64,000 nt of DNA, taken from the NCBI GenBank assembly GCA_943788165.1, contig CALSPF010000001.1:496001-560000 (forward strand), in the 5' to 3' direction. This DNA is from an uncultured Flavobacteriaceae bacterium. Its GTDB lineage: Bacteria; Bacteroidota; Bacteroidia; Flavobacteriales; Flavobacteriaceae. The position numbers and the translations under genes are program-made. Below are positions 1 to 64,000 of this stretch, piece by piece. The first letter of the stretch is position 1. Each line of letters starts with the position of its first letter. The notes beneath the pieces were generated by a model. The model saw only the letters and a program-made list of their open reading frames with translations. It did not search any database and was not told where the DNA came from.

Positions 1-1012
1 AGTTTTTGGAGGATATTGAGCTGTTTTCAAGCACAAAGCGAGTCAAGACAACCATCAGCTGATTCCCGTTTAAAAGAGTCCATTCTCCGTTGAGATTTTT
101 AACACCAATACCTAGACGATCTGCATCAGGATCTGTGCCCAAAATAATATCAGCATTCACTTCTTTTGCTTTTTTAAGGGCGAGTGTAAAAGCTTCTTTT
201 TCTTCTGGATTTGGAGAAACTACCGTGGGAAAATTCCCATTGGGCTCACTTTGTTCGTCTACCCAGTAAGTGCTGGTGTAGCCTGCTTTTTCGAAAACCG
301 TTGGCATAGTAGCAATAGCGGTTCCGTGAAGTGATGTAAACACTACCGATGTTTTTTGACGCTCCGCTTCAGTAAGAAGGCTTTTGCTAACAACAGTGTC
401 TGCATAGACTTCATCTACTTCTTTGTCGATGTTGTGGATCAACGCTGCGTTTTCTTCCCAGCGAATGTCTGAAAAGTTAAGCGCTTCGATATATTGAACA
501 ATTTGCTTGTCTTCTGGTGGAACGATTTGTCCACCGTGTTGGTTATACACTTTGTATCCGTTGTATTCTGGTGGATTGTGAGATGCCGTTAAAACAATCC
601 CTGCCTGTGCTTCTAGCTGACGTACGGCATAGGAGAGAACAGGGGTAGAGCGTAGGGAGGAAAAAAGATAGGTATCAATATTATTGGCTGAAAATACTTT
701 GGCGACAGCTTTCGCAAAAGTGTGACTGTTGTTCCGGCAATCGTATGCAATGACGATTTTTGGTGCAATATTTTTAAAACTAGCATTGAGGTAATTGGCC
801 AAACCTTGGCTTGCTTTCCCAAGTGTATAGCGATTGATACGATTGGTACCTGCTCCCATAATTCCACGCATGCCACCGGTTCCAAAAGCGACATCGGTGT
901 AAAAGGCGTCTTCTAATTCAGTTGGGTTTTGTCGGAGTGTATCGACTTCTGCAATTGTACTTTCGTCAAAGGGCGATTTCTCCCACTGTTCAATTCGTTC
1001 GTTAAGTGTCAT
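1..1012 (-). CDS. Phospho-sugar mutase (phosphoglucomutase/phosphomannomutase family), 3' end cut by window
   Basis: Interconverts hexose 1- and 6-phosphates in the cytoplasm through a phosphoserine enzyme. About 337 N-terminal residues lie in the window and the rest runs off the left edge. The ATG at 1010-1012 opens MTLNERIEQWEKSPFDE. The phosphoserine loop TASHNP (about 573-590) and the metal-binding loop GTDPDADR (about 113-142) are both intact, and the GTGGMRG segment near residue 46 fits the family. The N-terminal extension before the catalytic domain resembles the ~570-residue PGM2-like mutases common in Bacteroidetes; this is from memory. The start overlaps the stop of the upstream glycosyltransferase gene by 11 nt, so the two are translationally coupled and may act together in sugar-nucleotide or cell-envelope glycan supply. 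Whether glucose or mannose phosphate is preferred cannot be read from this fragment. Confidence 0.93.
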   Translation of the reverse strand, partial: MTLNERIEQWEKSPFDESTIAEVDTLRQNPTELEDAFYTDVAFGTGGMRGIMGAGTNRINRYTLGKASQGLANYLNASFKNIAPKIVIAYDCRNNSHTFAKAVAKVFSANNIDTYLFSSLRSTPVLSYAVRQLEAQAGIVLTASHNPPEYNGYKVYNQHGGQIVPPEDKQIVQYIEALNFSDIRWEENAALIHNIDKEVDEVYADTVVSKSLLTEAERQKTSVVFTSLHGTAIATMPTVFEKAGYTSTYWVDEQSEPNGNFPTVVSPNPEEKEAFTLALKKAKEVNADIILGTDPDADRLGIGVKNLNGEWTLLNGNQLMVVLTRFVLENSSISSKN

Positions 1013-1961
1013 TAGATGTAGTTAGGTATTCTGAAATACTGTAGCGAGTGCTGTTTTTTTGTTGACCAACCAGCAGTTCTCCTAGGAAACCTGCTAAAAA
1101 AAACTGACTTCCTATGATCATGGTAGTCAAAGCAATATAAAACTCTGGGCGTTGTGCAATCAAGCGTCCATCTGGAGTGAAATACAATTTGTCAACCCCC
1201 AGGTAAACAGCAAAAGAAAAACCAATCAAAAATAAAATGGTTCCCCAAAGGCCAAAAAAGTGCATGGGCCGCTTACCGAAGCGATGAAGAAAACTAAGTG
1301 TAATAAGGTCTAAAAATCCATTTATAAAGCGATTTAATCCAAATTTGGTCACGCCGTATTTTCGTGCTTGATGCTGTACAATTTGTTCTTCAATGCGATT
1401 AAAACCCTCATGTGCTGCCAAAACGGGAATATAGCGATGCATTTCACCGTACACCTCAACTGTTTTGATGACCTCTTTGCGGTAGGCTTTTAAGCCACAA
1501 TTAAAGTCATGTAAATATATTCCGGAACTTCTACGCGCTGCCCAGTTGAATAATTTGGAAGGAATATTTTTAAAAAGCACTGAGTCATAACGCTTCTTTT
1601 TCCAACCCGATAAAATATCGAGCTTCTCGTCTAACAAGCGTTTGTAAAGCACCGGAATCTCCTCTGGAGAGTCCTGTAAGTCGGCATCCATGGTCATAAC
1701 AACATTTCCTTTTGCCTGAGCAAAACCTGCATGCAAAGCTTGCGATTTTCCGAAATTTCGCGCAAAACGAATCCCCTGTGTTGTAGAGTGTTTCTTACAT
1801 AAAGTACGAATACATTCCCAAGAATTGTCTGTACTTCCATCGTCTACAAATAGAATCTCAAAAGTAAGTTGAAGGGGTTCAACCGTTTTAAGGATCCAGC
1901 TGTGTAGTTCCGGAAGGGACTCTTCTTCGTTGAGTAAAGGAATAATGATTGTTAAGTCCAT
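1002..1961 (-). CDS. Family 2 glycosyltransferase, polyprenyl-phosphate type (GtrB/ArnC/DPM1-like)
   Basis: Predicted to transfer a sugar from a nucleotide donor to a lipid-phosphate carrier on the inner face of the inner membrane. The 319-residue protein opens with the GT-A fold (MDLTIIIPLLNEEESLPEL). It has the donor-binding VDDGSTD near residue 40 and the metal-binding TMDADLQD near 91. Two hydrophobic helices lie near residues 235-258 and 280-305. This architecture is that of dolichyl/undecaprenyl-phosphate glycosyltransferases, not of secreted-polymer synthases. It overlaps the downstream phospho-sugar mutase by 11 nt. Two TAnnTTTG-like boxes lie at 1978-1993, about 16 nt before the ATG, so it probably heads its own transcript. 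Donor and acceptor are unknown. Confidence 0.88.
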   Translation of the reverse strand: MDLTIIIPLLNEEESLPELHSWILKTVEPLQLTFEILFVDDGSTDNSWECIRTLCKKHSTTQGIRFARNFGKSQALHAGFAQAKGNVVMTMDADLQDSPEEIPVLYKRLLDEKLDILSGWKKKRYDSVLFKNIPSKLFNWAARRSSGIYLHDFNCGLKAYRKEVIKTVEVYGEMHRYIPVLAAHEGFNRIEEQIVQHQARKYGVTKFGLNRFINGFLDLITLSFLHRFGKRPMHFFGLWGTILFLIGFSFAVYLGVDKLYFTPDGRLIAQRPEFYIALTTMIIGSQFFLAGFLGELLVGQQKNSTRYSISEYLTTSNDT

Positions 1962-1977
1962 AGTCGTCTTGCGACTA

Positions 1978-1993
1978 CAAACTTACAAAAATA
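1978..1993 (-). promoter_or_regulatory. Two abutting Bacteroidetes -7 boxes before the glycosyltransferase gene
   Basis: On the minus strand this segment reads TATTTTTG followed directly by TAAGTTTG, two matches to TAnnTTTG. The box nearer the gene ends 16 nt before the ATG. No convincing -33 TTG was found at the usual spacing. A 6-bp inverted repeat (1961-1966 with 1972-1977) lies between box and ATG. Confidence 0.5.
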
Positions 1994-1997
1994 CCCG

Positions 1998-2522
1998 CTA
2001 TTCTGGACGATTGCGCTTCAGGATTAGTCCGCTAATCATTGAGATGATAAAACCAATCAATAAGCCGCCGATCAACCCAAATGCAACCATCATTTTTGGT
2101 GAAATAAACTTGCTTTGCATTTCAAGGATTTGATCCAATTGTTCTTGCGACATTTCAGGGTTTGTATCAAAAAGTTGATTTTTGGCAACTTCAATCATTT
2201 TTGGAATGGTGTCTGGGTCAATCACGGTTACAAGGAGTACTTGATAGGTAACACTAATTATACTGCTGATAAGGGCAATTCCCATGCCTAGTTTAAGCGC
2301 TTCTACAAAAGAAAGGAAGCCGTCGTTTTCTTTTCTGAAATTATAATGACCTATGATGATGACTCCTGCGGTAATGACGATACTTACAATTCCAACGGCA
2401 CTTTCTTGCGTGTAGTGCATGTCTAAGAAAAAGAGCATTAGAGCGAAGACAACTGAGATTCCTCCCAACAGTATTCCGTATTGTAAAATGTGTGATTTTA
2501 AAGATGAAGCTGAATTTTTCAT
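1998..2522 (-). CDS. Small integral membrane protein resembling DUF4199
   Basis: Function unknown. The 174-residue protein has four hydrophobic segments: near residues 14-32, 41-60, 76-100 (MGIALISSIISVTYQVLL) and 145-168 (MVAFGLIGGLLIGFIISMI). A polar, acidic stretch at about 105-140 (TNPEMSQEQLDQILEM) probably faces the periplasm or cytoplasm as a helical hairpin. The overall pattern, including the FLSFVEALKLG segment before helix 3, matches my memory of DUF4199 of Bacteroidetes, whose genes often sit beside a family 2 glycosyltransferase as here. The 36-nt gap to the glycosyltransferase gene contains that gene's own putative promoter, so co-transcription is possible but not required. Confidence 0.75.
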   Translation of the reverse strand: MKNSASSLKSHILQYGILLGGISVVFALMLFFLDMHYTQESAVGIVSIVITAGVIIIGHYNFRKENDGFLSFVEALKLGMGIALISSIISVTYQVLLVTVIDPDTIPKMIEVAKNQLFDTNPEMSQEQLDQILEMQSKFISPKMMVAFGLIGGLLIGFIISMISGLILKRNRPE

Positions 2523-2573
2523 GATGTTTAAGATTTAAGTTGATTTCTATTTTATAAATTTAGAAAAAACAAT

Positions 2574-2581
2574 TACATTTG
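2574..2581 (+). promoter_or_regulatory. Bacteroidetes -7 promoter box (TACATTTG) for rpmE
   Basis: Exact match to TAnnTTTG, 25 nt before the rpmE ATG. No clear -33 TTTG at 19-21 nt spacing, so strength is uncertain. Confidence 0.55.
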
Positions 2582-2606
2582 CACACGATTTGAAAACAAT
2601 ATAATT

Positions 2607-2858
2607 ATGAAAGCAGATGTTCATCCAGATAATTACAGACTAGTTGCCTTTAAAGATATGTCCAATGAGGATGTCTTTTTAACAAAGTCTACCGTTAATG
2701 CAAAAGAAACAATTGACATTGATGGAAGTGAGTATCCACTTGTGAAACTTGAGATTTCTAGAACTTCTCATCCATTCTACACTGGTAAAACCAAATTGGT
2801 TGATACAGCTGGTCGAATTGATAAGTTCAAAAACAAATACGCCAAGTTTAAAAAATAA
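2607..2858 (+). CDS. rpmE2: 50S ribosomal protein L31 type B
   Basis: Component of the large ribosomal subunit that helps form the inter-subunit bridge. The 83-residue product begins [20 protein letters not shown] and contains the conserved [21 protein letters not shown] segment. It has no cysteine, so it is the zinc-free type B (C-) paralogue and not the zinc-ribbon type. In many bacteria the C- form is the one kept or induced when zinc is scarce; no zinc-responsive operator was recognised here. It appears to be transcribed alone, between its own -7 box (2574-2581) and a strong terminator (2878-2906). Confidence 0.96.
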
Positions 2859-2877
2859 TTTGAGCTTAACCTTTCTG

Positions 2878-2906
2878 AAAACTGCCTTTCGAGGCAGTTT
2901 TTTTTT
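2878..2906 (+). terminator. Rho-independent terminator of rpmE
   Basis: A 10-bp stem AAAACTGCCT / AGGCAGTTTT closed by a TTCG tetraloop and followed by a T tract, 20 nt after the rpmE stop. Confidence 0.9.
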
Positions 2907-2971
2907 GCCGTTGTTCTGCTTCCCGATTTTATCCTTATTTTTATATGCAGATATTAAATCTTTAATCGCGC

Positions 2972-4147
2972 ATGAACATTCTTCTTTTTGACGGTCCAGA
3001 ACGGAACCATTTATTGCCCTTTACTTTTGTTCGTCCAGTTGCCCATCTTCGAATTGGAATTGACTTGCTGATTGATAAATGGCAGGCTTTTTTAAATTCT
3101 TCATGCAGTGTGTATACCCAAACCTATTTGGGGAATAAGTTTCCAGCTACTTTCGAAACCTTGAACACATTTGTCAACCCAAGTTTTATCCCCACAGCTC
3201 CACTGGCAGCAGCAATACTGAAATTGAATAAAAATCAAGCGATACATATTCAGGGGCAACTCATTGCATGTGTCTGTTCAGATAATCAACCACCAAGTAA
3301 TTTGACCGGTTTTGATTTGATGGAATGGGAAGAGGAACTCTTGCATTTGAAAAATGCAACAGACCTTTTCAACTTAAACGAATTTGTTTTACAGCAAGAT
3401 TTTATGCGTCTTACTCATGGCCGTTCAAGTGCCAAAATAGCTACAACTAATCAAGTAATTTCTCCTGAAAATATTTTTATTGATGAAGGTGCAACTGTAG
3501 AACATGCCTTTCTAAACGCATCAAAGGGCCCCATTTATATCGGTAAAAATGTGGAGATAATGGAAGGAAGTATGTTGCGAGGTAGTAGTGCATTTTGCCA
3601 AGGAGCTGTTGTTAAAATGGGAGCAAAAATATACGGTGGAACGACCATTGGTCCTTTTTCAAAAGTTGGAGGCGAACTCAGTAATGTTCTCATCTTGGGC
3701 TACTCCAATAAAGGACACGATGGTTTTTTAGGTAATGCAGTTATTGGAGAGTGGTGTAATATTGGCGCTGCAACCGATGCTTCTAACCTTAAAAACAGCT
3801 ACAGTAAGTTGAGGGTTTGGAATTATGAAACAGAGAACTTTGCTACAACTGACTTACAGTTTTGTGGATTACTAATGGGTGATTTTAGTCGATGTAGTAT
3901 TCATACAACCTTTAATTCGGCGACTTTAGTGGGGGTTTGTGCCAATATTTTTGGTGCTGGGTTTCCAAGAACATTTCTTCCCAGTTTTAGTTATGGAGGC
4001 GCACAGGGATTAAAAACCTATACTTTCGAAAAGGCAATGGAGGCCAATGAAGCAATGATGGAGCGAAGAAAAATTTCGTTAACTGTGACAGATCGCACTA
4101 TTTTTGAGCAGGTTTTCCAACTGACTGCCAAATGGCGTAAAGATTAG
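2972..4147 (+). CDS. GlmU-family putative sugar nucleotidyltransferase/acetyltransferase (alternative bacterial GlmU)
   Basis: Probably makes UDP-N-acetylglucosamine or a related activated sugar for the envelope. The 391-residue protein starts MNILLFDGPERNHLLPFTFVRP, a degenerate nucleotidyltransferase N-terminus that lacks the usual LAAGxGTRM loop. From about residue 160 it has left-handed beta-helix hexapeptide repeats (IDEGATVEHAFL, GPIYIGKNVEIMEGSMLRG, IGPFSKVGGELSNVLILGYSNKGHDGFLG). This arrangement matches my memory of the Bacteroidetes 'alternative GlmU' family (TIGR03991-like). Because the N-terminal pocket is divergent, actual pyrophosphorylase activity is inferred only. The stop interlocks with that of the convergent binding-protein gene by 4 nt. 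Confidence 0.82.
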   Translation: MNILLFDGPERNHLLPFTFVRPVAHLRIGIDLLIDKWQAFLNSSCSVYTQTYLGNKFPATFETLNTFVNPSFIPTAPLAAAILKLNKNQAIHIQGQLIACVCSDNQPPSNLTGFDLMEWEEELLHLKNATDLFNLNEFVLQQDFMRLTHGRSSAKIATTNQVISPENIFIDEGATVEHAFLNASKGPIYIGKNVEIMEGSMLRGSSAFCQGAVVKMGAKIYGGTTIGPFSKVGGELSNVLILGYSNKGHDGFLGNAVIGEWCNIGAATDASNLKNSYSKLRVWNYETENFATTDLQFCGLLMGDFSRCSIHTTFNSATLVGVCANIFGAGFPRTFLPSFSYGGAQGLKTYTFEKAMEANEAMMERRKISLTVTDRTIFEQVFQLTAKWRKD

Positions 4148-5757
4148 TTTTTACGTACTTTTTTGAGTTGAAGTAAATTCAATGGATTCATTTCAAAACC
4201 ACTTATTCCTTTTTGAACAAAGCGTATTGCTTGATCATAATACAAAGGAACAATCGGATAATATTCCATAATCATTTTATCCATTTCTTGGTAAAGCAAA
4301 GCGCGTTCTTCTAGAGAAGAAATGGTCATTGCTTTGACATATAAACGATCGTATTCATCGTTTTTGTAATGGGTATAATTAGGACCATTAGGAGAGAAGT
4401 TTTGTACGTAAAATAGTGACAGATAATTTTCCGCATCGGGATAGTCTGCTATCCAACTGGCGCGAAAAGCTTCAAGCTTGCCTGCCGATTTGGCTTGGCG
4501 TAGGGTTGGCGTAGGCATTAAGTCGATTTTCAGTTCGATTCCAATTTTTTGCATCTCGCGTTGTAGGTATTCGCAAATATCCAGGTAGTTAATGTCAGTT
4601 GCCAAGCGAATGCTGGGCGTTTGACCTGTTGTGGTTGTGAATTCGCCTACTAAATCCCTAGCTAATTGAGGGTTATACTTGTTGAGTAATTTGGTGTTCC
4701 TACCCGCAAGCCCCACAGGGATAAATCCATTCAATGCTGGAAACCCAATGGTGTTTCGGAGATAAGTAATCATCTTTTCACGATCAAATCCAATATTGAT
4801 GGCCTTTCTAATTGCTGTAGATTGTAGTGCTGTATTTTCACTATCTAGGTAAAAGCCAATGTATTCTGTGTTGAGGTAAGGGCCTTTTTGTATGCGTATT
4901 TGTTCGGAGTATTTTTCTTGTAATTTCCCTGATGGTGTTAAGAGTTCATCTTTATAGGAAGGATCGAGGGAATTTAAGAAGTCAAATTTCCCTTTTGAAA
5001 ATAACATAAATTCACTTTGTATATCTGGAAGAAAGCTAATGGCTATGGCTTCCAGGTACGGAAGTTGTTGCCCTTCTTCATCTTTTTCAAAATAATGAGG
5101 GTTCCTCCGTAAGACCAATTTCACGTCTTCTTCCCACGCTTTAAACTTAAATGGTCCAGTTCCTACGGGGTGTTTTCTAAAATCGTGATGCGAATCTTCA
5201 ATAACCTCTTTTGGAACTACCGCGCAATACCGCATGCTCAATAGACTAATAAATGCTGGGAAGGCTTGTTTTAAACGAATACGAAAAACGCTGTCATTTA
5301 GTGATTGGTAACTTTCTACCTGTTGCATTACCCAACCTCCTGGAGAACCTACTTTTGGGTCTGTTAAACGGTCAAAACTATAGGCAAAATCGATTGCAAC
5401 CACATTGCGGGTTTTCTTTTTCCCAAAACTAGGAGAAGGGTGAAATTGTACATCTTGCCGGAGATAAAAAGTGTAGGTTTTACCCAAGGAATCAATTTCC
5501 CAGCTGTGGGCAATTTCTGGAACAACTTTCAAGGAATCATCCAGTTGTACTAGACCGTTAAAGACTTGCTGAATGGGCCATATATTTTGGGGGTTTCGCG
5601 CAAAAGCAGGATCTAATGAGGTGATGTTTCTGAATTCATTATAGCGAAAAACTACTTTGTCGTCTACCTGCGTATTTGTGGCGCAAAACACGAAAAGCAA
5701 AGGCAAGACTAAGCCATATAATATCACTTTGAAAAAGCGGAAAAGATTGTGTTTCAA
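4144..5757 (-). CDS. Extracellular solute-binding protein family 5 (peptide/nickel ABC-type), putative lipoprotein
   Basis: Periplasmic substrate-capture protein of the DppA/OppA class, 537 residues. It has an N-terminal hydrophobic signal ending in a candidate lipidation Cys25 (LLFVFC); Phe at -1 is atypical, so lipoprotein status is uncertain. The family signature is visible: FNGLVQLDDSLKVVPEIAHS and YTFYLRQDVQFHPSPSFGKK, then GTGPFKFKAWEEDVKLVLRRNPHYF, and near the C-terminus ASWIADYPDAENYLSLFY. No ABC permease or ATPase gene lies beside it, so it either serves a transporter encoded elsewhere or binds peptides or oligomers independently. It converges on the GlmU-like gene with a 4-nt stop overlap and is divergent from mtaB; the start codons are so close that the two promoters must overlap. 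Confidence 0.86.
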   Translation of the reverse strand: MKHNLFRFFKVILYGLVLPLLFVFCATNTQVDDKVVFRYNEFRNITSLDPAFARNPQNIWPIQQVFNGLVQLDDSLKVVPEIAHSWEIDSLGKTYTFYLRQDVQFHPSPSFGKKKTRNVVAIDFAYSFDRLTDPKVGSPGGWVMQQVESYQSLNDSVFRIRLKQAFPAFISLLSMRYCAVVPKEVIEDSHHDFRKHPVGTGPFKFKAWEEDVKLVLRRNPHYFEKDEEGQQLPYLEAIAISFLPDIQSEFMLFSKGKFDFLNSLDPSYKDELLTPSGKLQEKYSEQIRIQKGPYLNTEYIGFYLDSENTALQSTAIRKAINIGFDREKMITYLRNTIGFPALNGFIPVGLAGRNTKLLNKYNPQLARDLVGEFTTTTGQTPSIRLATDINYLDICEYLQREMQKIGIELKIDLMPTPTLRQAKSAGKLEAFRASWIADYPDAENYLSLFYVQNFSPNGPNYTHYKNDEYDRLYVKAMTISSLEERALLYQEMDKMIMEYYPIVPLYYDQAIRFVQKGISGFEMNPLNLLQLKKVRKN

Positions 5758-5762
5758 AATTG

Positions 5763-5770
5763 TATCTTTG
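5763..5770 (+). promoter_or_regulatory. -7 promoter box (TATCTTTG) for mtaB
   Basis: Exact TAnnTTTG match lying between the divergent binding-protein and mtaB genes. Because it lies upstream of the TTG at 5799, it argues against the longer reading that would start at 5760, inside the promoter. Confidence 0.5.
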
Positions 5771-5798
5771 GCCTAAAATTAAGCTATTTAAATTAGTC

Positions 5799-7145
5799 TT
5801 GGCGACAAATCTTCTACAAAAACCGACTACAGCTACCGATAATATTCGGGTGGCTTTGCACACCCTTGGATGTAAATTAAACTTTGCAGAGACAGCTCAA
5901 ATTGCAAAAGACTTTTCTTTGTTGCATTATGATCGTGTAGAATTTGATCAGCCAGCCGATGTTTATATCATCAACACCTGTTCTGTAACAGAGAATGCCG
6001 ACAAGCGATTCAAGGCATTGGTTGCAAAGGCGCTGCGTCAAAACGACCTAGCTTTTGTGGCTGCCATTGGTTGCTATGCGCAATTGCAACCCGAAGCCCT
6101 TGCCGATGTTGATGGAGTAGATTTGGTGTTGGGGGCTTCTGAAAAATTTAATTTGACCCACTATTTAGGTGATTTAACCAAACGATCAACTTCTGAGGTG
6201 CATTCTTGTGAGATTAATGACGTCAATGAATACCAAAGTAGTTTTTCTACCGGAGATCGCACCCGTGCTTTTTTAAAAGTACAAGATGGATGTGATTACA
6301 AATGTTCCTATTGTACCATTCCATTGGCACGTGGAATTTCACGCAGTGATACGGTAAGCAATGTTGTGGAAAAAGCAAGTGAAATTGCAGCTCAATCCAT
6401 CAAAGAGATTGTACTTACTGGTGTAAATATTGGCGATTTTGGAAAAGGAGAATATGGACTTAAAAAACACGATGATACTTTTTTGGATCTTGTCGTCGCA
6501 TTGGACCAAGTGAAAGGCATCGAGCGAATTCGTATTTCTTCCATCGAGCCTAATTTACTGAAAAACGAAATCATCGATTTTGTGGGTAATAGTAAACGTT
6601 TTGTCCCTCATTTTCATGTTCCCCTCCAAAGCGGGAGTGATGTAGTTTTGAAAAAAATGCGCCGTCGCTATTTGTCAAAGCTATATGTTGATCGTATAAC
6701 GCAAATCAAGCAGGTTATGCCGCATGCGTGCATTGGAGTTGACGTCATTGTTGGCTTTCCTGGAGAAACCGAAGAGGAATTTCTTACCAGCTACCGTTTT
6801 CTGGCAGATTTGGACATATCCTATTTGCATGTATTTACCTATTCTGAACGCCCAAACACGGAAGCCATTCAGTTTGATGAGGTGGTTCCAATGGCCTTAC
6901 GTAATAAACGCTCAAAATTGTTGCGAGGCCTTTCTGTAAAGAAAAGACATGCGTTCTATCAGTCTCAATTGGGTTCAACCCAACAGGTGTTGTGGGAAGG
7001 CGAAAATAAGAAGGGATATATCCATGGCTTTACAGCCAACTATGTCAAAATGCGTAAAATATGGGATCCAGCTGCAGTCAATACATTGGAAGTAGTGCGT
7101 TTGACTAAAATGGATGACGAAGGCTTTGTTCGGACAGAAGCTTAG
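5799..7145 (+). CDS. mtaB: tRNA (N6-L-threonylcarbamoyladenosine37-C2)-methylthiotransferase MtaB
   Basis: Radical-SAM enzyme that converts t6A37 to ms2t6A in ANN-decoding tRNAs. The N-terminal UPF0004 domain has three cluster cysteines, in ALHTLGCKLN, INTCSVTENADKR and AIGCYAQ. The radical SAM motif CDYKCSYC (CxxxCxxC) follows near residue 165, and a TRAM-like tail ends the protein. I place the start at the TTG at 5799 (448 residues), because the in-frame TTG at 5760 lies at the edge of the -7 box TATCTTTG (5763-5770) and no ATG precedes the conserved LGCKLN motif. This start remains an inference. The stop interlocks with the convergent gene at 7142. Confidence 0.92.
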   Translation: MATNLLQKPTTATDNIRVALHTLGCKLNFAETAQIAKDFSLLHYDRVEFDQPADVYIINTCSVTENADKRFKALVAKALRQNDLAFVAAIGCYAQLQPEALADVDGVDLVLGASEKFNLTHYLGDLTKRSTSEVHSCEINDVNEYQSSFSTGDRTRAFLKVQDGCDYKCSYCTIPLARGISRSDTVSNVVEKASEIAAQSIKEIVLTGVNIGDFGKGEYGLKKHDDTFLDLVVALDQVKGIERIRISSIEPNLLKNEIIDFVGNSKRFVPHFHVPLQSGSDVVLKKMRRRYLSKLYVDRITQIKQVMPHACIGVDVIVGFPGETEEEFLTSYRFLADLDISYLHVFTYSERPNTEAIQFDEVVPMALRNKRSKLLRGLSVKKRHAFYQSQLGSTQQVLWEGENKKGYIHGFTANYVKMRKIWDPAAVNTLEVVRLTKMDDEGFVRTEA

Positions 7146-7435
7146 AGCTTAATTCCGACAGGAAGCAAATCTTTGTAACGCTTGTTTTTTCTTAGGAAAC
7201 CAGCAATTTCTGGACTGGTTGGTACAACCCTAAGGTTTCTTTCAGCTACATGGTCTAAGACCAATTTGATGAATTCATCTTTAAACTCTGCCGTGGAAAT
7301 ATCTTCTGGAACGATTAATTTTGTTAAAAATATTTTTCGCTCTTGTTCAGCATATTCAATACGCGCCATAGTTTCATTAACCATAACCTCAAATTGACGT
7401 AAAAAATCGTTGTTTTCTAGTACAAGTTTACTCAT
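7142..7435 (-). CDS. Small conserved protein resembling a short GCN5-related acetyltransferase (Acetyltransf_CG-like)
   Basis: Ninety-seven residues, function unproven. The layout resembles the ~95-residue YjdJ-like GNAT-related family (PF14542) from memory: an N-terminal strand region, then a segment reading like a short acetyl-CoA-binding half (LTKLIVPEDISTAEFKDEFI), then RVVPTSPEIAGFLRKNKRYKDL. The glycine-rich GxG/A loop of true acetyltransferases is missing, so catalysis is doubtful. It may be a degenerate paralogue with a binding role. A TAnnTTTG match lies upstream (7526-7533, minus strand). Its stop codon interlocks with that of mtaB. Confidence 0.6.
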   Translation of the reverse strand: MSKLVLENNDFLRQFEVMVNETMARIEYAEQERKIFLTKLIVPEDISTAEFKDEFIKLVLDHVAERNLRVVPTSPEIAGFLRKNKRYKDLLPVGIKL

Positions 7436-7525
7436 GTAAAAAAGTGTTTAGTTTTCATGGCCTAAAAGCCAGTTTAATCAACAAAATGTGTTAATTTGGT
7501 TGTGGTTTTCAATAAAACCTGACTA

Positions 7526-7533
7526 CAAATATA
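7526..7533 (-). promoter_or_regulatory. -7 promoter box (TATATTTG, minus strand) for the gene at 7142-7435
   Basis: Exact TAnnTTTG match that would give a 5' leader of roughly 85 nt. No -33 box was recognised. Confidence 0.4.
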
Positions 7534-7577
7534 CGTAAAATTAACATAGTTGATAACATTAATTTAACAATACTGAA

Positions 7578-8249
7578 GTGCAAAAAGATAAAATTCCACT
7601 TTATTTGATGCCTGGTATGGCGGCTAGCCCAAGGATTTTTGAGTATATTAAGTTACCAGATGACTTCGAGTTAATTAAATTGTCTTGGATGAGTCCAACC
7701 AAAGGCGAAAGTTTAAGTGGCTATGCAAAACGCATGTGTCAGCGAATCGAGCATAAAAATCCCGTGCTTTTGGGGGTTTCTTTTGGAGGGATACTTGTAC
7801 AAGAAATGGCCAAGCACATTAGCTGTAGAAAAGTGATTATTGTTTCTAGTGTAAAATCAAATACTGAATTTACACTTTCCATGAAATTGGCAAAAAAAAC
7901 AGGAGCCCATAAGTTATTACCCACCCAGTGGATTGAAAGTTTGGAGAGCTTGGCCCTGTACGTGTTTGGCCCCTCAATTCAGCCAAAAGTTGCCGCCTAT
8001 CAAACTTATTTGTCTGAGCGTGATCCAGCCTATCTCAATTGGTCGATTGATCAAATTGTACATTGGAATCAGACAGTAACAAATCCAGATGTAATTCATA
8101 TACACGGCGACAAAGATGTTGTGTTTCCTATCAAAAATATTGATACAAGTAACCAGTTTTTTCATCTAAAAAAGGCAACCCATGCTATGATTTTGACCCA
8201 CCATAAATGGTTCAATGAAAACCTCCCTTCCATAATCTTAAACGCATAA
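7578..8249 (+). CDS. Alpha/beta-hydrolase family protein
   Basis: A 223-residue hydrolase starting at GTG 7578; no in-frame ATG precedes the conserved PLYLMPGMAASPRIFEYI strand. The nucleophile elbow GVSFGG places Ser68. An acid candidate lies in IHGDKDVVFP and the catalytic His candidate in KKATHAMILTHH, so the triad looks complete. There is no signal peptide, so it should be cytoplasmic. The substrate is unknown; compact proteins like this are often esterases or thioesterases. It is separated by only 6 nt from the lytic transglycosylase gene downstream and is presumably co-transcribed with it. Confidence 0.8.
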   Translation: MQKDKIPLYLMPGMAASPRIFEYIKLPDDFELIKLSWMSPTKGESLSGYAKRMCQRIEHKNPVLLGVSFGGILVQEMAKHISCRKVIIVSSVKSNTEFTLSMKLAKKTGAHKLLPTQWIESLESLALYVFGPSIQPKVAAYQTYLSERDPAYLNWSIDQIVHWNQTVTNPDVIHIHGDKDVVFPIKNIDTSNQFFHLKKATHAMILTHHKWFNENLPSIILNA

Positions 8250-8255
8250 CCCGCT

Positions 8256-9173
8256 ATGAAACAAATACGTTTTTTAATTCTCTTTTCCTGTTCAATTCTT
8301 TTAACCAGCTTAGTCCTTATTTCATTTGAACAGCCTAATCAAACATCTATAATTACCTATGGAGAGCCATCGTCCTATAAAGTGCATGCATTGCATGTTC
8401 CCTCCCAAGTCAATTTTGCTGGGGAACTAATGCAGTTGGATGAAGATGATCTGATGGAGCGAATGGACAAAGAATTATTGGTGAATACTTACTGGCAATC
8501 AAATACCTTATTGATGATGAAAAGAGCCAATAAGTTTTTCCCACAGATTGAACGTATTTTAAAAGAAGAAGAAGTTCCCGATGATTTCAAGTATTTGGCC
8601 TTGATTGAAAGTGGATTGGAGAACCTAAGGTCACCAGCTGGTGCAAAAGGGTTTTGGCAGATTTTGCGTACTACTGGAAGAGAGTATGGATTAGAAGTGA
8701 ATAGCAATGTAGATGAGCGTTACAATATAGAATTATCTACACGTATGGCTTGTGCTTACTTGAAAAAGGCAAAAGAGCGTTTGGGTTCATGGACCTTGGC
8801 TGCTGCTTCTTATAACCGGGGTATTGCTGGAATCAACCGAATTTTGAAAAAGCAACAAACCAATAATTATTACGACCTCTTACTGGGTACTGAAACCAAA
8901 CGTTATATTTTCCGTATTCTTGCTGTCAAAGAAATTATGCAAGCACCAGAACGCTATGGATTTTTTGTTGAAGATGCGCAGCTATATTCACCTCTAGAAT
9001 ACAGAACAGTTGCTGTTGATACAGCCATTACAAATATTGTGCGTTTTTCTAAACAGATCGGCGTTAATTACAAAACCATGAAAATTTACAATCCATGGTT
9101 ATTACAAACCCACTTAAACAACAAATCGCGAAAATTGTATCACATCGCTTTACCGACTGAAACAGCTCCTTAG
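8256..9173 (+). CDS. Lytic transglycosylase, SLT domain (MltD-like)
   Basis: Cleaves the MurNAc-GlcNAc bond of peptidoglycan to give anhydro-muropeptides. The 305-residue protein has an N-terminal signal or anchor helix (residues 5-24). The SLT domain spans about 100-225: FKYLALIESGLENL contains catalytic Glu118, followed by SPAGAKGFWQI and ASYNRGIAGINRIL, all hallmarks of family 1 enzymes. The C-terminal ~60 residues resemble a worn LysM-like unit (FSKQIGVNYKTMKIYNPWL), whereas MltD proteins usually carry clear LysM repeats. It follows the hydrolase gene by 6 nt and its stop interlocks with the convergent gene at 9170. Confidence 0.92.
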   Translation: MKQIRFLILFSCSILLTSLVLISFEQPNQTSIITYGEPSSYKVHALHVPSQVNFAGELMQLDEDDLMERMDKELLVNTYWQSNTLLMMKRANKFFPQIERILKEEEVPDDFKYLALIESGLENLRSPAGAKGFWQILRTTGREYGLEVNSNVDERYNIELSTRMACAYLKKAKERLGSWTLAAASYNRGIAGINRILKKQQTNNYYDLLLGTETKRYIFRILAVKEIMQAPERYGFFVEDAQLYSPLEYRTVAVDTAITNIVRFSKQIGVNYKTMKIYNPWLLQTHLNNKSRKLYHIALPTETAP

Positions 9174-9685
9174 ATTTTTTTCAACTGCTGCTGCATCATT
9201 TTGATTTGCTCGCTGAGAACATTATGGGTGTCGGTTTTTTTGGCATCGTTGAGTAGCGTTGTTGCTTCTCTTTTTCGTCGTTTCTGCATAAGAATTCCAG
9301 CCAAGCTAAGTTTTGCCATTGCTTCATCTGTACTCATTGATAAACCAAGCGACAATGCTTTTCTGAAAGATTTCTCTGCCTTAGTCAAATTGGTTTGCGA
9401 TTCTATTACACCATGGAGGTAGTTAAAATAACCCTGCTGACTTTTGACTAGATTTGCTTCTGGATTATTTATCCGTCCCAACCATTTAAGGGTTCCAGGG
9501 AAATCTTGTTTGCGCAAACGCAAAAAAGCTAAGAAGATAATTTCATTTTTAAAATAGAGTAAAATGAACATTCCTGCGATGAGTAATAAAAAGATACCAT
9601 TACCGATATAACTTTCTATAAATTGGTAAATTGCATAGCCAATCGTAGCTGCAGCGAGGATTAATTTGATGACCTTCGGGAACAT
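9170..9685 (-). CDS. Membrane-anchored TPR-like protein of unknown function
   Basis: A 171-residue protein with two closely spaced hydrophobic helices at about residues 5-20 and 30-50 (IFLLLIAGMFILLYFK). A helical C-terminal domain follows that reads as two tetratricopeptide-like hairpins (YFNYLHGVIESQTNLTKAEK; AMAKLSLAGILMQKRRKREA). The domain most likely faces the cytoplasm and mediates protein contacts. No specific family is recognised with confidence. It is divergent from rpmH and its stop interlocks with that of the lytic transglycosylase gene. Confidence 0.75.
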   Translation of the reverse strand: MFPKVIKLILAAATIGYAIYQFIESYIGNGIFLLLIAGMFILLYFKNEIIFLAFLRLRKQDFPGTLKWLGRINNPEANLVKSQQGYFNYLHGVIESQTNLTKAEKSFRKALSLGLSMSTDEAMAKLSLAGILMQKRRKREATTLLNDAKKTDTHNVLSEQIKMMQQQLKKI

Positions 9686-9741
9686 GAATTATTTTTGTTG
9701 CTAAAGTAGTAAAAACATTCGGAACTATTTTTTGATTCTTC

Positions 9742-9771
9742 TTGTCTAAAATAAAACTTATCGTATATTTG
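9742..9771 (+). promoter_or_regulatory. Promoter of rpmH (TTG, 19 nt, TATATTTG)
   Basis: TTG at 9742-9744 and TATATTTG at 9764-9771, separated by 19 nt. This is a full Bacteroidetes sigma-factor consensus about 50 nt before the rpmH start. Confidence 0.75.
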
Positions 9772-9821
9772 CCTTCGATTAAAAAGCAATGAAATCTGCT
9801 TTTTTTCTATTCTATTAAATT

Positions 9822-9980
9822 ATGAAAAGAACATTCCAACCCTCCAAGAGAAAAAGAAGAAATAAACACGGTTTCAGAGAGCGCATGGCTTCTGCAAGCG
9901 GTCGTAAAGTACTAGCTAGCCGTAGAGCAAAAGGAAGAAAGAAAATTTCTGTTTCATCTGAGCCAAGGCACAAGAAATAA
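9822..9980 (+). CDS. rpmH: 50S ribosomal protein L34
   Basis: The 52-residue basic protein begins [20 protein letters not shown] and continues through [20 protein letters not shown], the unmistakable L34 sequence. The C-terminal extension [11 protein letters not shown] makes it slightly longer than the ~46-residue enterobacterial form, as usual for Bacteroidetes. It has its own promoter (9742-9771) and terminator (10012-10045), so it is a monocistronic unit. dnaA and rnpA are not adjacent, so this is not a classical origin region. Confidence 0.97.
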
Positions 9981-10011
9981 CAATATCTATGATTGATAAT
10001 CATCCTATTAG

Positions 10012-10045
10012 AGTGTTACTTATTTTTAAGTAACACTTTTTTTTT
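10012..10045 (+). terminator. Rho-independent terminator of rpmH
   Basis: A perfect 11-bp stem AGTGTTACTTA / TAAGTAACACT with a TTTT loop and a 9-base T run, 31 nt after the rpmH stop. Confidence 0.92.
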
Positions 10046-10050
10046 ATATT

Positions 10051-10058
10051 TATTTTTG
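10051..10058 (+). promoter_or_regulatory. -7 promoter box (TATTTTTG) for carB
   Basis: Exact TAnnTTTG match 13 nt before the carB ATG, directly after the rpmH terminator, implying a very short leader. Confidence 0.5.
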
Positions 10059-10071
10059 ATATTACACTATT

Positions 10072-12924
10072 ATGGCAAAGAGAGAAAATCTAAACAAAAT
10101 CCTAATCATTGGTTCAGGTCCCATTATTATTGGTCAAGCATGCGAATTTGACTATGCCGGAACGCAGGCATTGCGTTCATTGCGCGAAGATGGTATTGAA
10201 ACAGTTTTGATCAATTCTAATCCTGCAACCATTATGACCGATCCTACTATGGCCGATCATGTTTACTTAAAACCATTGACAACAAAATCGTTGATCGATA
10301 TTTTAAAAGAACACAGTGATATAGATGCCGTATTACCTACAATGGGTGGTCAGACCGCATTGAACTTGTGTATTGAAGCAGATGAAAAAGGTGTTTGGAC
10401 AGATCATAATGTTAAGATCATTGGAGTGAACATTGATGCCATCAATGTGACTGAAGATCGTCAGAAGTTTAAAGATCTTTTGAAAACAATTGATATCCCT
10501 GTTGCTCCAGCAGAAACAGCAACATCTTTTTTGAAAGGAAAAGAAATTGCCCAGAAATTTGGTTTCCCGTTGGTTATTCGTCCTTCATTTACCCTTGGTG
10601 GGACTGGAGCTTCATTTGTTCACACGGCAGAAGACTTTGATGAATTATTAACACGTGGTCTAGAAGCCTCTCCCATTCATGAAGTCCTCATTGACAAAGC
10701 CCTCTTGGGATGGAAAGAATATGAATTAGAATTATTGCGCGACAAAAATGACAATGTTGTCATTATTTGTGCGATTGAGAATATGGATCCCATGGGGATT
10801 CACACAGGAGACTCTATTACTGTTGCTCCTGCAATGACCTTGTCTGATGTGACCTATCAGCGCATGCGTGATATGGCCATCAAGATGATGCGAAACATAG
10901 GTGATTTTGCCGGTGGATGTAATGTTCAGTTTGCTGTTAGTCCAGATGAAAATGAAGACATCATTGCCATTGAAATCAATCCACGTGTCTCGCGATCTTC
11001 CGCTTTAGCCTCGAAAGCAACCGGTTATCCGATTGCGAAAATTGCTGCAAAATTAGCCCTTGGGTATTCACTAGATGAACTCGATAACCAAATCACAAAA
11101 TCAACTTCGGCTTTGTTTGAGCCAACGGTTGATTATGTAATCGTTAAAATTCCACGCTGGAACTTTGATAAATTTGAAGGCTCAGACCGCACCTTAGGTC
11201 TTCAAATGAAATCGGTAGGAGAAGTGATGGGAATTGGACGTTCGTTCCAAGAGGCCCTGCACAAGGCCACTCAGTCCCTTGAAATTAAACGTAACGGACT
11301 TGGAGCCGATGGCAAAGGGTATACCGATTACGAAACAATTATAAGTAAACTTACCCATGCTAGTTGGGACCGTGTATTCGTTCTTTACGACGCTATTCAA
11401 ATGGGAATTCCATTGAGTCGCATTCATGAGATCACTAAAATTGACTTATGGTTTTTGCGTCAATTTGAAGAGCTTTATGCTTTGGAAAGAGAAATTAGTG
11501 AGTTTACAATAGATTCTTTGGAAAAAGCCTTGCTTTTGGAAGCTAAACAAAAAGGTTTTGCCGATCGACAAATTGCCCACATGTTGGGGTGTTTGGAAAG
11601 TCAAGTGTATAATCTAAGAGAAGAAATTGGGATTCAGCGTGTCTATAAATTGGTGGACACCTGTGCGGCAGAATTTTCAGCAAAAACACCTTATTATTAT
11701 TCAACTTTCGAAGCCCAAATGCAAGTAGAAGGAGGGAAGCCCTATAGCGACAATGAAAGTGTTGTTTCTGACAAGAAAAAAATCATTGTTTTAGGATCTG
11801 GTCCAAACAGAATTGGACAAGGAATCGAGTTTGATTACTGTTGTGTGCATGGCGTGCTTGCTGCATCAGAATGCGGCTATGAAACCATCATGATTAATTG
11901 TAACCCAGAAACCGTATCTACGGATTTTGATGTTGCTGATAAATTGTACTTTGAGCCTGTTTTCTGGGAGCATATTTACGACATCATCCGCCACGAAAAG
12001 CCGGAAGGTGTGATTGTGCAACTTGGTGGGCAAACAGCGCTTAAATTGGCTGAAAAATTAGATCGTTATGGAATAAAGATCATCGGGACAAGTTTTGAAT
12101 CGTTGGATTTAGCAGAAGATCGTGGAAGTTTTTCCACACTCCTGAAAGACAATGATATTCCTTATCCTGAGTTTGGGGTGGCCGAAAATGCCGATCAAGC
12201 CCTCGCACTAGCAGATGAGTTAGACTTCCCTATTTTGGTACGTCCTTCTTATGTTCTTGGTGGACAAGGAATGAAGATTGTCATTAACAAAGAAGAACTG
12301 GAACAACATGTGGTTGACTTACTTCGTAAAATCCCTAACAATAAACTTTTGTTAGACCACTACTTAGATGGAGCAATTGAAGCAGAAGCAGATGCAATTT
12401 GCGATGGGGAGAATGTTTACATCATTGGTATAATGGAGCATATTGAGCCTTGTGGAATCCATTCAGGAGATTCAAATGCTACCCTTCCAGTATTTAATTT
12501 AGGAGAATATGTTTTACAACAAATAAAAGACCACACGCTTAAAATAGCTAAAGCCTTAAATACTGTTGGTTTAATCAATATTCAGTTTGCTGTAAAAGAA
12601 GATAAAGTCTTTATTATTGAAGCAAACCCTCGAGCATCTAGAACAGTTCCTTTCATTGCTAAAGCATACAAAGAACCTTATGTGAACTACGCAACTAAGG
12701 TTATGCTGGGAGAAAATAAAGTTACAGATTTTGATTTCAACCCTGAGTTAAAAGGATACGCCATCAAACAACCCGTTTTCTCCTTCAACAAGTTCCCAAA
12801 TGTGAACAAGCAGTTAGGACCAGAAATGAAGAGTACTGGGGAAAGTATTTTGTTTGTCGACTCGCTGAAAGACGATGAGTTCTATAACTTATATGCACGA
12901 CGAAAAATGTATTTAACCAAGTAA
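10072..12924 (+). CDS. carB: Carbamoyl-phosphate synthase large subunit
   Basis: Makes carbamoyl phosphate from ammonia (delivered by CarA), bicarbonate and two ATP, for pyrimidine and arginine synthesis. Two homologous ATP-grasp halves are evident, each opening with a dinucleotide-like loop (KILIIGSGPIIIGQACEFDY at the start; KKIIVLGSGPNRIGQGIEFDY near residue 570). Other family blocks are AVLPTMGGQTALNL, RPSFTLGGTG, VQLGGQTALKLAEKL and RPSYVLGGQGM. At 950 residues it lacks about 120 C-terminal residues relative to enterobacterial CarB (~1073): it ends just after the PEMKSTGE segment, where the regulatory MGS-like domain would begin. Allosteric control by UMP and ornithine should therefore be absent. 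carA is not in the window. Confidence 0.97.
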   Translation: MAKRENLNKILIIGSGPIIIGQACEFDYAGTQALRSLREDGIETVLINSNPATIMTDPTMADHVYLKPLTTKSLIDILKEHSDIDAVLPTMGGQTALNLCIEADEKGVWTDHNVKIIGVNIDAINVTEDRQKFKDLLKTIDIPVAPAETATSFLKGKEIAQKFGFPLVIRPSFTLGGTGASFVHTAEDFDELLTRGLEASPIHEVLIDKALLGWKEYELELLRDKNDNVVIICAIENMDPMGIHTGDSITVAPAMTLSDVTYQRMRDMAIKMMRNIGDFAGGCNVQFAVSPDENEDIIAIEINPRVSRSSALASKATGYPIAKIAAKLALGYSLDELDNQITKSTSALFEPTVDYVIVKIPRWNFDKFEGSDRTLGLQMKSVGEVMGIGRSFQEALHKATQSLEIKRNGLGADGKGYTDYETIISKLTHASWDRVFVLYDAIQMGIPLSRIHEITKIDLWFLRQFEELYALEREISEFTIDSLEKALLLEAKQKGFADRQIAHMLGCLESQVYNLREEIGIQRVYKLVDTCAAEFSAKTPYYYSTFEAQMQVEGGKPYSDNESVVSDKKKIIVLGSGPNRIGQGIEFDYCCVHGVLAASECGYETIMINCNPETVSTDFDVADKLYFEPVFWEHIYDIIRHEKPEGVIVQLGGQTALKLAEKLDRYGIKIIGTSFESLDLAEDRGSFSTLLKDNDIPYPEFGVAENADQALALADELDFPILVRPSYVLGGQGMKIVINKEELEQHVVDLLRKIPNNKLLLDHYLDGAIEAEADAICDGENVYIIGIMEHIEPCGIHSGDSNATLPVFNLGEYVLQQIKDHTLKIAKALNTVGLINIQFAVKEDKVFIIEANPRASRTVPFIAKAYKEPYVNYATKVMLGENKVTDFDFNPELKGYAIKQPVFSFNKFPNVNKQLGPEMKSTGESILFVDSLKDDEFYNLYARRKMYLTK

Positions 12925-12961
12925 AGAGAATTTAGCTACCTTTATTAAAATATTTACTCCG

Positions 12962-13453
12962 ATGAAAGATTTGAAGAGAGAGACCACGGTAATCATCAGT
13001 TTAATTGCTTTGGCTGTTGCCTCACGGTTGTTACCTCACCCACCAAACTTTGCCCCTATAACCGGGATTGCATTGTTTGCTGCCGCTAAATTTCAAAATA
13101 GATTAATTGCGTTAGCCCTTCCGCTGGTGTGCTTGTTTATGACGGATTTAATTTTAGGTTTAGGCTGGATTAATCTTTTTGTTTACGGTGCTTTTGGACT
13201 AATTTCTATAATGGGTTTCATTAGTAAAAAAGTAAAAATTCAAACAGTACTCCTTTCTTCAGTAGTGTTTTTTGTGGTATCTAATCTAGGCGTATGGTTG
13301 CTGTATTATCCGCTAACCATTGAAGGTTTGACGAGCTGTTTTACGTTGGCTATCCCTTTCTTTACGAATACGCTACTTGGCGACTTGGCCTACTCTGCGA
13401 TTTTATTCTACAGTTTTTCGACACTCAAAAATACTTACCTAAGGCCGGCCTAG
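12962..13453 (+). CDS. Small multi-pass membrane protein resembling DUF6580 (putative transport protein)
   Basis: A 163-residue protein with about five hydrophobic helices (for example IALALPLVCLFMTDLIL and VLLSSVVFFVVSNLGVWLL). The SRLLPHPPNFAPITGIALFAAAKF motif near the N-terminus matches my memory of DUF6580 proteins, which look like substrate-binding S-components of ECF transporters. It lies 37 nt after carB and just upstream of a cobalamin riboswitch and TonB receptor in the same orientation, hinting at a role in vitamin B12 or corrinoid uptake. However, the riboswitch lies after this gene, so it is not controlled by it. The substrate is inferred from context only. Confidence 0.7.
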   Translation: MKDLKRETTVIISLIALAVASRLLPHPPNFAPITGIALFAAAKFQNRLIALALPLVCLFMTDLILGLGWINLFVYGAFGLISIMGFISKKVKIQTVLLSSVVFFVVSNLGVWLLYYPLTIEGLTSCFTLAIPFFTNTLLGDLAYSAILFYSFSTLKNTYLRPA

Positions 13454-13483
13454 TTCATACAGTAATTTGTACTTTTATCAAGT

Positions 13484-13650
13484 GAACAGGTTCTTGTTTT
13501 ACAAGATGAAAAGGGAAATTGGTGAAATACCAATGCTGTACCCGCAACTGTAAGCTTAGTCCGCAATAAGCGGACGTTTTCTAGAACCTAATGCCACTGA
13601 TGTTAATTGGGAAGGCAAGTAGAGAAACGCAAGCCAGGAGACCTGCCCGT
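13484..13650 (+). promoter_or_regulatory. Cobalamin (adenosylcobalamin) riboswitch
   Basis: All core elements occur in order: AAAAGGGAA and GGTGAAATACC (13509-13532), GCTGTACCCGCAACTGTAAGC, GCCACTG (13593-13599), GGGAAGGC, and the B12 box AGCCAGGAGACCTGCC at 13632-13647. It lies in the leader of the TonB receptor gene that starts at 13725, so cobalamin binding should repress that receptor. The box ends about 78 nt before the ATG. No clear intrinsic terminator follows, suggesting control at translation. Confidence 0.96.
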
Positions 13651-13724
13651 TCATAGTGATTCAGTTCTTCGGGGATAAAGAAGTTGAATGGCTAAGAAAC
13701 AGTACGTCCCGTAATTTAATTACA

Positions 13725-15572
13725 ATGAAATTAATGCAAGTTAGTGTATTGACACTATTCCTTGGGTGTGTAACTTTCCTACAGGCACAAGAAATTGAAT
13801 CAATTGACAGTCTTACAACCAAAACAAATTATTTGGATGAGATTGTCCTTTCGGATACTCGATTACCAATTAAACGCTCACAATCGGGTAAAACAATTAT
13901 ACGAATTGATGAAAAACAGATCAAGCAATTTAATGGAAGAAATCTTTCCGAACTCTTGGCAATCCAAGCAGGGGTTGTGGTTTTGGGAAGTCGATCCATC
14001 AGTGGGCAAAATTTACGTATTGGAATACGTGGAAGCACAAACAATCAAGTGTTGATTCTACTCGACGGAGTTCGTGTTTCTGATCCATCGCGTATTAGCA
14101 ATGATTTTGATTTGAATTTTTTAAACCTGCAAGATATTGCTAGCGTAGAAATCTTAAAAGGTGGGGCAAGTACCTTGTATGGTAGTGCAGCAGCTGCGGC
14201 TGTTGTCAATATTACCACCAAGAAGAATGTGGAGGTCAATCGTTTTCGATTAGGACTAACTACAGGGACAGAGCAAACGCAAAACCAAGGACTGAAAAAC
14301 TTGAGTTATCAATCTGGCGACTTGAACTATTCAGGAAAATCTGCTAATCTTAATTATTCAATTGGCGCTTCTTCACTCTTCTCCAATGGATTGAGTGCAG
14401 TAGATAATGGAACCGAGAAGGATGCTTTCCTTCGCTATACTCTCAACGCACAAATCGGCGTCAACGGAGAATCTTTTTCATGGAAATTACTGGCTAGTAA
14501 AGCTGGTATTGAAAACGATTATGATAATATTTTCCCCGTAGAAGATGCCGATTTTGTTGCATTTAGTTATTTTGAAACCATCTCACTAACTTCTTCCTAT
14601 AACTATTCGAACGGTTCCGTTTCATTGAATGCGGGTTACCAAACCACCGATCGGGAATACAGAGATAACTATCCATCTAGTTACGCTGCAGTAAATGCAT
14701 CAGTCGAAGTGGTGAATAAGTTAACTTTATCAAACCAACTTTATTCTGTACAAGGAGTCTTGTATCAAGAAGGTAGTTATGAAGGTACCCCGGTGACCCA
14801 TCAGAAAGATGTTTTTGCCAACCTTGTCTATCTATCTCCAAGTGGATTTAATGCAACCATAGGGGCCCGTGCCATAGATCATCAAAGCTTTGGAAGCAAT
14901 TTCACCTATAATATCAACCCATCTTATGCATTCTCGTTATATCACTCAAAAGTGAAAGTGATGGGGAGTATAAGCTCTGCGTTCATTGCTCCCAGTTTAT
15001 TTCAATTGTATGACACCTTCTCTGGAAATGCGGACCTCCTTCCCGAAGAGACATTGTCCTATGAACTAGGAGCCGAATGGGCAAAAGAAAAAGGCAATGG
15101 TTCTTTGGTGTTTTTTAAACGAAAAGAAGACCCCAAAATTATATACGACATGAATACTTATGCTTATGCGAACGCAGTTTCCAATGTTGTATATCAAGGA
15201 GTTGAATTTACCTATGTAAAGCAATTGACTAGTGCGCTCGATTTTCAGTTGAATTATACCTTTACTGAGCTAAAAGAAGGCAAGTTGTTTCGATTGCCCA
15301 AACACGCGATCAATTCAACCCTAACGATGTACTTAGGTGAAAACGACAATATGGGTTTCGTCTATGCTTATAGAGGGAAGCGAGAGGAGGTCAATCAATT
15401 AGAATTAGCTGCATATAGCTTGATGGACCTTCGCTATGCAAAGGAGTTTTATGAGAATAAACTGACTGCTTCTTTATGGATCACCAATCTATTGGATACT
15501 GACTTTATAGAGTTAAACGGATTTACCACCAAAGGAAGGAATTTTCGCTTAGGGCTAACCTATCAATTCTAG
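13725..15572 (+). CDS. btuB: TonB-dependent vitamin B12 outer-membrane receptor (BtuB-like)
   Basis: Outer-membrane porin for TonB-powered uptake of cobalamin or related corrinoids. I start at ATG 13725 (615 residues), which gives a clean signal peptide MKLMQVSVLTLFLGCVTFLQAQ; earlier in-frame codons fall in riboswitch leader sequence. The plug domain is at about residues 45-150 (IKQFNGRNLSELLAIQAGVVVLG, NQVLILLDGVRVSDP, VEILKGGASTLYGSAAAAAVVNI). The ~22-strand barrel ends in an aromatic residue (LGLTYQF). Specificity is assigned from the cobalamin riboswitch in its leader, not from binding residues. The stop interlocks with the convergent S41 peptidase gene. Confidence 0.9.
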   Translation: MKLMQVSVLTLFLGCVTFLQAQEIESIDSLTTKTNYLDEIVLSDTRLPIKRSQSGKTIIRIDEKQIKQFNGRNLSELLAIQAGVVVLGSRSISGQNLRIGIRGSTNNQVLILLDGVRVSDPSRISNDFDLNFLNLQDIASVEILKGGASTLYGSAAAAAVVNITTKKNVEVNRFRLGLTTGTEQTQNQGLKNLSYQSGDLNYSGKSANLNYSIGASSLFSNGLSAVDNGTEKDAFLRYTLNAQIGVNGESFSWKLLASKAGIENDYDNIFPVEDADFVAFSYFETISLTSSYNYSNGSVSLNAGYQTTDREYRDNYPSSYAAVNASVEVVNKLTLSNQLYSVQGVLYQEGSYEGTPVTHQKDVFANLVYLSPSGFNATIGARAIDHQSFGSNFTYNINPSYAFSLYHSKVKVMGSISSAFIAPSLFQLYDTFSGNADLLPEETLSYELGAEWAKEKGNGSLVFFKRKEDPKIIYDMNTYAYANAVSNVVYQGVEFTYVKQLTSALDFQLNYTFTELKEGKLFRLPKHAINSTLTMYLGENDNMGFVYAYRGKREEVNQLELAAYSLMDLRYAKEFYENKLTASLWITNLLDTDFIELNGFTTKGRNFRLGLTYQF

Positions 15573-17125
15573 TGTAAGTTTGTTGCTGAAATCTTTGGTA
15601 GTTCAATAAACATTCGCTGTTGTCTGGCTGTCTCCTTATCGAGTATTGATTCAAGCACTGGGCCTTGTGGTATAGCTGCTTTTTGTGCATTTGCATCTGG
15701 ACTAATCTGGTTTAAAGCTGCAGCGAGGAAAGGTTCAGTTGGACTACCTAAAACACCAAAACTCGAAACAGATTCTCTTGCGGAAACAAAACTTAATCGT
15801 GGGTTATTGTTTGGTTCAGGAGGTAACCCATCGGCATAATCAGCAAACCCGTCATTATTAGCAATTTTTAAAACAATAGGTTGCATGGCATAACGGTGGT
15901 TTGGATTTTTCACCTCGTTGTTGTTGTCTATATAGTCGTAAAGTGAAATAGATCCAACGTTTTTACCATAGGTTGTTCCACCAATTTGAATCACATCAAT
16001 ATGAGCAGCCAATCCGTTAATCAATAACTCACTGGCAGAAGCGCTTCGTCCAGAGGTTAGAAAATACACTCGGTTGAGTCCAAGACATGGCAAGTTTACA
16101 CCGCCAGTAGTTTGATCAACAAAATGGTTATTGAAGTCTAGATCATCATCAGGATCACTATTGGAATTGACACTATCGATATAGGCCATTAGCTTGCTGT
16201 TCCAGATTTGTTTCGCGAAAATTTCTCCTGTAAATTGTCCCGTAATTAAACTGGCTAAATAAGTGCAGGTTTGCACAGAACCCCCGCCATTGTAGCGTAA
16301 ATCTACTATAAGTTCCGTAATATTTTGGCTTTGTAGTTCGGCAAAAACATCGATCAAGGCTTGGTTAAAGTCGTGTTCATTTTGTCCGTCTCCATCTGCA
16401 TCTACCGTACTTAAAAATTGGTTGTACATCAAATAACCAACCCGAACACCATTGTGCTCAATGACTTGATTTTTATGGATCGGTATTTCCTGAAAATTTT
16501 CTTCTTTGTTGAGTGTGATTGTAATATTTCTTGGGGTAACAACATCAAGGCTTGGATTGTAGTTTACGAGATCTATGCTGTAGCTCATCGCATCGCTATA
16601 GATTAACCCTGAGTAATTGTCTAAGGTTAACTCTTCTCCGTTTACACTGTTGAAAATATCTCCACGTACTACTCCTTTTTCGGCAGCGTCAGAATTTGGC
16701 AATACATAGGTTACCCCAGCAACTAATCCATTGCATCCATCACAACGACGATATAGAATGAATTTCATTCCATTTGAAGCAGAAATCCCTGCCAATTGAT
16801 TTTCAAGTACAGTGTAGTCATCTTCAATCCAACTGAATCGGTCGTCTTCATGTTTCAGGCTATTGAAGAAAGGCTCTCCTTGATCAAGAGAACTGAGGTA
16901 TGTCTTATAGGTGGCAGCATTGTCATCTTTTGTATCGGCAAGATTATTGACTTTTTCTTGCCAGTAATACCATTGATTGAGCCCTGTCCAAATAAAGTCA
17001 TTTATTTCTGTATCAACTTGTTCTGGAGGATTAACAACTGTAATTTGATCATCGTCCTGGTCGTTTTTTGCACAGCCCACAAGGATTAAACTCGCAAAAA
17101 TAATTTTAAAACAGATGCTTTTCAT
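15569..17125 (-). CDS. S41-family (C-terminal-processing-like) peptidase, lipoprotein
   Basis: Predicted lipid-anchored serine peptidase. Starting at the ATG at 17123-17125 gives MKSICFKIIFASLILVGC with a good lipobox (Cys18). Upstream in-frame starts would bury the signal and are less likely. A PDZ-like segment lies around GLVAGVTYVLPNSDAAEKGV and VRGDIFNSVNGEEL. The S41 core follows: ELIVDLRYNGGGSVQT, then VYFLTSGRSASASELLINGL with the nucleophile Ser, and GGTTYGKNVGS with the general-base Lys. A Cys pair (RRCDGCNG) just before the PDZ region might form a disulfide. It is divergent from the DUF4252-like gene. Its substrate is unknown; related Bacteroidetes proteins are thought to process secreted or envelope proteins. 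Confidence 0.88.
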   Translation of the reverse strand: MKSICFKIIFASLILVGCAKNDQDDDQITVVNPPEQVDTEINDFIWTGLNQWYYWQEKVNNLADTKDDNAATYKTYLSSLDQGEPFFNSLKHEDDRFSWIEDDYTVLENQLAGISASNGMKFILYRRCDGCNGLVAGVTYVLPNSDAAEKGVVRGDIFNSVNGEELTLDNYSGLIYSDAMSYSIDLVNYNPSLDVVTPRNITITLNKEENFQEIPIHKNQVIEHNGVRVGYLMYNQFLSTVDADGDGQNEHDFNQALIDVFAELQSQNITELIVDLRYNGGGSVQTCTYLASLITGQFTGEIFAKQIWNSKLMAYIDSVNSNSDPDDDLDFNNHFVDQTTGGVNLPCLGLNRVYFLTSGRSASASELLINGLAAHIDVIQIGGTTYGKNVGSISLYDYIDNNNEVKNPNHRYAMQPIVLKIANNDGFADYADGLPPEPNNNPRLSFVSARESVSSFGVLGSPTEPFLAAALNQISPDANAQKAAIPQGPVLESILDKETARQQRMFIELPKISATNLH

Positions 17126-17219
17126 AACTATAGATTTCATTTGCAAATTAAAGAAGATATTTTTAACCTTTGGCATTTACATTAATATTGTTATAAATTT
17201 AAGCAAAGATTATTCCAAA

Positions 17220-17780
17220 ATGAAAAAAACACTTTTAATCCTCGCAATTTTTGGCTTTTTAATGGCCAATGCACAATCTGTTTTTGATGAATACGGTGGG
17301 AATCCATCTGTTTCAAATTTAACGGTTAGCCCTCAAATGTTCAAGCTAATGAGCAAGTTTAAGATTAGTACAGATGATCCAGAGTCGCAAGCATTGATTG
17401 ACATGATTCAAGGCCTGAAACGTTTTCGGGTGATGAGTACAAAAGATGCTGACATTGCACATGAGATGGAAGTTTGGATGCAATCTGAACTGCAAGATTC
17501 TGCCTTGGAGTCGATTTTGAATATGACAGAAAAAGGTGTCAATGTACAGTTTGGCGCTGTGTACGGAGAGGGAGGAGACATCGTAGATCGTTTGGTGATG
17601 TATGTAAAAGGCTTACAGGGATATCTAGATACCCAAGAGGATATTCAAGTTGAGACAACCACCGATTTGGATTTTATCTTACTAGAGATTGTGGGTGCCA
17701 TAGACCTAGAACAGGTTGGTGCATTAACCCAATTAATCGATGTGCCAGGAGGAGAGTACTTAGATGCGCTAAAAAACTAA
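17220..17780 (+). CDS. Secreted protein resembling DUF4252
   Basis: A 186-residue protein from ATG 17220, with signal peptide MKKTLLILAIFGFLMANAQS. The mature part is acidic and mixed alpha/beta: LMSKFKISTDDPESQALIDMIQGLKRFRV, VNVQFGAVYGEGGDIVDRLVMYVKG and LDFILLEIVGAIDLEQVGALTQLI. This matches my memory of DUF4252, a Bacteroidetes family of unknown function often found in stress-related operons with sigma-70/ECF genes, none of which is present here. It is probably periplasmic or outer-membrane associated. It is divergent from the S41 peptidase, and the stop interlocks with that of purB. Confidence 0.78.
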   Translation: MKKTLLILAIFGFLMANAQSVFDEYGGNPSVSNLTVSPQMFKLMSKFKISTDDPESQALIDMIQGLKRFRVMSTKDADIAHEMEVWMQSELQDSALESILNMTEKGVNVQFGAVYGEGGDIVDRLVMYVKGLQGYLDTQEDIQVETTTDLDFILLEIVGAIDLEQVGALTQLIDVPGGEYLDALKN

Positions 17781-19120
17781 ATTCCCGTGTAGTTAAACGG
17801 TGTAATGGTTTTAAGTTCTGCCTTGATTTTACTGTCAATTTCCAATTGGTCAATGAAACTATGAATGGACGACTGATTAATTATTTCGTTGGTGCGCGTC
17901 AATTCTTTCAATGCTTCATACGGATTCGCAAAGCCTTCCCTTCGTAAAATAGTCTGGATAGCTTCTGCCACCACTGCCCAATTTCTTTCTAAATCAGCAT
18001 TTATTTTCTCTTCATTCAATAAGAGTTTTGAAAGCCCTTTAAGGGTAGACTGAAATCCAATTAAGGAATGTCCAAATGGGGTTCCTACATTACGTAATAC
18101 AGTACTGTCTGTCAAATCTCGTTGCAAACGCGAGATGGGGAGTTTTTCAGCGAGATAGTTGAAAAGTGCATTGGCTATTCCTAAGTTTCCTTCTGAGTTT
18201 TCAAAGTCAATGGGATTTACTTTGTGCGGCATGGCCGACGATCCAACTTCTCCTTCTTTTATTTTTTGTTTGAAATAATCCATTGAAATATAGGTCCACA
18301 AATCGCGATCAAGGTTAATTATAATGGTATTGATTCGCTTCATCGCATCACACAAAGCGGCAAAGTAATCGTAGTGCTCAATTTGTGTGGTAGGGAAGGA
18401 GTGGTGTAAACCAAGTTGCTCTTCAACAAAGGTTTTTCCAAATGCTTTCCAATCTTGTTTTGGGTATGCCACTTGATGCGCATTGAAGTTCCCTGTTGCT
18501 CCGCCAAACTTAGCTGCATTAGGAATGTTAACTAAAGTTTCTCTTTGGTGTTCCAATCGATTTACGAAAACAGCAATTTCTTTCCCTAAACGGGTGGGTG
18601 AGGCTGGTTGCCCGTGAGTTCTTGCCAGCATAGAAACATCTTTATATTCTTCTGTAAGCTCTTTTAGGCGATCAATCACTTCATCCAAGGAAGGGAGGTA
18701 TACTTTTTCAATAGCTTCTTTGATCGATAAAGGAATGGAGGTGTTATTAATGTCTTGCGATGTTAGGCCGAAATGGATAAACTCTTTATAGTCTTGTATC
18801 TCTAATCGGTCAAATTCTTTTTTGATAAAATACTCCACCGCTTTAACATCATGGTTGGTGGTTTTTTCAATCTCTTTGATGTCTTTTGCATCTTCCTCTG
18901 TAAAATGTTTGTAGATAGAACGTAAATCTTCAAAAAGGGAATGGTTTATATTTTCTAGTTGAGGGAGTGGTAGTTCACACAATGCGATGAAATACTCAAT
19001 CTCCACACGCACGCGGTAGTGAATCAATGCTTCTTCAGAAAAAAAAGCGGATAAAGATTTTGTCTTTCCACGGTAGCGACCGTCGATTGGGGAGATTGCG
19101 TTTAAAGCAGTTAGTTTCAT
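17777..19120 (-). CDS. purB: Adenylosuccinate lyase
   Basis: Catalyses two fumarate-releasing steps in purine synthesis (SAICAR to AICAR, adenylosuccinate to AMP). The 447-residue product has normal family length. It begins LNAISPIDGRYRGKTKSLSAFFSE and carries the superfamily signature GSSAMPHKVNPIDFENSEGN near residues 290-310, with the mobile-loop catalytic Ser. Other blocks are HFGLTSQDINNTS and ARTHGQPASPTRLGKE. It is last in a minus-strand set after the gene at 19703-20470 and the frameshifted gene at 19174-19700, an arrangement I recall from other Flavobacteriia. The stop codon interlocks with the convergent DUF4252-like gene. Confidence 0.96.
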   Translation of the reverse strand: MKLTALNAISPIDGRYRGKTKSLSAFFSEEALIHYRVRVEIEYFIALCELPLPQLENINHSLFEDLRSIYKHFTEEDAKDIKEIEKTTNHDVKAVEYFIKKEFDRLEIQDYKEFIHFGLTSQDINNTSIPLSIKEAIEKVYLPSLDEVIDRLKELTEEYKDVSMLARTHGQPASPTRLGKEIAVFVNRLEHQRETLVNIPNAAKFGGATGNFNAHQVAYPKQDWKAFGKTFVEEQLGLHHSFPTTQIEHYDYFAALCDAMKRINTIIINLDRDLWTYISMDYFKQKIKEGEVGSSAMPHKVNPIDFENSEGNLGIANALFNYLAEKLPISRLQRDLTDSTVLRNVGTPFGHSLIGFQSTLKGLSKLLLNEEKINADLERNWAVVAEAIQTILRREGFANPYEALKELTRTNEIINQSSIHSFIDQLEIDSKIKAELKTITPFNYTGI

Positions 19121-19173
19121 AGCGAAAATAAAAATGTAAAGATAAGGCTTCTAGTTGAATCCCTCTCTCATAT

Positions 19174-19700
19174 TTAGGTTAATTGATTTACTAATGATTT
19201 AAATCCAGCACTAGAATTGGGGCGTTTTTGTTCGATATAGGCGTATAATTCTTCCTCAATCCAATTTTCGTGTTTCCTGAAGAAGTGAAGTGTTTTCATG
19301 GCAAAAGCGATGGCAGCTATTTTCTTTTCATCGATCATGTAAGCAAAACAAATGGATATGATAGTATTGATTTGTTTATTTGAAAGCACACTTCTTCGCA
19401 CCTCATGCGTACAATAGTGATAAAGCACTTTTGCGATTGGACGTCGTTTACTCTCATGGGTTTGTGCTTTGGTAACCCTTAAAAATTGATCTAATAGAGG
19501 AGTCAGGCTCTCAATATGTTGCAGTATATAATGCTCAAATACCCAAGCGGCAACAATATGTTCTCGATGCTTTTCTGCTGCACATGCAAGATCAAATAGC
19601 TCATCAAAAGAAGCTGGATTTTTTTTATGTATGCAACACCTTTTTCTCGGTCAGCGATCGAAGCATGGAATGTTAAGAGTAGGGTTTTAAGCGATGACAT
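19174..19700 (-). pseudogene. Frameshifted purB-associated HEAT-like protein gene
   Basis: Two overlapping reading frames together encode one plausible ~175-residue helical protein. Frame 1 starts at ATG 19700 (MSSLKTLLLTFHASIADREK) and reads to a run of eight A on the coding strand (19619-19626). After the run, sense continues only in another frame: NPASFDELFDLACAAEKHRE, IVAAWVFEHYILQHIESLTP, then IDEKKIAAIAFAMKTLHFFR and a tail ending SAGFKSLVNQLT. The downstream frame resembles, from memory, a flavobacterial HEAT-like hypothetical protein encoded beside purB. One extra A in the run (A9), or two fewer, would restore a single frame. It could be a real mutation, a homopolymer sequencing error, or a site of transcriptional slippage. 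Spacing to the upstream gene is 2 nt. Confidence 0.8.
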
Positions 19701-19702
19701 TG

Positions 19703-20470
19703 CTATAGTTGAAGAATCTTATATTCTTCATAACACCCACTAATAGCTTCTAAGATTTGCAGATCGTTCGCTTCTTTGATAAAGGCATTAGAATAACTGC
19801 AATTCCGTAAGATTTCTTCTAAATTAATACGATCGATACCCAAAAACTGAACCAAGACCTCTCGGTCAAACTTTGTTCCCAGTAGTGTTTTGATCGCATC
19901 ATCCTCCCGCATCTTTTTAAGTTTCCGCATTTGTTTTGGGTTTTTCCCAAAGAGATTATAGAGAAAATCTGCAGGATTAAATAAAGAGCCTAGGGCTTTG
20001 GAGATCGAAGAGCGGTTTCGGTTTCCACCCTCATAGCCCGCACGTGGAAGTCCAGGAATACTGTATCGTCCAGCTGGATTAATGGGCACCTTCCGAACGT
20101 CAATATCTAAGTAGCCCGTCAATTGATAGGGACGAACAATGACTTCTTCGAGCGCAAAAGATAGTTCTGTTAGACGAAAAATGGGAATACCAAATTTCAT
20201 CATATCGTTACTTACCGAAACCTTTAATGGTTTAAATCCTAAATAAGAAAAGTAGAGGGTGTCTTGTGCTTTCGCAGCAATTTCAAATTCTCCTTCAGTG
20301 TTTGTGATAACCCCCTCAACAGAACTCAAATTCAAAACATGAACACTGGCCATGAATGTATCTAAGTTATCGTTCATCACCCTCCCTTTTAGGAGCATGT
20401 TTTGCTCTTGCCCAATGCTAAAGTTGAAACAACAGAGGGCAAGGATTAAAAAATATGGTGTTATACGCAT
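19703..20470 (-). CDS. Secreted carboxypeptidase-regulatory-like domain protein
   Basis: A 255-residue envelope protein, start taken at ATG 20470 (MRITPYFLILALCCFNFSIG, a signal peptide). An in-frame GTG lies 6 nt earlier, but it falls within a -7 box. Residues ~25-110 form a CarboxypepD_reg-like beta-sandwich (LLKGRVMNDNLDTFMASVHV, then TNTEGEFEIAAKAQDTLYFS and SYLGFKPLKVSV), the module that opens many TonB receptors. Here it is followed by a Lys/Arg-rich helical tail (NPADFLYNLFGKNPKQMRKL) and no plug or barrel. Function unknown. It heads the set leading to the frameshifted gene and purB. Confidence 0.75.
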   Translation of the reverse strand: MRITPYFLILALCCFNFSIGQEQNMLLKGRVMNDNLDTFMASVHVLNLSSVEGVITNTEGEFEIAAKAQDTLYFSYLGFKPLKVSVSNDMMKFGIPIFRLTELSFALEEVIVRPYQLTGYLDIDVRKVPINPAGRYSIPGLPRAGYEGGNRNRSSISKALGSLFNPADFLYNLFGKNPKQMRKLKKMREDDAIKTLLGTKFDREVLVQFLGIDRINLEEILRNCSYSNAFIKEANDLQILEAISGCYEEYKILQL

Positions 20471-20475
20471 GAACA

Positions 20476-20483
20476 CAAAAGTA
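20476..20483 (-). promoter_or_regulatory. -7 promoter box (TACTTTTG, minus strand), 5 nt before the ATG at 20470
   Basis: Exact TAnnTTTG match with only five bases between its final G and the ATG, so transcription would start at or next to the start codon. No -33 box was recognised. Confidence 0.45.
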
Positions 20484-20530
20484 ATAAGAAAAAGAAGAGT
20501 CTCGTTTTAGCAACGAAAAAAAACATTTCT

Positions 20531-22318
20531 TTAACGCCTTGGGCGTCTTCCAAAGCCAGATGGTTTACTTCCATCGCTACTTCTTCTTTTGGATTTGTAA
20601 TCAGATCCACCGCCGCTTTTAGAGAATTTTTTGCGATCATTACGTCGGTCTCCACCGCCACTGCCAAAACGCTTGCCTTTTTCGCCTCCACCACCACCGC
20701 CTCCGCGGGGACCTTTTTCAGAAACTTCTACATTGATGGAACGTCCATTGAGTTCGAAGTCAGCAAAGGTTTCGAGTACCTTTTCACGGTGTTCATTTGG
20801 TGTGTTGAAAAACGCAAAGCTGTCCATAACATCAACGTGGAATACATCGTCCTGATCAAGCGATAGAGTAGACTTTAAAAGATCTTTAAGGTCCATCCAA
20901 TTAAACTCATCTCGAGAACCTAAGTTAATGAAGAAGCGAGTGCTGTCTTTTTTGTTGTGTTTTACTTTTTCACGTCCATCGTCTTTTGCCCCAGCGAGGG
21001 TATTGAGATCTTTTGAACTTTTGTAGTAATTGTGGAAACGTGCAAACTCAACAGAAACAAGACGTTGAATTAATTCTTCCTTACTAAGATCAGCCAAAAC
21101 TTCCTCTACCTTTGGGAGGTAGTCAGCAATTCCGTCGTTGATTTCTGTGTTGTGAATCTTTTTAGCCAAGTGATACAATTGCGTTTCGCAAATTTCGATC
21201 CCTGTAGGAATCTTTTTAGCTTCAATCTTGGCTTGAATAATTTTCTCAATCGCGCGAATTTTTCGCGATTCACTTTGGGTAACAATAATCATCGAGACCC
21301 CTTTATTTCCAGCTCGTCCAGTTCGACCACTACGGTGGGTGTAGGTTTCGATTTCGTCGGGTAGTTGGTAGTTAATCACGTGGGTAATGTTATCAACATC
21401 AATTCCACGTGCTGCAACATCAGTTGCAACCAACATTTGGATTTGTTTATTTCGGAATGACTTCATGACAATGTCACGCTGATTTTGGCTCAAGTCTCCG
21501 TGTAGTGCGCCTGCATTGTATCCGTCTTCAATAAGTTTTTCGGCTACACGTTGTGTGTCGCGTTTTGTTCGACAAAAAATAACTGAAAATATATCTGGAT
21601 GTGCATCTGCTAGTCTTTTTAAAGCGGGATATCTGTCACGGCCACTCACGGCATAATACTCATGACTAACATTTTTGGTTCCAGCATTTTTAGATCCAAC
21701 CGTAACTTCTAGTGGGTTGTACATGAATTTCTTCGCAATTACCGATACCTCTTTAGGCATAGTAGCAGAGAATAACCAAGTGCTTTTATCATCTGGTGTG
21801 TTGGAAAGAATAGAAGTTATGTCTTCGAAAAATCCCATGTTTAACATCTCATCTGCCTCGTCAAGAACACAATATTCCAAACGAGAGATATCGACCAAAC
21901 GACGACGGATCATGTCTTGCATCCGTCCTGGTGTAGCTACAATAATTTGCGCACCTTTTTTAACGTTTCTAGCCTGGTCTGTAATACTTGCTCCACCATA
22001 AATAGCCACCACATTGATGCCTTTGATGTGTTTGGAATAATTTTTTATTTCTTGGGTAATTTGCAAACACAATTCGCGTGTTGGCGATAGAATTAACCCT
22101 TGGGTTGTTCTGCTTTTAGAATCGATTTTTTGAAGCATTGGAAAGCCAAATGCAGCTGTTTTCCCGGTACCTGTTTGTGCCAAGGAAACGATATCGGTAT
22201 CTTGTTCTAAAAGGAGGGGAATTGTTTTTTCTTGGACTTCCGAGGGTGACTCAAAGCCCATGTCTTCAATGGCTTGTAATAAAGCATCATTGAGACCTAG
22301 TGATTGGAATGTTGTCAT
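20531..22318 (-). CDS. DEAD-box ATP-dependent RNA helicase with DbpA-type RNA-binding domain
   Basis: Unwinds RNA duplexes, probably in ribosome assembly or cold adaptation (DeaD/CsdA class). Start set at ATG 22318 (595 residues, MTTFQSLGLNDALLQAIEDM); 15 further upstream codons would overlap a -7 box. The motifs are complete: Q-motif region, AQTGTGKT (I), PTRELCLQI (Ia), ATPGR, DEAD (II, in YCVLDEADEML), SAT (III) and HRSGRTGRAG (VI). After the helicase core, about residues 450-535 form a DbpA/CsdA-like RNA-binding domain (RFFINLGSRDEFNWMDLKDL). The basic tail is rich in Gly, Arg and Lys, including a run of about seven glycines, which suggests nonspecific RNA contacts. The gene is transcribed alone. 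Confidence 0.95.
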   Translation of the reverse strand: MTTFQSLGLNDALLQAIEDMGFESPSEVQEKTIPLLLEQDTDIVSLAQTGTGKTAAFGFPMLQKIDSKSRTTQGLILSPTRELCLQITQEIKNYSKHIKGINVVAIYGGASITDQARNVKKGAQIIVATPGRMQDMIRRRLVDISRLEYCVLDEADEMLNMGFFEDITSILSNTPDDKSTWLFSATMPKEVSVIAKKFMYNPLEVTVGSKNAGTKNVSHEYYAVSGRDRYPALKRLADAHPDIFSVIFCRTKRDTQRVAEKLIEDGYNAGALHGDLSQNQRDIVMKSFRNKQIQMLVATDVAARGIDVDNITHVINYQLPDEIETYTHRSGRTGRAGNKGVSMIIVTQSESRKIRAIEKIIQAKIEAKKIPTGIEICETQLYHLAKKIHNTEINDGIADYLPKVEEVLADLSKEELIQRLVSVEFARFHNYYKSSKDLNTLAGAKDDGREKVKHNKKDSTRFFINLGSRDEFNWMDLKDLLKSTLSLDQDDVFHVDVMDSFAFFNTPNEHREKVLETFADFELNGRSINVEVSEKGPRGGGGGGGEKGKRFGSGGGDRRNDRKKFSKSGGGSDYKSKRRSSDGSKPSGFGRRPRR

Positions 22319-22323
22319 TGCTG

Positions 22324-22331
22324 CAAAGGTA
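22324..22331 (-). promoter_or_regulatory. -7 promoter box (TACCTTTG, minus strand), 5 nt before the helicase ATG
   Basis: Exact TAnnTTTG match with five bases between box and ATG (22318), which implies a leaderless or near-leaderless transcript. No -33 box seen at normal spacing. Confidence 0.45.
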
Positions 22332-22412
22332 AGGCAGTTTACTGGAATATAATGACTTTGCACCCGTTTAATTGACCTAAACGGAATAGGTCAATTGGCA
22401 CAACATTATTCA

Positions 22413-22997
22413 CTACTCAGCCCCTTTAGCTGAAATTGATGCAAGGAATTCTTGTATTGCTCTTGCTCTATGACTGATTTTATTTTTTACTTCATCGCCC
22501 AATTCAGCAAATGTCTGGGTATAGCCCTCTGGTACAAAGATGGGATCGTAGCCAAAACCTTGTTCCCCACGCTTTTCGGGTAAGATGTACCCGCGTACTT
22601 TCCCCTCGCACTGCCATTCTTTTCCGTCAATACATACTGCAATTACGGTTCTAAATTGCGCGTTCTTATTTTTTTTCTCACTTAATTCTTCCCAAACTTT
22701 TTCAATATTGGCCGAATTATTTCTTTCGGGTCCTGCAAAGCGTGCAGAATAAACACCTGGAGCACCATTGAGGGCGTCGATTTCAAGACCAGAGTCATCT
22801 GCAAAGCAATTGTATCCATAGGTGTCCAGTACATATTTAGCTTTGATAAGTGCATTTTCTTCTAATGTAGATCCAGTTTCTTCGATATCTTCTACACAAC
22901 CAATATCGGTTAGACTTAAGAGTTCAATTTGTTTGGGGAGTAATTGTTTCACTTCGGCAAGTTTATGGGCATTGTGGGTAGCGAAGACAAGTTTCAT
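22413..22997 (-). CDS. rdgB: XTP/dITP diphosphatase (RdgB/HAM1 family)
   Basis: Hydrolyses non-canonical purine nucleotides (dITP, XTP) to keep them out of DNA and RNA. The 194-residue protein shows the family landmarks in order: [20 protein letters not shown], the Asp pair in [46 protein letters not shown] and ISHRARA. Length is typical. It starts 1 nt before the rlmH stop region and is clearly co-transcribed with rlmH, a pairing of two small housekeeping enzymes. Confidence 0.96.
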
Positions 22998-22998
22998 A

Positions 22999-23472
22999 TT
23001 ATTGATGATGATAAGGTTCGTTTTTTAAAATGGTGTGTGCACGGTAGAGTTGTTCCACAAAAAAAAAACGCACCATTTGATGTGAAAAAGTCATGGGCGA
23101 GAGGCTGATTTTTTGTTGGGCTAATTGATAAATCGCTGGAGAAAAGCCATAGGGTCCACCAACAATAAACACCAATCGTTTGATTCCTGAACTCATTTGC
23201 TTGTTGATCCAGGCAGAAAAATCGAGAGAAGAAAACTGTTTGCCCCCTTCATCGAGTAAAACAACTCGATCACCAGCTTTTAAGTGTTTCTGAAGCGCAT
23301 CTCCTTCTTTTTCTTTTTGTAATTTTTCACTGAAATTTTTAGTGTTTTTTAAGTCTTCTACAATGTGAAGAGAGAATTTGGTGTAATGTTTTAGCCGCTG
23401 ACTATACTGCTCTATTAATTGACTGATTTCTCCTCGATCTGTTTTTCCAACACAAAGTAACACGCATTCCAT
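22999..23472 (-). CDS. rlmH: 23S rRNA (pseudouridine1915-N3)-methyltransferase
   Basis: SPOUT-class methyltransferase acting on pseudouridine 1915 in helix 69 of the mature 70S ribosome. I use the ATG at 23470-23472 (157 residues, [20 protein letters not shown]), which matches the ~155-residue family length; a longer in-frame reading upstream adds an unrelated leader. Conserved blocks are [20 protein letters not shown], the SAM-binding [38 protein letters not shown] and [16 protein letters not shown]. It is first in a two-gene unit with rdgB and divergent from the BrkB-like gene. Confidence 0.95.
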
Positions 23473-23476
23473 ACCA

Positions 23477-23484
23477 CAAAAATA
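23477..23484 (-). promoter_or_regulatory. -7 promoter box (TATTTTTG, minus strand), 4 nt before the rlmH ATG
   Basis: Exact TAnnTTTG match with four bases before the ATG at 23472, suggesting a leaderless rlmH-rdgB transcript. Confidence 0.45.
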
Positions 23485-23518
23485 CAAAGGGAAAGATGGA
23501 TATCCGTGTGAAATGCTG

Positions 23519-23526
23519 TAATTTTG
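23519..23526 (+). promoter_or_regulatory. -7 promoter box (TAATTTTG) for the BrkB-like gene
   Basis: Exact TAnnTTTG match that contains the in-frame TTG codon at 23524. This favours the GTG at 23542 as the true start of the downstream gene. Confidence 0.45.
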
Positions 23527-23541
23527 AAAAAACAATTTTTA

Positions 23542-24447
23542 GTGAGTAAGCATTGGACTTCTTATCCGGGAATTAAACAAGTAACTGCATTTTTGCGTTT
23601 GTTGCGCATTCCGGGTCTAAAGGGGTTTTCAATGTATGACCTACTAGAGTTATACATCCTAGGAATAATACGCGGTGCATTGACAGCAAGAGCAGGTTCA
23701 ATTTCATTTAGTTTTTTTATGGCTTTGTTCCCTTTTTTACTTTTTGTATTAAATCTAATCCCCTTTATACCCACTTTTTTTTCCATTGAGAATTTTGATT
23801 TGGTTTTATTGGAGTTCATTGAAACCCTTTTGCCCTCCGATACGCACTCTTTTTTTAGTGATATTTTTTTAGACATACAAAGTAAACCTAGGGGAGGTTT
23901 ACTGTCTTCTGTTTTTATCTTGTCAATTGTTTTATCTGCAAACGGGGTCAATTCGATCTTTAGTAGTTTTGAGGTTTCTTATCACGTAAAAGAGTTGAGA
24001 AATATTTTTAAGCAATACTTATTTTCACTGGGGGTGAGTGTGTTATTGGCCTTTCAACTGTTGATTGCGGTGATTTCATTCATTTACTTTAAGCTTGCTT
24101 TTCAAAATTTCTTGCCAGAAACCATGGATTGGATTTTATGGGGACAGTACCTTCTTTTTATTGTACTGGCCTATTTCTCTATTTCCATATTGTACTATTT
24201 TGGAACAATAGAAGGAAAGCTAACGCGCTTTTTCTCTCCTGGGGCGCTCATGACACTTTTACTCTTTCTCACCAGCACTTATTTATTTGGCGTTTATGTA
24301 GATAATTTTTCCAACTACAATCAACTCTATGGCTCAATTGGAGCTTTATTGATTTTTATGCTGTACATATGGATCAATTCCATTGTTTTGTTGTTGGGAT
24401 TTGAACTCAATGCCGTGATAAGTCGCTTAAAACAAGAAAAAAAATAG
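23542..24447 (+). CDS. YihY/BrkB-family inner-membrane protein
   Basis: A 301-residue membrane protein with about six transmembrane helices and the family's N-terminal block (GIIRGALTARAGSISFSFFM) and central block (LSSVFILSIVLSANGVNSIF). Members were once called RNase BN, wrongly; the molecular function remains unclear. I choose GTG 23542 (VSKHWTSYPG) because the TTG at 23524 is part of a -7 box. Helices are near residues 45-75, 125-150, 170-195, 205-225, 235-255 and 265-290. It is 12 nt upstream of priA and probably co-transcribed with it, with no obvious functional link. Confidence 0.88.
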   Translation: MSKHWTSYPGIKQVTAFLRLLRIPGLKGFSMYDLLELYILGIIRGALTARAGSISFSFFMALFPFLLFVLNLIPFIPTFFSIENFDLVLLEFIETLLPSDTHSFFSDIFLDIQSKPRGGLLSSVFILSIVLSANGVNSIFSSFEVSYHVKELRNIFKQYLFSLGVSVLLAFQLLIAVISFIYFKLAFQNFLPETMDWILWGQYLLFIVLAYFSISILYYFGTIEGKLTRFFSPGALMTLLLFLTSTYLFGVYVDNFSNYNQLYGSIGALLIFMLYIWINSIVLLLGFELNAVISRLKQEKK

Positions 24448-24459
24448 TCAGTATAAGGG

Positions 24460-26907
24460 ATGCAGTTTTTCATTGATGTTTTATTGCCTTTACCCTTGCC
24501 TAGAGCATTTACCTATTGGGTCAATGAAGCTGAATTCGATTTTCTTTCTCCGGGCTTTCGTGTAGGTGTTCCCTTTGGGAAAAACAAATTGTATACGGGA
24601 CTTGTGTATAAAAAGCATCGCGTGGCGCCACAGGCCTATACGCCCAAAACAATCGAAGTGATTTTGGAAGATCACTCCATTGTTACACCCCAACAGCTTC
24701 AATTTTGGGAATGGATGAGTGATTATTATCGTTGCTCTATGGGTAATATACTTCGTGCTGCACTTCCCTCCGCTTTTTTATTGACAAGCGAGACCTTTAT
24801 TTCACGGGTCAAGGAAATAGAAATTGATTGGGACGGATTGAGTGACGAAGCCTACCTTGTGCTTGAAGCGCTTGAGCAAAGAGATTTATTGATTGAAGAT
24901 ATTCAGGCGATTGTTCAACGAAAAACGGTTTTGCCCTTGTTGCAAACTTTAATTGAGAAAGGCTATGTGCAAACACTTCAATCTTTAAAGGAAAAATACA
25001 AACCAAAAAAGCATCGTTACCTCCGCATTCACCCCGACCATTCGACAGACGAGGCGCTGAGTAGTCTCTTTGATCAACTCAAACGTGCTCCAAAGCAGAG
25101 CGCTTTTTTATTGGGCTTATATCAGTTAAAGAATGAGGAAGAGTGGGTAAAACTTAGTTTGCTTAAAAAGCAATTAGATGTAACCAGTGGTTTGGTGAGA
25201 ATACTTTTGGATAAGGGGGTTATAGAAGAGCAGTGGGTGCAAGAAGACCGTGTGTTGTTAAAAGAAATGAACGGCGATTCAAAGCCGGTTTTGTCTTTTG
25301 CGCAGCAAACTGCTTTGAATGATATCCAGCAGCAATGGGAAGAGAAAGAAGTGGTCTTGTTAGAAGGAGTTACTTCTTCAGGGAAAACTGAAGTGTATTT
25401 TTCTTTGATCGAAGAACAGCTAAAGAAAGAAAAGCAAGTGTTGTTTCTCTTACCAGAAATTTCATTGACGGCCCAAATGGTGCAACGTTTGCAAAAACGT
25501 TTTGGCGAGCAAGTAACTGTTTTTCATTCAAAATTCTCCATTCACGAGCGGGTAGAGGTCTGGAAAAACATTCTTCACAATAGCCCAAAAGCACGGATTG
25601 TACTCGGTGCTCGTTCAGCTATTTTTTTACCTTTTAATCGACTAGGGTTAATTGTTGTAGATGAGGAAAACGAATCCTCTTTTAAACAATTTGACCCTGC
25701 ACCACGTTACCAAGCACGCGATGCGGCCATTGTTTTGGCGAATCAGTATAAATGTAAATTATTGCTAGGATCGGCCACCCCATCAATAGAATCACGCTTT
25801 AATGTAGAGCGTAAGAAATATGGTCATGTTCAATTGCTTGAACGTTTTGGAGAAGCAGTGCTTCCTTTAGTGCAAACCATTGATTTAAAAGAAGCACACA
25901 AGAAAAAAGAAATGAAGGGTTTGTTTTCAAAAACACTTTTTGAGCAGATAGAAAATAACTTGTTGGAAGGGAAGCAAATTATTCTTTTCCAAAACAGAAG
26001 AGGATATGCTCCTTTGTTGGAGTGCCACACTTGTGGGCATATTCCTCAATGCACCAATTGTGATGTATCGTTGACCTATCATCAATACAATCACCAACTA
26101 AGATGTCATTACTGCGGTTATCACATTGCCAAGCCTATTCAGTGTGTGGTGTGTTCTGGTCCATCCTTAGAATTGAAAGGAACTGGAACTCAACAAATTG
26201 AAGAACAAGTGCAACAGTATTTTCCTCAGGCCAAGGTCGAGCGAATGGATTGGGATTCTACCCGTGGCAAGTGGTCGTTTGAAAGTATCATTGAACGTTT
26301 TACTACCGGAGAAGTCAATATTCTTGTTGGCACCCAGATGGTGACCAAAGGCTTGGATTTTAAAAATGTTGGATTGGTTGGTGTCATCAACGCTGATCCT
26401 TTATTATTTTTCCCTGATTTTCGAGCACACGAACGGGCATTTCAATTGCTCACGCAAGTGGCGGGTCGTGCCGGCCGCTCGAGCGAACAAGGCAAGGTGT
26501 TGATTCAATCCTTTTCTCCAGCTCACCCAGTTTTACAGCAGGTTATTCAAACCAACTACGAAGCTCTTTATACTCAACAAATTCACGAGCGAAGAGCCTT
26601 TGATTATCCTCCTTTCTTTCGTTTAATTCGAATTTCCCTTAAAGCGAGAGACTATCAAAAAGCACAACAAGCTGCACAGTGGTTGCACGATGTATTGGCG
26701 CAGCATTTAACAACACCCATTCTTGGTCCTGTGGATCCAGTGGTGGCGCGAGTGCGAAATCAATACATTAAACAGTTGTTGTTAAAGTACCCTGACAATA
26801 CTTCTCGAAAGCATATCAAAGACGTGTTGTCTAACGCACTAAAGAGCATAGAAGCTATTGGGCAGTTTAGATCTGTGAAGATAAATATCGATGTAGATCC
26901 TTTTTAA
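24460..26907 (+). CDS. priA: Primosomal protein N' (replication restart helicase PriA)
   Basis: Recognises stalled forks and D-loops and reloads the replicative helicase. The 815-residue protein has the DNA-binding N-terminal domain (VLLPLPLPRAFTYWV), Walker A GVTSSGKTEV near residues 303-312, and FLLPEISLTAQMVQRL. The zinc domain near 521-570 has eight cysteines in four CxxC pairs (CHTC, CTNC, CHYC, CVVC). The motif GTQMVTKGLDFKNVGLVGV and the HERAFQLLTQVAGRAGR block close the core. Motif II reads DEEN where PriA normally has DEEH; the surrounding residues (SSFKQFDPAPRYQARD) are conserved, so this looks like a real substitution. The stop interlocks with that of the LytTR regulator gene. Confidence 0.96.
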   Translation: MQFFIDVLLPLPLPRAFTYWVNEAEFDFLSPGFRVGVPFGKNKLYTGLVYKKHRVAPQAYTPKTIEVILEDHSIVTPQQLQFWEWMSDYYRCSMGNILRAALPSAFLLTSETFISRVKEIEIDWDGLSDEAYLVLEALEQRDLLIEDIQAIVQRKTVLPLLQTLIEKGYVQTLQSLKEKYKPKKHRYLRIHPDHSTDEALSSLFDQLKRAPKQSAFLLGLYQLKNEEEWVKLSLLKKQLDVTSGLVRILLDKGVIEEQWVQEDRVLLKEMNGDSKPVLSFAQQTALNDIQQQWEEKEVVLLEGVTSSGKTEVYFSLIEEQLKKEKQVLFLLPEISLTAQMVQRLQKRFGEQVTVFHSKFSIHERVEVWKNILHNSPKARIVLGARSAIFLPFNRLGLIVVDEENESSFKQFDPAPRYQARDAAIVLANQYKCKLLLGSATPSIESRFNVERKKYGHVQLLERFGEAVLPLVQTIDLKEAHKKKEMKGLFSKTLFEQIENNLLEGKQIILFQNRRGYAPLLECHTCGHIPQCTNCDVSLTYHQYNHQLRCHYCGYHIAKPIQCVVCSGPSLELKGTGTQQIEEQVQQYFPQAKVERMDWDSTRGKWSFESIIERFTTGEVNILVGTQMVTKGLDFKNVGLVGVINADPLLFFPDFRAHERAFQLLTQVAGRAGRSSEQGKVLIQSFSPAHPVLQQVIQTNYEALYTQQIHERRAFDYPPFFRLIRISLKARDYQKAQQAAQWLHDVLAQHLTTPILGPVDPVVARVRNQYIKQLLLKYPDNTSRKHIKDVLSNALKSIEAIGQFRSVKINIDVDPF

Positions 26908-27602
26908 ATCGATAAGATTAATTCTTTGAATGCTTTTGTGCGAAAACGACTCAGAGGAATGGTTTTGTTCTTTAAATTAATTTCGTTAGAAGTATAGTTT
27001 TTCACTTTTTGAAGATTAATGATGTAAGATTTGTGACTTCTGAAAAAGGTACTGGCTGGAAGTAATTCCAGGATTTTTTTCATTGACATTAACACGACGT
27101 ACTTTCGTTTTGGTGTTGCTATTTTCACATAGTCTCCCATGGCTTCAATGAAATCAATTTTTTCGTGCTCGATTCTTTCGGTCATTAAATCACAGCGTAC
27201 TTCAATGTATCTAGCAGGAAGAATGATTTCTTTTTTCTCCAGAAGGTAATTTTGATTGGCTAAGCGTTCTATCGTTTTTTGAAAACGAAACGGCTCCATG
27301 GGTTTTAAAATAAAGTCAAATACTCCAATCGAATAAGCCTTTATGGCATCTTTTGTTCGAGGCGAAAGTATAATAATGGGTTGTTTTGCTTGGTGTTTTT
27401 CAATGAACGAAAAGCCCAATTGGTTACTAAGGTTTGGATCAATGATCAAAAAATCGACTGTAGCCTCGTGAAGGAATTTTGTAGCTTCTTTGATGGAAGA
27501 AAAAACATGAACAAGTTCAATTTGAGTAGATTCAGTAGCCAATTTTACCAGTTGAGCACAGCTGGTTTCATTTTCATCAATTAAAATAAATGACAAGGGC
27601 AT
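26904..27602 (-). CDS. LytTR-family response regulator
   Basis: Cytoplasmic DNA-binding regulator of 232 residues, taken from ATG 27602 (MPLSFILIDENETS). A TTG 18 nt upstream lies in a -7 box. The receiver domain (about 1-110) has the acidic pocket (IDEN), phosphoacceptor Asp55 in DFLIIDPNLSN, Ser80 and Lys100 (FDFILKPMEPFRF). The LytTR domain (about 130-232) shows ARYIEVRCDLMTERI, FIEAMGDYVKIATPKRKYVV, SMKKILELLPASTFFRSHKS and NEINLKNKTIPLSR. No histidine kinase gene is adjacent, so it is an orphan here. The stop interlocks with priA. Confidence 0.92.
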   Translation of the reverse strand: MPLSFILIDENETSCAQLVKLATESTQIELVHVFSSIKEATKFLHEATVDFLIIDPNLSNQLGFSFIEKHQAKQPIIILSPRTKDAIKAYSIGVFDFILKPMEPFRFQKTIERLANQNYLLEKKEIILPARYIEVRCDLMTERIEHEKIDFIEAMGDYVKIATPKRKYVVLMSMKKILELLPASTFFRSHKSYIINLQKVKNYTSNEINLKNKTIPLSRFRTKAFKELILSI

Positions 27603-27617
27603 GGGTTGTTTTTTAAA

Positions 27618-27625
27618 CAAAAATA
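27618..27625 (-). promoter_or_regulatory. -7 promoter box (TATTTTTG, minus strand) for the LytTR regulator gene
   Basis: Exact TAnnTTTG match ending 15 nt before the ATG at 27602. It lies back to back with the rpsF promoter, about 50 nt away. Confidence 0.5.
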
Positions 27626-27673
27626 AGGAAAATCAATTTCTCTTGCCCTGATTCAAAAAAAAAGGCAGTAATA

Positions 27674-27705
27674 TTTGGTCTAGGAGGTGAATTCCACTAT
27701 TTTTG
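27674..27705 (+). promoter_or_regulatory. Promoter of rpsF-rpsR-rplI (TTTG, 20 nt, TATTTTTG)
   Basis: TTTG at 27674-27677 and TATTTTTG at 27698-27705 with a 20-nt spacer, a full match to the Bacteroidetes consensus, 22 nt before the rpsF ATG. Confidence 0.8.
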
Positions 27706-27727
27706 CAGCCTTAATTAAATCAATTAT

Positions 27728-28072
27728 ATGAACCATTACGAAACTGTTTTCATTTTGAATCCCGTTTTATCTGAAGAACAGATAAAGGAAGCAGTTAAGA
27801 AATTTGCCGCCATCCTAACAGATAAAGGCGCCAAATTTGTTAACCAAGAAGATTGGGGGCTAAAGAAATTGGCTTACCCTATTCAAAACAAAAAAAGTGG
27901 TTTTTACCACTTATTTGAGTACACCGTTATCGGTGAAGCGATCAACCCTCTAGAGGTTGAATTTAGAAGAGATGAGCGTGTTATGCGTTACCTCACAGTA
28001 CGACTCGACAAGCATGCAATTGCTTGGGCTGACAAACGAGTAAAGAAAATTAAAGCTAACGCTAAAGCCTAA
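27728..28072 (+). CDS. rpsF: 30S ribosomal protein S6
   Basis: Binds S18 and 16S rRNA in the platform of the small subunit. The 114-residue protein begins [20 protein letters not shown] and contains [20 protein letters not shown] and [20 protein letters not shown], diagnostic of S6. It leads the rpsF-rpsR-rplI operon, with a strong consensus promoter before it and the rplI terminator after. The ssb gene often found between rpsF and rpsR in other phyla is absent. Confidence 0.97.
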
Positions 28073-28077
28073 TCGAG

Positions 28078-28374
28078 ATGTCAAAAATAGAAGAACAATC
28101 TAAAGGAAGAAAAGAGGGGGAAATTCGTTATTTAACCCCACTTAATATTGAAACTAATAACAAGAAAAAATACTGTCGTTTCAAACGTTCTGGTATTAAG
28201 TATATTGACTACAAAGATGCTAACTTTTTAATTGGCTTTGTGAATGAGCAAGGAAAATTATTACCACGTCGTTTAACCGGTACATCGTTGAAATACCAAC
28301 GTAAAGTTTCTGTAGCTGTAAAACGCGCACGTCATTTAGCATTAATGCCTTACGTAGGCGATTTATTAAAATAA
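28078..28374 (+). CDS. rpsR: 30S ribosomal protein S18
   Basis: The 98-residue partner of S6 in the small-subunit platform. The core [40 protein letters not shown] and [14 protein letters not shown] is clearly S18. The N-terminal ~25 residues ([20 protein letters not shown]) make it longer than the ~75-residue enterobacterial protein, as is usual in Bacteroidetes. It lies 5 nt after rpsF. Confidence 0.97.
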
Positions 28375-28385
28375 AACTTTAAATC

Positions 28386-28838
28386 ATGGAACTGATACTC
28401 AGAGAAGATGTACAAAACCTTGGATTTAAGGATGACATCGTTACAGTAAAAAATGGCTTCGGAAGAAACTTTTTAATTCCACAAGGAAAAGCAGTCTTGG
28501 CAACAAGTTCAGCTAAAAAAGTATTGGCTGAAAACGTAAAACAACGCGCTTTTAAAGAGCAAAAAGTAATTGATGATGCAACCAAATTAGGGAAAGCCCT
28601 AACCGCATTAGAAATTAAAATTTCTTCTAAAGTTGGATCTGGTGACAAATTGTTTGGCTCAATTGGAGCGCAAGATGTAGCCGATGCTTTCGCAAAAGCT
28701 GGACAAGCAATTGACAAGAAATTCATCAGCTTACCAGGACGTACAATCAAGCGTCTTGGTGCCTATGAAGCAACTGTTCGCTTGCACAGAGAAGTTGTTA
28801 TACAGGCGCCCTTCGAAATTATTCCTGAAAAGGGATAA
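28386..28838 (+). CDS. rplI: 50S ribosomal protein L9
   Basis: Two-domain L9, 150 residues. The N-terminal rRNA-binding domain MELILREDVQNLGFKDDIVT, VKNGFGRNFLIPQGKAV is followed by the long connecting helix and a C-terminal domain (GSGDKLFGSIGAQDVADAF, GAYEATVRLHREVVIQAPFE). It closes the rpsF-rpsR-rplI operon and is followed by a strong terminator at 28858-28882. Confidence 0.97.
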   Translation: MELILREDVQNLGFKDDIVTVKNGFGRNFLIPQGKAVLATSSAKKVLAENVKQRAFKEQKVIDDATKLGKALTALEIKISSKVGSGDKLFGSIGAQDVADAFAKAGQAIDKKFISLPGRTIKRLGAYEATVRLHREVVIQAPFEIIPEKG

Positions 28839-28857
28839 GCCAGTATTTTAAATCTTC

Positions 28858-28882
28858 AACCCCACCTAGGTGGGGTTTTTTT
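28858..28882 (+). terminator. Rho-independent terminator of the rpsF-rpsR-rplI operon
   Basis: The perfect 20-nt palindrome AACCCCACCTAGGTGGGGTT at 28858-28877, running into seven T residues. It ends only 2 nt before the ATG of the next gene (28885). Confidence 0.88.
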
Positions 28883-28884
28883 GT

Positions 28885-29355
28885 ATGAACTATCACCGTT
28901 TAAGTAAAGAACAATTTGAAGAACTCCACGAGGAGTTCGCCAAATATTTGGCCGCTTTATCGATCGATCGAAAAGAGTGGGAGCAAATAAAAGCCAATCA
29001 GCCCCAAGCTGTTGAGGTTCATCTAGATCAATTCTCTGATTTAGTATGGGAAGATGTATTGTCTAAAGACTTGTATTTAGAACACTTAAGTCCCAACCAT
29101 TTCTTTGTTTTTGAATGCCTAGCCGATGCCATGCGACTAATCGCGGTAAAACTCTCTACCGTTGAGCACGATATTATGACTAAAGAGGGATGGCAATGGT
29201 TATTACACCATATTCATGACGAATCTGTCACCATTTATCGTTCGACTAAAGCCTATGACCATGACCGTAAAGAAGAATTGTACGGCATGATTTTAAAAGG
29301 CGCACAAATTAGTCAAGGTGTTCGCTTTAAAAGTATCGCTGAATTTCTTTCATAA
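28885..29355 (+). CDS. Conserved protein resembling DUF6495
   Basis: A 156-residue cytoplasmic protein from ATG 28885 (MNYHRLSKEQFEELHEEFAK). A longer reading would begin inside the rplI terminator. The blocks LAALSIDRKEWEQIK, DQFSDLVWEDVLSKDLYLEH and GWQWLLHHIHDESVTIYRST match my memory of DUF6495, a family restricted to Flavobacteriia and relatives and of unknown function. No catalytic motif, membrane helix or signal is visible. It lies between rplI and hisS in the same orientation. Its own promoter is not obvious, and the rplI terminator ends immediately upstream, so read-through may supply its transcript. Confidence 0.75.
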   Translation: MNYHRLSKEQFEELHEEFAKYLAALSIDRKEWEQIKANQPQAVEVHLDQFSDLVWEDVLSKDLYLEHLSPNHFFVFECLADAMRLIAVKLSTVEHDIMTKEGWQWLLHHIHDESVTIYRSTKAYDHDRKEELYGMILKGAQISQGVRFKSIAEFLS

Positions 29356-29404
29356 GCCTTTCAAAATTTAGGATATTTGCAGCAAACGCTTTTTATCTAT
29401 ACCT

Positions 29405-30781
29405 ATGAAGCCATCTATTCCTAAAGGAACCCGAGATTTTTCATCCCTTGAAGTTGCCAAACGCAATTATTTGAAAGAAATCCTGCAAACTGCTTTTGAA
29501 AGCGCCGGTTTTCAGCCCATAGAAACACCCTCGTTTGAGAAATCAGAAACCCTGTTGGGTAAATATGGTGAAGAAGGGGATCGACTTATTTTTAAGATTC
29601 TTTCCAATGGCGAAAAATTAAAAAAGGCCGATTTGGCTGCTCTTGAAGAAAATAGACTAGGGGCCTTTTCTAGTTCCTTGTCTGAAAAAGCCTTGCGTTA
29701 TGATTTAACCGTTCCTTTTGCACGTTATGTGGTACAGCATCAAAATGAGTTGTTTTTTCCTTTTAAGCGATACCAAATTCAGCCAGTTTGGCGCGCAGAC
29801 CGCCCACAGCACGGACGTTTTCAAGAATTTTTTCAGTGCGATGCCGATGTAGTTGGGAGTACTTCTCTATGGCAAGAAGTAGAACTTTGTCAATTGTATG
29901 CTGTTGTTTTTGCTGCCCTTGGAATAGAAGGAGCCACAATAAAAATAAACAACCGAAAAATATTAGCTGGAATAGCCGAGGTCATTGGTGCCCAAGAGCA
30001 GTTAATTGACTTTACCGTTGCCCTTGATAAGCTGGATAAAATTGGTTTTGAAGGAGTAGTAAAAGAATTGAAAGAGAAAAACTTTTCTGCCGATGCCATA
30101 GAACGTATTTCACCATTAATGTCTCTAGCAGGTTCAGCAAAAGAACGTCTAAGTCAACTCGAAGATTTTTTGAGTAATTCAGAAATTGGAAAGGATGGAA
30201 TAGAGGAAGTACGTTTCGTTGTATACCAATCTGAAGCCCTTGGCGTAAAAGGAACACAACTTGCTATCGATGTTACTTTGGCACGCGGATTAAATTATTA
30301 TACAGGTTGTATTTTTGAAGTTTCCCCTCCAGCTGGTGTCAAAATGGGCTCTATTGGTGGAGGTGGTAGATATGACAATTTAACGGCTGGTTTTGGCATG
30401 AAGAACATGAGTGGAGTAGGGATCTCTTTTGGTTTTGACCGCATCTATCTTGTTTTAGAAGAACTTGGTTTATTCCCGACTTCTGTTCAGGCGCAAAGCC
30501 AAATTATTTTCCTCAATTTTGGTGACAGTACTGCTCTCAAATGCAATCAGTTGATCGCTTCTTTACGTCAAAAAGGACTACGTGCAGAGTTTTACCCAGA
30601 TGCAGTCAAGATGAAAAAACAATTGTCTTACGCGAATCAAAAACAAATCCCATGGGTCGCTCTCTTGGGTGAAGAAGAGTTATCCCGCAATGAAGTAGTG
30701 CTTAAAAACATGAAAAGTGGCGAACAAGTTGTTCAACCACTTTCCAATATTCTTGAGTATTTGATTTCGCAATTAGCTTAG
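29405..30781 (+). CDS. hisS: Histidine--tRNA ligase
   Basis: Class II aminoacyl-tRNA synthetase charging tRNA-His, 458 residues. Visible motifs are IPKGTRDFSSLEVAKRNYLK (N-terminus), the motif 1-2 region RYDLTVPFARYVVQHQNEL and QPVWRADRPQHGRFQEFFQC, the histidine-specific LARGLNYYTGCIFEV and motif 3 GVGISFGFDRIYLVLEELG. A C-terminal anticodon-binding domain follows (ALKCNQLIASLRQKGLRAEF). The gene stands 49 nt after the DUF6495-like gene. A -7 box with one mismatch (GATATTTG, 29372-29379) lies before it. The stop interlocks with that of trxB. Confidence 0.96.
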   Translation: MKPSIPKGTRDFSSLEVAKRNYLKEILQTAFESAGFQPIETPSFEKSETLLGKYGEEGDRLIFKILSNGEKLKKADLAALEENRLGAFSSSLSEKALRYDLTVPFARYVVQHQNELFFPFKRYQIQPVWRADRPQHGRFQEFFQCDADVVGSTSLWQEVELCQLYAVVFAALGIEGATIKINNRKILAGIAEVIGAQEQLIDFTVALDKLDKIGFEGVVKELKEKNFSADAIERISPLMSLAGSAKERLSQLEDFLSNSEIGKDGIEEVRFVVYQSEALGVKGTQLAIDVTLARGLNYYTGCIFEVSPPAGVKMGSIGGGGRYDNLTAGFGMKNMSGVGISFGFDRIYLVLEELGLFPTSVQAQSQIIFLNFGDSTALKCNQLIASLRQKGLRAEFYPDAVKMKKQLSYANQKQIPWVALLGEEELSRNEVVLKNMKSGEQVVQPLSNILEYLISQLA

Positions 30782-31719
30782 TGTGCACTCAACGCTCCTA
30801 GATAACGTTCTGCATCTAGCGCGGCCATACAACCCGTTCCAGCAGCAGTAACCGCCTGTCTGTACTCTTTGTCTTGTACATCCCCAGAGGCAAAAACTCC
30901 GGGTAAATTTGTTTTGGTAGATTTTCCATGCGTTATTAAATAACCGGCATCATCCATGTCCAATTGGTCTTTAAAGATGTCAGTATTGGGTTTGTGTCCA
31001 ATGGCGATAAAAAGTCCAGTAATGGCAATTTCAGTTTTTTCTTGGGTTTGGTTGTTGACCATGCGTAGGCCTTCTACAACTTGCTCGCCAAGCACTTCGT
31101 CCACTTCAGTGTGGTATAAAACTTCAATGTTCTCAGTATTATTAACACGATGTTGCATGGCTTTTGATGCACGCATTTCACCTTTACGAACCAACATGGT
31201 AACCTTAGTACAAATATTGGCTAAATAGGTAGCTTCTTCAGCAGCCGTATCTCCAGCACCAACAATGGCAATTTCTTGTCCTTTATAAAAGAAACCATCG
31301 CAAACAGCACAAGCCGAAACTCCACCACCACGAAGACGCTGTTCACTTGGTATTCCAAGATATTTAGCACTTGCTCCTGTTGAGATGATAATCGTTTCTG
31401 CTTCTATGGTTGTAGTGCTGTCTACTACTACCGTATGTATTCCTCCGACTTCTTTACTAAGGTTTACTTCGGTCGCATGCCCAATACGAACTTCTGTTCC
31501 AAAACGTTCTGCCTGCTGTTGTAACTCAACCATCATGGTTGGACCATCAATACCTTTGGCATATCCCGGAAAGTTATCTACCTCAGTTGTTGTTGTTAGT
31601 TGTCCACCCGGTTCCATTCCAGTATATACTACAGGTTTAAGATCAGCTCGTGCAGCATAGATAGCTGCAGTATATCCTGCAGGTCCGCTACCAATGATCA
31701 AACATTTAATTCGTTCCAT
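30778..31719 (-). CDS. trxB: Thioredoxin-disulfide reductase
   Basis: FAD/NADPH enzyme that keeps thioredoxin reduced in the cytoplasm. The 313-residue protein shows the FAD loop LIIGSGPAGYTAAIYAARAD, the redox pair Cys137 and Cys140 in SACAVCDGFFYKG, the NADPH loop IVGAGDTAAEEATYLA and the second FAD motif GVFASGDVQDKEYRQAVTAA. Length is typical for the low-molecular-weight type. Two -7 boxes lie just upstream (31741-31756). The stop interlocks with the convergent hisS gene. Confidence 0.97.
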   Translation of the reverse strand: MERIKCLIIGSGPAGYTAAIYAARADLKPVVYTGMEPGGQLTTTTEVDNFPGYAKGIDGPTMMVELQQQAERFGTEVRIGHATEVNLSKEVGGIHTVVVDSTTTIEAETIIISTGASAKYLGIPSEQRLRGGGVSACAVCDGFFYKGQEIAIVGAGDTAAEEATYLANICTKVTMLVRKGEMRASKAMQHRVNNTENIEVLYHTEVDEVLGEQVVEGLRMVNNQTQEKTEIAITGLFIAIGHKPNTDIFKDQLDMDDAGYLITHGKSTKTNLPGVFASGDVQDKEYRQAVTAAGTGCMAALDAERYLGALSAH

Positions 31720-31740
31720 TTGTCAGTTTTTTATTCTTTC

Positions 31741-31756
31741 CAAACTTACAAAACTA
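31741..31756 (-). promoter_or_regulatory. Two abutting -7 boxes before trxB
   Basis: On the minus strand this reads TAGTTTTG then TAAGTTTG, two exact TAnnTTTG matches. The nearer one ends 21 nt before the ATG. Thirteen bases (plus strand CAAACTTACAAAA) are identical to the arrangement at 1978-1990. Confidence 0.5.
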
Positions 31757-31905
31757 AGTTCTTAGCGTTCTGTACTATTGTTTTTTTTTTCGCTGTTTTA
31801 TTAACTGTAGGAGGAGAATTGTTAATAATCGTCCTTTGTAACTTAAATAATTCTCGGATGATTGTTTTATTGGATAATTGTAACTTGGATCATTAATAAA
31901 AATGA

Positions 31906-33141
31906 ATGAATTTATTCAATCTTCCAGACAACTACTCCCTTAAAAATGATGTAATTGCTGGGATAACAATTGGTGTTGTAACCATCCCTCAAGCCATGGC
32001 TTTTGCTTTGCTGGCAGGTTTACCGCCTATTTATGGCTTGTATGGTTCACTTATTCCATTGGTCATTTATGCTTTCTTTGCGAGCTCTAACTTTCTTAAT
32101 GTTGGACCTGTTTCTGTAATTTCAATTTTTATTTTTCAAACACTTACTCCTTTCGAATCTCCTTTTACAGCAGCATACATCAATTCCGCAATTATTCTAG
32201 GAATAATGATTGGACTCATTCAGTATTTAATGGGACTTTTTCGTTTGGGGACCTTTGCGAATTATTTGCAAAAAAGTGTAATTTCTGGTTTTATACAAGC
32301 CGCAGCTATAGTCATTATTTTATCTCAACTTTCACCTGGTTTTGGTATAGAATTACCCATAGAGGGTACCTATTTTGGAAAGGTAATTTATTTACTTAAT
32401 AACATTGCATCCAGTCATTCTGTATCTACTTTTTTGTTTATCTCCTCCCTGTCGATTCTTTTTGTGTTTGCCACCTATTTCCCAAAGTTCCCTACCACAA
32501 TAACACTGCTTGTTTTGAGTGGATTAGCTTCTTTTTTCCTTGATTTTGAAGCAATGGGTGTCGCTCTCATTGGGGAAGTCCCCGTGGGTTTACCTGTCTT
32601 TATTATGCCATCTTTTAGTTCAGAGAGTTTACGCCTTTTACCTGGAGCTTTAGGTATTGCCTTTGTCGCCTCTATTGGAAGTGTTATTATGGCCAAAAAT
32701 TTTGAAGTAAGTCAACCTTTTCCTTTAGATGTGAATCAGGACCTCAGGGCGTTGGGTCTAACAAAAATTGCCAGTGCATTTTTTGGTTCTTTGGTTCCGG
32801 CAGCTAGTTTTAACCGAACTATTTTGAATATAAAAGTTGGAGCACAAACACAGGTTGCGGGTTTGTTTGCTGCCTTGATTATTCTATTAACGCTTCTTTT
32901 TTTAACTCCAATAGTTTATTTTCTTCCTCAGTCTGTTATTGCAGCTATTATTATATATTCTGTCTATTTTTTGTTTGATTTCAGTTTAATCAAGCAATTA
33001 TTGATGACCAGCAAAATAGATGCATTTTATTTGCTTTTCACTACTGTAATGACCCTTGTTTTTGGGTTTGTGTTTGGCATTTTCTTAGGTGTATTTATTT
33101 CTCTTTTGGGAAATTACCTTAGGAAAAGGACAATCAGTTAA
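31906..33141 (+). CDS. SulP-family inorganic anion transporter lacking a STAS domain
   Basis: Inner-membrane anion transporter (sulfate, bicarbonate or similar) of 411 residues with about 10-14 hydrophobic helices. The SulP signature is in the N-terminal third: DVIAGITIGVVTIPQAMAFA, LLAGLPPIYGLYGSLIP and NVGPVSVISIFIF. A later conserved block is FGSLVPAASFNRTILNIKVG. Most SulP proteins have ~550 or more residues with a cytoplasmic STAS domain. Here the frame stops after the last helix (LGVFISLLGNYLRKRTIS), so the STAS domain is missing and not merely frameshifted: convergent coding sequence begins at once. The start is the ATG at 31906; an overlapping ATG at 31902 is out of frame. The stop interlocks with the lipoprotein gene. 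Confidence 0.9.
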   Translation: MNLFNLPDNYSLKNDVIAGITIGVVTIPQAMAFALLAGLPPIYGLYGSLIPLVIYAFFASSNFLNVGPVSVISIFIFQTLTPFESPFTAAYINSAIILGIMIGLIQYLMGLFRLGTFANYLQKSVISGFIQAAAIVIILSQLSPGFGIELPIEGTYFGKVIYLLNNIASSHSVSTFLFISSLSILFVFATYFPKFPTTITLLVLSGLASFFLDFEAMGVALIGEVPVGLPVFIMPSFSSESLRLLPGALGIAFVASIGSVIMAKNFEVSQPFPLDVNQDLRALGLTKIASAFFGSLVPAASFNRTILNIKVGAQTQVAGLFAALIILLTLLFLTPIVYFLPQSVIAAIIIYSVYFLFDFSLIKQLLMTSKIDAFYLLFTTVMTLVFGFVFGIFLGVFISLLGNYLRKRTIS

Positions 33142-33881
33142 TTCGTTCTAAAGGTGTAACTGCCAGAATCACTTTTGTTTCCTTCGGCATCAATTGCGAC
33201 GATCTTCCAGTAATATACAACACCACTTACAACCGTAACATCTACTGCAGTTGTTGCATTTTCATGGTCAATTGTTTGTAATAGGGTAGTAGCATCTTCT
33301 TGATCGAGATATACCTCATAGGAACTTAGATCACTATCTGCGTCGGAACAATTCCATTGGAGCGTTACAATGTCATTTACTGGTGTAATGGTTGAGCCTG
33401 AGTTAGGGCTTGTCAATTCAGCAGGGAAAGGGGCGTAGTTTACTTCTGCCGGGCCAGGTAAATAGAAGCGCCAAGTACTACTTTCTGCAGGATTACTTCC
33501 GTTTTCTCCAATGGCAATAACTTTCCAACCATAAGGTTCAGTACTTTCTAGAGTAACGGCGAGTGTATTGTTTGCAGCTGTGAAATTTTGTTCAACAGAT
33601 GTGGTTAAATTTGTTAGGTGCACTTCGTAAGAAAGGGCGTTTGTCGCCGCACTCCATTGGAAATTCACTGTACTCTGGGTTTCGTCTACAACGTTTGTAT
33701 CCAGGCAGGGTTCTTCGTTCAAGGGGAAAGTTAGTACCGGTATTTGTGGCTGTAATATTACAGGAGGAGCGGGTTCTGGTGTTGTCACTTGAGGCTCTTC
33801 GGCTGCACCACTGTCTTTTGAACAAGAAAGAATAAGAACGCTTAGACCAAGCAACATCGATTTTAAGTAGTGTCGTTTCAT
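33138..33881 (-). CDS. Small lipoprotein with two fibronectin-type-III-like domains
   Basis: A 247-residue lipoprotein: MKRHYLKSMLLGLSVLILSC gives a lipobox with Cys20. It has a Pro/Glu-rich linker (EEPQVTTPEPAPPVILQPQI) and then two beta-sandwich units with FnIII-like rhythm. One runs about residues 48-140 (VNFQWSAATNALSYEVHLTN ... YGWKVIAIGENGSN), the other about 150-245 (TLQWNCSDADSDLSSYEVYL ... YYWKIVAIDAEGNKSDSG). It starts 4 nt after the giant surface-protein gene and must be co-transcribed with it, so it may anchor or assemble that protein at the cell surface; this is inference. The stop interlocks with the SulP gene. Confidence 0.82.
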   Translation of the reverse strand: MKRHYLKSMLLGLSVLILSCSKDSGAAEEPQVTTPEPAPPVILQPQIPVLTFPLNEEPCLDTNVVDETQSTVNFQWSAATNALSYEVHLTNLTTSVEQNFTAANNTLAVTLESTEPYGWKVIAIGENGSNPAESSTWRFYLPGPAEVNYAPFPAELTSPNSGSTITPVNDIVTLQWNCSDADSDLSSYEVYLDQEDATTLLQTIDHENATTAVDVTVVSGVVYYWKIVAIDAEGNKSDSGSYTFRTN

Positions 33882-33885
33882 TGTA

Positions 33886-36800
33886 TTATTCTTTGATGAT
33901 TAGTTCAGAGGTTAAAGTAGTCGCTCCTTTTAGTTTGATCACATAACTTCCTTGACGCAAATGAGTTGTATTCATTCGAACGATTCTACTTGTCGTATTC
34001 AGGTAATGTTGTTCACTTGAAATTAATCGACCACTAGAAGAATAGATTTCTATAGTAAGGTCACGGTCATTTCCTCCAACAAAAATACTGAGGGATTCAT
34101 TGAAAGGTACCGGACTAAACAAGACCTCAGATGAATTGAAGTAACTTTCCATAAAGATCCCTTGGCATTCTATTCCAGTGGTGATCTTCACTTCATTGTA
34201 TCCTTCTGCTAAAGTTAAACTAACCTTACTCTCGGTGGTTTGGAAAGAAATACCATTCTGTGTTATGGTATAGACCTTACCTCCTTTAAGTGAGTAGTCA
34301 ATCGTTTTACCTTTGTTACTCTTTTTACCAGAAACACTCAATGGATTCTGTGTGTCAATGTTCACCGTATAACAGCGTTCAAATAAATCAACTGATTTCC
34401 CCTCTACAGTAACACATACAGCATATGAACCTGAAGATAATTCAGGTATTTCGAACTGGTCACTGTCAATAGGAGTGGAGTTTACCTGCACGCCATTGAT
34501 GGCAACATTATATTGATAGCTTGAAGAAGCAAATCCAATATTAATGCTGTTTTCGTCAATGCATTTTTCTGCTTTACTGATTGAAAATGCATTTGGTGGG
34601 AGTGAGAATATTGCACAGCCTTTTGCATCAACAAGCGTATTGTAAGGAGTTTCATTACATTCATCGAAGGGATTCCATACGCCATCGTGGTCAGCATCGT
34701 CTGTTACATCTCCAACACCATCTCCGTCTGTATCCAACTGATCGGGATTGGCAACAAAAGGACTGTTGTCTACAATATCATTGATTCCATCTCCGTCGGT
34801 ATCATCAGTTGGTGCAGCTGGTACAGATTGAAGTTCAATGGCTGTTGGCGTGTTTTCGGGAACAACAAGATTGGTTTGCGTTACGGCAATTGGCTGAGTG
34901 GAATCTCCATCTTCTGTATTGATATTTACAACGTCAACTTCATAGATGTTATCTCGATTATGATCCATTGGGTTTTCATGATCGGGTGGAGTGATGAAGT
35001 CTAAATAATCACTTTCTTCAGTATTTCTGCCTTCAACAAACGATTCTGATTTAATGGTGAATAGATGGGCGTCATTTCCTCCAACAATTTTCTTTTTAAT
35101 TTTCCATTTTCCAACGCCTCTATCGTCTGCTTTTGGATTAAAGTAGCGTTGGTAGTTTACTTTCGCGTCTTCTTGTTCATTTTGAACATCAAACACTAGG
35201 ATGCTAAAACTTGATCGGGTTGAGGAATTAGGTATATCGTTGACAACTAACGTAATCAATTTTGTGCTAATAATTCCTTTGTCATTGGTTGCCTCGACAG
35301 TAAATTGGTGTTCTCTTTTTTCTTCATAATCCAATCCTCCAATCAAAAATAAATCACGACCATCGACGCTAAATAGATCCGCACTGAACGTTCCAGAAGC
35401 GTCAGTTGAAATTGCATTTTGTCCTTCTAAAATCTTAATTTGTACAGTATTATTAAACACATCCTCCGACTTGTTGGTGTCTTCAATAACGATTTTACCA
35501 AGATAGATATTTACATTACTCACATCGTCATCTCGTTTGTTTTCGAGTTGTTCAAATGTATCAGCATAGATCTTAGCTGGTTTATATGCACAACCATTGG
35601 CGTCAATCTCTACGCCAGGGGGAGTGTTTGGACAGCGGTCTTTTTTGTTTTTAATTCCGTCGCCATCATCGTCAGAATCTAGTTGATCTTCTGAGCAGCC
35701 AAAGCTATCTACTCTTTCATTTGTTGGCGTGTTGTTACATCGATCTACTGCGTTTATAACTCCATCTCCGTCATCGTCTTCTTCTCCACGTGAACATCCG
35801 CTTGTGTTGGCAACTTCGTCTATTGGTGTGGTAAATGGACAAGCATCCAATTCATTTGGAACACCATCTAAATCGATGTCTCTATCTGCCTGAGCTTGTG
35901 AACATCCAAATTCATTTACACTTTCTCCAAATGGTGAGTTTGGACAGCGGTCATAAGCATTTTCGATTCCGTCTAAGTCCAGGTCATTTTCTTTTTGACT
36001 AGTCGAACACCCATATTCATCTACTTTTTCTCCAATGGGTGTATTCAAACAACGATCAATGTCATCATTGATTTTATCAAAGTCAGCATCAATCTCACTT
36101 AATGGACAACCAAATTCATTTACAACTGCACCTTCCTCTGTGTCTGGACATAAGTCTTTATCGTTTTCTACTCCGTCTAAATCATTGTCGGTTAAGGTGG
36201 CTTCTACGACTTCTGCTTTTGTACATCCATTGTCATCTACTGCACTTCCAAAAGGTGTGTTAGGACAAAGGTCATTTAGGTTGATAATACCATCCATGTC
36301 ATCATCAGCTCGCCCTTGATTTTGTTCACTCTCTTTTTGACTACAACCATTTTCATCTACGCTTACCCCAATGGGTGTATCTGGACAAAGGTCGTTTTCG
36401 TTAATCACGTCGTCAAGATCACTATCCAACTGAATTTGTGCACAGCCATTTTCATTTACATTTTGATTGAGCGGTGTGTCTGGACAAAGATCCAATTCAT
36501 TTGGTACCCCGTCTAAATCCAGGTCTTGGTCTTTAAGTGCACAGCCGTTTTCATCCACAATTTGGCCTTCATCTGTATCTGGACATTGATCCGATGGATC
36601 TTCAACTCCATCTTGATCTGGGTCACGTTGCAGTTGAGTACATCCTTTTTCATCGATTTTTTCTCCTTCTTTAGAGTTTGGACAGGAATCGAGACCATTC
36701 GCCAAACCGTCATTGTCATCGTCTAGCTGACTGTAAGCGCAGCCTTTTTCATCAACTTTTTCCTCTTTGGGTGAATCTGGACAAGCATCATCTTCATCCA

Positions 36801-39800
36801 AAACACCGTCTAGGTCCTTGTCAATCTGAATTTGTGCACATCCATTTTCATCGACCTTCTCATTTGGAGCTGTGTTTGGACAAAGGTCTAATTCATCCAA
36901 AACGCCATCACTGTCTTTATCTTTTTGACTGAAGGTACAGCCGTTTTCATCTGCTGGCTCACTTGCAGGAGAATTGGGACAAAGGTCTAATTCATCCAAA
37001 ACGCCATCACTGTCTTGATCTTTTTGACTGAAGGTACAGCCATTTTGATCTGCGGGTTCATTTCTAGGCGAATCTGGACAAGCATCCAACTCATCTTCTA
37101 CACCATCAAAATCAGTGTCCTTAATTAACGTAATTCGATTGTTCTTATTTAGGGTAGTGGTGCTGTTTCCGCTAGTATCATAAATAGTGTTTACCAATTG
37201 AACAATCAACTCTTCTCCTTTTATAATTTTATCCTGTAACGTAAAATAAAGAGATAATACTTTCCCATTTTGTTCCAGTTTCTCAGGAACTGAACTGACC
37301 AATGTTGTTGTTGAGATTTTTGTTTTTAGAACAAAGTCGTTTACAGTAAATGTACTTGACGCAATTGTCGATGAATAAACAATCTCATTAAAGATTAATT
37401 TCACCATTGCATTTTCACTCACCTCTATGCTTTCCACAAAGGGGTTTGTTGTATCATTTAGGTAAATTGAATTGGTAGACTGCTGGCTTTGTACTGCATT
37501 TCCGGCTTTGTCAAAAAGGCGATCATTTTTGAAAGAAACAGTAAGTAACTCCTCTCCTGAAACCTGATCTGTAATTCCCAAAACCAGTTGTATTGTTTTT
37601 TCGTTTACCGAGATTAATGTAATAGGAGCGCTGTCAAAACCTGCAGTTCCTCCAGATAGGTTTAGTATAAAATCATCTGGATAGAAAGAAGAAGAAGCCG
37701 TAGCGCTAGTGTAAATTTTATCGCTAAAGATTAAGTCTATTGTAGTATTGTCTTCGGCAAGTTCCAATGACGTTAATACAGGTATCATACTATCAATGGT
37801 GAAACTGGCTGTTGATGTATAGGAAGCTCTATTTCCGGCCTTGTCTTCTGCGACTATAGTAACCGATGCAGTCGTATTGATTCCTTCTGGTATATCGAGT
37901 GTATACTTCCAATGTGTTTCACTATTGGTGGCCGACATTTCAGTTGAAGAGACAATACCACTCATGCTGAACAGCGGGGGACTAGTGGTAGCTTCATCTA
38001 AAATAGCCATGTAGATAATGTTTTCACCACCTCTAAACAGTGTAATCTCTTTGTTCCATTCTAAGGTTATTGTTGGGCTGGTTGTATCTAACGTTATCGT
38101 CTTACTAACTGAATCTGTGTAGGCATTTCCAGCGAGGTCTTCGGCCTCATGCACCGCAAGAACAAATTCGCCTTCAGGAAATTCAGTAGGAACGGTCCAT
38201 GTATATTCCCACACTTTGGAAGAGGTGGCGGTCATGGCATAATCGAATTGTGTATTCGCATCAGCAATGATTCCTACGCGAACCCCATTAGCCATATCTT
38301 CATCAAAGGTTGCAGTGACCACTAGGGTTTTATCTGCGTTTAGATATCCATTTTCTTGATTGGTGGTGAGGGTTACTTGTGCTGATCTATTATCGATGGT
38401 ATAGGTTAGCGAAGCAGACGAAGTACCCTCGTTTCCATCGAGGTCATACCCTAGTGCTGTAACGCTAATTGTTCCGTTGATTTCTGTAGGTACAATCCAG
38501 TCAAAGATCCATAGTGTAGATGAGTTTGTTGTCGACATGGATACTGTACTTTGATCTGAAAAGGCGAGCACTGGTGGAGCGTTGAGCGCTTCATCAGAAA
38601 CCACCAAAATTGTCACCGAAGCGCCACCAGTAATTTCTTGTCTAGTTTGACTATCTGTTAAGATTAGTACTGGTGCAGAAATGTCTCTCAATTGAACACT
38701 ATTATTGGTCTGTGTTGCAGAAAGTACATTACCATCAATACCCGTTAAAGTGTTGCTCACAATTCCAATGGTGATAATTTCCTCCCCAGAAACCTTCCCC
38801 GAAAGTGGAAGTTCAACTAATATTGATTGGCTTGACCCAACACCGCCTATCCCTGAATGTTCAATGCTGGCTGGAATAGTTGCAGTAAGTGATGCAGTAC
38901 CTCCGCTAAGCGATAGTTCAATTCCATTAAGGTTAAACTCACCAATACTGGCATAGGATCCATCTACCCATTTCCAGCCTCCACTTGGTTCACTGTAGTT
39001 GGGGCCATTGGTGTCTTGATATAAACCAATCCAAACTTCACCGGGCGATTGGTTCTTTATGAAATAGAGTTCACTTTCTGTATTAATGATTGCTAAATAT
39101 CCACCAATAGCATCGACGGCTGTTTTTGCGTCGAGCCAAGTATAATCCGTATTGAGTTTAAAGTAACTATGGCCGTTGTATGTTCCAATGTAGGTTAAAT
39201 CTCCTAATGTTGTTCTGTTCGAATCGATTTCAACCAAGGAGGGATTAGGAGAGGAGGAACTTTCGTCATTGATTTTTCCTCCTGTCAATATTCCATAATT
39301 TTCATTGCCACCACTATTATTGGGTTCGCCAATTTGAAAGGTTGAGTAGGTGTTTATAGACTCAGAAAAAGAGACCAGTACTTGTGTATTTACTTCAGTC
39401 AAAGTCATTGTGCTTATAATAGAAGGAATTTTATCATAAAGGGTAAAACTTACTGAGGTAGAAGAAGCTACATTTCCTGCGGCATCATAAATAGAATTTG
39501 CTTTTGCCAGTAATCTCAGGGTCTCATTTCCATCAGGAATTCCTTGTAAGGGTACACCCAATTTGACTGAGGTTCCACTAACTGTAATAGAGGAGGGGGT
39601 ACTACTCGATAAACGAGCTACACCACCAGCAATTGTCATTTCAAAATCATCTGCAGTAATGTCTAAAGCAGAGTAGTAAATGGTCAACACTCCATTTTTG
39701 GTTGTTGAACTCCAACCAGACCAACCCACGAAGTAAAAGCTAAGTTCATTAGACCCCACATAGTTGAAATCATTAAAACCTCCTATTTTCTCAATCATAA

Positions 39801-42800
39801 AGTTTTGGAAGTCATGGGTGAGTTGCGCTGTTCCAAGTTTTGTATTATTGAGTTTTATGGTCGCATTGGCATTGGTTCCTCCCCAGCCTTGGTCTTTTGC
39901 TTCGAAAGAAAAAGAGACCTTAGAAACCACATAACCATCAGGAACACTCAGATCAAAGGAATGTGTCCACGGATCCCAGCTAGAGGTTGGTGTTGTTTTT
40001 GTTGGTAAGTTGAATTCTGTACTGCTTGCTGTTGAGCTATTAAAGCTAATGGAAGTAGAAGCAACAATCTTTTCATTGAACTCAACGGTAACCTCAGCTT
40101 CATTTTGATTGATAAAAGAAGAGGAGATGTAGGGCAGGGTGTCGTCCAATAAATCTACATATAGTGTATTTAGTCCATAATTTAGCTGATTACCTGCACG
40201 ATCATAAATTGTATCACCAGTATTTATATATAGTCGTTCTTCTCCGTTGACCGATCCATTCAAATTGATGGTTAACGAATAGATTGTTCCACTCACAGTT
40301 ACCGATTGTGGACGATTGCTGCTTAATTGAGCTGTTCCTCCACTTAAGCTAAGATCAAAATTCTCTGGGATAATGGTCCCTGTTGCTGTCTGATTGGCAT
40401 AGGAAGCAAAAACGGGTTCATTAAAAGTTAGCTCAATACGATTATTAGTAGAATCATAATTCAAGCTTTCAATTCCTGGTGCGTTATTATCAATAACGAA
40501 AACGGTATTAGTTGTCGTAGTGCTATAATCTCTTTGTGCTTTTTGAGTGGATAATTCCTCAGGGTGGTAGGCATAGTCACTTTCCGATGGAAGTCGCCAT
40601 TTCAAGTATAGATTTGCACCACCATTGCCCTGCATATAGCGAACTTGGATGCTGTAGGATTTACCAGCAACTACATCCAACGAAGCTGTTGGTGAATAGT
40701 TTCCATTATAATTGTATGCAACCACATTTCCGTCGATCATTAAATCAGACTTGTCGTCACTTTGTAATTGGAAATTATAAGTACCAGTTTCTTTGGGAAC
40801 AAAATATCCGTTAAACCTCCACGCATACCAACTACTATTCCACTTGGGAGCTGTATTTGGATGAGGGAAGGAGATGGCTGTTAGGGCATCAATTTCACCA
40901 GAATGTGTAATGGTGGTATTCGAATTTGAGGTGTCCATTAAGGTTTCAAAATCAGACGCATTATTTGGATGATGTCCGTATTGAGATTGATCTCCGGTTC
41001 CGTCATGTGTTTTGTAGGAAACATAATGTAGTTTCTCGTTGACATTAGCGGGAAATCCAATTGTAGCCGTCACTGTATTGAGGGTTTGGCTAGTATTGAC
41101 GGTCCATATATATTGCCAGTTGTTTCCGCTGTCATATAGCAGAGGAGCATTATCTAAAATTGTCAACAAAGCACTGTTGTAAGTATCATTGGCGACAATA
41201 GAAAAGGTTGGAGTGGAACTGATAGAATCTGAGAATGAGGCGGTAAAGGTCACCACTTCTGAGAGGGCAACTATATTGTCTGCGTCTGAATCTGTAAGTG
41301 TTACCGTTGGGGGAATGAAAATTCCTTCTAAACGAAGGGTCAAACTATCGGCCCCCAAATAAGGATTTCCAGCCAAGTCTGTTCCAGAAACAGTTATACT
41401 AACCTCCGTGGCTACAGACGAAGACACCGTCCAAGTGTAGGCCCAAACGGCTGAAGATGCTGTGGCACTCATGGCCACGCTTGTTGCTTGTCCAGCGCTG
41501 ATGTTTATGGTTGGCGATGCCATCATTGCCTCGGAGAAGGTTGCGGTCACCGTAATACTGTTTCCATTGCTGACTAAGGTTGTTGGACTTTCATTGTAAG
41601 ATAAAGTAACTGTGGGCGATACGACATCGATTTCACCAGTATACAGCTGAGCAACTTCAGCTGCAGTTAAGGCACGATTCCACATTCCGATGTCATCGAG
41701 TTTTCCTCTAAAATGTTGGTTTGCCTGCTGACTACCTGAACTCTGAGGTCTATATTTACCAATAAATGTTTCAAAATTATTTTGATGATTTCCTCCTGAT
41801 CTACTAAGATTAGTTGAATGAACTTGAGTTCCGTTAACATAGACTCTAATCTTTGATTGGTCGTACGTTGTTGCATAATGGATCCACTCATTAGCATTAA
41901 TTGTTCTAATATGATCTACATCAGTAATACTTCCATTGGATTCTTGTCCAATACCAACTCTTAATTTAGAAGATCCGTCATTAGAATCAATCAATATACC
42001 ATAATTGTAGCCATAACCGTCACTACCTGAATTATTGTTATTTCTTCCAATAATTATGTTATTATTATTATTTAGGTCATTAAGATTAAACCATGATGAA
42101 AAAGTTACTGAGCCACTTGGATTCAATGAAGAATCGTTTCCAATACTTATAAAATCATCGGAACCATCAAAGCTGTAAGATGAGTTTTGATGATTATTTC
42201 TGTCTGAACTAAGAGTAGATCCGTCAACACTACCGTTGTTTCCGTTTCCACTTTCATCATTGGCATTTCCGTTAAAAGGATACCAAGCTATTAAGCCGTT
42301 TGAAGGCAAGTTACTAGGGAGTATATTAAAAGTCAGAGTATCACTGCCACTGTAGCTGTTTCCATGAAGATCTGTCCCAGAAATTGAAGCTGATATTTGA
42401 GTATTTGTATTTTGCGGAACTGTCCAATTGTAAATCCAGTTTTCTTGACCTGAGGTAAACGGAAGAACATAAGCTTTAAAGATATAATCCCAAGAATCAT
42501 CATTTCCAGCTTTTCCTCCAGAATATGGATTTTGAGTACTTAAATCTAAATAACCAACATTTTGATTCACATTATCTAGAAGTAATTGAATTGTTAATAC
42601 TTCTCCTTGGGTAACGGCGATGTTTTCTTGAATAAGATCATACGTAATGTAAACTCCTGAAATATAGGAACCATTTGCATCGTTGTAGTCGGGTGTAAAC
42701 AAGTTTTGACTTGTACCCAATAACTCTCCAGAAGTTCCTACACCACGATAAACTTTTATAATTATTGGCTGAGCGTCACCATTAATAACAGGATTAGCCA

Positions 42801-45800
42801 TTTTCCAAGCAACTTTTGATAAGCGACCAGTATTTATGACAGTAAAAGATTGCCATTGATCTGATCCTCCTGCTCCCGCATTAGAAACTGAGTTATTACC
42901 GTCAAGGGCCTCAACACCATAAGGGTAAGGGGACATATTGTTGTTTTCACCAGTATTATTTGAAAACTGAATCGTTGGAGTTGCTAAAATTGATTCTGAG
43001 AAATTAGCAATAATGATGGTGTTTTGATTCGCAGTTACAACTTGATCAGAATCATTGCTGGTTAATGAAAGTAGGGTAGGTGGAGTATTATCATTTGAAA
43101 TAGTATAACTAAGATAAATATCCTCACTGTCAACATTATTGCCTGAAGTGTCATAGATAGAATTTGACCCTGATGGAGCTAACCTAAATTCTTCATTTCC
43201 GCTAAAATTACCTGTTGCAGATGCTGAAAAAGAGAAAGCTTTCATATCTGACGAAACTTGAAAGTTTAATGGATTACTACTAGTTGTTGATACAGCGTTC
43301 TCAGGGTCATAAATAGAAATGAGTATATCAGATGCTTCTAGTGGCGAAGTTGTTGAACTATCTGAATATAGAGGCTCAAAAAAGGTAAGAGTTCCTGTAA
43401 AAGATTGTTCATTAAACTCAAAATCAACAAGTCCAATGTCATTGTTACTTTTTAAAGCTGGGAAGCCATTGTTAAGGTTTCCAGATATTATCCATGTGTT
43501 TGTAAAATCCCAACCTTCATCAATAAAAGTAGCCTTAGTTTTTAATTGTTGCGTAGTTTTTGGAAAATCAATACTTCCCCCTGCACTTGTCAAGTTTGTT
43601 AAATCTGAATTCCAAAAGTTGTCAGCACCCTTATAGGTTTTACCAGAGCTTGTACTTTGACGTCCTACCACAGGCCCTACTGAAGAGGAATTATCAAGAG
43701 ATGTTATAACAGAAGAGGTGAAAGTATGAACCCTACCAGTATCATTATTATCATAACTAGTGTTTCCAGAAATACCTCCAACGAATTGGTGTTCTGCAGT
43801 GATTGTTCCTATAGAATAAGAATTGGATATTTCTGAACCGGAATTAAATCCAGCTATTCCTCCAACATAATTGATTCCAAAAACATGACCATCAAAAAAA
43901 CTTTTTCTTAGAACACTACCCCCTTGCATTTTACCCACAATTCCCCCAATATTATATGGAGTCCCGCTACCAGAAAAGTTTTGACTCGAGTAATATCCTG
44001 TAACGGTTCCTATGTATGAAGAGGTGTGAATATATGAATTACTTTCAAGTCTACCAATCAGTCCACCTGCAGTTGTATTTCCAAGTACAAACCCATCATA
44101 TACATTATTTCCACTAAATTGGCCAGAACTATTTGTTAACTCACCAGCAATAGAACCTACCCTTATGTCTCCAGTAATGTTAGAATCCCAAAGCTGAATA
44201 TTTTTGATAATTCCATAATTTACAGAACCAAACAGACCAATTTCATTATTATTAGGTCTATTAATGAACAGGTTTTCTATGCTGAATCCTTGTCCATCAT
44301 AAGAACCAGTAAATCTTATTGTCGAGTTTCCTATAGGCGTGAATCCTTGGTTATTATCCAAATAAGAAGTGTTGGATGCATCAATATCTGTTATTTGAAT
44401 GTAATTCTTGTCCCAACGGCTGCTTTCTTCTGAGATCCACAGTAGATTACCTAAAGTACTAATTTGATAAGGATTAGCTTGAGATCCATCACCAGCTGTA
44501 GGAGCTTCACCTCCAAATGTCCCGTCAGGGCAGGTTCCCCAAATGGGTTTATTGTAATCTGTTAAAGCAGAATCATTGTTTGAAAAAGTTTCTGGTTCAT
44601 CTCCAATATTGGAAACACACCAGCCCGTTAGGTCCTGATTAAATTGCGGTGCTCCATGAAACATCCTACCCATATCAGTGACATTACTTGTATCCCATCC
44701 GCCTATGTCTTGATTAAACATTCCAGCGTCTCTGAACATACTCTCCATATTGGTCACTTTGGAAGTATCCCAATCTACTATGTTTTGGTCAAAGTAATTT
44801 GCATTGTAAAACATGGCCCCCATATCAGTCACACTTGAAGTATCCCAACTCAGTTCTTTATTGTAATTACTACTAACAAATACGCCAGACATACCAGTAA
44901 CCTTTGAAGTATCCCAGTCACCAATAGCTTGGTCAAATGCATAGGCTTGATTGAATAAGTTGTGCATGGAAGTTACATTAGAAACATTCCAATTGCCTAT
45001 ATCTTGATTGAACGAAGTCGCAAGAAAAAACATATAATTCATGTTGATTACTGAAGATAAATCCCAACCTCCAATAGCTTGATTAAAGCTTGAAGCTCCT
45101 TGGAACATACTCTCCAGATTAGTCACATTTGAAGTATCCCAAAACCCAATCGGATCATTAAAAGTACTATTGCCATCGAATAAATAAGACATATTTATCA
45201 CCCTTGTGGTAACTAAATTATAGTTCTGTGCTGTTATCTGAGCAGCAATTGTTGAATCATCCACGACCAAATATGAAGTGCCATTCAATGTATAGGATTG
45301 CCCTACAACAGCATCATCTGTGGCTTTAACGGTCACACCATTGGAATCGAGGTAAATGTATTGTGAATCATTATTTACTACTGTAATTTGTTGGGCAGGC
45401 AAATTATCAGCTATGTTTCCAGCATTATCTATTATTTTGCTTGCTACGATAGTTATGTCATAATTTCCTGAGGGCACTTTAGATGCTTCAATACTTTTGT
45501 AGGATTGGTACGTTCCGTTATATTGGTCTCCATCAATAAGTTCCCAGCTTGAAAACCACTGATGCCCCCCCACAATTGCACTGTTATATATGTAAGCCCC
45601 AGAATGACTGGTGCTGGGTGTGGCTATTCCAGAAGTGTCCGATGCCTGAAGGGTAACCGTAATGGTGACATTACCTGAAGAGAGATCAATATTTGTTGGT
45701 GAAATGGTGATTGAGCTCAGTACAGGTTTATCAAAGTCATTTTGAGCATAAGATTTAATTCCAAAAAGAGAAAAAAATGAAATGCAGAGGAGGTAAACTT

Positions 45801-45876
45801 TAAATGATTTTGATATGTGCATAATTTGGTTATAATTATTCATAAAAATAGTAAATAAATTTAAATCAGAAACCAT
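33886..45876 (-). CDS. Giant (~4000-residue) mosaic cell-surface protein exported by the type IX secretion system
   Basis: Likely adhesin or surface-layer protein of up to 3996 residues; ATGs at 45876, 45843 and 45822 are possible, the last giving the cleanest signal peptide ([20 protein letters not shown]). Approximate domain order: Ig-like (45-170); BspA-like repeats with seven full 'IGxWDTSxVTxMxxMF' units and one partial (225-425); GLUG-type repeats (515-715); Ig-like units; LamG/concanavalin-like (1190-1410); Ig-like; PA14 (1610-1785); more Ig-like; a C-type-lectin-like domain (2225-2312); more Ig-like; fifteen thrombospondin type 3 calcium-binding repeats with paired cysteines (2920-3430); two cadherin-like regions; one further TSP3-like segment (3690-3760); and a T9SS sorting domain (3915-3996, ending [19 protein letters not shown]). 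No catalytic domain was recognised. Confidence 0.92.
35580..37110 (-). repeat. Fifteen thrombospondin type 3 repeat units inside the giant gene
   Basis: Each unit is about 33 residues (99 nt, some longer) of the form DxDxDGVxDELDxCPDTP followed by a VDENGC segment, giving Asp-rich calcium sites and one Cys pair per unit. Units 2 and 3 share 77 nt with only three mismatches at a 99-nt offset (36878-36954 and 36977-37053), so at least this pair was duplicated recently. Confidence 0.92.
44640..45180 (-). repeat. BspA-like (DUF285) repeats inside the giant gene
   Basis: Seven full and one partial ~25-residue units with the consensus FNQxIGxWDTSNVTxMxxMF. These form a solenoid common in surface proteins of Bacteroidetes and Firmicutes and often linked to binding of host or polymer ligands. 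Confidence 0.88.
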
Positions 45877-45948
45877 GCCAACTACTAAAATTGAGAGAGT
45901 TATGATTAATGGTTTTTTTTTATAGCTTTAACAAAAATTCAAACAAAA

Positions 45949-47511
45949 ATGAATAAACGAATTCTTACTCTAACCACACTTTTTTGCTTTTGCTCTATGC
46001 TGTTTTATGCTCAAACTGCAGAGGGGCCTTTTGATCAGTTGATCATTCGTGGAGTTACACTAATCAACGGGAATGGCTCACCACCACTAGGTCCAGTAGA
46101 TGTTGTAATAGAACAAAATAAAATCACTAAAGTAGCTACAGTAGGCTATCCCGGTGTGGTCATTAACCCAGAGAGACGTCCTCAACTTAAAGAAGGGGGG
46201 AAAGAAATCGACGCAACAGGAATGTATCTTTTACCTGGATTTATTGATATGCATGGGCATATTGGGGGAAAATCGCAGGGAGCTGACTGGGACTATGTCT
46301 TCAAATTGTGGCTAGCACACGGTGTAACTACAGTACGAGAGCCCAGTGGAAGAGGTCGTGATTGGGCCCTAGATTTGAGAGGAAAAAGTGAAAAAAATGA
46401 AATCATAGCCCCGCGAATTGTTCAATATACGGGTTTTGGTTCTGGAGCTAAATACGGGATTAACTCCCCCGAAGAAGCCCGTGAATGGGTGCGTGAGAAT
46501 GCCAAGGCAGGCTCTGATGGAATTAAATTTTTTGGTGCAGCACCCGAAATTATGGAGGCGGCTTTGGATGAAAATAATAAATTGGGATTGGGCTCTGCAT
46601 GCCATCATGCTCAGTTGAGTGTTGCGCGTTGGAATGTATTGCATTCGGCACGCGCAGGTTTAACCAGTATGGAACACTGGTACGGTTTACCGGAAGCGCT
46701 TTTTGATGATCGTACGGTGCAGGATTATCCATTGGATTACAATTACCAAAATGAACAGCATCGTTTTGAACAGGCGGGGAAATTATGGGAACAAGCCGCC
46801 AAGCCCTATTCTGAGCACTGGAATCGTGTCATGGAAGAATTGTTGGCGCTTGACTTTACACTTGACCCAACGTTTAATATCTATGAAGCCAGTCGTGATT
46901 TACAGCGTGCGCGACGTGCCGAATGGCATGAGGACTATACCTTGCCAAGTTTATGGCGTTTTTACCAGCCTTCTAAAATTTCCCATGGATCCTATTGGCA
47001 TTACTGGGGAACGGAACAAGAAATCTCCTGGCGAAAAAATTTCCAACTATGGATGACTTTTGTCAACGAATACAAAAATCGGGGAGGGCGAGTAACCACA
47101 GGTTCCGACTCTGGCTTTATCTTTCAGCTCTATGGCTTTGCCTATGTTCGGGAATTGGAATTATTACGCGAAGCTGGTTTCCATCCCTTGGAAGTAATTC
47201 GTTCGGCAACTTTGAATGGGGCAGAGGCCCTCAAAATGGATGATCAGATTGGATCAATTGAAGTGGGAAAATTAGCCGATATGATCTTGGTAGAGGCCAA
47301 CCCCCTCGAGAACCTAAAAGTATTGTATGGAACTGGTGCCATTAAACTCACCGAGGACAATAAGGTTGTTCGTGTTGGCGGTGTAAAATACACCATCAGC
47401 AACGGAGTGATTTATGATGCTAAAGCCTTGCTTCGTGAAGTAAAAGACATGGTAGATGTGGCCAAGGCTGAAGAGAACTTTGTGTTAAAACAGCCAGGTA
47501 TTTCGGACTAA
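45949..47511 (+). CDS. Secreted amidohydrolase-family protein (imidazolonepropionase-like)
   Basis: Metal-dependent hydrolase of 520 residues with a signal peptide (MNKRILTLTTLFCFCSMLFYAQ), so periplasmic or outer-membrane associated. Metal-site landmarks are HxH in LLPGFIDMHGHIGG, GIKFFGAAPE, the His candidates in SACHHAQLSVARW and TSMEHWYG, and the Asp in TTGSDSGFIFQLYGF. The C-terminus has LNGAEALKMDDQIGSIEVGK and LADMILVEANPLENL, typical of the composite beta-sandwich. Related proteins hydrolyse amides or peptides with cyclic leaving groups; the substrate here is unknown. It diverges from the giant gene and converges on the acyl-CoA cluster with a 33-nt gap, the only non-overlapping convergent junction in the window. 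Confidence 0.85.
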   Translation: MNKRILTLTTLFCFCSMLFYAQTAEGPFDQLIIRGVTLINGNGSPPLGPVDVVIEQNKITKVATVGYPGVVINPERRPQLKEGGKEIDATGMYLLPGFIDMHGHIGGKSQGADWDYVFKLWLAHGVTTVREPSGRGRDWALDLRGKSEKNEIIAPRIVQYTGFGSGAKYGINSPEEAREWVRENAKAGSDGIKFFGAAPEIMEAALDENNKLGLGSACHHAQLSVARWNVLHSARAGLTSMEHWYGLPEALFDDRTVQDYPLDYNYQNEQHRFEQAGKLWEQAAKPYSEHWNRVMEELLALDFTLDPTFNIYEASRDLQRARRAEWHEDYTLPSLWRFYQPSKISHGSYWHYWGTEQEISWRKNFQLWMTFVNEYKNRGGRVTTGSDSGFIFQLYGFAYVRELELLREAGFHPLEVIRSATLNGAEALKMDDQIGSIEVGKLADMILVEANPLENLKVLYGTGAIKLTEDNKVVRVGGVKYTISNGVIYDAKALLREVKDMVDVAKAEENFVLKQPGISD

Positions 47512-47544
47512 TGGACCGCATTCAATCCGACAAGATATTATTGT

Positions 47545-48666
47545 TTAATAACCGTTCAGACGTGCACAACGATCCAAATGATAATTATAATCTCCAAACA
47601 AACGCTGCGCAACACGTGCTCGTTTGAAGTAAAAACCAATGTTTACGTCATCTGTGACACCAATTCCTCCATGCATTTGCATGGCTTCGTTGGTAACGAT
47701 TTTGATCGTTTCCCCAAGTTTTGCTTTGGCTAAACTGGCTAATTCATCTAGATTTACTGCACTTTCGTCTAGACCCTGTAGGGCTTTGATGACAATGCTT
47801 TTACACAATTCGATTTCGCAAAAGAGTTTTGCCGCTCGATGCTGTAAGGCTTGGTAAGTTCCAATGCGTTTTCCAAATTGTTGGCGTTCTTGAAGGTAGG
47901 CCACAGTTTGCCCGAAGGCTTCCGTAATCATACCCAACATTTCAGCTGCCAAGCAAATCGCAGCAGTATTGTTGATAAGATTCAAGAGTTCATCTCCTTT
48001 GCCTGTTTCACAAATGCGTTGCGAGCTGCCCACATTAACGTCCTTGAATTCAACCTGAGCATAGGTACCTGCATCCAACAATACTTCGGTGGTTATTGCC
48101 ATTCCTTTACAGTTTGCATCGACTAAAAACAAGCCAACTTCTCCCTCATCTGTTTTTGCAACCACAACAAAACCATCTGCCCCAGCTCCATCAACAACCA
48201 TTTTTTTATGCCCATTGATTACATATCCCTCTGCTGTTTCTATTGCAGTCGTAGCTATGTTGGAAGGGTCAAAGTAACTTTGTTCATCTTGTGCAAAGGC
48301 AAGCCGTTTAGTTCCGTTCATCAAGGCGGGAATCCATGTAGATTTTAACCCTTGATTGGTTGAATTTACTAGTGCTGTTCCAGCAAGTACGATGGAAGAA
48401 AATAAAGGCGCTTTAGTTAAGGATTTACCCATTTCTTCCATGACCTGTCCAAGACCGACATATCCAAAATCTAAACCGTTGTATTCTTCTGGAATGGTCA
48501 ATGCTGTCCAGCCCATTTCAACAATCTCTTGCCAAAGCTCTTCGTCAAAAGCTTGGTAGTTATTATCACGCAGTGATCTAAATTGCTCGACTGGAGCATT
48601 CATTGCTAAAAATTCATTGGCAGAATCTTTGAGCATTTTTTGTTCTTCGTTTAATATAAGTGCCAT
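47545..48666 (-). CDS. Acyl-CoA dehydrogenase family protein, subunit lacking the catalytic Glu
   Basis: A 373-residue acyl-CoA dehydrogenase fold: MALILNEEQKMLKDSANEFL, ALTIPEEYNGLDFGYVGLGQ, GYVINGHKKMVVDGAGADGF and MQMHGGIGVTDDVNIGFYFK. Where a normal enzyme has the catalytic Glu in YEGT, this one reads LFGDYNYH, so it should not abstract the alpha proton by itself. It lies 10 nt after a full-length acyl-CoA dehydrogenase gene whose Glu is present (48677-49870). Such pairs form alpha2beta2 enzymes in actinobacterial steroid side-chain degradation, and I infer the same here. It is the last gene of the minus-strand catabolic cluster. Confidence 0.88.
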   Translation of the reverse strand: MALILNEEQKMLKDSANEFLAMNAPVEQFRSLRDNNYQAFDEELWQEIVEMGWTALTIPEEYNGLDFGYVGLGQVMEEMGKSLTKAPLFSSIVLAGTALVNSTNQGLKSTWIPALMNGTKRLAFAQDEQSYFDPSNIATTAIETAEGYVINGHKKMVVDGAGADGFVVVAKTDEGEVGLFLVDANCKGMAITTEVLLDAGTYAQVEFKDVNVGSSQRICETGKGDELLNLINNTAAICLAAEMLGMITEAFGQTVAYLQERQQFGKRIGTYQALQHRAAKLFCEIELCKSIVIKALQGLDESAVNLDELASLAKAKLGETIKIVTNEAMQMHGGIGVTDDVNIGFYFKRARVAQRLFGDYNYHLDRCARLNGY

Positions 48667-48676
48667 AGGATATGCG

Positions 48677-49870
48677 TTAAGAAGGTAAGTTTAAAATGCG
48701 TTTTGAAATAATACCCAATTGAATTTCGGAGGTTCCTCCCTCAATGGTATTTCCTTTCGATCGACAGAATAAGCGCGCCTGCACCTTTGCGTCTTCGTTT
48801 TCGCTTTCCCAAACCAATCCATCACTGCCCGTAATGGCTGTCAGTAATTCCATACGCGACACATTTTGTTCTGTTCCATAGTACTTGAAAAAAGAAGATA
48901 AAGCACCAGCATTTACCCCTGTTTTAGCCTCGTCCATTATGCGCTGAATCGTCATTTCAAAGATGGAATCGTTCATTCCTTGAACCGCAATCTCAGAACG
49001 TAAAACGGGATCTGCCAATGTGCCATCGCGAAGAGGTAAATTTTCTTTGGCGATTTCATGTAATTCGCGTCTAACATCGGTTTCCCCTACACCGCCAATC
49101 ATTTGACGTTCGTGGGTTAAAAGATATTTTGCGATGGTCCAACCGTCGTTTAGAGTTCCGATAAGGTTTTCTTTCGGGACTTTCACATTGTCGAAAAAAG
49201 TTTCACAAAATGGAGATTTTCCACTGATTAATTTGATAGGACGAGTACTCACACCTTCAGAGGCCATATCAATCAATAAAAAGCTAATTCCATTGTGTTT
49301 TGGTGCATCAAAATCGGTACGTACTAAGCAAAAAATCCAATCCGATTTGTCTGCATAAGAGGTCCATACTTTGGATCCATTGATGAGGTAGTGATCTCCC
49401 TTATCTTCAGCTTTAGTTTGCAGTCCGGCCAAGTCACTTCCTGCATTGGGTTCACTATAGCCTTGACACCACCATGTTTTTCCGGCAGTTATTTCGGGTA
49501 AGAAGCGCATTTTTTGTTCCTCGCTGGCAAATTTATGCAAGGCAGGACCTAGCATAGAAATTCCAAAACTAAAAATGGGTTTTCTGCAGCCCAAACGCGT
49601 CATCTCCTGAGTGAGAATATTGTTTTCTGCATCAGAAAGACCACCCCCTCCATATTTGGTATCCCAATAGGGCACAATCCATTTCTTTTCCAGCATTTTT
49701 TCAAACCAAATCTTTTGGTCTTCATTTTGAAAAGTGGCATTTCGTCCGCCCCAGAAAAAATCGCCAGAATCCTTGACGGGTGTGCGCATGCTCGCTGGAC
49801 AATTTTCTTCCAGCCATTTTCTTGTTTCAAGTCTAAAATCTTCTAACGCTGTCTTCATCGTCGTTTCCAT
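48677..49870 (-). CDS. Acyl-CoA dehydrogenase family protein, catalytic subunit
   Basis: FAD-dependent oxidation of acyl-CoA to 2-enoyl-CoA. The 397-residue protein has WWCQGYSEPNAGSDLAGLQT (FAD and substrate contacts), GDHYLINGSKVWTSYADKSD, HERQMIGGVGE and, near the C-terminus, NTIEGGTSEIQLGIISKRIL with the catalytic base at Glu377. An Asn/Trp-rich N-terminal region (YWDTKYGGGGLSDAENNILT) resembles FadE-type steroid or long-chain dehydrogenases. It probably pairs with the Glu-less protein encoded 10 nt downstream and follows the kinase gene by 15 nt. Confidence 0.9.
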   Translation of the reverse strand: METTMKTALEDFRLETRKWLEENCPASMRTPVKDSGDFFWGGRNATFQNEDQKIWFEKMLEKKWIVPYWDTKYGGGGLSDAENNILTQEMTRLGCRKPIFSFGISMLGPALHKFASEEQKMRFLPEITAGKTWWCQGYSEPNAGSDLAGLQTKAEDKGDHYLINGSKVWTSYADKSDWIFCLVRTDFDAPKHNGISFLLIDMASEGVSTRPIKLISGKSPFCETFFDNVKVPKENLIGTLNDGWTIAKYLLTHERQMIGGVGETDVRRELHEIAKENLPLRDGTLADPVLRSEIAVQGMNDSIFEMTIQRIMDEAKTGVNAGALSSFFKYYGTEQNVSRMELLTAITGSDGLVWESENEDAKVQARLFCRSKGNTIEGGTSEIQLGIISKRILNLPS

Positions 49871-49885
49871 AAGGTGTTTAGTTGA

Positions 49886-50965
49886 TTAAAATAAGTGATC
49901 AATTTTCTTTTTTTGTATCGCTTGTTGGGCCACTAATCCATACAGCGCTACTATTTTGTCTAAGTCTTTAAAACGGGGGTCTTGGGTATGTCCAAGGGAA
50001 TATCTGTAATAGATTTGTTGCACAATTACAGCAATCTTGAATAGCCCGAAAACAAAATAAAACACAATATTATCTACGGGGCTACCGCTCTTTTTCGCAT
50101 ACATTTCGACCACTTCTCCTCGGGTTGGGTTTCCCAATTGAGTGGTCAAATTAAGTTGATTTGATGCCAAAATATCCGGATCTGTATGATGAATCCAATA
50201 GCCTAGGGTGGTCCCTAAATCCATTAAAGGGTCACCAATCGTGGTCATTTCCCAATCCAAGACTGCTTTTATATTCATCTCTTTGTCAGGAGTTAAGACT
50301 AAATTGTCGTATTTAAAATCGTTATGAACTAAGCTTGCACCAAATTGTTTGGGCATATTTTTATTCAACCACAAAGCTGTTTTTTCCATTTCTGGATGCT
50401 CTTGGGTTTTTGCCTTTTGATAACGTTTGCTCCATCCCACAACTTGACGCTCAACATATCCTTCAGGATTTCCCAAGTCACCCAAGCCAATGGCTTTATA
50501 CTCCAGTTGATGTAATTCTACCAGGGTGTCCACCAAATTACCGGAAAGAGATTTGAACTGTGCTTCTGTGGGCATTTGATCTTGTGGAGTAGCGGCCCGT
50601 AAAATGGTTCCTTCTACCCGTTCCATGAGATAAAATGGGGCATCTAAAACCGTTAATTCTTCACAAAATACAATCGGCTTAGGTGCTTTTCCATAATTGC
50701 CTTCAAGTGCTGTGAGTATCTTGTATTCTCGGGACATATCGTGTCCAGATTTTACGTTCGCGCCAAATGGAGGCCTACGGAGGACATAGTCTATTCCGGC
50801 AAAATGGATCAAATAAGTCAAATTTGAAAACCCAGAGGGAAACTGTTGTACCCTTAGTTCACCACTTTCTTCTCCCAATACTTTTTTTAAATAGCTTTTG
50901 AGTGCTTCCTCGTTTAAGCCCTCACCCTTGCGGACTTCTTTCGCTTTATCTAAACCTACTCCCAT
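49886..50965 (-). CDS. APH-family phosphotransferase (ACAD10/11 kinase-domain and LvaA-like)
   Basis: Predicted small-molecule kinase, 359 residues. The aminoglycoside-phosphotransferase fold is clear: FPSGFSNLTYLIHFAGIDYV, LRRPPFGANVKSGHDMSREY, APFYLMERVEGTILR, the catalytic loop SLVHNDFKYDNLVL (HxDxxxxN) and the metal motif VLDWEMTTIGDPLMDLGTTL. This subfamily sits with acyl-CoA dehydrogenases in many bacteria. In mammals it is the N-terminal domain of ACAD10/11, and in the Pseudomonas levulinate pathway LvaA phosphorylates 4-hydroxyvaleryl-CoA; both points are from memory. By analogy it may phosphorylate the gamma-hydroxyl of a 4-hydroxyacyl-CoA. The gene abuts the upstream dehydratase gene with no gap. 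Confidence 0.85.
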   Translation of the reverse strand: MGVGLDKAKEVRKGEGLNEEALKSYLKKVLGEESGELRVQQFPSGFSNLTYLIHFAGIDYVLRRPPFGANVKSGHDMSREYKILTALEGNYGKAPKPIVFCEELTVLDAPFYLMERVEGTILRAATPQDQMPTEAQFKSLSGNLVDTLVELHQLEYKAIGLGDLGNPEGYVERQVVGWSKRYQKAKTQEHPEMEKTALWLNKNMPKQFGASLVHNDFKYDNLVLTPDKEMNIKAVLDWEMTTIGDPLMDLGTTLGYWIHHTDPDILASNQLNLTTQLGNPTRGEVVEMYAKKSGSPVDNIVFYFVFGLFKIAVIVQQIYYRYSLGHTQDPRFKDLDKIVALYGLVAQQAIQKKKIDHLF

Positions 50966-52480
50966 TTATGTTGTTTTAAAAACGCGTTCAAAATAATCGC
51001 CTAGTTCATTGACAATCGCCTGCGAGTCGTCTACCTCAATTCCGGCCAATATTTTCGCCAATCGTTTTTTGTATTCCAATTGCATCATACGTCCAATTTG
51101 AATGCGTTGAGCTTGCGGAGATCCTGCTCCATGGATGCTCTCAGTTAAGTAACCAACGGCATTTCTACCCATGGTCATGTTTTCAATTAAGCGTAAAATA
51201 CGAATCCGTTCTTCGGTTGAGAATTGGTCATTTCCGCGTAAATATTTGTGCAATAGCTTCCCTATTTCTGGGTGATTCAAATCTTTCTCGGATGGGAGTG
51301 TAGACACAAATCCACCAGCTAAATCCTGTGCAATCTGGGCTATTTCATAGGGCATTTTGGTGACATGATGTTTGCATACATTGGCCAACATATCGTCACA
51401 TTGATAATTTCCAGCCTTGGTAGGATACCCCTGATGTGAGGAGGCAATCCCAGTCGCATATACGGTTTCGTTAAGATGCGACATTTGTACTAGTTTGTCT
51501 TTGATGTGCGATGCATTGGGCACTCCATTCATCTCAGTAACGGCAGCTGCAGCACCAATAAGGACATCTCCAACTCCAGATTTGCATACATAGCTTCTGC
51601 GGTGAAAGGTGGTAAATCGTTCTACCAGCATGGCAGCGAATTCATGTTCCCCATTCATGTAGATGTTTTCGTTTGCAATAAAAACATGGTCAAATAAAAC
51701 CATGGCTTCTTGTCCGCCATATTGCGCATTTCCAACATCAATATTACCTTCTTCCATGCTACGTGTATCGCAAGATTGTCGGCCATATACATAAGTAATT
51801 CCCTCTGCAGTAACGGGTAAAGAGCCCACAATTGCATAGTCTTTGTCTTTTTCACCCAAGCGCATGGTGGGCATCACCATTAAATAATGTGAATTGATAC
51901 AGCCAGTTTGGTGTGCCTTTGCTCCACTAACATATACACCCTCATTTGTTCGTTTGGTGACATGTAAAAACAGATCAGGATCAGTTTGTTCATGTGGGGC
52001 TAAATTTCGATCGCCTTTTACATCTGTCATGGCGCCACCAAGGACCAGGTTTTCTCGGTGCATCTCGGTTAAAAATGACTTGAGTTTTAGGTGGTAATTT
52101 GTTCCCAAAGTTTCATCCATTTCAAAGGTCACGGAGTAAAGCGCATTAAATGCGTCCATTCCTACACAGCGTTGAAAACAAGTTCCGGTGAGCTGCCCCA
52201 ATTTGCGTTGCATTTTATTTTGAAGCACTAAATCTTTCGCAGAAGTACACACGTGTAAGAACCGGCTTACGCGTTCTCCCGTAAAGGGCGAAATAACACT
52301 TGCTAAGTCAGGATTTTCAATGGCTAAATCGTAGGTTTTGGCAATTGCATTAATCGAAGGTCGAATCATGGGATGATCGACAGGTTCTTTCACTTTTTCG
52401 CCAAAGAGGTATACCGTTAAATTTCGATTCCGTAAAGAGTCGATATAGGATGCTCCGTCTATGATTTTATTTAAGCCCAT
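50966..52480 (-). CDS. 4-hydroxybutyryl-CoA dehydratase-like flavo/iron-sulfur protein (HpaB/AbfD superfamily)
   Basis: A 504-residue member of the 4-hydroxyphenylacetate-3-hydroxylase/AbfD fold. It carries Cys101 and Cys105 (TGTCFQRCVGMDAFNALYS) and His293 with Cys299 (FTTFHRRSYVCKSGVGDVLI). These align closely with the four [4Fe-4S] ligands I recall for Clostridium 4-hydroxybutyryl-CoA dehydratase (Cys99, Cys103, His292, Cys299). The His-to-Cys spacing is one residue shorter. Flavin-dependent monooxygenases of the superfamily lack these cysteines. A radical dehydration of a 4-hydroxyacyl-CoA, or a related isomerisation, is therefore likely; the exact substrate is unknown. The gene directly abuts the kinase gene and follows an ACAD11-like gene by 2 nt. 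Confidence 0.85.
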   Translation of the reverse strand: MGLNKIIDGASYIDSLRNRNLTVYLFGEKVKEPVDHPMIRPSINAIAKTYDLAIENPDLASVISPFTGERVSRFLHVCTSAKDLVLQNKMQRKLGQLTGTCFQRCVGMDAFNALYSVTFEMDETLGTNYHLKLKSFLTEMHRENLVLGGAMTDVKGDRNLAPHEQTDPDLFLHVTKRTNEGVYVSGAKAHQTGCINSHYLMVMPTMRLGEKDKDYAIVGSLPVTAEGITYVYGRQSCDTRSMEEGNIDVGNAQYGGQEAMVLFDHVFIANENIYMNGEHEFAAMLVERFTTFHRRSYVCKSGVGDVLIGAAAAVTEMNGVPNASHIKDKLVQMSHLNETVYATGIASSHQGYPTKAGNYQCDDMLANVCKHHVTKMPYEIAQIAQDLAGGFVSTLPSEKDLNHPEIGKLLHKYLRGNDQFSTEERIRILRLIENMTMGRNAVGYLTESIHGAGSPQAQRIQIGRMMQLEYKKRLAKILAGIEVDDSQAIVNELGDYFERVFKTT

Positions 52481-52482
52481 TT

Positions 52483-53664
52483 TTATGCACGTTTGTGTTT
52501 CTTTAAAATAGCACGAGCGAGTCTACTCTTGTGCACTTCATCTGCGCCGTCATATATACGGGCTGCACGTTCGTGTCTGTAATAAAAAGATAGAATGGTG
52601 TCGTCTGTTACACCCAGTGCTCCGTGGACTTGAATGGCACAGTCCACTACTTTTTGCATAACGTTGGCGCAGTAAAATTTGATAATAGAAATTTCGGCAC
52701 GTGAGTTTGAAGCCCCTATGGTATCAATTTTATATGCAGCATCTTGAATAAGTAATCGTGCAGCATTGATTTCTGCCCGGCATTCGGCGATCCAATTTTG
52801 AATGGTTTGCTTGTCGCCCAGAGTTTCTCCCGGAGCGATTTCACGACTTATGGCACGTTCACACATCATATCAAACGAACGCTCGCATATTCCCATCCAA
52901 CGCATACAGTGATGAATACGTCCAGGGCCAAGTCGTTTTTGAGCAATGGCAAAACCTGCGCCATCTTCTCCTAAGACATTGGTGAGGGGAACACGGCAAT
53001 TGTTGAACTTTATCTCTGCATGACTTTCCCAACCTCCTCCGGGATGTCCCATGATGGATACGTTACGGATAAATTCAAAGCCTGGAGTATCTAAAGGAAC
53101 AATGATTTGACTGGCTCGTTCATGTCGATTATCTCCATCGGGGTCTGTGACTAACATGGCAATGGCAAAGCTAGCTCCGTCGCAACTTGAGGTAAACCAT
53201 TTGTGCCCATTGATGACGTATTCATTGCCTTCTTTTAAAGCAGTTGAACTCATTTTTACCGGATTTGACCCTGCATTGTTGGGTTCGGTCATGGCAAAAC
53301 AACTTCTAATTTCACCGCGTAGTAGCGGTTTTAAATAGGTTTCTTTCTGCGCTTCAGTTCCAAACTCGATAAGAATTTCCATGTTTCCCGCATCGGGTGC
53401 CTGACAGTTAAAGCAGTAATGACCATAAGGACTTCCGCCCAAAATCTCAGAAACTTCCCCATGTTGTGCATTGCTTAAGCCGAGCCCTCCATATTCATTT
53501 GGTACTTGTGGGAGCCATAAACCACGACGTTTTACTTCTTCACGGAGCTCATTTAATTTGGGTAGTTTTTCTTCCCACTCACAATTTAATATCCAAGGTT
53601 CCAAAGTGTATAGTTCTTCTTTAACAAAGCTTCGGATTTGGTCTTTTATTTCTTCAAAGTTCAT
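52483..53664 (-). CDS. ACAD11-like acyl-CoA dehydrogenase family protein
   Basis: A 393-residue flavoprotein with the features of the ACAD10/11 dehydrogenase domain: LPQVPNEYGGLGLSNAQHGE, CFAMTEPNNAGSNPVKM, MGHPGGGWESHAEIKFNNCR, the characteristic RLGPGRIHHCMRWMGICE, then TIQNWIAECRAEINAARLLI. The C-terminal ARIYDGADEVHKSRLARAIL has Asp372 where classical dehydrogenases have the catalytic Glu; human ACAD11 reads DGPDEVH at this place, from memory. Together with the APH kinase encoded two genes downstream it reconstitutes the two halves of ACAD11, which dephosphorylates 4-phosphoacyl-CoA to enoyl-CoA. Plain dehydrogenation remains possible. Confidence 0.88.
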   Translation of the reverse strand: MNFEEIKDQIRSFVKEELYTLEPWILNCEWEEKLPKLNELREEVKRRGLWLPQVPNEYGGLGLSNAQHGEVSEILGGSPYGHYCFNCQAPDAGNMEILIEFGTEAQKETYLKPLLRGEIRSCFAMTEPNNAGSNPVKMSSTALKEGNEYVINGHKWFTSSCDGASFAIAMLVTDPDGDNRHERASQIIVPLDTPGFEFIRNVSIMGHPGGGWESHAEIKFNNCRVPLTNVLGEDGAGFAIAQKRLGPGRIHHCMRWMGICERSFDMMCERAISREIAPGETLGDKQTIQNWIAECRAEINAARLLIQDAAYKIDTIGASNSRAEISIIKFYCANVMQKVVDCAIQVHGALGVTDDTILSFYYRHERAARIYDGADEVHKSRLARAILKKHKRA

Positions 53665-53701
53665 ACGTCGTTGGTGTTATTCGTAATTAATTTATAATTG
53701 T

Positions 53702-54193
53702 TTAAGCAGGTGCGTTATATGCAATGGCAATAAATTCGGCCACACAGGCAGGTTTTTCTTCTCCTTTTAATTCAAAGACAATCTTCATTTTGTATTTGGC
53801 TCCGCCAGGAATTGGGTCACATTCGAGTAAAGAAACACGTCCACGTAAGGAGGCGCCAGATTTGGTGGCATTGGGAAAACGCACTTTATCTAGGCCGTAG
53901 TTAACTCCCATAGCTATGTTCTTAATTGAAAAGGCATCATACGAGATTTTTGAGGCAAGCGACAAAACCAAAAAGCCATGTGCAACGGTTTCTTTGTATG
54001 GAGAAAAGTTGGCGCTTTTTTCTTGATCGATATGAATCCATTGTCGGTCTTCTGTAGCTTCTGCAAATTGATTGATGCGTTCTTGTTCCATGGTCATCCA
54101 TTCGGTCAATCCAAGTTCTTTTCCAATATAACTTTGGAGTTCGCTCAAGTCATTAATAGTTGTTGAATAGGGGGTATTTGTGGGTTGTTCCAT
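53702..54193 (-). CDS. MaoC-family (R)-specific enoyl-CoA hydratase
   Basis: A 163-residue hot-dog-fold hydratase adding water to trans-2-enoyl-CoA to give (R)-3-hydroxyacyl-CoA. The hydratase-2 motif is visible: FAEATEDRQWIHIDQEKSAN followed by ETVAHGFLVLSLAS, with the catalytic Asp and His. Length fits single-domain PhaJ-type enzymes. It lies between the ACAD11-like and SDR genes (37 and 9 nt gaps) and supplies the hydration step of the pathway. The following SDR is a natural partner for the (R)-3-hydroxy product. Confidence 0.9.
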   Translation of the reverse strand: MEQPTNTPYSTTINDLSELQSYIGKELGLTEWMTMEQERINQFAEATEDRQWIHIDQEKSANFSPYKETVAHGFLVLSLASKISYDAFSIKNIAMGVNYGLDKVRFPNATKSGASLRGRVSLLECDPIPGGAKYKMKIVFELKGEEKPACVAEFIAIAYNAPA

Positions 54194-54202
54194 TGGTTTG
54201 TT

Positions 54203-54973
54203 TTACATTAACATATGTCCACCATCTGCATTGATGACGGCTCCCGTGGTATATGAAGCAGCTTCTGAAGCAAGATAAACGGCTAGTCCAGCCATTTCGC
54301 TTGTTTCTGCTGCTCGTCGCATGGGCAGGTGATTATTGACTTGTTTCATCATCATTTCATTGCTCCAAAGAGCTTCGCTAAATTTGGTTTTTATCAAGCC
54401 TGGGCAAATGGCGTTGGACCTTATGCCGTATTTTCCCCATTCAGCTGCTTGCGATTTGGTGAGCATGATTAAAGCTGATTTACTGATGCTGTAAATACTT
54501 AATCCACCTGTTGGTTTCATGCCTTCTACAGAGGCAATGTTTATGATGCTTCCTCCTTTGCGTTCCTTCATGGAGGCAAAACACAATTTGGCTAAATCGA
54601 AACATGCCTTTACATTGACATCCATCACTTTATCAAAAATGACATTTTCAATGGCTTCTAGGGGGGCATAGACTGGATTAGTTGCCGCATTATTGATTAA
54701 GATATCTACACCACCATAATGGGCAATTGTTTTCTCTACAAGCGCTTTGCGTTGGTCTTCTCGCCCAACATGACAAGCAATTCCTATTGCCTCAAAGCCT
54801 TGTGCTTTGATAGCATTGGCCACTTCATCTACCGTTTCTTGGGAACGACTACTTACCACGACCTTGGCTCCATATTCTGCCAAGCTTTCTGCAATGGCTT
54901 TTCCTATTCCTTTGCTTGCTCCTGTTACTATGGCAACTTTTCCGTCTAATTCAAATAATTTTCTTGTACTCAT
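54203..54973 (-). CDS. Short-chain dehydrogenase/reductase
   Basis: A 256-residue classical SDR: cofactor loop VAIVTGASKGIGKAIAESLA, NNAATNPVYAPL, active-site Ser in IINIASVEGMKP and the YSISKSA catalytic Tyr-x3-Lys. The motif NAICPGLIKTKFSEALWSNE follows. An Arg-rich patch after the second strand (VVVSSRSQETV) suggests NADP(H). It probably oxidises or reduces a hydroxyacyl- or ketoacyl-CoA in the cluster's pathway; the sequence alone does not say which. Gaps of 9 nt on both sides place it firmly in the operon. Confidence 0.88.
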   Translation of the reverse strand: MSTRKLFELDGKVAIVTGASKGIGKAIAESLAEYGAKVVVSSRSQETVDEVANAIKAQGFEAIGIACHVGREDQRKALVEKTIAHYGGVDILINNAATNPVYAPLEAIENVIFDKVMDVNVKACFDLAKLCFASMKERKGGSIINIASVEGMKPTGGLSIYSISKSALIMLTKSQAAEWGKYGIRSNAICPGLIKTKFSEALWSNEMMMKQVNNHLPMRRAAETSEMAGLAVYLASEAASYTTGAVINADGGHMLM

Positions 54974-54982
54974 GCTGTTTTT

Positions 54983-55726
54983 TTAAGATGGCATAGCGCC
55001 ACCGTTAGCGTGTAAGGTAATTCCGTTGATGAATCCAGCTTCTTTGGAGGCTAAAAACAAATAAGCATTCCCCATATCTTCTGGGGTTCCAATCCGTCCA
55101 ACAGGGATCATGGCAATTCCAGCTTTAACAACTTCAGGCGGCATGGATGCGGTCATTTCTGATTCAATAAATCCTGGAGCAACGGCATTAGCCGTAATGC
55201 CAAAACGACCTACTTCACGACACAAAGCTCGTGTAAATCCTGCTACGCCAGCTTTGGTCGCTGAGTAATTTGTTTGACCAAATGCCCCCACAAAACCATT
55301 GATAGAAGAGGCAGAAATGATACGTCCATAGCCCGCTTCTCGCATGTGGGGAAGTACAGACTGTGTGGTGGTAAACAAGGAACTTAAATTTACATTGATT
55401 ACCGTATCCCATTCCTCTTGTGTCATCTTTAAAAACGAACGATCGCGAAGTACACCAGCGTTATTGATTAATATTTCAATTTTCCCATAGCCTTCAATGA
55501 TTTCTGCCACAGCAGTATCTACAGCTTCACGGTTGGTAATGTCTACTTTTTGAAAAAAGATTTTACCTCCATTTGCTTTTATTTTTTCGGCAGTTTCTGC
55601 ACCAGAATCACGAACATCCCACAAGGCAACGGTTGCTCCAGCTTTACAGAAAACCTCGCATATTCCTTCGCCAATTCCTTGCGCGCCACCCGTGATAATG
55701 GCGACCTGTCCTTCTAAATTCAACAT
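54983..55726 (-). CDS. FabG/PhaB-like 3-oxoacyl reductase (SDR)
   Basis: A 247-residue SDR close in style to acetoacetyl-CoA and 3-oxoacyl-ACP reductases: VAIITGGAQGIGEGICEVFC, LINNAGVLRDRSFLKMTQEE, active-site ISASSINGFVGAFGQTNYSA with Tyr-x3-Lys (YSATK), and GFIESEMTASMPPEV. The conserved NAGVLRD segment and the overall length support 3-hydroxyacyl/3-oxoacyl interconversion, fitting the (R)-hydroxy product of the neighbouring MaoC hydratase. Lipid-synthesis FabG is less likely given the catabolic surroundings. A 110-nt gap upstream could hold a secondary promoter, but no exact -7 box was found. Confidence 0.87.
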   Translation of the reverse strand: MLNLEGQVAIITGGAQGIGEGICEVFCKAGATVALWDVRDSGAETAEKIKANGGKIFFQKVDITNREAVDTAVAEIIEGYGKIEILINNAGVLRDRSFLKMTQEEWDTVINVNLSSLFTTTQSVLPHMREAGYGRIISASSINGFVGAFGQTNYSATKAGVAGFTRALCREVGRFGITANAVAPGFIESEMTASMPPEVVKAGIAMIPVGRIGTPEDMGNAYLFLASKEAGFINGITLHANGGAMPS

Positions 55727-55836
55727 AGCTTTATTTTTTAATTCTATTTATTTAATTCTGTTTCAATATTTCGAACAACAATATAAAATTTGTTTTTTAT
55801 CTAAGCAGCAAAAAAAGTCATATTGTGGGTCACTTT

Positions 55837-56895
55837 TTAATTTAATGAGTAAATGCCCAGGGTTGGTTCAGTCAAACTTCCCAAATATAAAAGCTGGTCT
55901 ATTTGCAGAACGCTTGTTATACTATCATATTTTCCCTCGGGATCTTGGAGGTTGTAAACAACGGCTCCATTTTCGTCAAACCCAAGTAGCATTGAATAGC
56001 GACCAGGAATGGCCGAGTTTCGAACCGCCTCTGGTAAGCGTAAAAGTACAGATCGTAAAAAAGGTTGTTCAAAAATGGGTTCTATCGCTATGGCTCGTTG
56101 GCTGGGAATTGCCACCCAAAAAACACCATCATTAAAAGTGACATTATCAGGGTAGCCTGGAAGTTCATTGTTGAATATTTCGAGGGTATTTTTTTTAGCT
56201 CCCTTAAGCCAATATTTTGACAAGCTTAATCCAAAAGTTTCACTAAAAATGAAATAATCTTGGGTAGCGTTTAACGCTACTCCATTAGGAAAAAACAAAT
56301 CATCTTTGAGTAAAGTTGTTTCTCCGCTTGACAAGTCGTGGGCAAAGAGTGCGCCTGAAGCACGTTGCTCCCAAGCTTCATTTTCAACAACATTAGGATT
56401 TCGTTGTGTCGCGTTGGAGAAGTAGACAATACCTTCTTTACTAATGTCAAGATCGTCTACAAAGAGTAGTCTTTCTCCTTTGTATTGATCAACTAAAACA
56501 CGTAGGGTATTGGTGCTGTCTAACGCAAGTAAACCCTTTTTTTGGTCAGCAATTATGAGTTCGCCCGTAGGGGCTATCTTCATGCCTAAAGGTCGTCCGC
56601 CTGTATTTGTAATGACTACTTGATTATTTCCTTTGGCATCAAACTGAAGAATGTCTCCGTTGGAAAGTCCGGTGTAAAAATGACCTAAGCTATCTGCCAC
56701 AATCGATTCTGGCCCAGGATGCGGAATCGAAACAAGGGCAGTTTTTTTAAGTAAATCATTGGTTTTATAAGGACCAACTAAACCGGGGAAGGGGGGCGTT
56801 TTTCGTGCAATTGGATCTAGCGCAATGGGATAGAAGCAGAGGTATAGAATTCCAAGAAGGAAACTGATAAAGAAAATGCGTTTTAATGGTTTCAT
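55837..56895 (-). CDS. SMP-30/strictosidine-synthase-like beta-propeller protein, membrane-anchored
   Basis: A 352-residue protein with an N-terminal hydrophobic anchor (RIFFISFLLGILYLCFYPIA), then a six-bladed propeller of the strictosidine-synthase/SMP-30/APMAP type. Visible blades are PGPESIVADSLGHFYTGLSN, GGRPLGMKIAPTGELIIADQ, FVDDLDISKEGIVYFSNATQ, FFPNGVALNATQDYFIFSET and LPGYPDNVTFNDGVFWVAIP. The acidic and Asn metal residues of the family (Glu in PGPESI, Asn in FPNG, Asp in YPDN) are present, so lactonase or esterase activity is plausible. Being periplasmic, it could open a lactone or ester before uptake into the cytoplasm. That role is inferred from its place in the operon. Confidence 0.82.
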   Translation of the reverse strand: MKPLKRIFFISFLLGILYLCFYPIALDPIARKTPPFPGLVGPYKTNDLLKKTALVSIPHPGPESIVADSLGHFYTGLSNGDILQFDAKGNNQVVITNTGGRPLGMKIAPTGELIIADQKKGLLALDSTNTLRVLVDQYKGERLLFVDDLDISKEGIVYFSNATQRNPNVVENEAWEQRASGALFAHDLSSGETTLLKDDLFFPNGVALNATQDYFIFSETFGLSLSKYWLKGAKKNTLEIFNNELPGYPDNVTFNDGVFWVAIPSQRAIAIEPIFEQPFLRSVLLRLPEAVRNSAIPGRYSMLLGFDENGAVVYNLQDPEGKYDSITSVLQIDQLLYLGSLTEPTLGIYSLN

Positions 56896-56915
56896 AGGGT
56901 TGTAGATTTTCTGGT

Positions 56916-57719
56916 TTACAATAATGACATGATTGTTTTGTACAATTCCATTCGATCACCAGAAAGGTGTTCTAGCCCATCTACCGGAAGAATTGTTCCA
57001 CTAATGTAGCTCGCCAATGGACTGGATAAAAAGAGTACAGCATTGGCCACATCTTCTGCTTGGCCAAAGCGATTCATAAGGTTTTTGGCTTCACTTTCTT
57101 TTAAAAAGGCTTGCATCATTTGAGGGTACTTTTCCAACCCAGAGGTAGCAATGGTTCCTGGAGCTACTGCGTTGACACGAATACCAAATTCAGCCCATTC
57201 CTGCCCTAAGCTTTTGGTTAAGTTTTCTACCCCTGCACGGGCAGCTCCAGTATGGGCCATTCCGGGAAAGCCACGTGCAACATTGGCGGTAATGTTGACA
57301 ATGTTCCCTTGTTTCTGGGGAATAAAAAAGCTATTGGCCATTTTTTGACTCATGTAAAACGTGCCGTTTAGGTTATTGTTGATCACCGCTGCCCAACCTT
57401 TTTCAGCCACAATATGCGCTGGAGCAGGGAATTGCCCTCCAGCATTGTTAATGAGAATGTCCAATCGTCCGCTTTTCTCTCTAATATGTTGTGCAAGCTT
57501 GTCAATTTCTTCTGGTTCCCGAATGTCGCAAGCAATGGCATGACATTGTCCAAGTTTTGACAACTCTTTTGCGGCAATTTCTAGGGGTTCTTTTTTACGG
57601 GAAGCAATATAGACTTCTGCACCATAGTGCAAAAAGGAGGCGGCTATGGCATAGCCAATTCCACTTCTTCCTCCGGTGACCAGAATAATTTTATTGTTAA
57701 AAAGGTTTGCTGCAAACAT
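56916..57719 (-). CDS. SDR resembling peroxisomal trans-2-enoyl-CoA reductase (PECR) / 2,4-dienoyl-CoA reductase
   Basis: A 267-residue SDR with an intact cofactor loop (IILVTGGRSGIGYAIAASFL), an Arg-rich NADP site (YIASRKKEPLEIAAK) and NNAGGQFPAPAHI. The usual catalytic YxxxK is absent: the segment reads GMAHTGAARAGVENLTKSLG. Exactly this AVHSGAARAGV-like pattern occurs, from memory, in PECR and dienoyl-CoA reductases, which reduce C=C rather than C=O bonds. It would therefore handle double bonds in unsaturated acyl-CoA intermediates. It lies 20 nt upstream of the propeller gene. A 180-nt gap separates it from the next upstream gene. Confidence 0.85.
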   Translation of the reverse strand: MFAANLFNNKIILVTGGRSGIGYAIAASFLHYGAEVYIASRKKEPLEIAAKELSKLGQCHAIACDIREPEEIDKLAQHIREKSGRLDILINNAGGQFPAPAHIVAEKGWAAVINNNLNGTFYMSQKMANSFFIPQKQGNIVNITANVARGFPGMAHTGAARAGVENLTKSLGQEWAEFGIRVNAVAPGTIATSGLEKYPQMMQAFLKESEAKNLMNRFGQAEDVANAVLFLSSPLASYISGTILPVDGLEHLSGDRMELYKTIMSLL

Positions 57720-57899
57720 AGGTTTATTGGCTTAACGTTTATGGCCTTCAACTCTAGTATTGATGTAAATAGTACAAAGACTAGCGGTTTTTCAAAGCCT
57801 TTTCAAGATAATGTTAAAAATAGAAAATGTAAAGTATTTCCCCCTGTACTTAGGTGTAGGAGATACAATTTAAAGTTATTCAATAATGAGTATTCACTG

Positions 57900-58643
57900 T
57901 TATCCGGCATTCATACCTCCGTCCATAACCAATGCATGACCATTGACAAACGAGGCTTTATCAGAAAGCAGCCAGGCAATAGTTTCGGCGGCTTCTTCTG
58001 GTTTTCCGAGTCGTTTAAGTGGGACACGGTGTTTTGTAACAAATTCCAACAGCTCATTCGGCAGTGGATCAATAATTTCTGTTTCTAAGAAAGAGGGACA
58101 AATCGCATTTACACGTATGTTTCTCGCTCCATATTCTACTGCAGCACTTTTGGTAATACCAAGTACGCCATGTTTCGCTGCTGAGTAAGGTACACCGTAG
58201 GCAACTCCTTTTTTTCCAGCAAGAGAAGATACATTGACAATGCTTCCTCCGCCTTGTGGAAGTAGTATTTTTAGTTGTGCTTGTAGACAGAAAAACACAC
58301 TGTTAAGGTCAACAGCTATGACTTTATCCCATTCACTTCTTGGCATCAGGTGCAAAGGAGCGAAGGTCCCGCCAATTCCGGCGTTGTTTACAAAGTAGTC
58401 AATGCGTTGGTGATCTTTGAGGGCTTGTTCGTGTATAGCATTGACCTGATCTTGATCGGCAACATTGAGGAGGTAAGTCGAAGCTTTTCCTCCCGATTCT
58501 TCAATGGAGGCTTTGACTTGCGCTAGCGCTTCCGCATCGATATCGGTCAGTATTAGGTGGCACCCAGAAGCGGAAAGAGCAACCGCAGTTGCTCTTCCTA
58601 TTCCTTTGGCAGCACCAGTAATGAATGCTGTTTTATTGTTCAT
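57900..58643 (-). CDS. Short-chain dehydrogenase/reductase
   Basis: A 247-residue classical SDR: TAFITGAAKGIGRATAVALS, an Asp after strand 2 (LILTDIDAEAL) suggesting NAD(H), NNAGIGGTFAPLHLMPRSEW, active-site SIVNVSSLAGKKGVAYGVPY with Tyr-x3-Lys (YSAAK), and CPSFLETEIIDPLPNELLEF. NAD preference points to an oxidative step such as hydroxyacyl-CoA oxidation. It lies 21 nt after the TonB receptor gene. The 180 nt between it and the next gene downstream (57720-57899) hold no recognisable gene, terminator or exact -7 box. Confidence 0.88.
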   Translation of the reverse strand: MNNKTAFITGAAKGIGRATAVALSASGCHLILTDIDAEALAQVKASIEESGGKASTYLLNVADQDQVNAIHEQALKDHQRIDYFVNNAGIGGTFAPLHLMPRSEWDKVIAVDLNSVFFCLQAQLKILLPQGGGSIVNVSSLAGKKGVAYGVPYSAAKHGVLGITKSAAVEYGARNIRVNAICPSFLETEIIDPLPNELLEFVTKHRVPLKRLGKPEEAAETIAWLLSDKASFVNGHALVMDGGMNAG

Positions 58644-58664
58644 ACGAATAAAAGTATACGAATA

Positions 58665-61658
58665 TTATAAATCAAATGTGATTTTCCCAATGATACGACG
58701 ACCAATGATGGGCATATTTGGGAATGCGCGGTATTTAAAGTCAAAGATGTTTGCACCTGTGATTTCAAAACGCATACCATTATCTAATTTATACCCAATG
58801 TTTGCATCAAAAAGGTTTTTCTCTTGTACAGTTCCAAAAAAGTCACCTTGGTTAGATTCAAATTCATCATCATATTGGTAGCTTAAACTTCCTTGAACCC
58901 TGTTTTTACTGTATTTGATACCCGCTCTGTATTTTAATTGAGGAGAGTTTAGGTAAGATGAGAAAGGTAAACCGTCATCATTTGATTCTCCAGGGATCCA
59001 TACATTTTGACTCACATATGAGGCATTAGCCCAAACACTGACGTTTTCATTAGCAAAATATTCAGCAGACACGTCCATTCCCCAGTGAGTACGTCTTTTA
59101 TCATTAAATTTACGATATCCAGCAGCAAGGTGAGTTAGACCATCATTAGGTGCTCTCAGAGAGTTGATTGTACCGAATACGGGTAAAGCATCTGTCAAAG
59201 CCCCAAATGCTGTGGCATATCCACCCCCAGCGACCGCTGCAAGACCACCAACTACTCCTGAAACTGCATCTGCTAATGGAGCTACAGCAGGAATTCCTAG
59301 ACCTGCATTTCCGGCAAAACCGTTTTGAATTAAATCAGCTGCTGTAACACCGAATGGTGCTAACGACGCTGCGCTTGCAGTATATTGGGCAGTTAAAGCC
59401 GCAGTTACACCAGGAGTTAATAGAGTAGCTAAACTACCCCCAATTTCTTGTGCAAACTCAGCGGCGTCAGGTGTGTATGCAAATGCTGGGCCAATTGCAG
59501 TGAAATTTGTAAATCCTTGTTGCTCGTATGTGTATACATCAAGAGCAAGAGATAATTTTTTCGCAATAACTCCTTTATAACCAACTTCAAATGAATTTAC
59601 TCTACTCATTACTGCGCGTCCAGTTCCTTCTGTACCAACTTGCTCACCATTAAAGATGTTGTATCCAACTCCAGCACCATATTCACTACCTAAGAATCCA
59701 TTTTGCCCAGTCATAGCTAGGGCAGTTGCAGGATTTGCTAATATACCTTCCAAGATTGGCGCAAAAGGTACTAGAGATGCATAAGCTGGTGTTGTATTGA
59801 TTGCAGCTATTACGCCAGCAGCTGCACCGGCTTGAGTAAAGGCACCATAAAGAACACTATTATCTACCGCTTGTGACCCTTGTGGCTGCTGATATCCTCC
59901 TAAAAATCCTAAACGAATTGGAGCATTGGGATCGAATCTTTGTTCTTCAACTTCTCCAGCTAACCAAACATCATAAGCTCCTGCTGCAAATACATTAACA
60001 GGAAAATCGATATAAGTTTGCAATGCTGTTGGGATGGAAGCCGAGGAATTATACGAAGCTCTAATGCTATTATTTTCATTCAGTTTATATACCAAAGCAA
60101 CCCTTGGAGAGAATGCAAGCTCATCGAAAAGAGTAAATTTATCCATACGAGCGGCATAGGTTAATTCGAGTTTATCCGACAGTTTTGAGGTACCTTGAAG
60201 ATATCCTCCAGCCAATACATATGTATCATTTTCTTCGTTTCTTCCGTAGAGTGTATTTTGTGAATCAGACATTACATCTCTGAAGTCAGCCCCAACAGTG
60301 AAGTTGGTGTTTAAAAAAGAGGGAACATCAAAGTTATATTGAATCTGAGCTTCTAATGATGAGTTGATGGCTACTTGGCGTAAACCAGAATTGTATAAGA
60401 AAGTAGGATTGTTTCTACCACCACCACTTTTGTAATTGTAGGACATTAAGGCAAACAATCCTCCTGATTGAATACGGCCTTGTACCCAGTAATCCTCACC
60501 GTCTTGATATCCAGCTCCTAGTGAGTTAAAGAACAAAGCGCCTCCTTGTGCAAAACCACCTGATAGGAATCCAGTTGTTTTTTCATTTGGGCGGAATTCA
60601 AGGTGTGCATTGGCTGAGAAATTCTCATATTCTGTTGCCAAAGGGTTTCCGTCACCGTTATCATCTAAATCACTACCAGACAATAATAAATCACCTACTT
60701 GTCCAGCATCAACCGCCCCATTGGTAATTACAGGTTGACGAATTTCAGTGTTAAGTGATTTAATTAGGTTGGCACCTCGAGAGGTCTCTTCAGTTCCATC
60801 CAATTCAAAATCGCTTCCTTTTGACCATTTTGCATTGATCTTGTAACCAAATTTCTTGTCTTCTGAGGCATAGGCATGACGAATGGCCGCACCTTTTGTA
60901 TTTAACTCTCCACCCAATAATTCAATTGTGGTTCCTGGGAAGTCAATAGCACTTTTTGACATAAAATGCACAACTCCAGAAACAACATTAGGGCCATATA
61001 AGGCTGATGCTGCTCCACGAACTACTTCAATTTTTGCAATATCTATGTTTGATAAACCTGAGTGTTGTGTGAAGAATGTAGATGCCGCTGGCGTAGATAA
61101 AAAGCGATAATCCAAAATAGGAAAGGTTGCAGTTCCAAAGATACCTGATCCGGCACGCATTTCTATATTAATTGTATTTGCCGATTGTTGCTGAATGCTT
61201 ACCCCAGGAACGTTCACAAGGTGACGAACAGGATCTACCGCAATGGCAGAGTTTTCGATATCTTTTGCAGAGATGATACTTACTGATGAGGGAGCATCTT
61301 GAACTTTCTGCGCACGACGCGAAGCGGAAACAATAATCTCTTGCAGGTTTTCTCCTGGATCTAGAGAAACAGTAATTTTTTGATCAACAGAGGTAACTTC
61401 TACTGTTTGAGCACCAAAACCGATAGAACTAATCTCTATACTAAAAGGCACTTCTTGGTTTGTTGTAAGTGTAAAAAGACCATCAAAATCAGTTGTTGTT
61501 CCAACATTTGTTCCTAGAATGATAATGTTTGCTCCAGGAATAGATTGATTTGTTTCTGTGTCGATCACCGTACCACTAATCGTGGTTTGTGCCAAAAGCA
61601 GATTTACACAAAGCAGCCCAAAAGCTGTTAGTGCAGTAGTTAATTTGTTTTTTTTCAT
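58665..61658 (-). CDS. Large TonB-dependent receptor with Ala-rich insertions
   Basis: Outer-membrane active transporter of 997 residues. Signal peptide about 1-24 (ALTAFGLLCVNLLLAQ); carboxypeptidase-regulatory-like domain about 25-105 (ISGTVIDTETNQSIPGANII ... GTTTDFDGLFTLTTNQ); plug about 115-235 (IIVSASRRAQKVQDAPSSVS, VRHLVNVPGVSIQQ, IEVVRGAASALYGPNVVSGV); then a barrel ending RRIIGKITFDL. Two unusual hydrophobic, Ala/Gly-rich stretches sit in the barrel at about 549-656 and 726-836 and are probably extracellular. It has no SusD partner, so glycan uptake is unlikely. Its place between a hydrolase and SDR/beta-oxidation genes points to a hydrophobic acid or ester as substrate. Confidence 0.92.
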   Translation of the reverse strand: MKKNKLTTALTAFGLLCVNLLLAQTTISGTVIDTETNQSIPGANIIILGTNVGTTTDFDGLFTLTTNQEVPFSIEISSIGFGAQTVEVTSVDQKITVSLDPGENLQEIIVSASRRAQKVQDAPSSVSIISAKDIENSAIAVDPVRHLVNVPGVSIQQQSANTINIEMRAGSGIFGTATFPILDYRFLSTPAASTFFTQHSGLSNIDIAKIEVVRGAASALYGPNVVSGVVHFMSKSAIDFPGTTIELLGGELNTKGAAIRHAYASEDKKFGYKINAKWSKGSDFELDGTEETSRGANLIKSLNTEIRQPVITNGAVDAGQVGDLLLSGSDLDDNGDGNPLATEYENFSANAHLEFRPNEKTTGFLSGGFAQGGALFFNSLGAGYQDGEDYWVQGRIQSGGLFALMSYNYKSGGGRNNPTFLYNSGLRQVAINSSLEAQIQYNFDVPSFLNTNFTVGADFRDVMSDSQNTLYGRNEENDTYVLAGGYLQGTSKLSDKLELTYAARMDKFTLFDELAFSPRVALVYKLNENNSIRASYNSSASIPTALQTYIDFPVNVFAAGAYDVWLAGEVEEQRFDPNAPIRLGFLGGYQQPQGSQAVDNSVLYGAFTQAGAAAGVIAAINTTPAYASLVPFAPILEGILANPATALAMTGQNGFLGSEYGAGVGYNIFNGEQVGTEGTGRAVMSRVNSFEVGYKGVIAKKLSLALDVYTYEQQGFTNFTAIGPAFAYTPDAAEFAQEIGGSLATLLTPGVTAALTAQYTASAASLAPFGVTAADLIQNGFAGNAGLGIPAVAPLADAVSGVVGGLAAVAGGGYATAFGALTDALPVFGTINSLRAPNDGLTHLAAGYRKFNDKRRTHWGMDVSAEYFANENVSVWANASYVSQNVWIPGESNDDGLPFSSYLNSPQLKYRAGIKYSKNRVQGSLSYQYDDEFESNQGDFFGTVQEKNLFDANIGYKLDNGMRFEITGANIFDFKYRAFPNMPIIGRRIIGKITFDL

Positions 61659-61676
61659 AATTGTTTGATTTAATAA

Positions 61677-62645
61677 TTACTGGTTTTCAGACGCAGCAAA
61701 TAAGATAAGTATTTGGTTAGTGATTTGAGGGGTGTATTCTTTCGGGATATCATGTCCCAATCCTGAAAGATAATAAGATTTTCCCTTTTTCAGGCAACTT
61801 ACGTATTTTTTTGCGTGATTAATATCGATCAAAGGATCGGAATTTCCATGAATAATAAGGGCTTTGCTGCTAATTTCTTTTAGTTTTTCTAGGAATGAAC
61901 CTGATTTTTTAATGGCCTTTACATGCTGAGGAAAACTCATATTATAATAGCCTTTTCTGAATTTTATTTCATAAGATACTTCATTAATTATCATTGGGAT
62001 ATCTAATTCATAATCTCCGCATCCTACCCAGAGATTTCGCTCTATAATATGTGCTTGGACCTGCTTTTCAAAGTTGTTTTTTGCACGATAAAAGGCCAAG
62101 AATAAGGATCGGAAGTTGCGTTTCATTTTTGGGCTTAGGGAGACAAGACTTGGGTCGTAGTAATAGCCAGACGACATAATGCTGCATAGCGATAGGGTTA
62201 CATTTGGAAATAAATAGGCAAAACGTTGTGCAATCATACCTCCCATGGAAGCCCCCACAATGTGTGCGCTCTTTATTTTTAAGCTATCGAGTATTGCCAT
62301 TGCATCTCTAGCCATATCTTCGAGTACATAAGCTGTTTTTTTTGTCCAGCCTTCCATTCGATCTGAAAGCCCTATGCCTCTATGATCAAAACGAATGACA
62401 TTATATCCTTCTGAAACAAAAGTTTGAATAAACTGTTGCGACCAAAAAAGAAGAGTATTTGCATTTCTACTAATGAGTAAAACACTTCCCTTAGGCTTTG
62501 TTTCTGGTCGTTGAATTTCGAAAAACAAACGTACTTTTCCATTGAAAGCATAGCCTGTTTCCCCCAAAATCAATTCCTGAATTGGAAGAAAACGAGCTTT
62601 CTGAATGCATTGGACAGAAAGACGAGCTAAGGTTTCTTTATCCAA
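61677..62645 (-). CDS. Alpha/beta-hydrolase family protein
   Basis: A 322-residue hydrolase with the nucleophile elbow in HIVGASMGGMIAQRFAYLFP, the oxyanion region after VRFFFEIQRPETKPKGSVLL, the acid in LIIHGNSDPLIDINHAKKYV and the His in YYLSGLGHDIPKEYTP. The triad appears complete. No signal peptide is seen, so it acts in the cytoplasm, perhaps on an ester, lactone or CoA thioester of the imported compound. It lies 6 nt after the ligase gene and 18 nt before the TonB receptor gene, so uptake, hydrolysis and activation appear co-expressed. Confidence 0.87.
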   Translation of the reverse strand: MDKETLARLSVQCIQKARFLPIQELILGETGYAFNGKVRLFFEIQRPETKPKGSVLLISRNANTLLFWSQQFIQTFVSEGYNVIRFDHRGIGLSDRMEGWTKKTAYVLEDMARDAMAILDSLKIKSAHIVGASMGGMIAQRFAYLFPNVTLSLCSIMSSGYYYDPSLVSLSPKMKRNFRSLFLAFYRAKNNFEKQVQAHIIERNLWVGCGDYELDIPMIINEVSYEIKFRKGYYNMSFPQHVKAIKKSGSFLEKLKEISSKALIIHGNSDPLIDINHAKKYVSCLKKGKSYYLSGLGHDIPKEYTPQITNQILILFAASENQ

Positions 62646-62651
62646 GATAAA

Positions 62652-64000
62652 TTAATCTTCAAAGATTATTGTCGCACGATCATTTTGCCAGTTGGTGTAG
62701 TTGTCTTTGTATTTGTTTGCGACATTGTTTCGTTTGATTTTCAATGTAGGAGTTGTGAGGCCATTTTCAACTGTCCATTCTTCTTTGACAATTATTATGG
62801 TCGATATTTTCTTGTACCCATCCAACTGTTCGTTCACTGCTTCAAGACGTTCATTCAAGAAGGAACTAATTTTCTCTTTTGACTTGGCTTTACCAATGTC
62901 AGATAAAACAGCCAGTAAGATGGGTTGGGGCAATCCGAGCCCTGCAACACATATTTGTTCAAATTCCACTATGTCGGCAAAGTAACTTTCCAACACAAGG
63001 GGTTCAATGTATTTTCCTTTAGAGGTTTTGAACATGTCTTTTACGCGCCCAGTAATGTATAGGAAACCATCTTTGTCTAAATGCCCTTGATCCCCCGTAT
63101 GTAACCAACCGTCTTTTAGAACTTCTGCAGTCAATTCGGGTTGTTTGTAGTAGCCTTTCATGACAAAAGGACCTCGCATTAAAATTTCGGACGTTTCAGC
63201 GTCTATTTTGATGTCCACTTCGGGTTGAGCAATTCCTACTGAGCCAGGTCGGTTTGTTATGCGCGCGTCTAGCTGAGAGGTGATGGCACTGTTTTCGGTC
63301 ATTCCATATCCATTGGTAATTGGAATTCCTACCTCTCTAAACCATGCCCGTTGGGTTTCTAGCATCGGTGCTGCTCCAGAGATAATAGCTCTCGCTCTGG
63401 ATAGTCCAAGTGTTTTCTTGAATTTGCGTTTTAGCACCCAAGAAACCACAGGGATTTTTAACAATTTGGACAATTTCTCTTCGGGAATTTTCGACAAAAT
63501 CCCCATTTGGAACTTTGTCCATATTCGTGGTACAGCAAAAAACACCGTGGGTTGCACATTACTTAAATTTTTGGCAAACACCTCTAAACCTTCGGTAAAA
63601 GAAATCGTTCCGCCAAAACGAAAAGAGGCAAATTCAACCACAATTCTTTCTGCAATATGATTTAATGGAAGATAAGAGAAGAAGTCATTGTTTCCCTCAA
63701 AATCAATCTTCATTGGATTGGATTCGAGTGTGAGTAACTCTGTTTTGCTATTGGCTAAATAGTCCAAGACCACACCCTTCGGGTTTCCTGTAGTTCCTGA
63801 TGTGAAGATGATTGTCCAGGTGTCTGTTAATTTAGGTATATGTGGTGTTTGTAGGGGGTCAAATTGATTGATGAAATCATACCATTGGTGCGCTTCTGTA
63901 ATGTTGGAGTGATTGCTATAGGTGGGGAAGGCTATGATGGGTAACCCCTGAGGAACACCCTCTTTTTGTTCTTCCCAGTTTTCTACTTTTCCTGCAAATA
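62652..64000 (-). CDS. Long-chain acyl-CoA synthetase (AMP-forming, FadD15/FAA1-like), 5' end cut by window
   Basis: Activates a carboxylic acid to its CoA thioester. The gene continues beyond 64000; 448 residues are visible. The P-loop WTIIFTSGTTGNPKGVVLD lies at about 63769-63825. Further blocks are SYLPLNHIAERIVVE, FFAVPRIWTKFQMGI, ISGAAPMLETQRAWFREVGI, NGYGMTENSAITSQ, GWLHTGDQGHLDKDGFLYIT and GRVKDMFKTSKGKYIEP. The LNHIAER and RIWTK features place it with long-chain ligases of the FAA1 group, so the substrate is probably bulky or long-chain. It is the most upstream visible gene of the catabolic cluster. Confidence 0.93.
   Translation of the reverse strand, partial: FAGKVENWEEQKEGVPQGLPIIAFPTYSNHSNITEAHQWYDFINQFDPLQTPHIPKLTDTWTIIFTSGTTGNPKGVVLDYLANSKTELLTLESNPMKIDFEGNNDFFSYLPLNHIAERIVVEFASFRFGGTISFTEGLEVFAKNLSNVQPTVFFAVPRIWTKFQMGILSKIPEEKLSKLLKIPVVSWVLKRKFKKTLGLSRARAIISGAAPMLETQRAWFREVGIPITNGYGMTENSAITSQLDARITNRPGSVGIAQPEVDIKIDAETSEILMRGPFVMKGYYKQPELTAEVLKDGWLHTGDQGHLDKDGFLYITGRVKDMFKTSKGKYIEPLVLESYFADIVEFEQICVAGLGLPQPILLAVLSDIGKAKSKEKISSFLNERLEAVNEQLDGYKKISTIIIVKEEWTVENGLTTPTLKIKRNNVANKYKDNYTNWQNDRATIIFED

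Follow-up and report, generated by a model that had tools for sequence, protein, structure and literature searches.

A probable TonB-fed catabolic gene cluster of a marine flavobacterium with two predicted routes through 4-hydroxyacyl-CoA

Why should one bacterial gene cluster carry two chemically unrelated enzyme systems predicted to remove the hydroxyl group of a 4-hydroxyacyl-CoA, one a kinase with a flavoprotein and the other a dehydratase of the AbfD type, an enzyme familiar chiefly from the fermentation of amino acids and from carbon fixation in archaea? The question is raised by the end of a 64,000 bp stretch of the genome of an uncultured Flavobacteriaceae bacterium (the whole stretch is referred to here as the window). 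Fourteen open reading frames, all on the minus strand (47545-64000) and all with strong Pfam matches, code for three acyl-CoA dehydrogenases (ACADs), an APH-family protein, an HpaB/AbfD-type protein, a MaoC protein, four SDRs, an SMP-30/strictosidine-synthase-like propeller, a TonB receptor, an alpha/beta hydrolase and an AMP-ligase. This agrees with a first-pass annotation of the cluster, every gene type of which is present and co-oriented. The layout is operon-like, with intergenic gaps of 0-180 bp within the window, and is tightest between aph and abfD (0 bp) and between abfD and acad11 (2 bp). The same gene order recurs in relatives, so the arrangement is not a matter of chance. A tRNA scan of the window found none, and promoter and terminator scans gave counts near those of shuffled sequences (45 versus 38.8, and 16 versus 15.3), so that no operon boundary was taken from them.

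The product of aph (49886-50965) is predicted to be a 4-hydroxyacyl-CoA kinase (Pfam APH, 1.1e-43; PDB 9o56 and ACAD11, 8v3v). It fits the LvaA/ACAD11-kinase type by its fold and by four diagnostic residues, D216, N221, R79 and R173, which are kept in 20 of 20 aligned rows and are the equivalents of the catalytic D220 and N225 and the CoA-side R86 and R176 in mouse ACAD11 numbering. The product of acad11 (52483-53664; PDB 8v3u, 3.9e-86) is a flavoprotein of the ACAD10/11-LvaC type with predicted 4-phosphoacyl-CoA elimination activity. R244, R249, HCMR (H252-R255) and D372 are found in 47 of 48 aligned sequences, and the one exception is a fragment; with the equivalents of R626 and R631, the HCMR motif and the catalytic aspartate conserved, the protein has the residues that mark the LvaC/ACAD10-11 type. 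Judged by alignment, both proteins keep the 4-hydroxyacyl-CoA residues that can be checked. In Pseudomonas putida the LvaA kinase and the LvaC ACAD convert 4-hydroxyacyl-CoA to 4-phosphoacyl-CoA and then to enoyl-CoA, and in mammals a kinase-ACAD module feeds 4-hydroxy acids into beta-oxidation, as described in two papers (PMC12440821, PMC11342911).

Between these two genes lies abfD (50966-52480), predicted to encode a radical FeS flavoenzyme of the 4-hydroxybutyryl-CoA dehydratase type. The protein matches PDB 6vjr (1.6e-227, 759 bits) and 1u8v (2.8e-170, 570 bits) over nearly its full length and the best monooxygenase with 99 bits, which by PDB bit scores places it nearer to AbfD than to the HpaB monooxygenases. 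The FeS ligands C101, C105, H293 and C299 are invariant in 77 of 77 rows. The spacing of histidine and cysteine is like that of 6vjr and one residue under that of 1u8v, whose ligands we take to be C99, C103, C299 and H292 (three cysteines and one histidine). To our knowledge, AbfD activity is established on 4-hydroxybutyryl-CoA only, in which C4 is unsubstituted.

On one side of this triplet stand acadS (47545-48666; Pfam, NCBIfam and motif matches) and acadL (48677-49870; NCBIfam, PDB and motif matches), predicted to encode the small (PimD/IpdE2-like) and large (PimC-like) subunits of an ACAD. AcadL carries IEGGTSE, which we take to be the catalytic Glu motif; in AcadS a C-terminal FGD stands where that motif would be, and we read this as its absence, leaving the small subunit without the usual catalytic acid. 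AcadS scores 225.9 bits with NCBIfam pimD_small (cut-off 652.7) and 138.8 bits with IpdE2 (cut-off 450), and AcadL 274.4 bits with pimC_large (cut-off 623.85). With these equivalog cut-offs missed, the pair appears to share only the broad type of IpdE2 and PimC/PimD. The best PDB matches of AcadL, 6wy9/6wy8 and 4x28, are presumably steroid ACADs. Among 395 genomes of the class, with up to four candidates scored in each, two further acadL carriers and none other were found; both also have AbfD and the kinase, with the genes dispersed in one of them (G614).

On the other side lie maoC (53702-54193), for a MaoC-like enoyl-CoA hydratase (Pfam 1.7e-18), and four SDR genes assigned by profile matches: sdr1 (54203-54973, PRK07035-like), sdr2 (54983-55726, FabG-like and probably a 3-hydroxyacyl-CoA dehydrogenase), sdr3 (56916-57719, 2,4-dienoyl-CoA reductase-like) and sdr4 (57900-58643, possibly an alcohol dehydrogenase). 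Set among them is ssl (55837-56895), for a strictosidine-synthase/SMP-30-like propeller with a hydrophobic N terminus (Pfam Str_synth 5.4e-14, SGL 1e-11), a possible lactonase or esterase. The TonB-dependent receptor (58665-61658; Pfam Plug and barrel) has a carboxypeptidase-regulatory-like domain. The alpha/beta hydrolase (61677-62645) is a macrolide-esterase relative and a candidate lactone or ester hydrolase, with a GASMG nucleophile elbow, a PDB match to 8pzg (EstT), and 132.6 bits to NCBIfam macro_16_ester, under the cut-off of 420. The gene for the AMP-binding acyl-CoA ligase (Pfam 4.8e-41) occupies 62652-64000 and crosses the window edge; the full gene is 62652-64337 in window numbering, where 64337 is a chosen ATG read from locus L002.

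The cluster continues past 64000 with genes for a Baeyer-Villiger-type monooxygenase (BVMO), an MFS transporter and a divergent regulator, followed on the other strand by a thiolase gene (about 68550-69731 in window numbering). The window itself contains no thiolase, as had been noted before, and the proposal to look beyond it for a thiolase or regulator turned up both. The thiolase gene adjoins the cluster in 9 genomes. The BVMO gene (L002:1652-3187) has phenylacetone monooxygenase as its best PDB match (217 bits). Type I Baeyer-Villiger monooxygenases carry the fingerprint FxGxxxHxxxW(P/D); the corresponding region here reads FKGERFHSMHWN, with N where P or D is expected, and the same holds in L019, L074, G307 and G310. 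A second BVMO motif, GGTWRDNAYPGCACD, is present. The BVMO suggests a cyclic ketone or alcohol as substrate. It is missing between the thiolase and ligase genes in at least six relatives, and in L019 it heads the order BVMO-hydrolase-sdr4-sdr3-fused ACAD-sdr2-maoC-abfD.

Comparison of 19 genomes of the genus gives the two routes an unequal status, with a constant kinase route and a removable radical route. The kinase is found in 18 of them, 17 times in the cluster and once as a paralogue only. ACAD11 is found in 17, as the in-operon form in seven and as a paralogue outside the operon (41-47% identical) in ten; no genome has both (Fisher p 0.0007, kinship ignored), and the switch between them falls in about four places in the tree. 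A constant kinase with an either/or source of ACAD11 supports the two as a pair. AbfD is present in four genomes and was not found in the other 15, 13 of which are less than 90% complete, although in ten or more the abfD slot itself is visible without abfD. The first-pass annotation had staked its reading on conserved co-occurrence of the kinase, ACAD11-like and AbfD-like genes. An adjacent, ordered acad11-abfD-aph triplet does occur in five genomes (the genus members G000, G305 and G307, and L008 and L009 from beyond the genus), but the absence of detectable AbfD from 15 of 19 genomes, with the kinase in the cluster in 17, does not fit. Since AbfD was not found in most members of the genus while the kinase is retained, the two routes do not have to occur together, and as AbfD and the BVMO are each missing in relatives, neither is essential. 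We also note that in G306 a 55% identical sdr1 relative adjoins a paralogous acad11-aph pair.

Outside the triplet genomes, AbfD is found in an SDR-MaoC-AbfD core. The sdr2-maoC-abfD form of it recurs in Saprospiraceae and Cryomorphaceae loci, and among 80 abfD loci the maoC cluster c1 occurs in 16 and the sdr2 cluster c2 in 10. In the Saprospiraceae locus L021 a 40% identical ACAD11 lies 3.5 kb beyond abfD with a TonB gene in between, and in two Emticicia loci (L043, of Emticicia aquatica, and L053) a hydrolase gene adjoins abfD. The kinase is present in 22 of the 26 AbfD genomes other than the window's own (19 at 48% identity or more, three at 38-41%), against a background of 14 in 295 genomes, and the idea that AbfD and the kinase strictly exclude each other was rejected on this count. 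At E 1e-60 no ACAD11 accompanies the kinase of G572, at E 1e-50 no kinase accompanies the ACAD11 of G560 and G566, the AbfD carriers G563 and G582 have neither at these thresholds, and G580 has a partial ACAD11 beside its kinase. The family to which G667 belongs commonly has the kinase in any case (8 of 13 genomes, with AbfD in 2 of 13), so the wider association of AbfD with the kinase may be partly taxonomic.

From the observed gene content, gene order, intact diagnostic residues and distribution in relatives we infer a pathway whose substrate, individual reactions and sequence of steps are all predictions. The TonB receptor would take up a hydrophobic substrate, probably alicyclic or able to form a lactone, which the hydrolase or lactonase would open (in the window's genome perhaps after a Baeyer-Villiger step), and the product would be activated to a CoA ester. 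This would be shortened by beta-oxidation through AcadL/AcadS, MaoC, SDR2 and the thiolase until a 4-hydroxyacyl-CoA arises, 4-hydroxy acids being ill suited to ordinary beta-oxidation. The kinase would then phosphorylate the 4-hydroxyl and the ACAD11-like flavoprotein eliminate phosphate to give the 2-enoyl-CoA, while the AbfD-type enzyme would offer a radical, ATP-independent dehydration. We consider it reasonably probable that this is a TonB-fed catabolic cluster in which kinase-ACAD11 is the constant route and AbfD an optional second route that acts on this 4-hydroxyacyl-CoA or on a close relative of it, with a weak preference for a lactone-forming, probably alicyclic substrate. The first reading had proposed that CoA esters are broken down here by way of 4-hydroxyacyl-CoA; the phosphorylation-elimination pair and the dehydratase, with diagnostic residues intact, sustain that part. 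More tentatively, the operon may hold two interchangeable routes from 4-hydroxyacyl-CoA to 2-enoyl-CoA, one spending ATP and the other ATP-free and probably oxygen-sensitive, with lineages gaining, losing or swapping acad11, abfD and an enoyl-CoA hydratase gene in the maoC-aph slot, perhaps tracking oxygen or energy supply.

A different scenario, which we regard as somewhat unlikely, is a division of labour in which kinase-ACAD11 acts at an early stage on a 4-hydroxyl that is secondary or branched, while AbfD deals with the 4-hydroxybutyryl-CoA, or a homologue without substituents, that the same degradation finally releases. This would accord with the substrate that known AbfD enzymes use, 4-hydroxybutyryl-CoA, with the name of the closest PDB match (6vjr, vinylacetyl-CoA Delta-isomerase), and with the tolerated loss of AbfD in a genus where the kinase persists. 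However, where AbfD is lost from an otherwise kept operon, 4-hydroxybutyryl-CoA would be left unprocessed unless it can also enter the kinase route, and gene order and spacing do not set the two routes apart. It is improbable that the cluster cleans up 4-hydroxy fatty acids that stem from peroxidised lipids or from algal oxylipins, the remaining genes being ordinary beta-oxidation: linear fatty acids should need no dedicated TonB receptor, propeller, BVMO or heteromeric PimC/PimD-type ACAD, even if mammals use the same module to pass 4-hydroxy acids into beta-oxidation (PMC12440821, PMC11342911).

Degradation of a steroid, bile acid or sterol side chain is distinctly improbable. The PDB entries closest to AcadL, the IpdE2 score of AcadS and a 53.9% identical AcadL relative on a plasmid of Sphingobium sp. 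TomTYG65 point that way, but the IpdE2 and pimD/pimC scores lie far under the family cut-offs, no steroid ring-degradation family is among the annotated cluster genes, and the other AcadL relatives lie in clusters with no assigned substrate; with the cut-offs missed, a steroid assignment from the PDB and IpdE2 matches was not accepted. That AbfD serves autotrophic carbon fixation through a 4-hydroxybutyrate cycle, or is here by accident, is very hard to credit. Thaumarchaeal copies are 67-70% identical to it, yet abfD abuts both neighbouring genes, the copies that stand closest to it in the tree come from like clusters, with the 20 thaumarchaeal rows in one separate clade, and abfD adjoins catabolic genes in other Bacteroidota too.

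The cluster resembles the P. putida lva operon in that the kinase and the ACAD11-type protein are separate and are accompanied by a CoA ligase; by protein family, a single operon here combines kinase, ACAD11-type ACAD, SDR and ligase. The lva operon includes an SDR. What is extra here is TonB uptake, lactonase-like proteins, MaoC, the two ACADs of heteromeric type and, placed between acad11 and aph, the dehydratase of the AbfD type. Mammalian ACAD10 and ACAD11 share the diagnostic residues of both domains but are fused, whereas here there are two separate proteins in a bacterial operon. The AbfD enzymes of PDB 1u8v and 6vjr are matched almost in full, FeS ligands included, but the copy here sits in an aerobic-type catabolic cluster next to a kinase route. 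Other Bacteroidota have acad11-SDR-aph clusters (for example L153 and L170), often with a histidine phosphatase, whose kinase and ACAD11 are paralogous (40-50%) and in whose short flanks compared there is no AbfD, AcadL/S or TonB receptor match. Alphaproteobacterial plasmids of Croceicoccus marinus (L190) and Sulfitobacter pontiacus (L192) carry the AcadL/AcadS pair (52-55% and 38-41%), MaoC, SDRs, thiolase and an APH protein (31-37% identical), with no AbfD match in the stretches compared.

In the open-access literature searched, no paper joins AbfD with Baeyer-Villiger chemistry, names AbfD together with 4-hydroxyacyl, or treats Sphingobium with tomatidine and an ACAD; by titles and abstract starts, papers on AbfD with steroid degradation held nothing on point, and this cluster is absent from those listed on AbfD in marine Bacteroidetes. 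The enzymes are of known kinds, and their combination in one operon and the modular way in which they are lost appear to be new as far as the literature and genomes searched go. The kinase-ACAD route was itself assigned in mammals only recently (PMC11342911, PMC12440821). With each piece variously lost, retained or moved elsewhere among its members, the genus provides a natural experiment on the interchangeability of the routes, and the cluster predicts a marine carbon source for a marine flavobacterium.

The window covers bases 496001-560000 of contig C1 in a 2.18 Mb genome (G000), and from 47545 to its end fourteen consecutive minus-strand genes with family matches lie in the order acadS, acadL, aph, abfD, acad11, maoC, sdr1, sdr2, ssl, sdr3, sdr4, tonB, hyd and lig. 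Intergenic spacing is 0-180 bp, with 0 bp between aph (the APH-type kinase) and abfD (the radical dehydratase), and 2 bp between abfD and acad11 (the ACAD10/11-LvaC type flavoprotein). The first-pass annotation had described this cluster, noted the lack of a thiolase within the window, and suggested looking beyond 64000 for a thiolase or regulator; both are there, and the cluster is confirmed and extended. The ligase begins at 64337 in window numbering (at an ATG of our choosing). In the adjoining stretch, L002, a BVMO-like flavoprotein is encoded at L002:1652-3187 and an MFS_2 transporter at L002:3211-4623. They are followed by a divergent regulator gene (L002:4707-5363), whose product appears TetR-type from its sequence and has no NCBIfam match at 1e-30, and by the thiolase (L002:5550-6731), which reaches 595.1 with PRK07108 (cut-off 615) and keeps its place adjoining the cluster in nine genomes. 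An amidohydrolase gene (45949-47511, plus strand) is convergent with the cluster and may be functionally tied to it, since its position is kept in the 13 genus genomes whose fetched stretch extends that far. Just past it is a single open frame of 3996 aa (33886-45876, minus strand).

The earlier reading of the cluster as one for 4-hydroxyacyl-CoA catabolism is well supported at the level of sequence. The ACAD11-like protein has the ACAD11 structures 8v3u and 2wbi as its top matches, and every kinase residue (D220, N225, R86, R176) and ACAD residue (R626, R631, H634, R637 (HCMR motif), D753) named in PMC12440821 has a counterpart here. R244, R249, HCMR and D372 are conserved in 47 of 48 aligned ACAD11 rows, which include some genes fetched twice, the remaining row being a fragment; the kinase residues are conserved in 20/20 rows. 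In PMC11342911 the ACAD10 domains are reported to be replaceable by bacterial orthologues, and the kinase of ACAD10 to favour the R form. AbfD scores 759 bits to 6vjr, 570 to 1u8v and 99 to the best monooxygenase, and C101, C105, H293, Y297, C299 and K300 are invariant in 77/77 rows (the window's own copy and those from 76 of 80 loci listed below, an ORF filter having left out L030, L059, L076 and L082).

As to the substrate, the hydrolase is closest to macrolide esterases, with a score below cut-off, and the propeller belongs to the SMP-30/strictosidine-synthase group. Phenylacetone monooxygenase and OTEMO are the enzymes that the BVMO resembles; its fingerprint motif deviates at the final position. 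A six-ring ketone could be converted to an epsilon-lactone and then a 6-hydroxyacyl-CoA, from which one round of beta-oxidation would give a 4-hydroxyacyl-CoA; this route is weakened by the absence of a BVMO between thiolase and ligase in six relatives (G305, G311, G301, G312, G298 and G306).

The first-pass annotation also placed both dehydration routes side by side, and acad11, abfD and aph do abut, but the kinase route and the AbfD route are not equal partners. Among 19 genus genomes (four with at least 90% completeness and at most 5% contamination), the kinase is present in 18 (in G308 as a 51% paralogue only; G297 has no kinase match), ACAD11 in 17 and AbfD in four. The interval between maoC and aph holds acad11 and abfD in G000, G305 and G307, abfD alone in G304, and acad11 without abfD, preceded by an enoyl-CoA hydratase-like frame, in G298, G303 and G296. 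It holds neither acad11 nor abfD in G311, G301, G300, G310, G312, G306 and G299, and the hydratase-like frame alone in G295; G302 begins at a contig end with acad11 then aph, and G309 is cut inside aph. Hydratase, acad11, abfD and aph are all present in the outgroup G393 (same contig as L009) and in MAG L008, so the full interval may be ancestral and repeatedly lost.

None of the seven genomes with an in-operon ACAD11 has a second one at E 1e-50, and in the ten that lack it an ACAD11 of 41-47% identity is encoded elsewhere than in the operon; the two states occur together in 0/19 genus genomes (Fisher p = 0.0007, kinship ignored), and no ACAD11 was detected in G297 or G309. In G296 (L119) ACAD11 matches as two separate pieces, from either gene disruption or an assembly error. 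Two of the ten are particular: G308 has nothing beyond a paralogous acad11-SDR-aph set, and two ACAD11 paralogues occur in G306, one of them adjoining a second kinase of its own. In a phylogeny built from eight linked proteins of 17 genus genomes plus G393 (G308 and G297 left out), distal ACAD11 occurs at four separate positions (G311/G304/G301/G300; G299; G310/G312/G306; G295), though several joining branches have support of only 59-71. In G312, G310 and G306 a distal acad11 lies beside an SDR and a histidine phosphatase, resembling the G308 set, but its flank shows no kinase match. L145-L148 contain another type of distal ACAD11 (46-47% identical), and their short flanks lack SDR, histidine phosphatase and kinase matches. 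The distribution resembles one partner being reciprocally lost or displaced, as would be predicted for a kinase and an ACAD11 that depend on each other across loci.

AbfD is rare in the class and family, being found at E 1e-100 in 2/295 class and 3/249 family genomes, own genome counted. A scan of the genome_contigs collection gave at least 80 AbfD loci, whose neighbours were grouped by single-linkage clustering with a minimum identity of 42%. Among 80 listed loci, many on contigs so short that absent neighbours mean little, abfD has nearby maoC (16), sdr2 (10), acadL (8), acadS (7), hydrolase (5) and thiolase (4), and at E 1e-40 the kinase in four (L006-L009) and ACAD11 in four (L006, L008, L009 and L021, the last 40% identical and separated from abfD by 3.5 kb that include a TonB gene). 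The kinase-free loci L010, L016-L019, L021 and L036 share sdr2-maoC-abfD, into which L010 has a hydratase gene inserted; L019 reads BVMO-hydrolase-sdr4-sdr3-fused ACAD-sdr2-maoC-abfD, and Emticicia L043 and L053 have enoyl-CoA hydratase-hydrolase-abfD. The fused two-domain ACAD, about 800 aa (L036:5889-8291), occurs in some Saprospiraceae AbfD clusters, L019, L021 and L036, which lack AcadL/AcadS (L036 by scan, L019 and L021 by cluster). In the AbfD tree the window groups stepwise with L006, L007, L008, L009 and L010 (support at least 100/93), and 20 thaumarchaeal rows form a single separate clade. A Sphingomonas paeninsulae plasmid (L193) encodes a 60% identical AbfD whose neighbours are two hydrolases, a CoA-transferase and a wax-ester synthase-type gene; a TonB receptor and an MFS gene are close by. 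Outside Bacteroidota, a Myxococcales MAG (L074) has a 41% BVMO relative near an AbfD gene.

In 26 genomes that we picked from the 80 listed loci, nearly all Bacteroidota, the kinase is present in 22 (19 at 48% identity or more) and ACAD11 at E 1e-60 in 22; G580 also has a partial ACAD11 at the edge of a contig. For comparison, 14/295 genomes of the class sample carry the kinase, but the contrast is confounded by taxonomy, because in the family of G667 the kinase is present in 8/13 genomes and AbfD in 2/13, both with the kinase. AcadL (of the PimC-/PimD-like AcadL/AcadS pair) at E 1e-120 is found in only 3/395 class genomes (G000, G614 and G667), with scoring limited to four candidates in each genome. 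G614 and G667 have both AbfD and kinase; in G614 the three genes are far apart. Core genes also stand with the kinase elsewhere: L236 has two TonB genes, a hydratase, a histidine phosphatase, kinase, AcadL and AcadS, and L238 and L239 have sdr2 (70% and 67%) adjoining the kinase. On alphaproteobacterial plasmids, AcadL/AcadS occur together with MaoC, SDRs, a thiolase and a more distantly related APH. The enzyme kinds are already known; what is new, within the searches made, is their joint operon and its modular loss.
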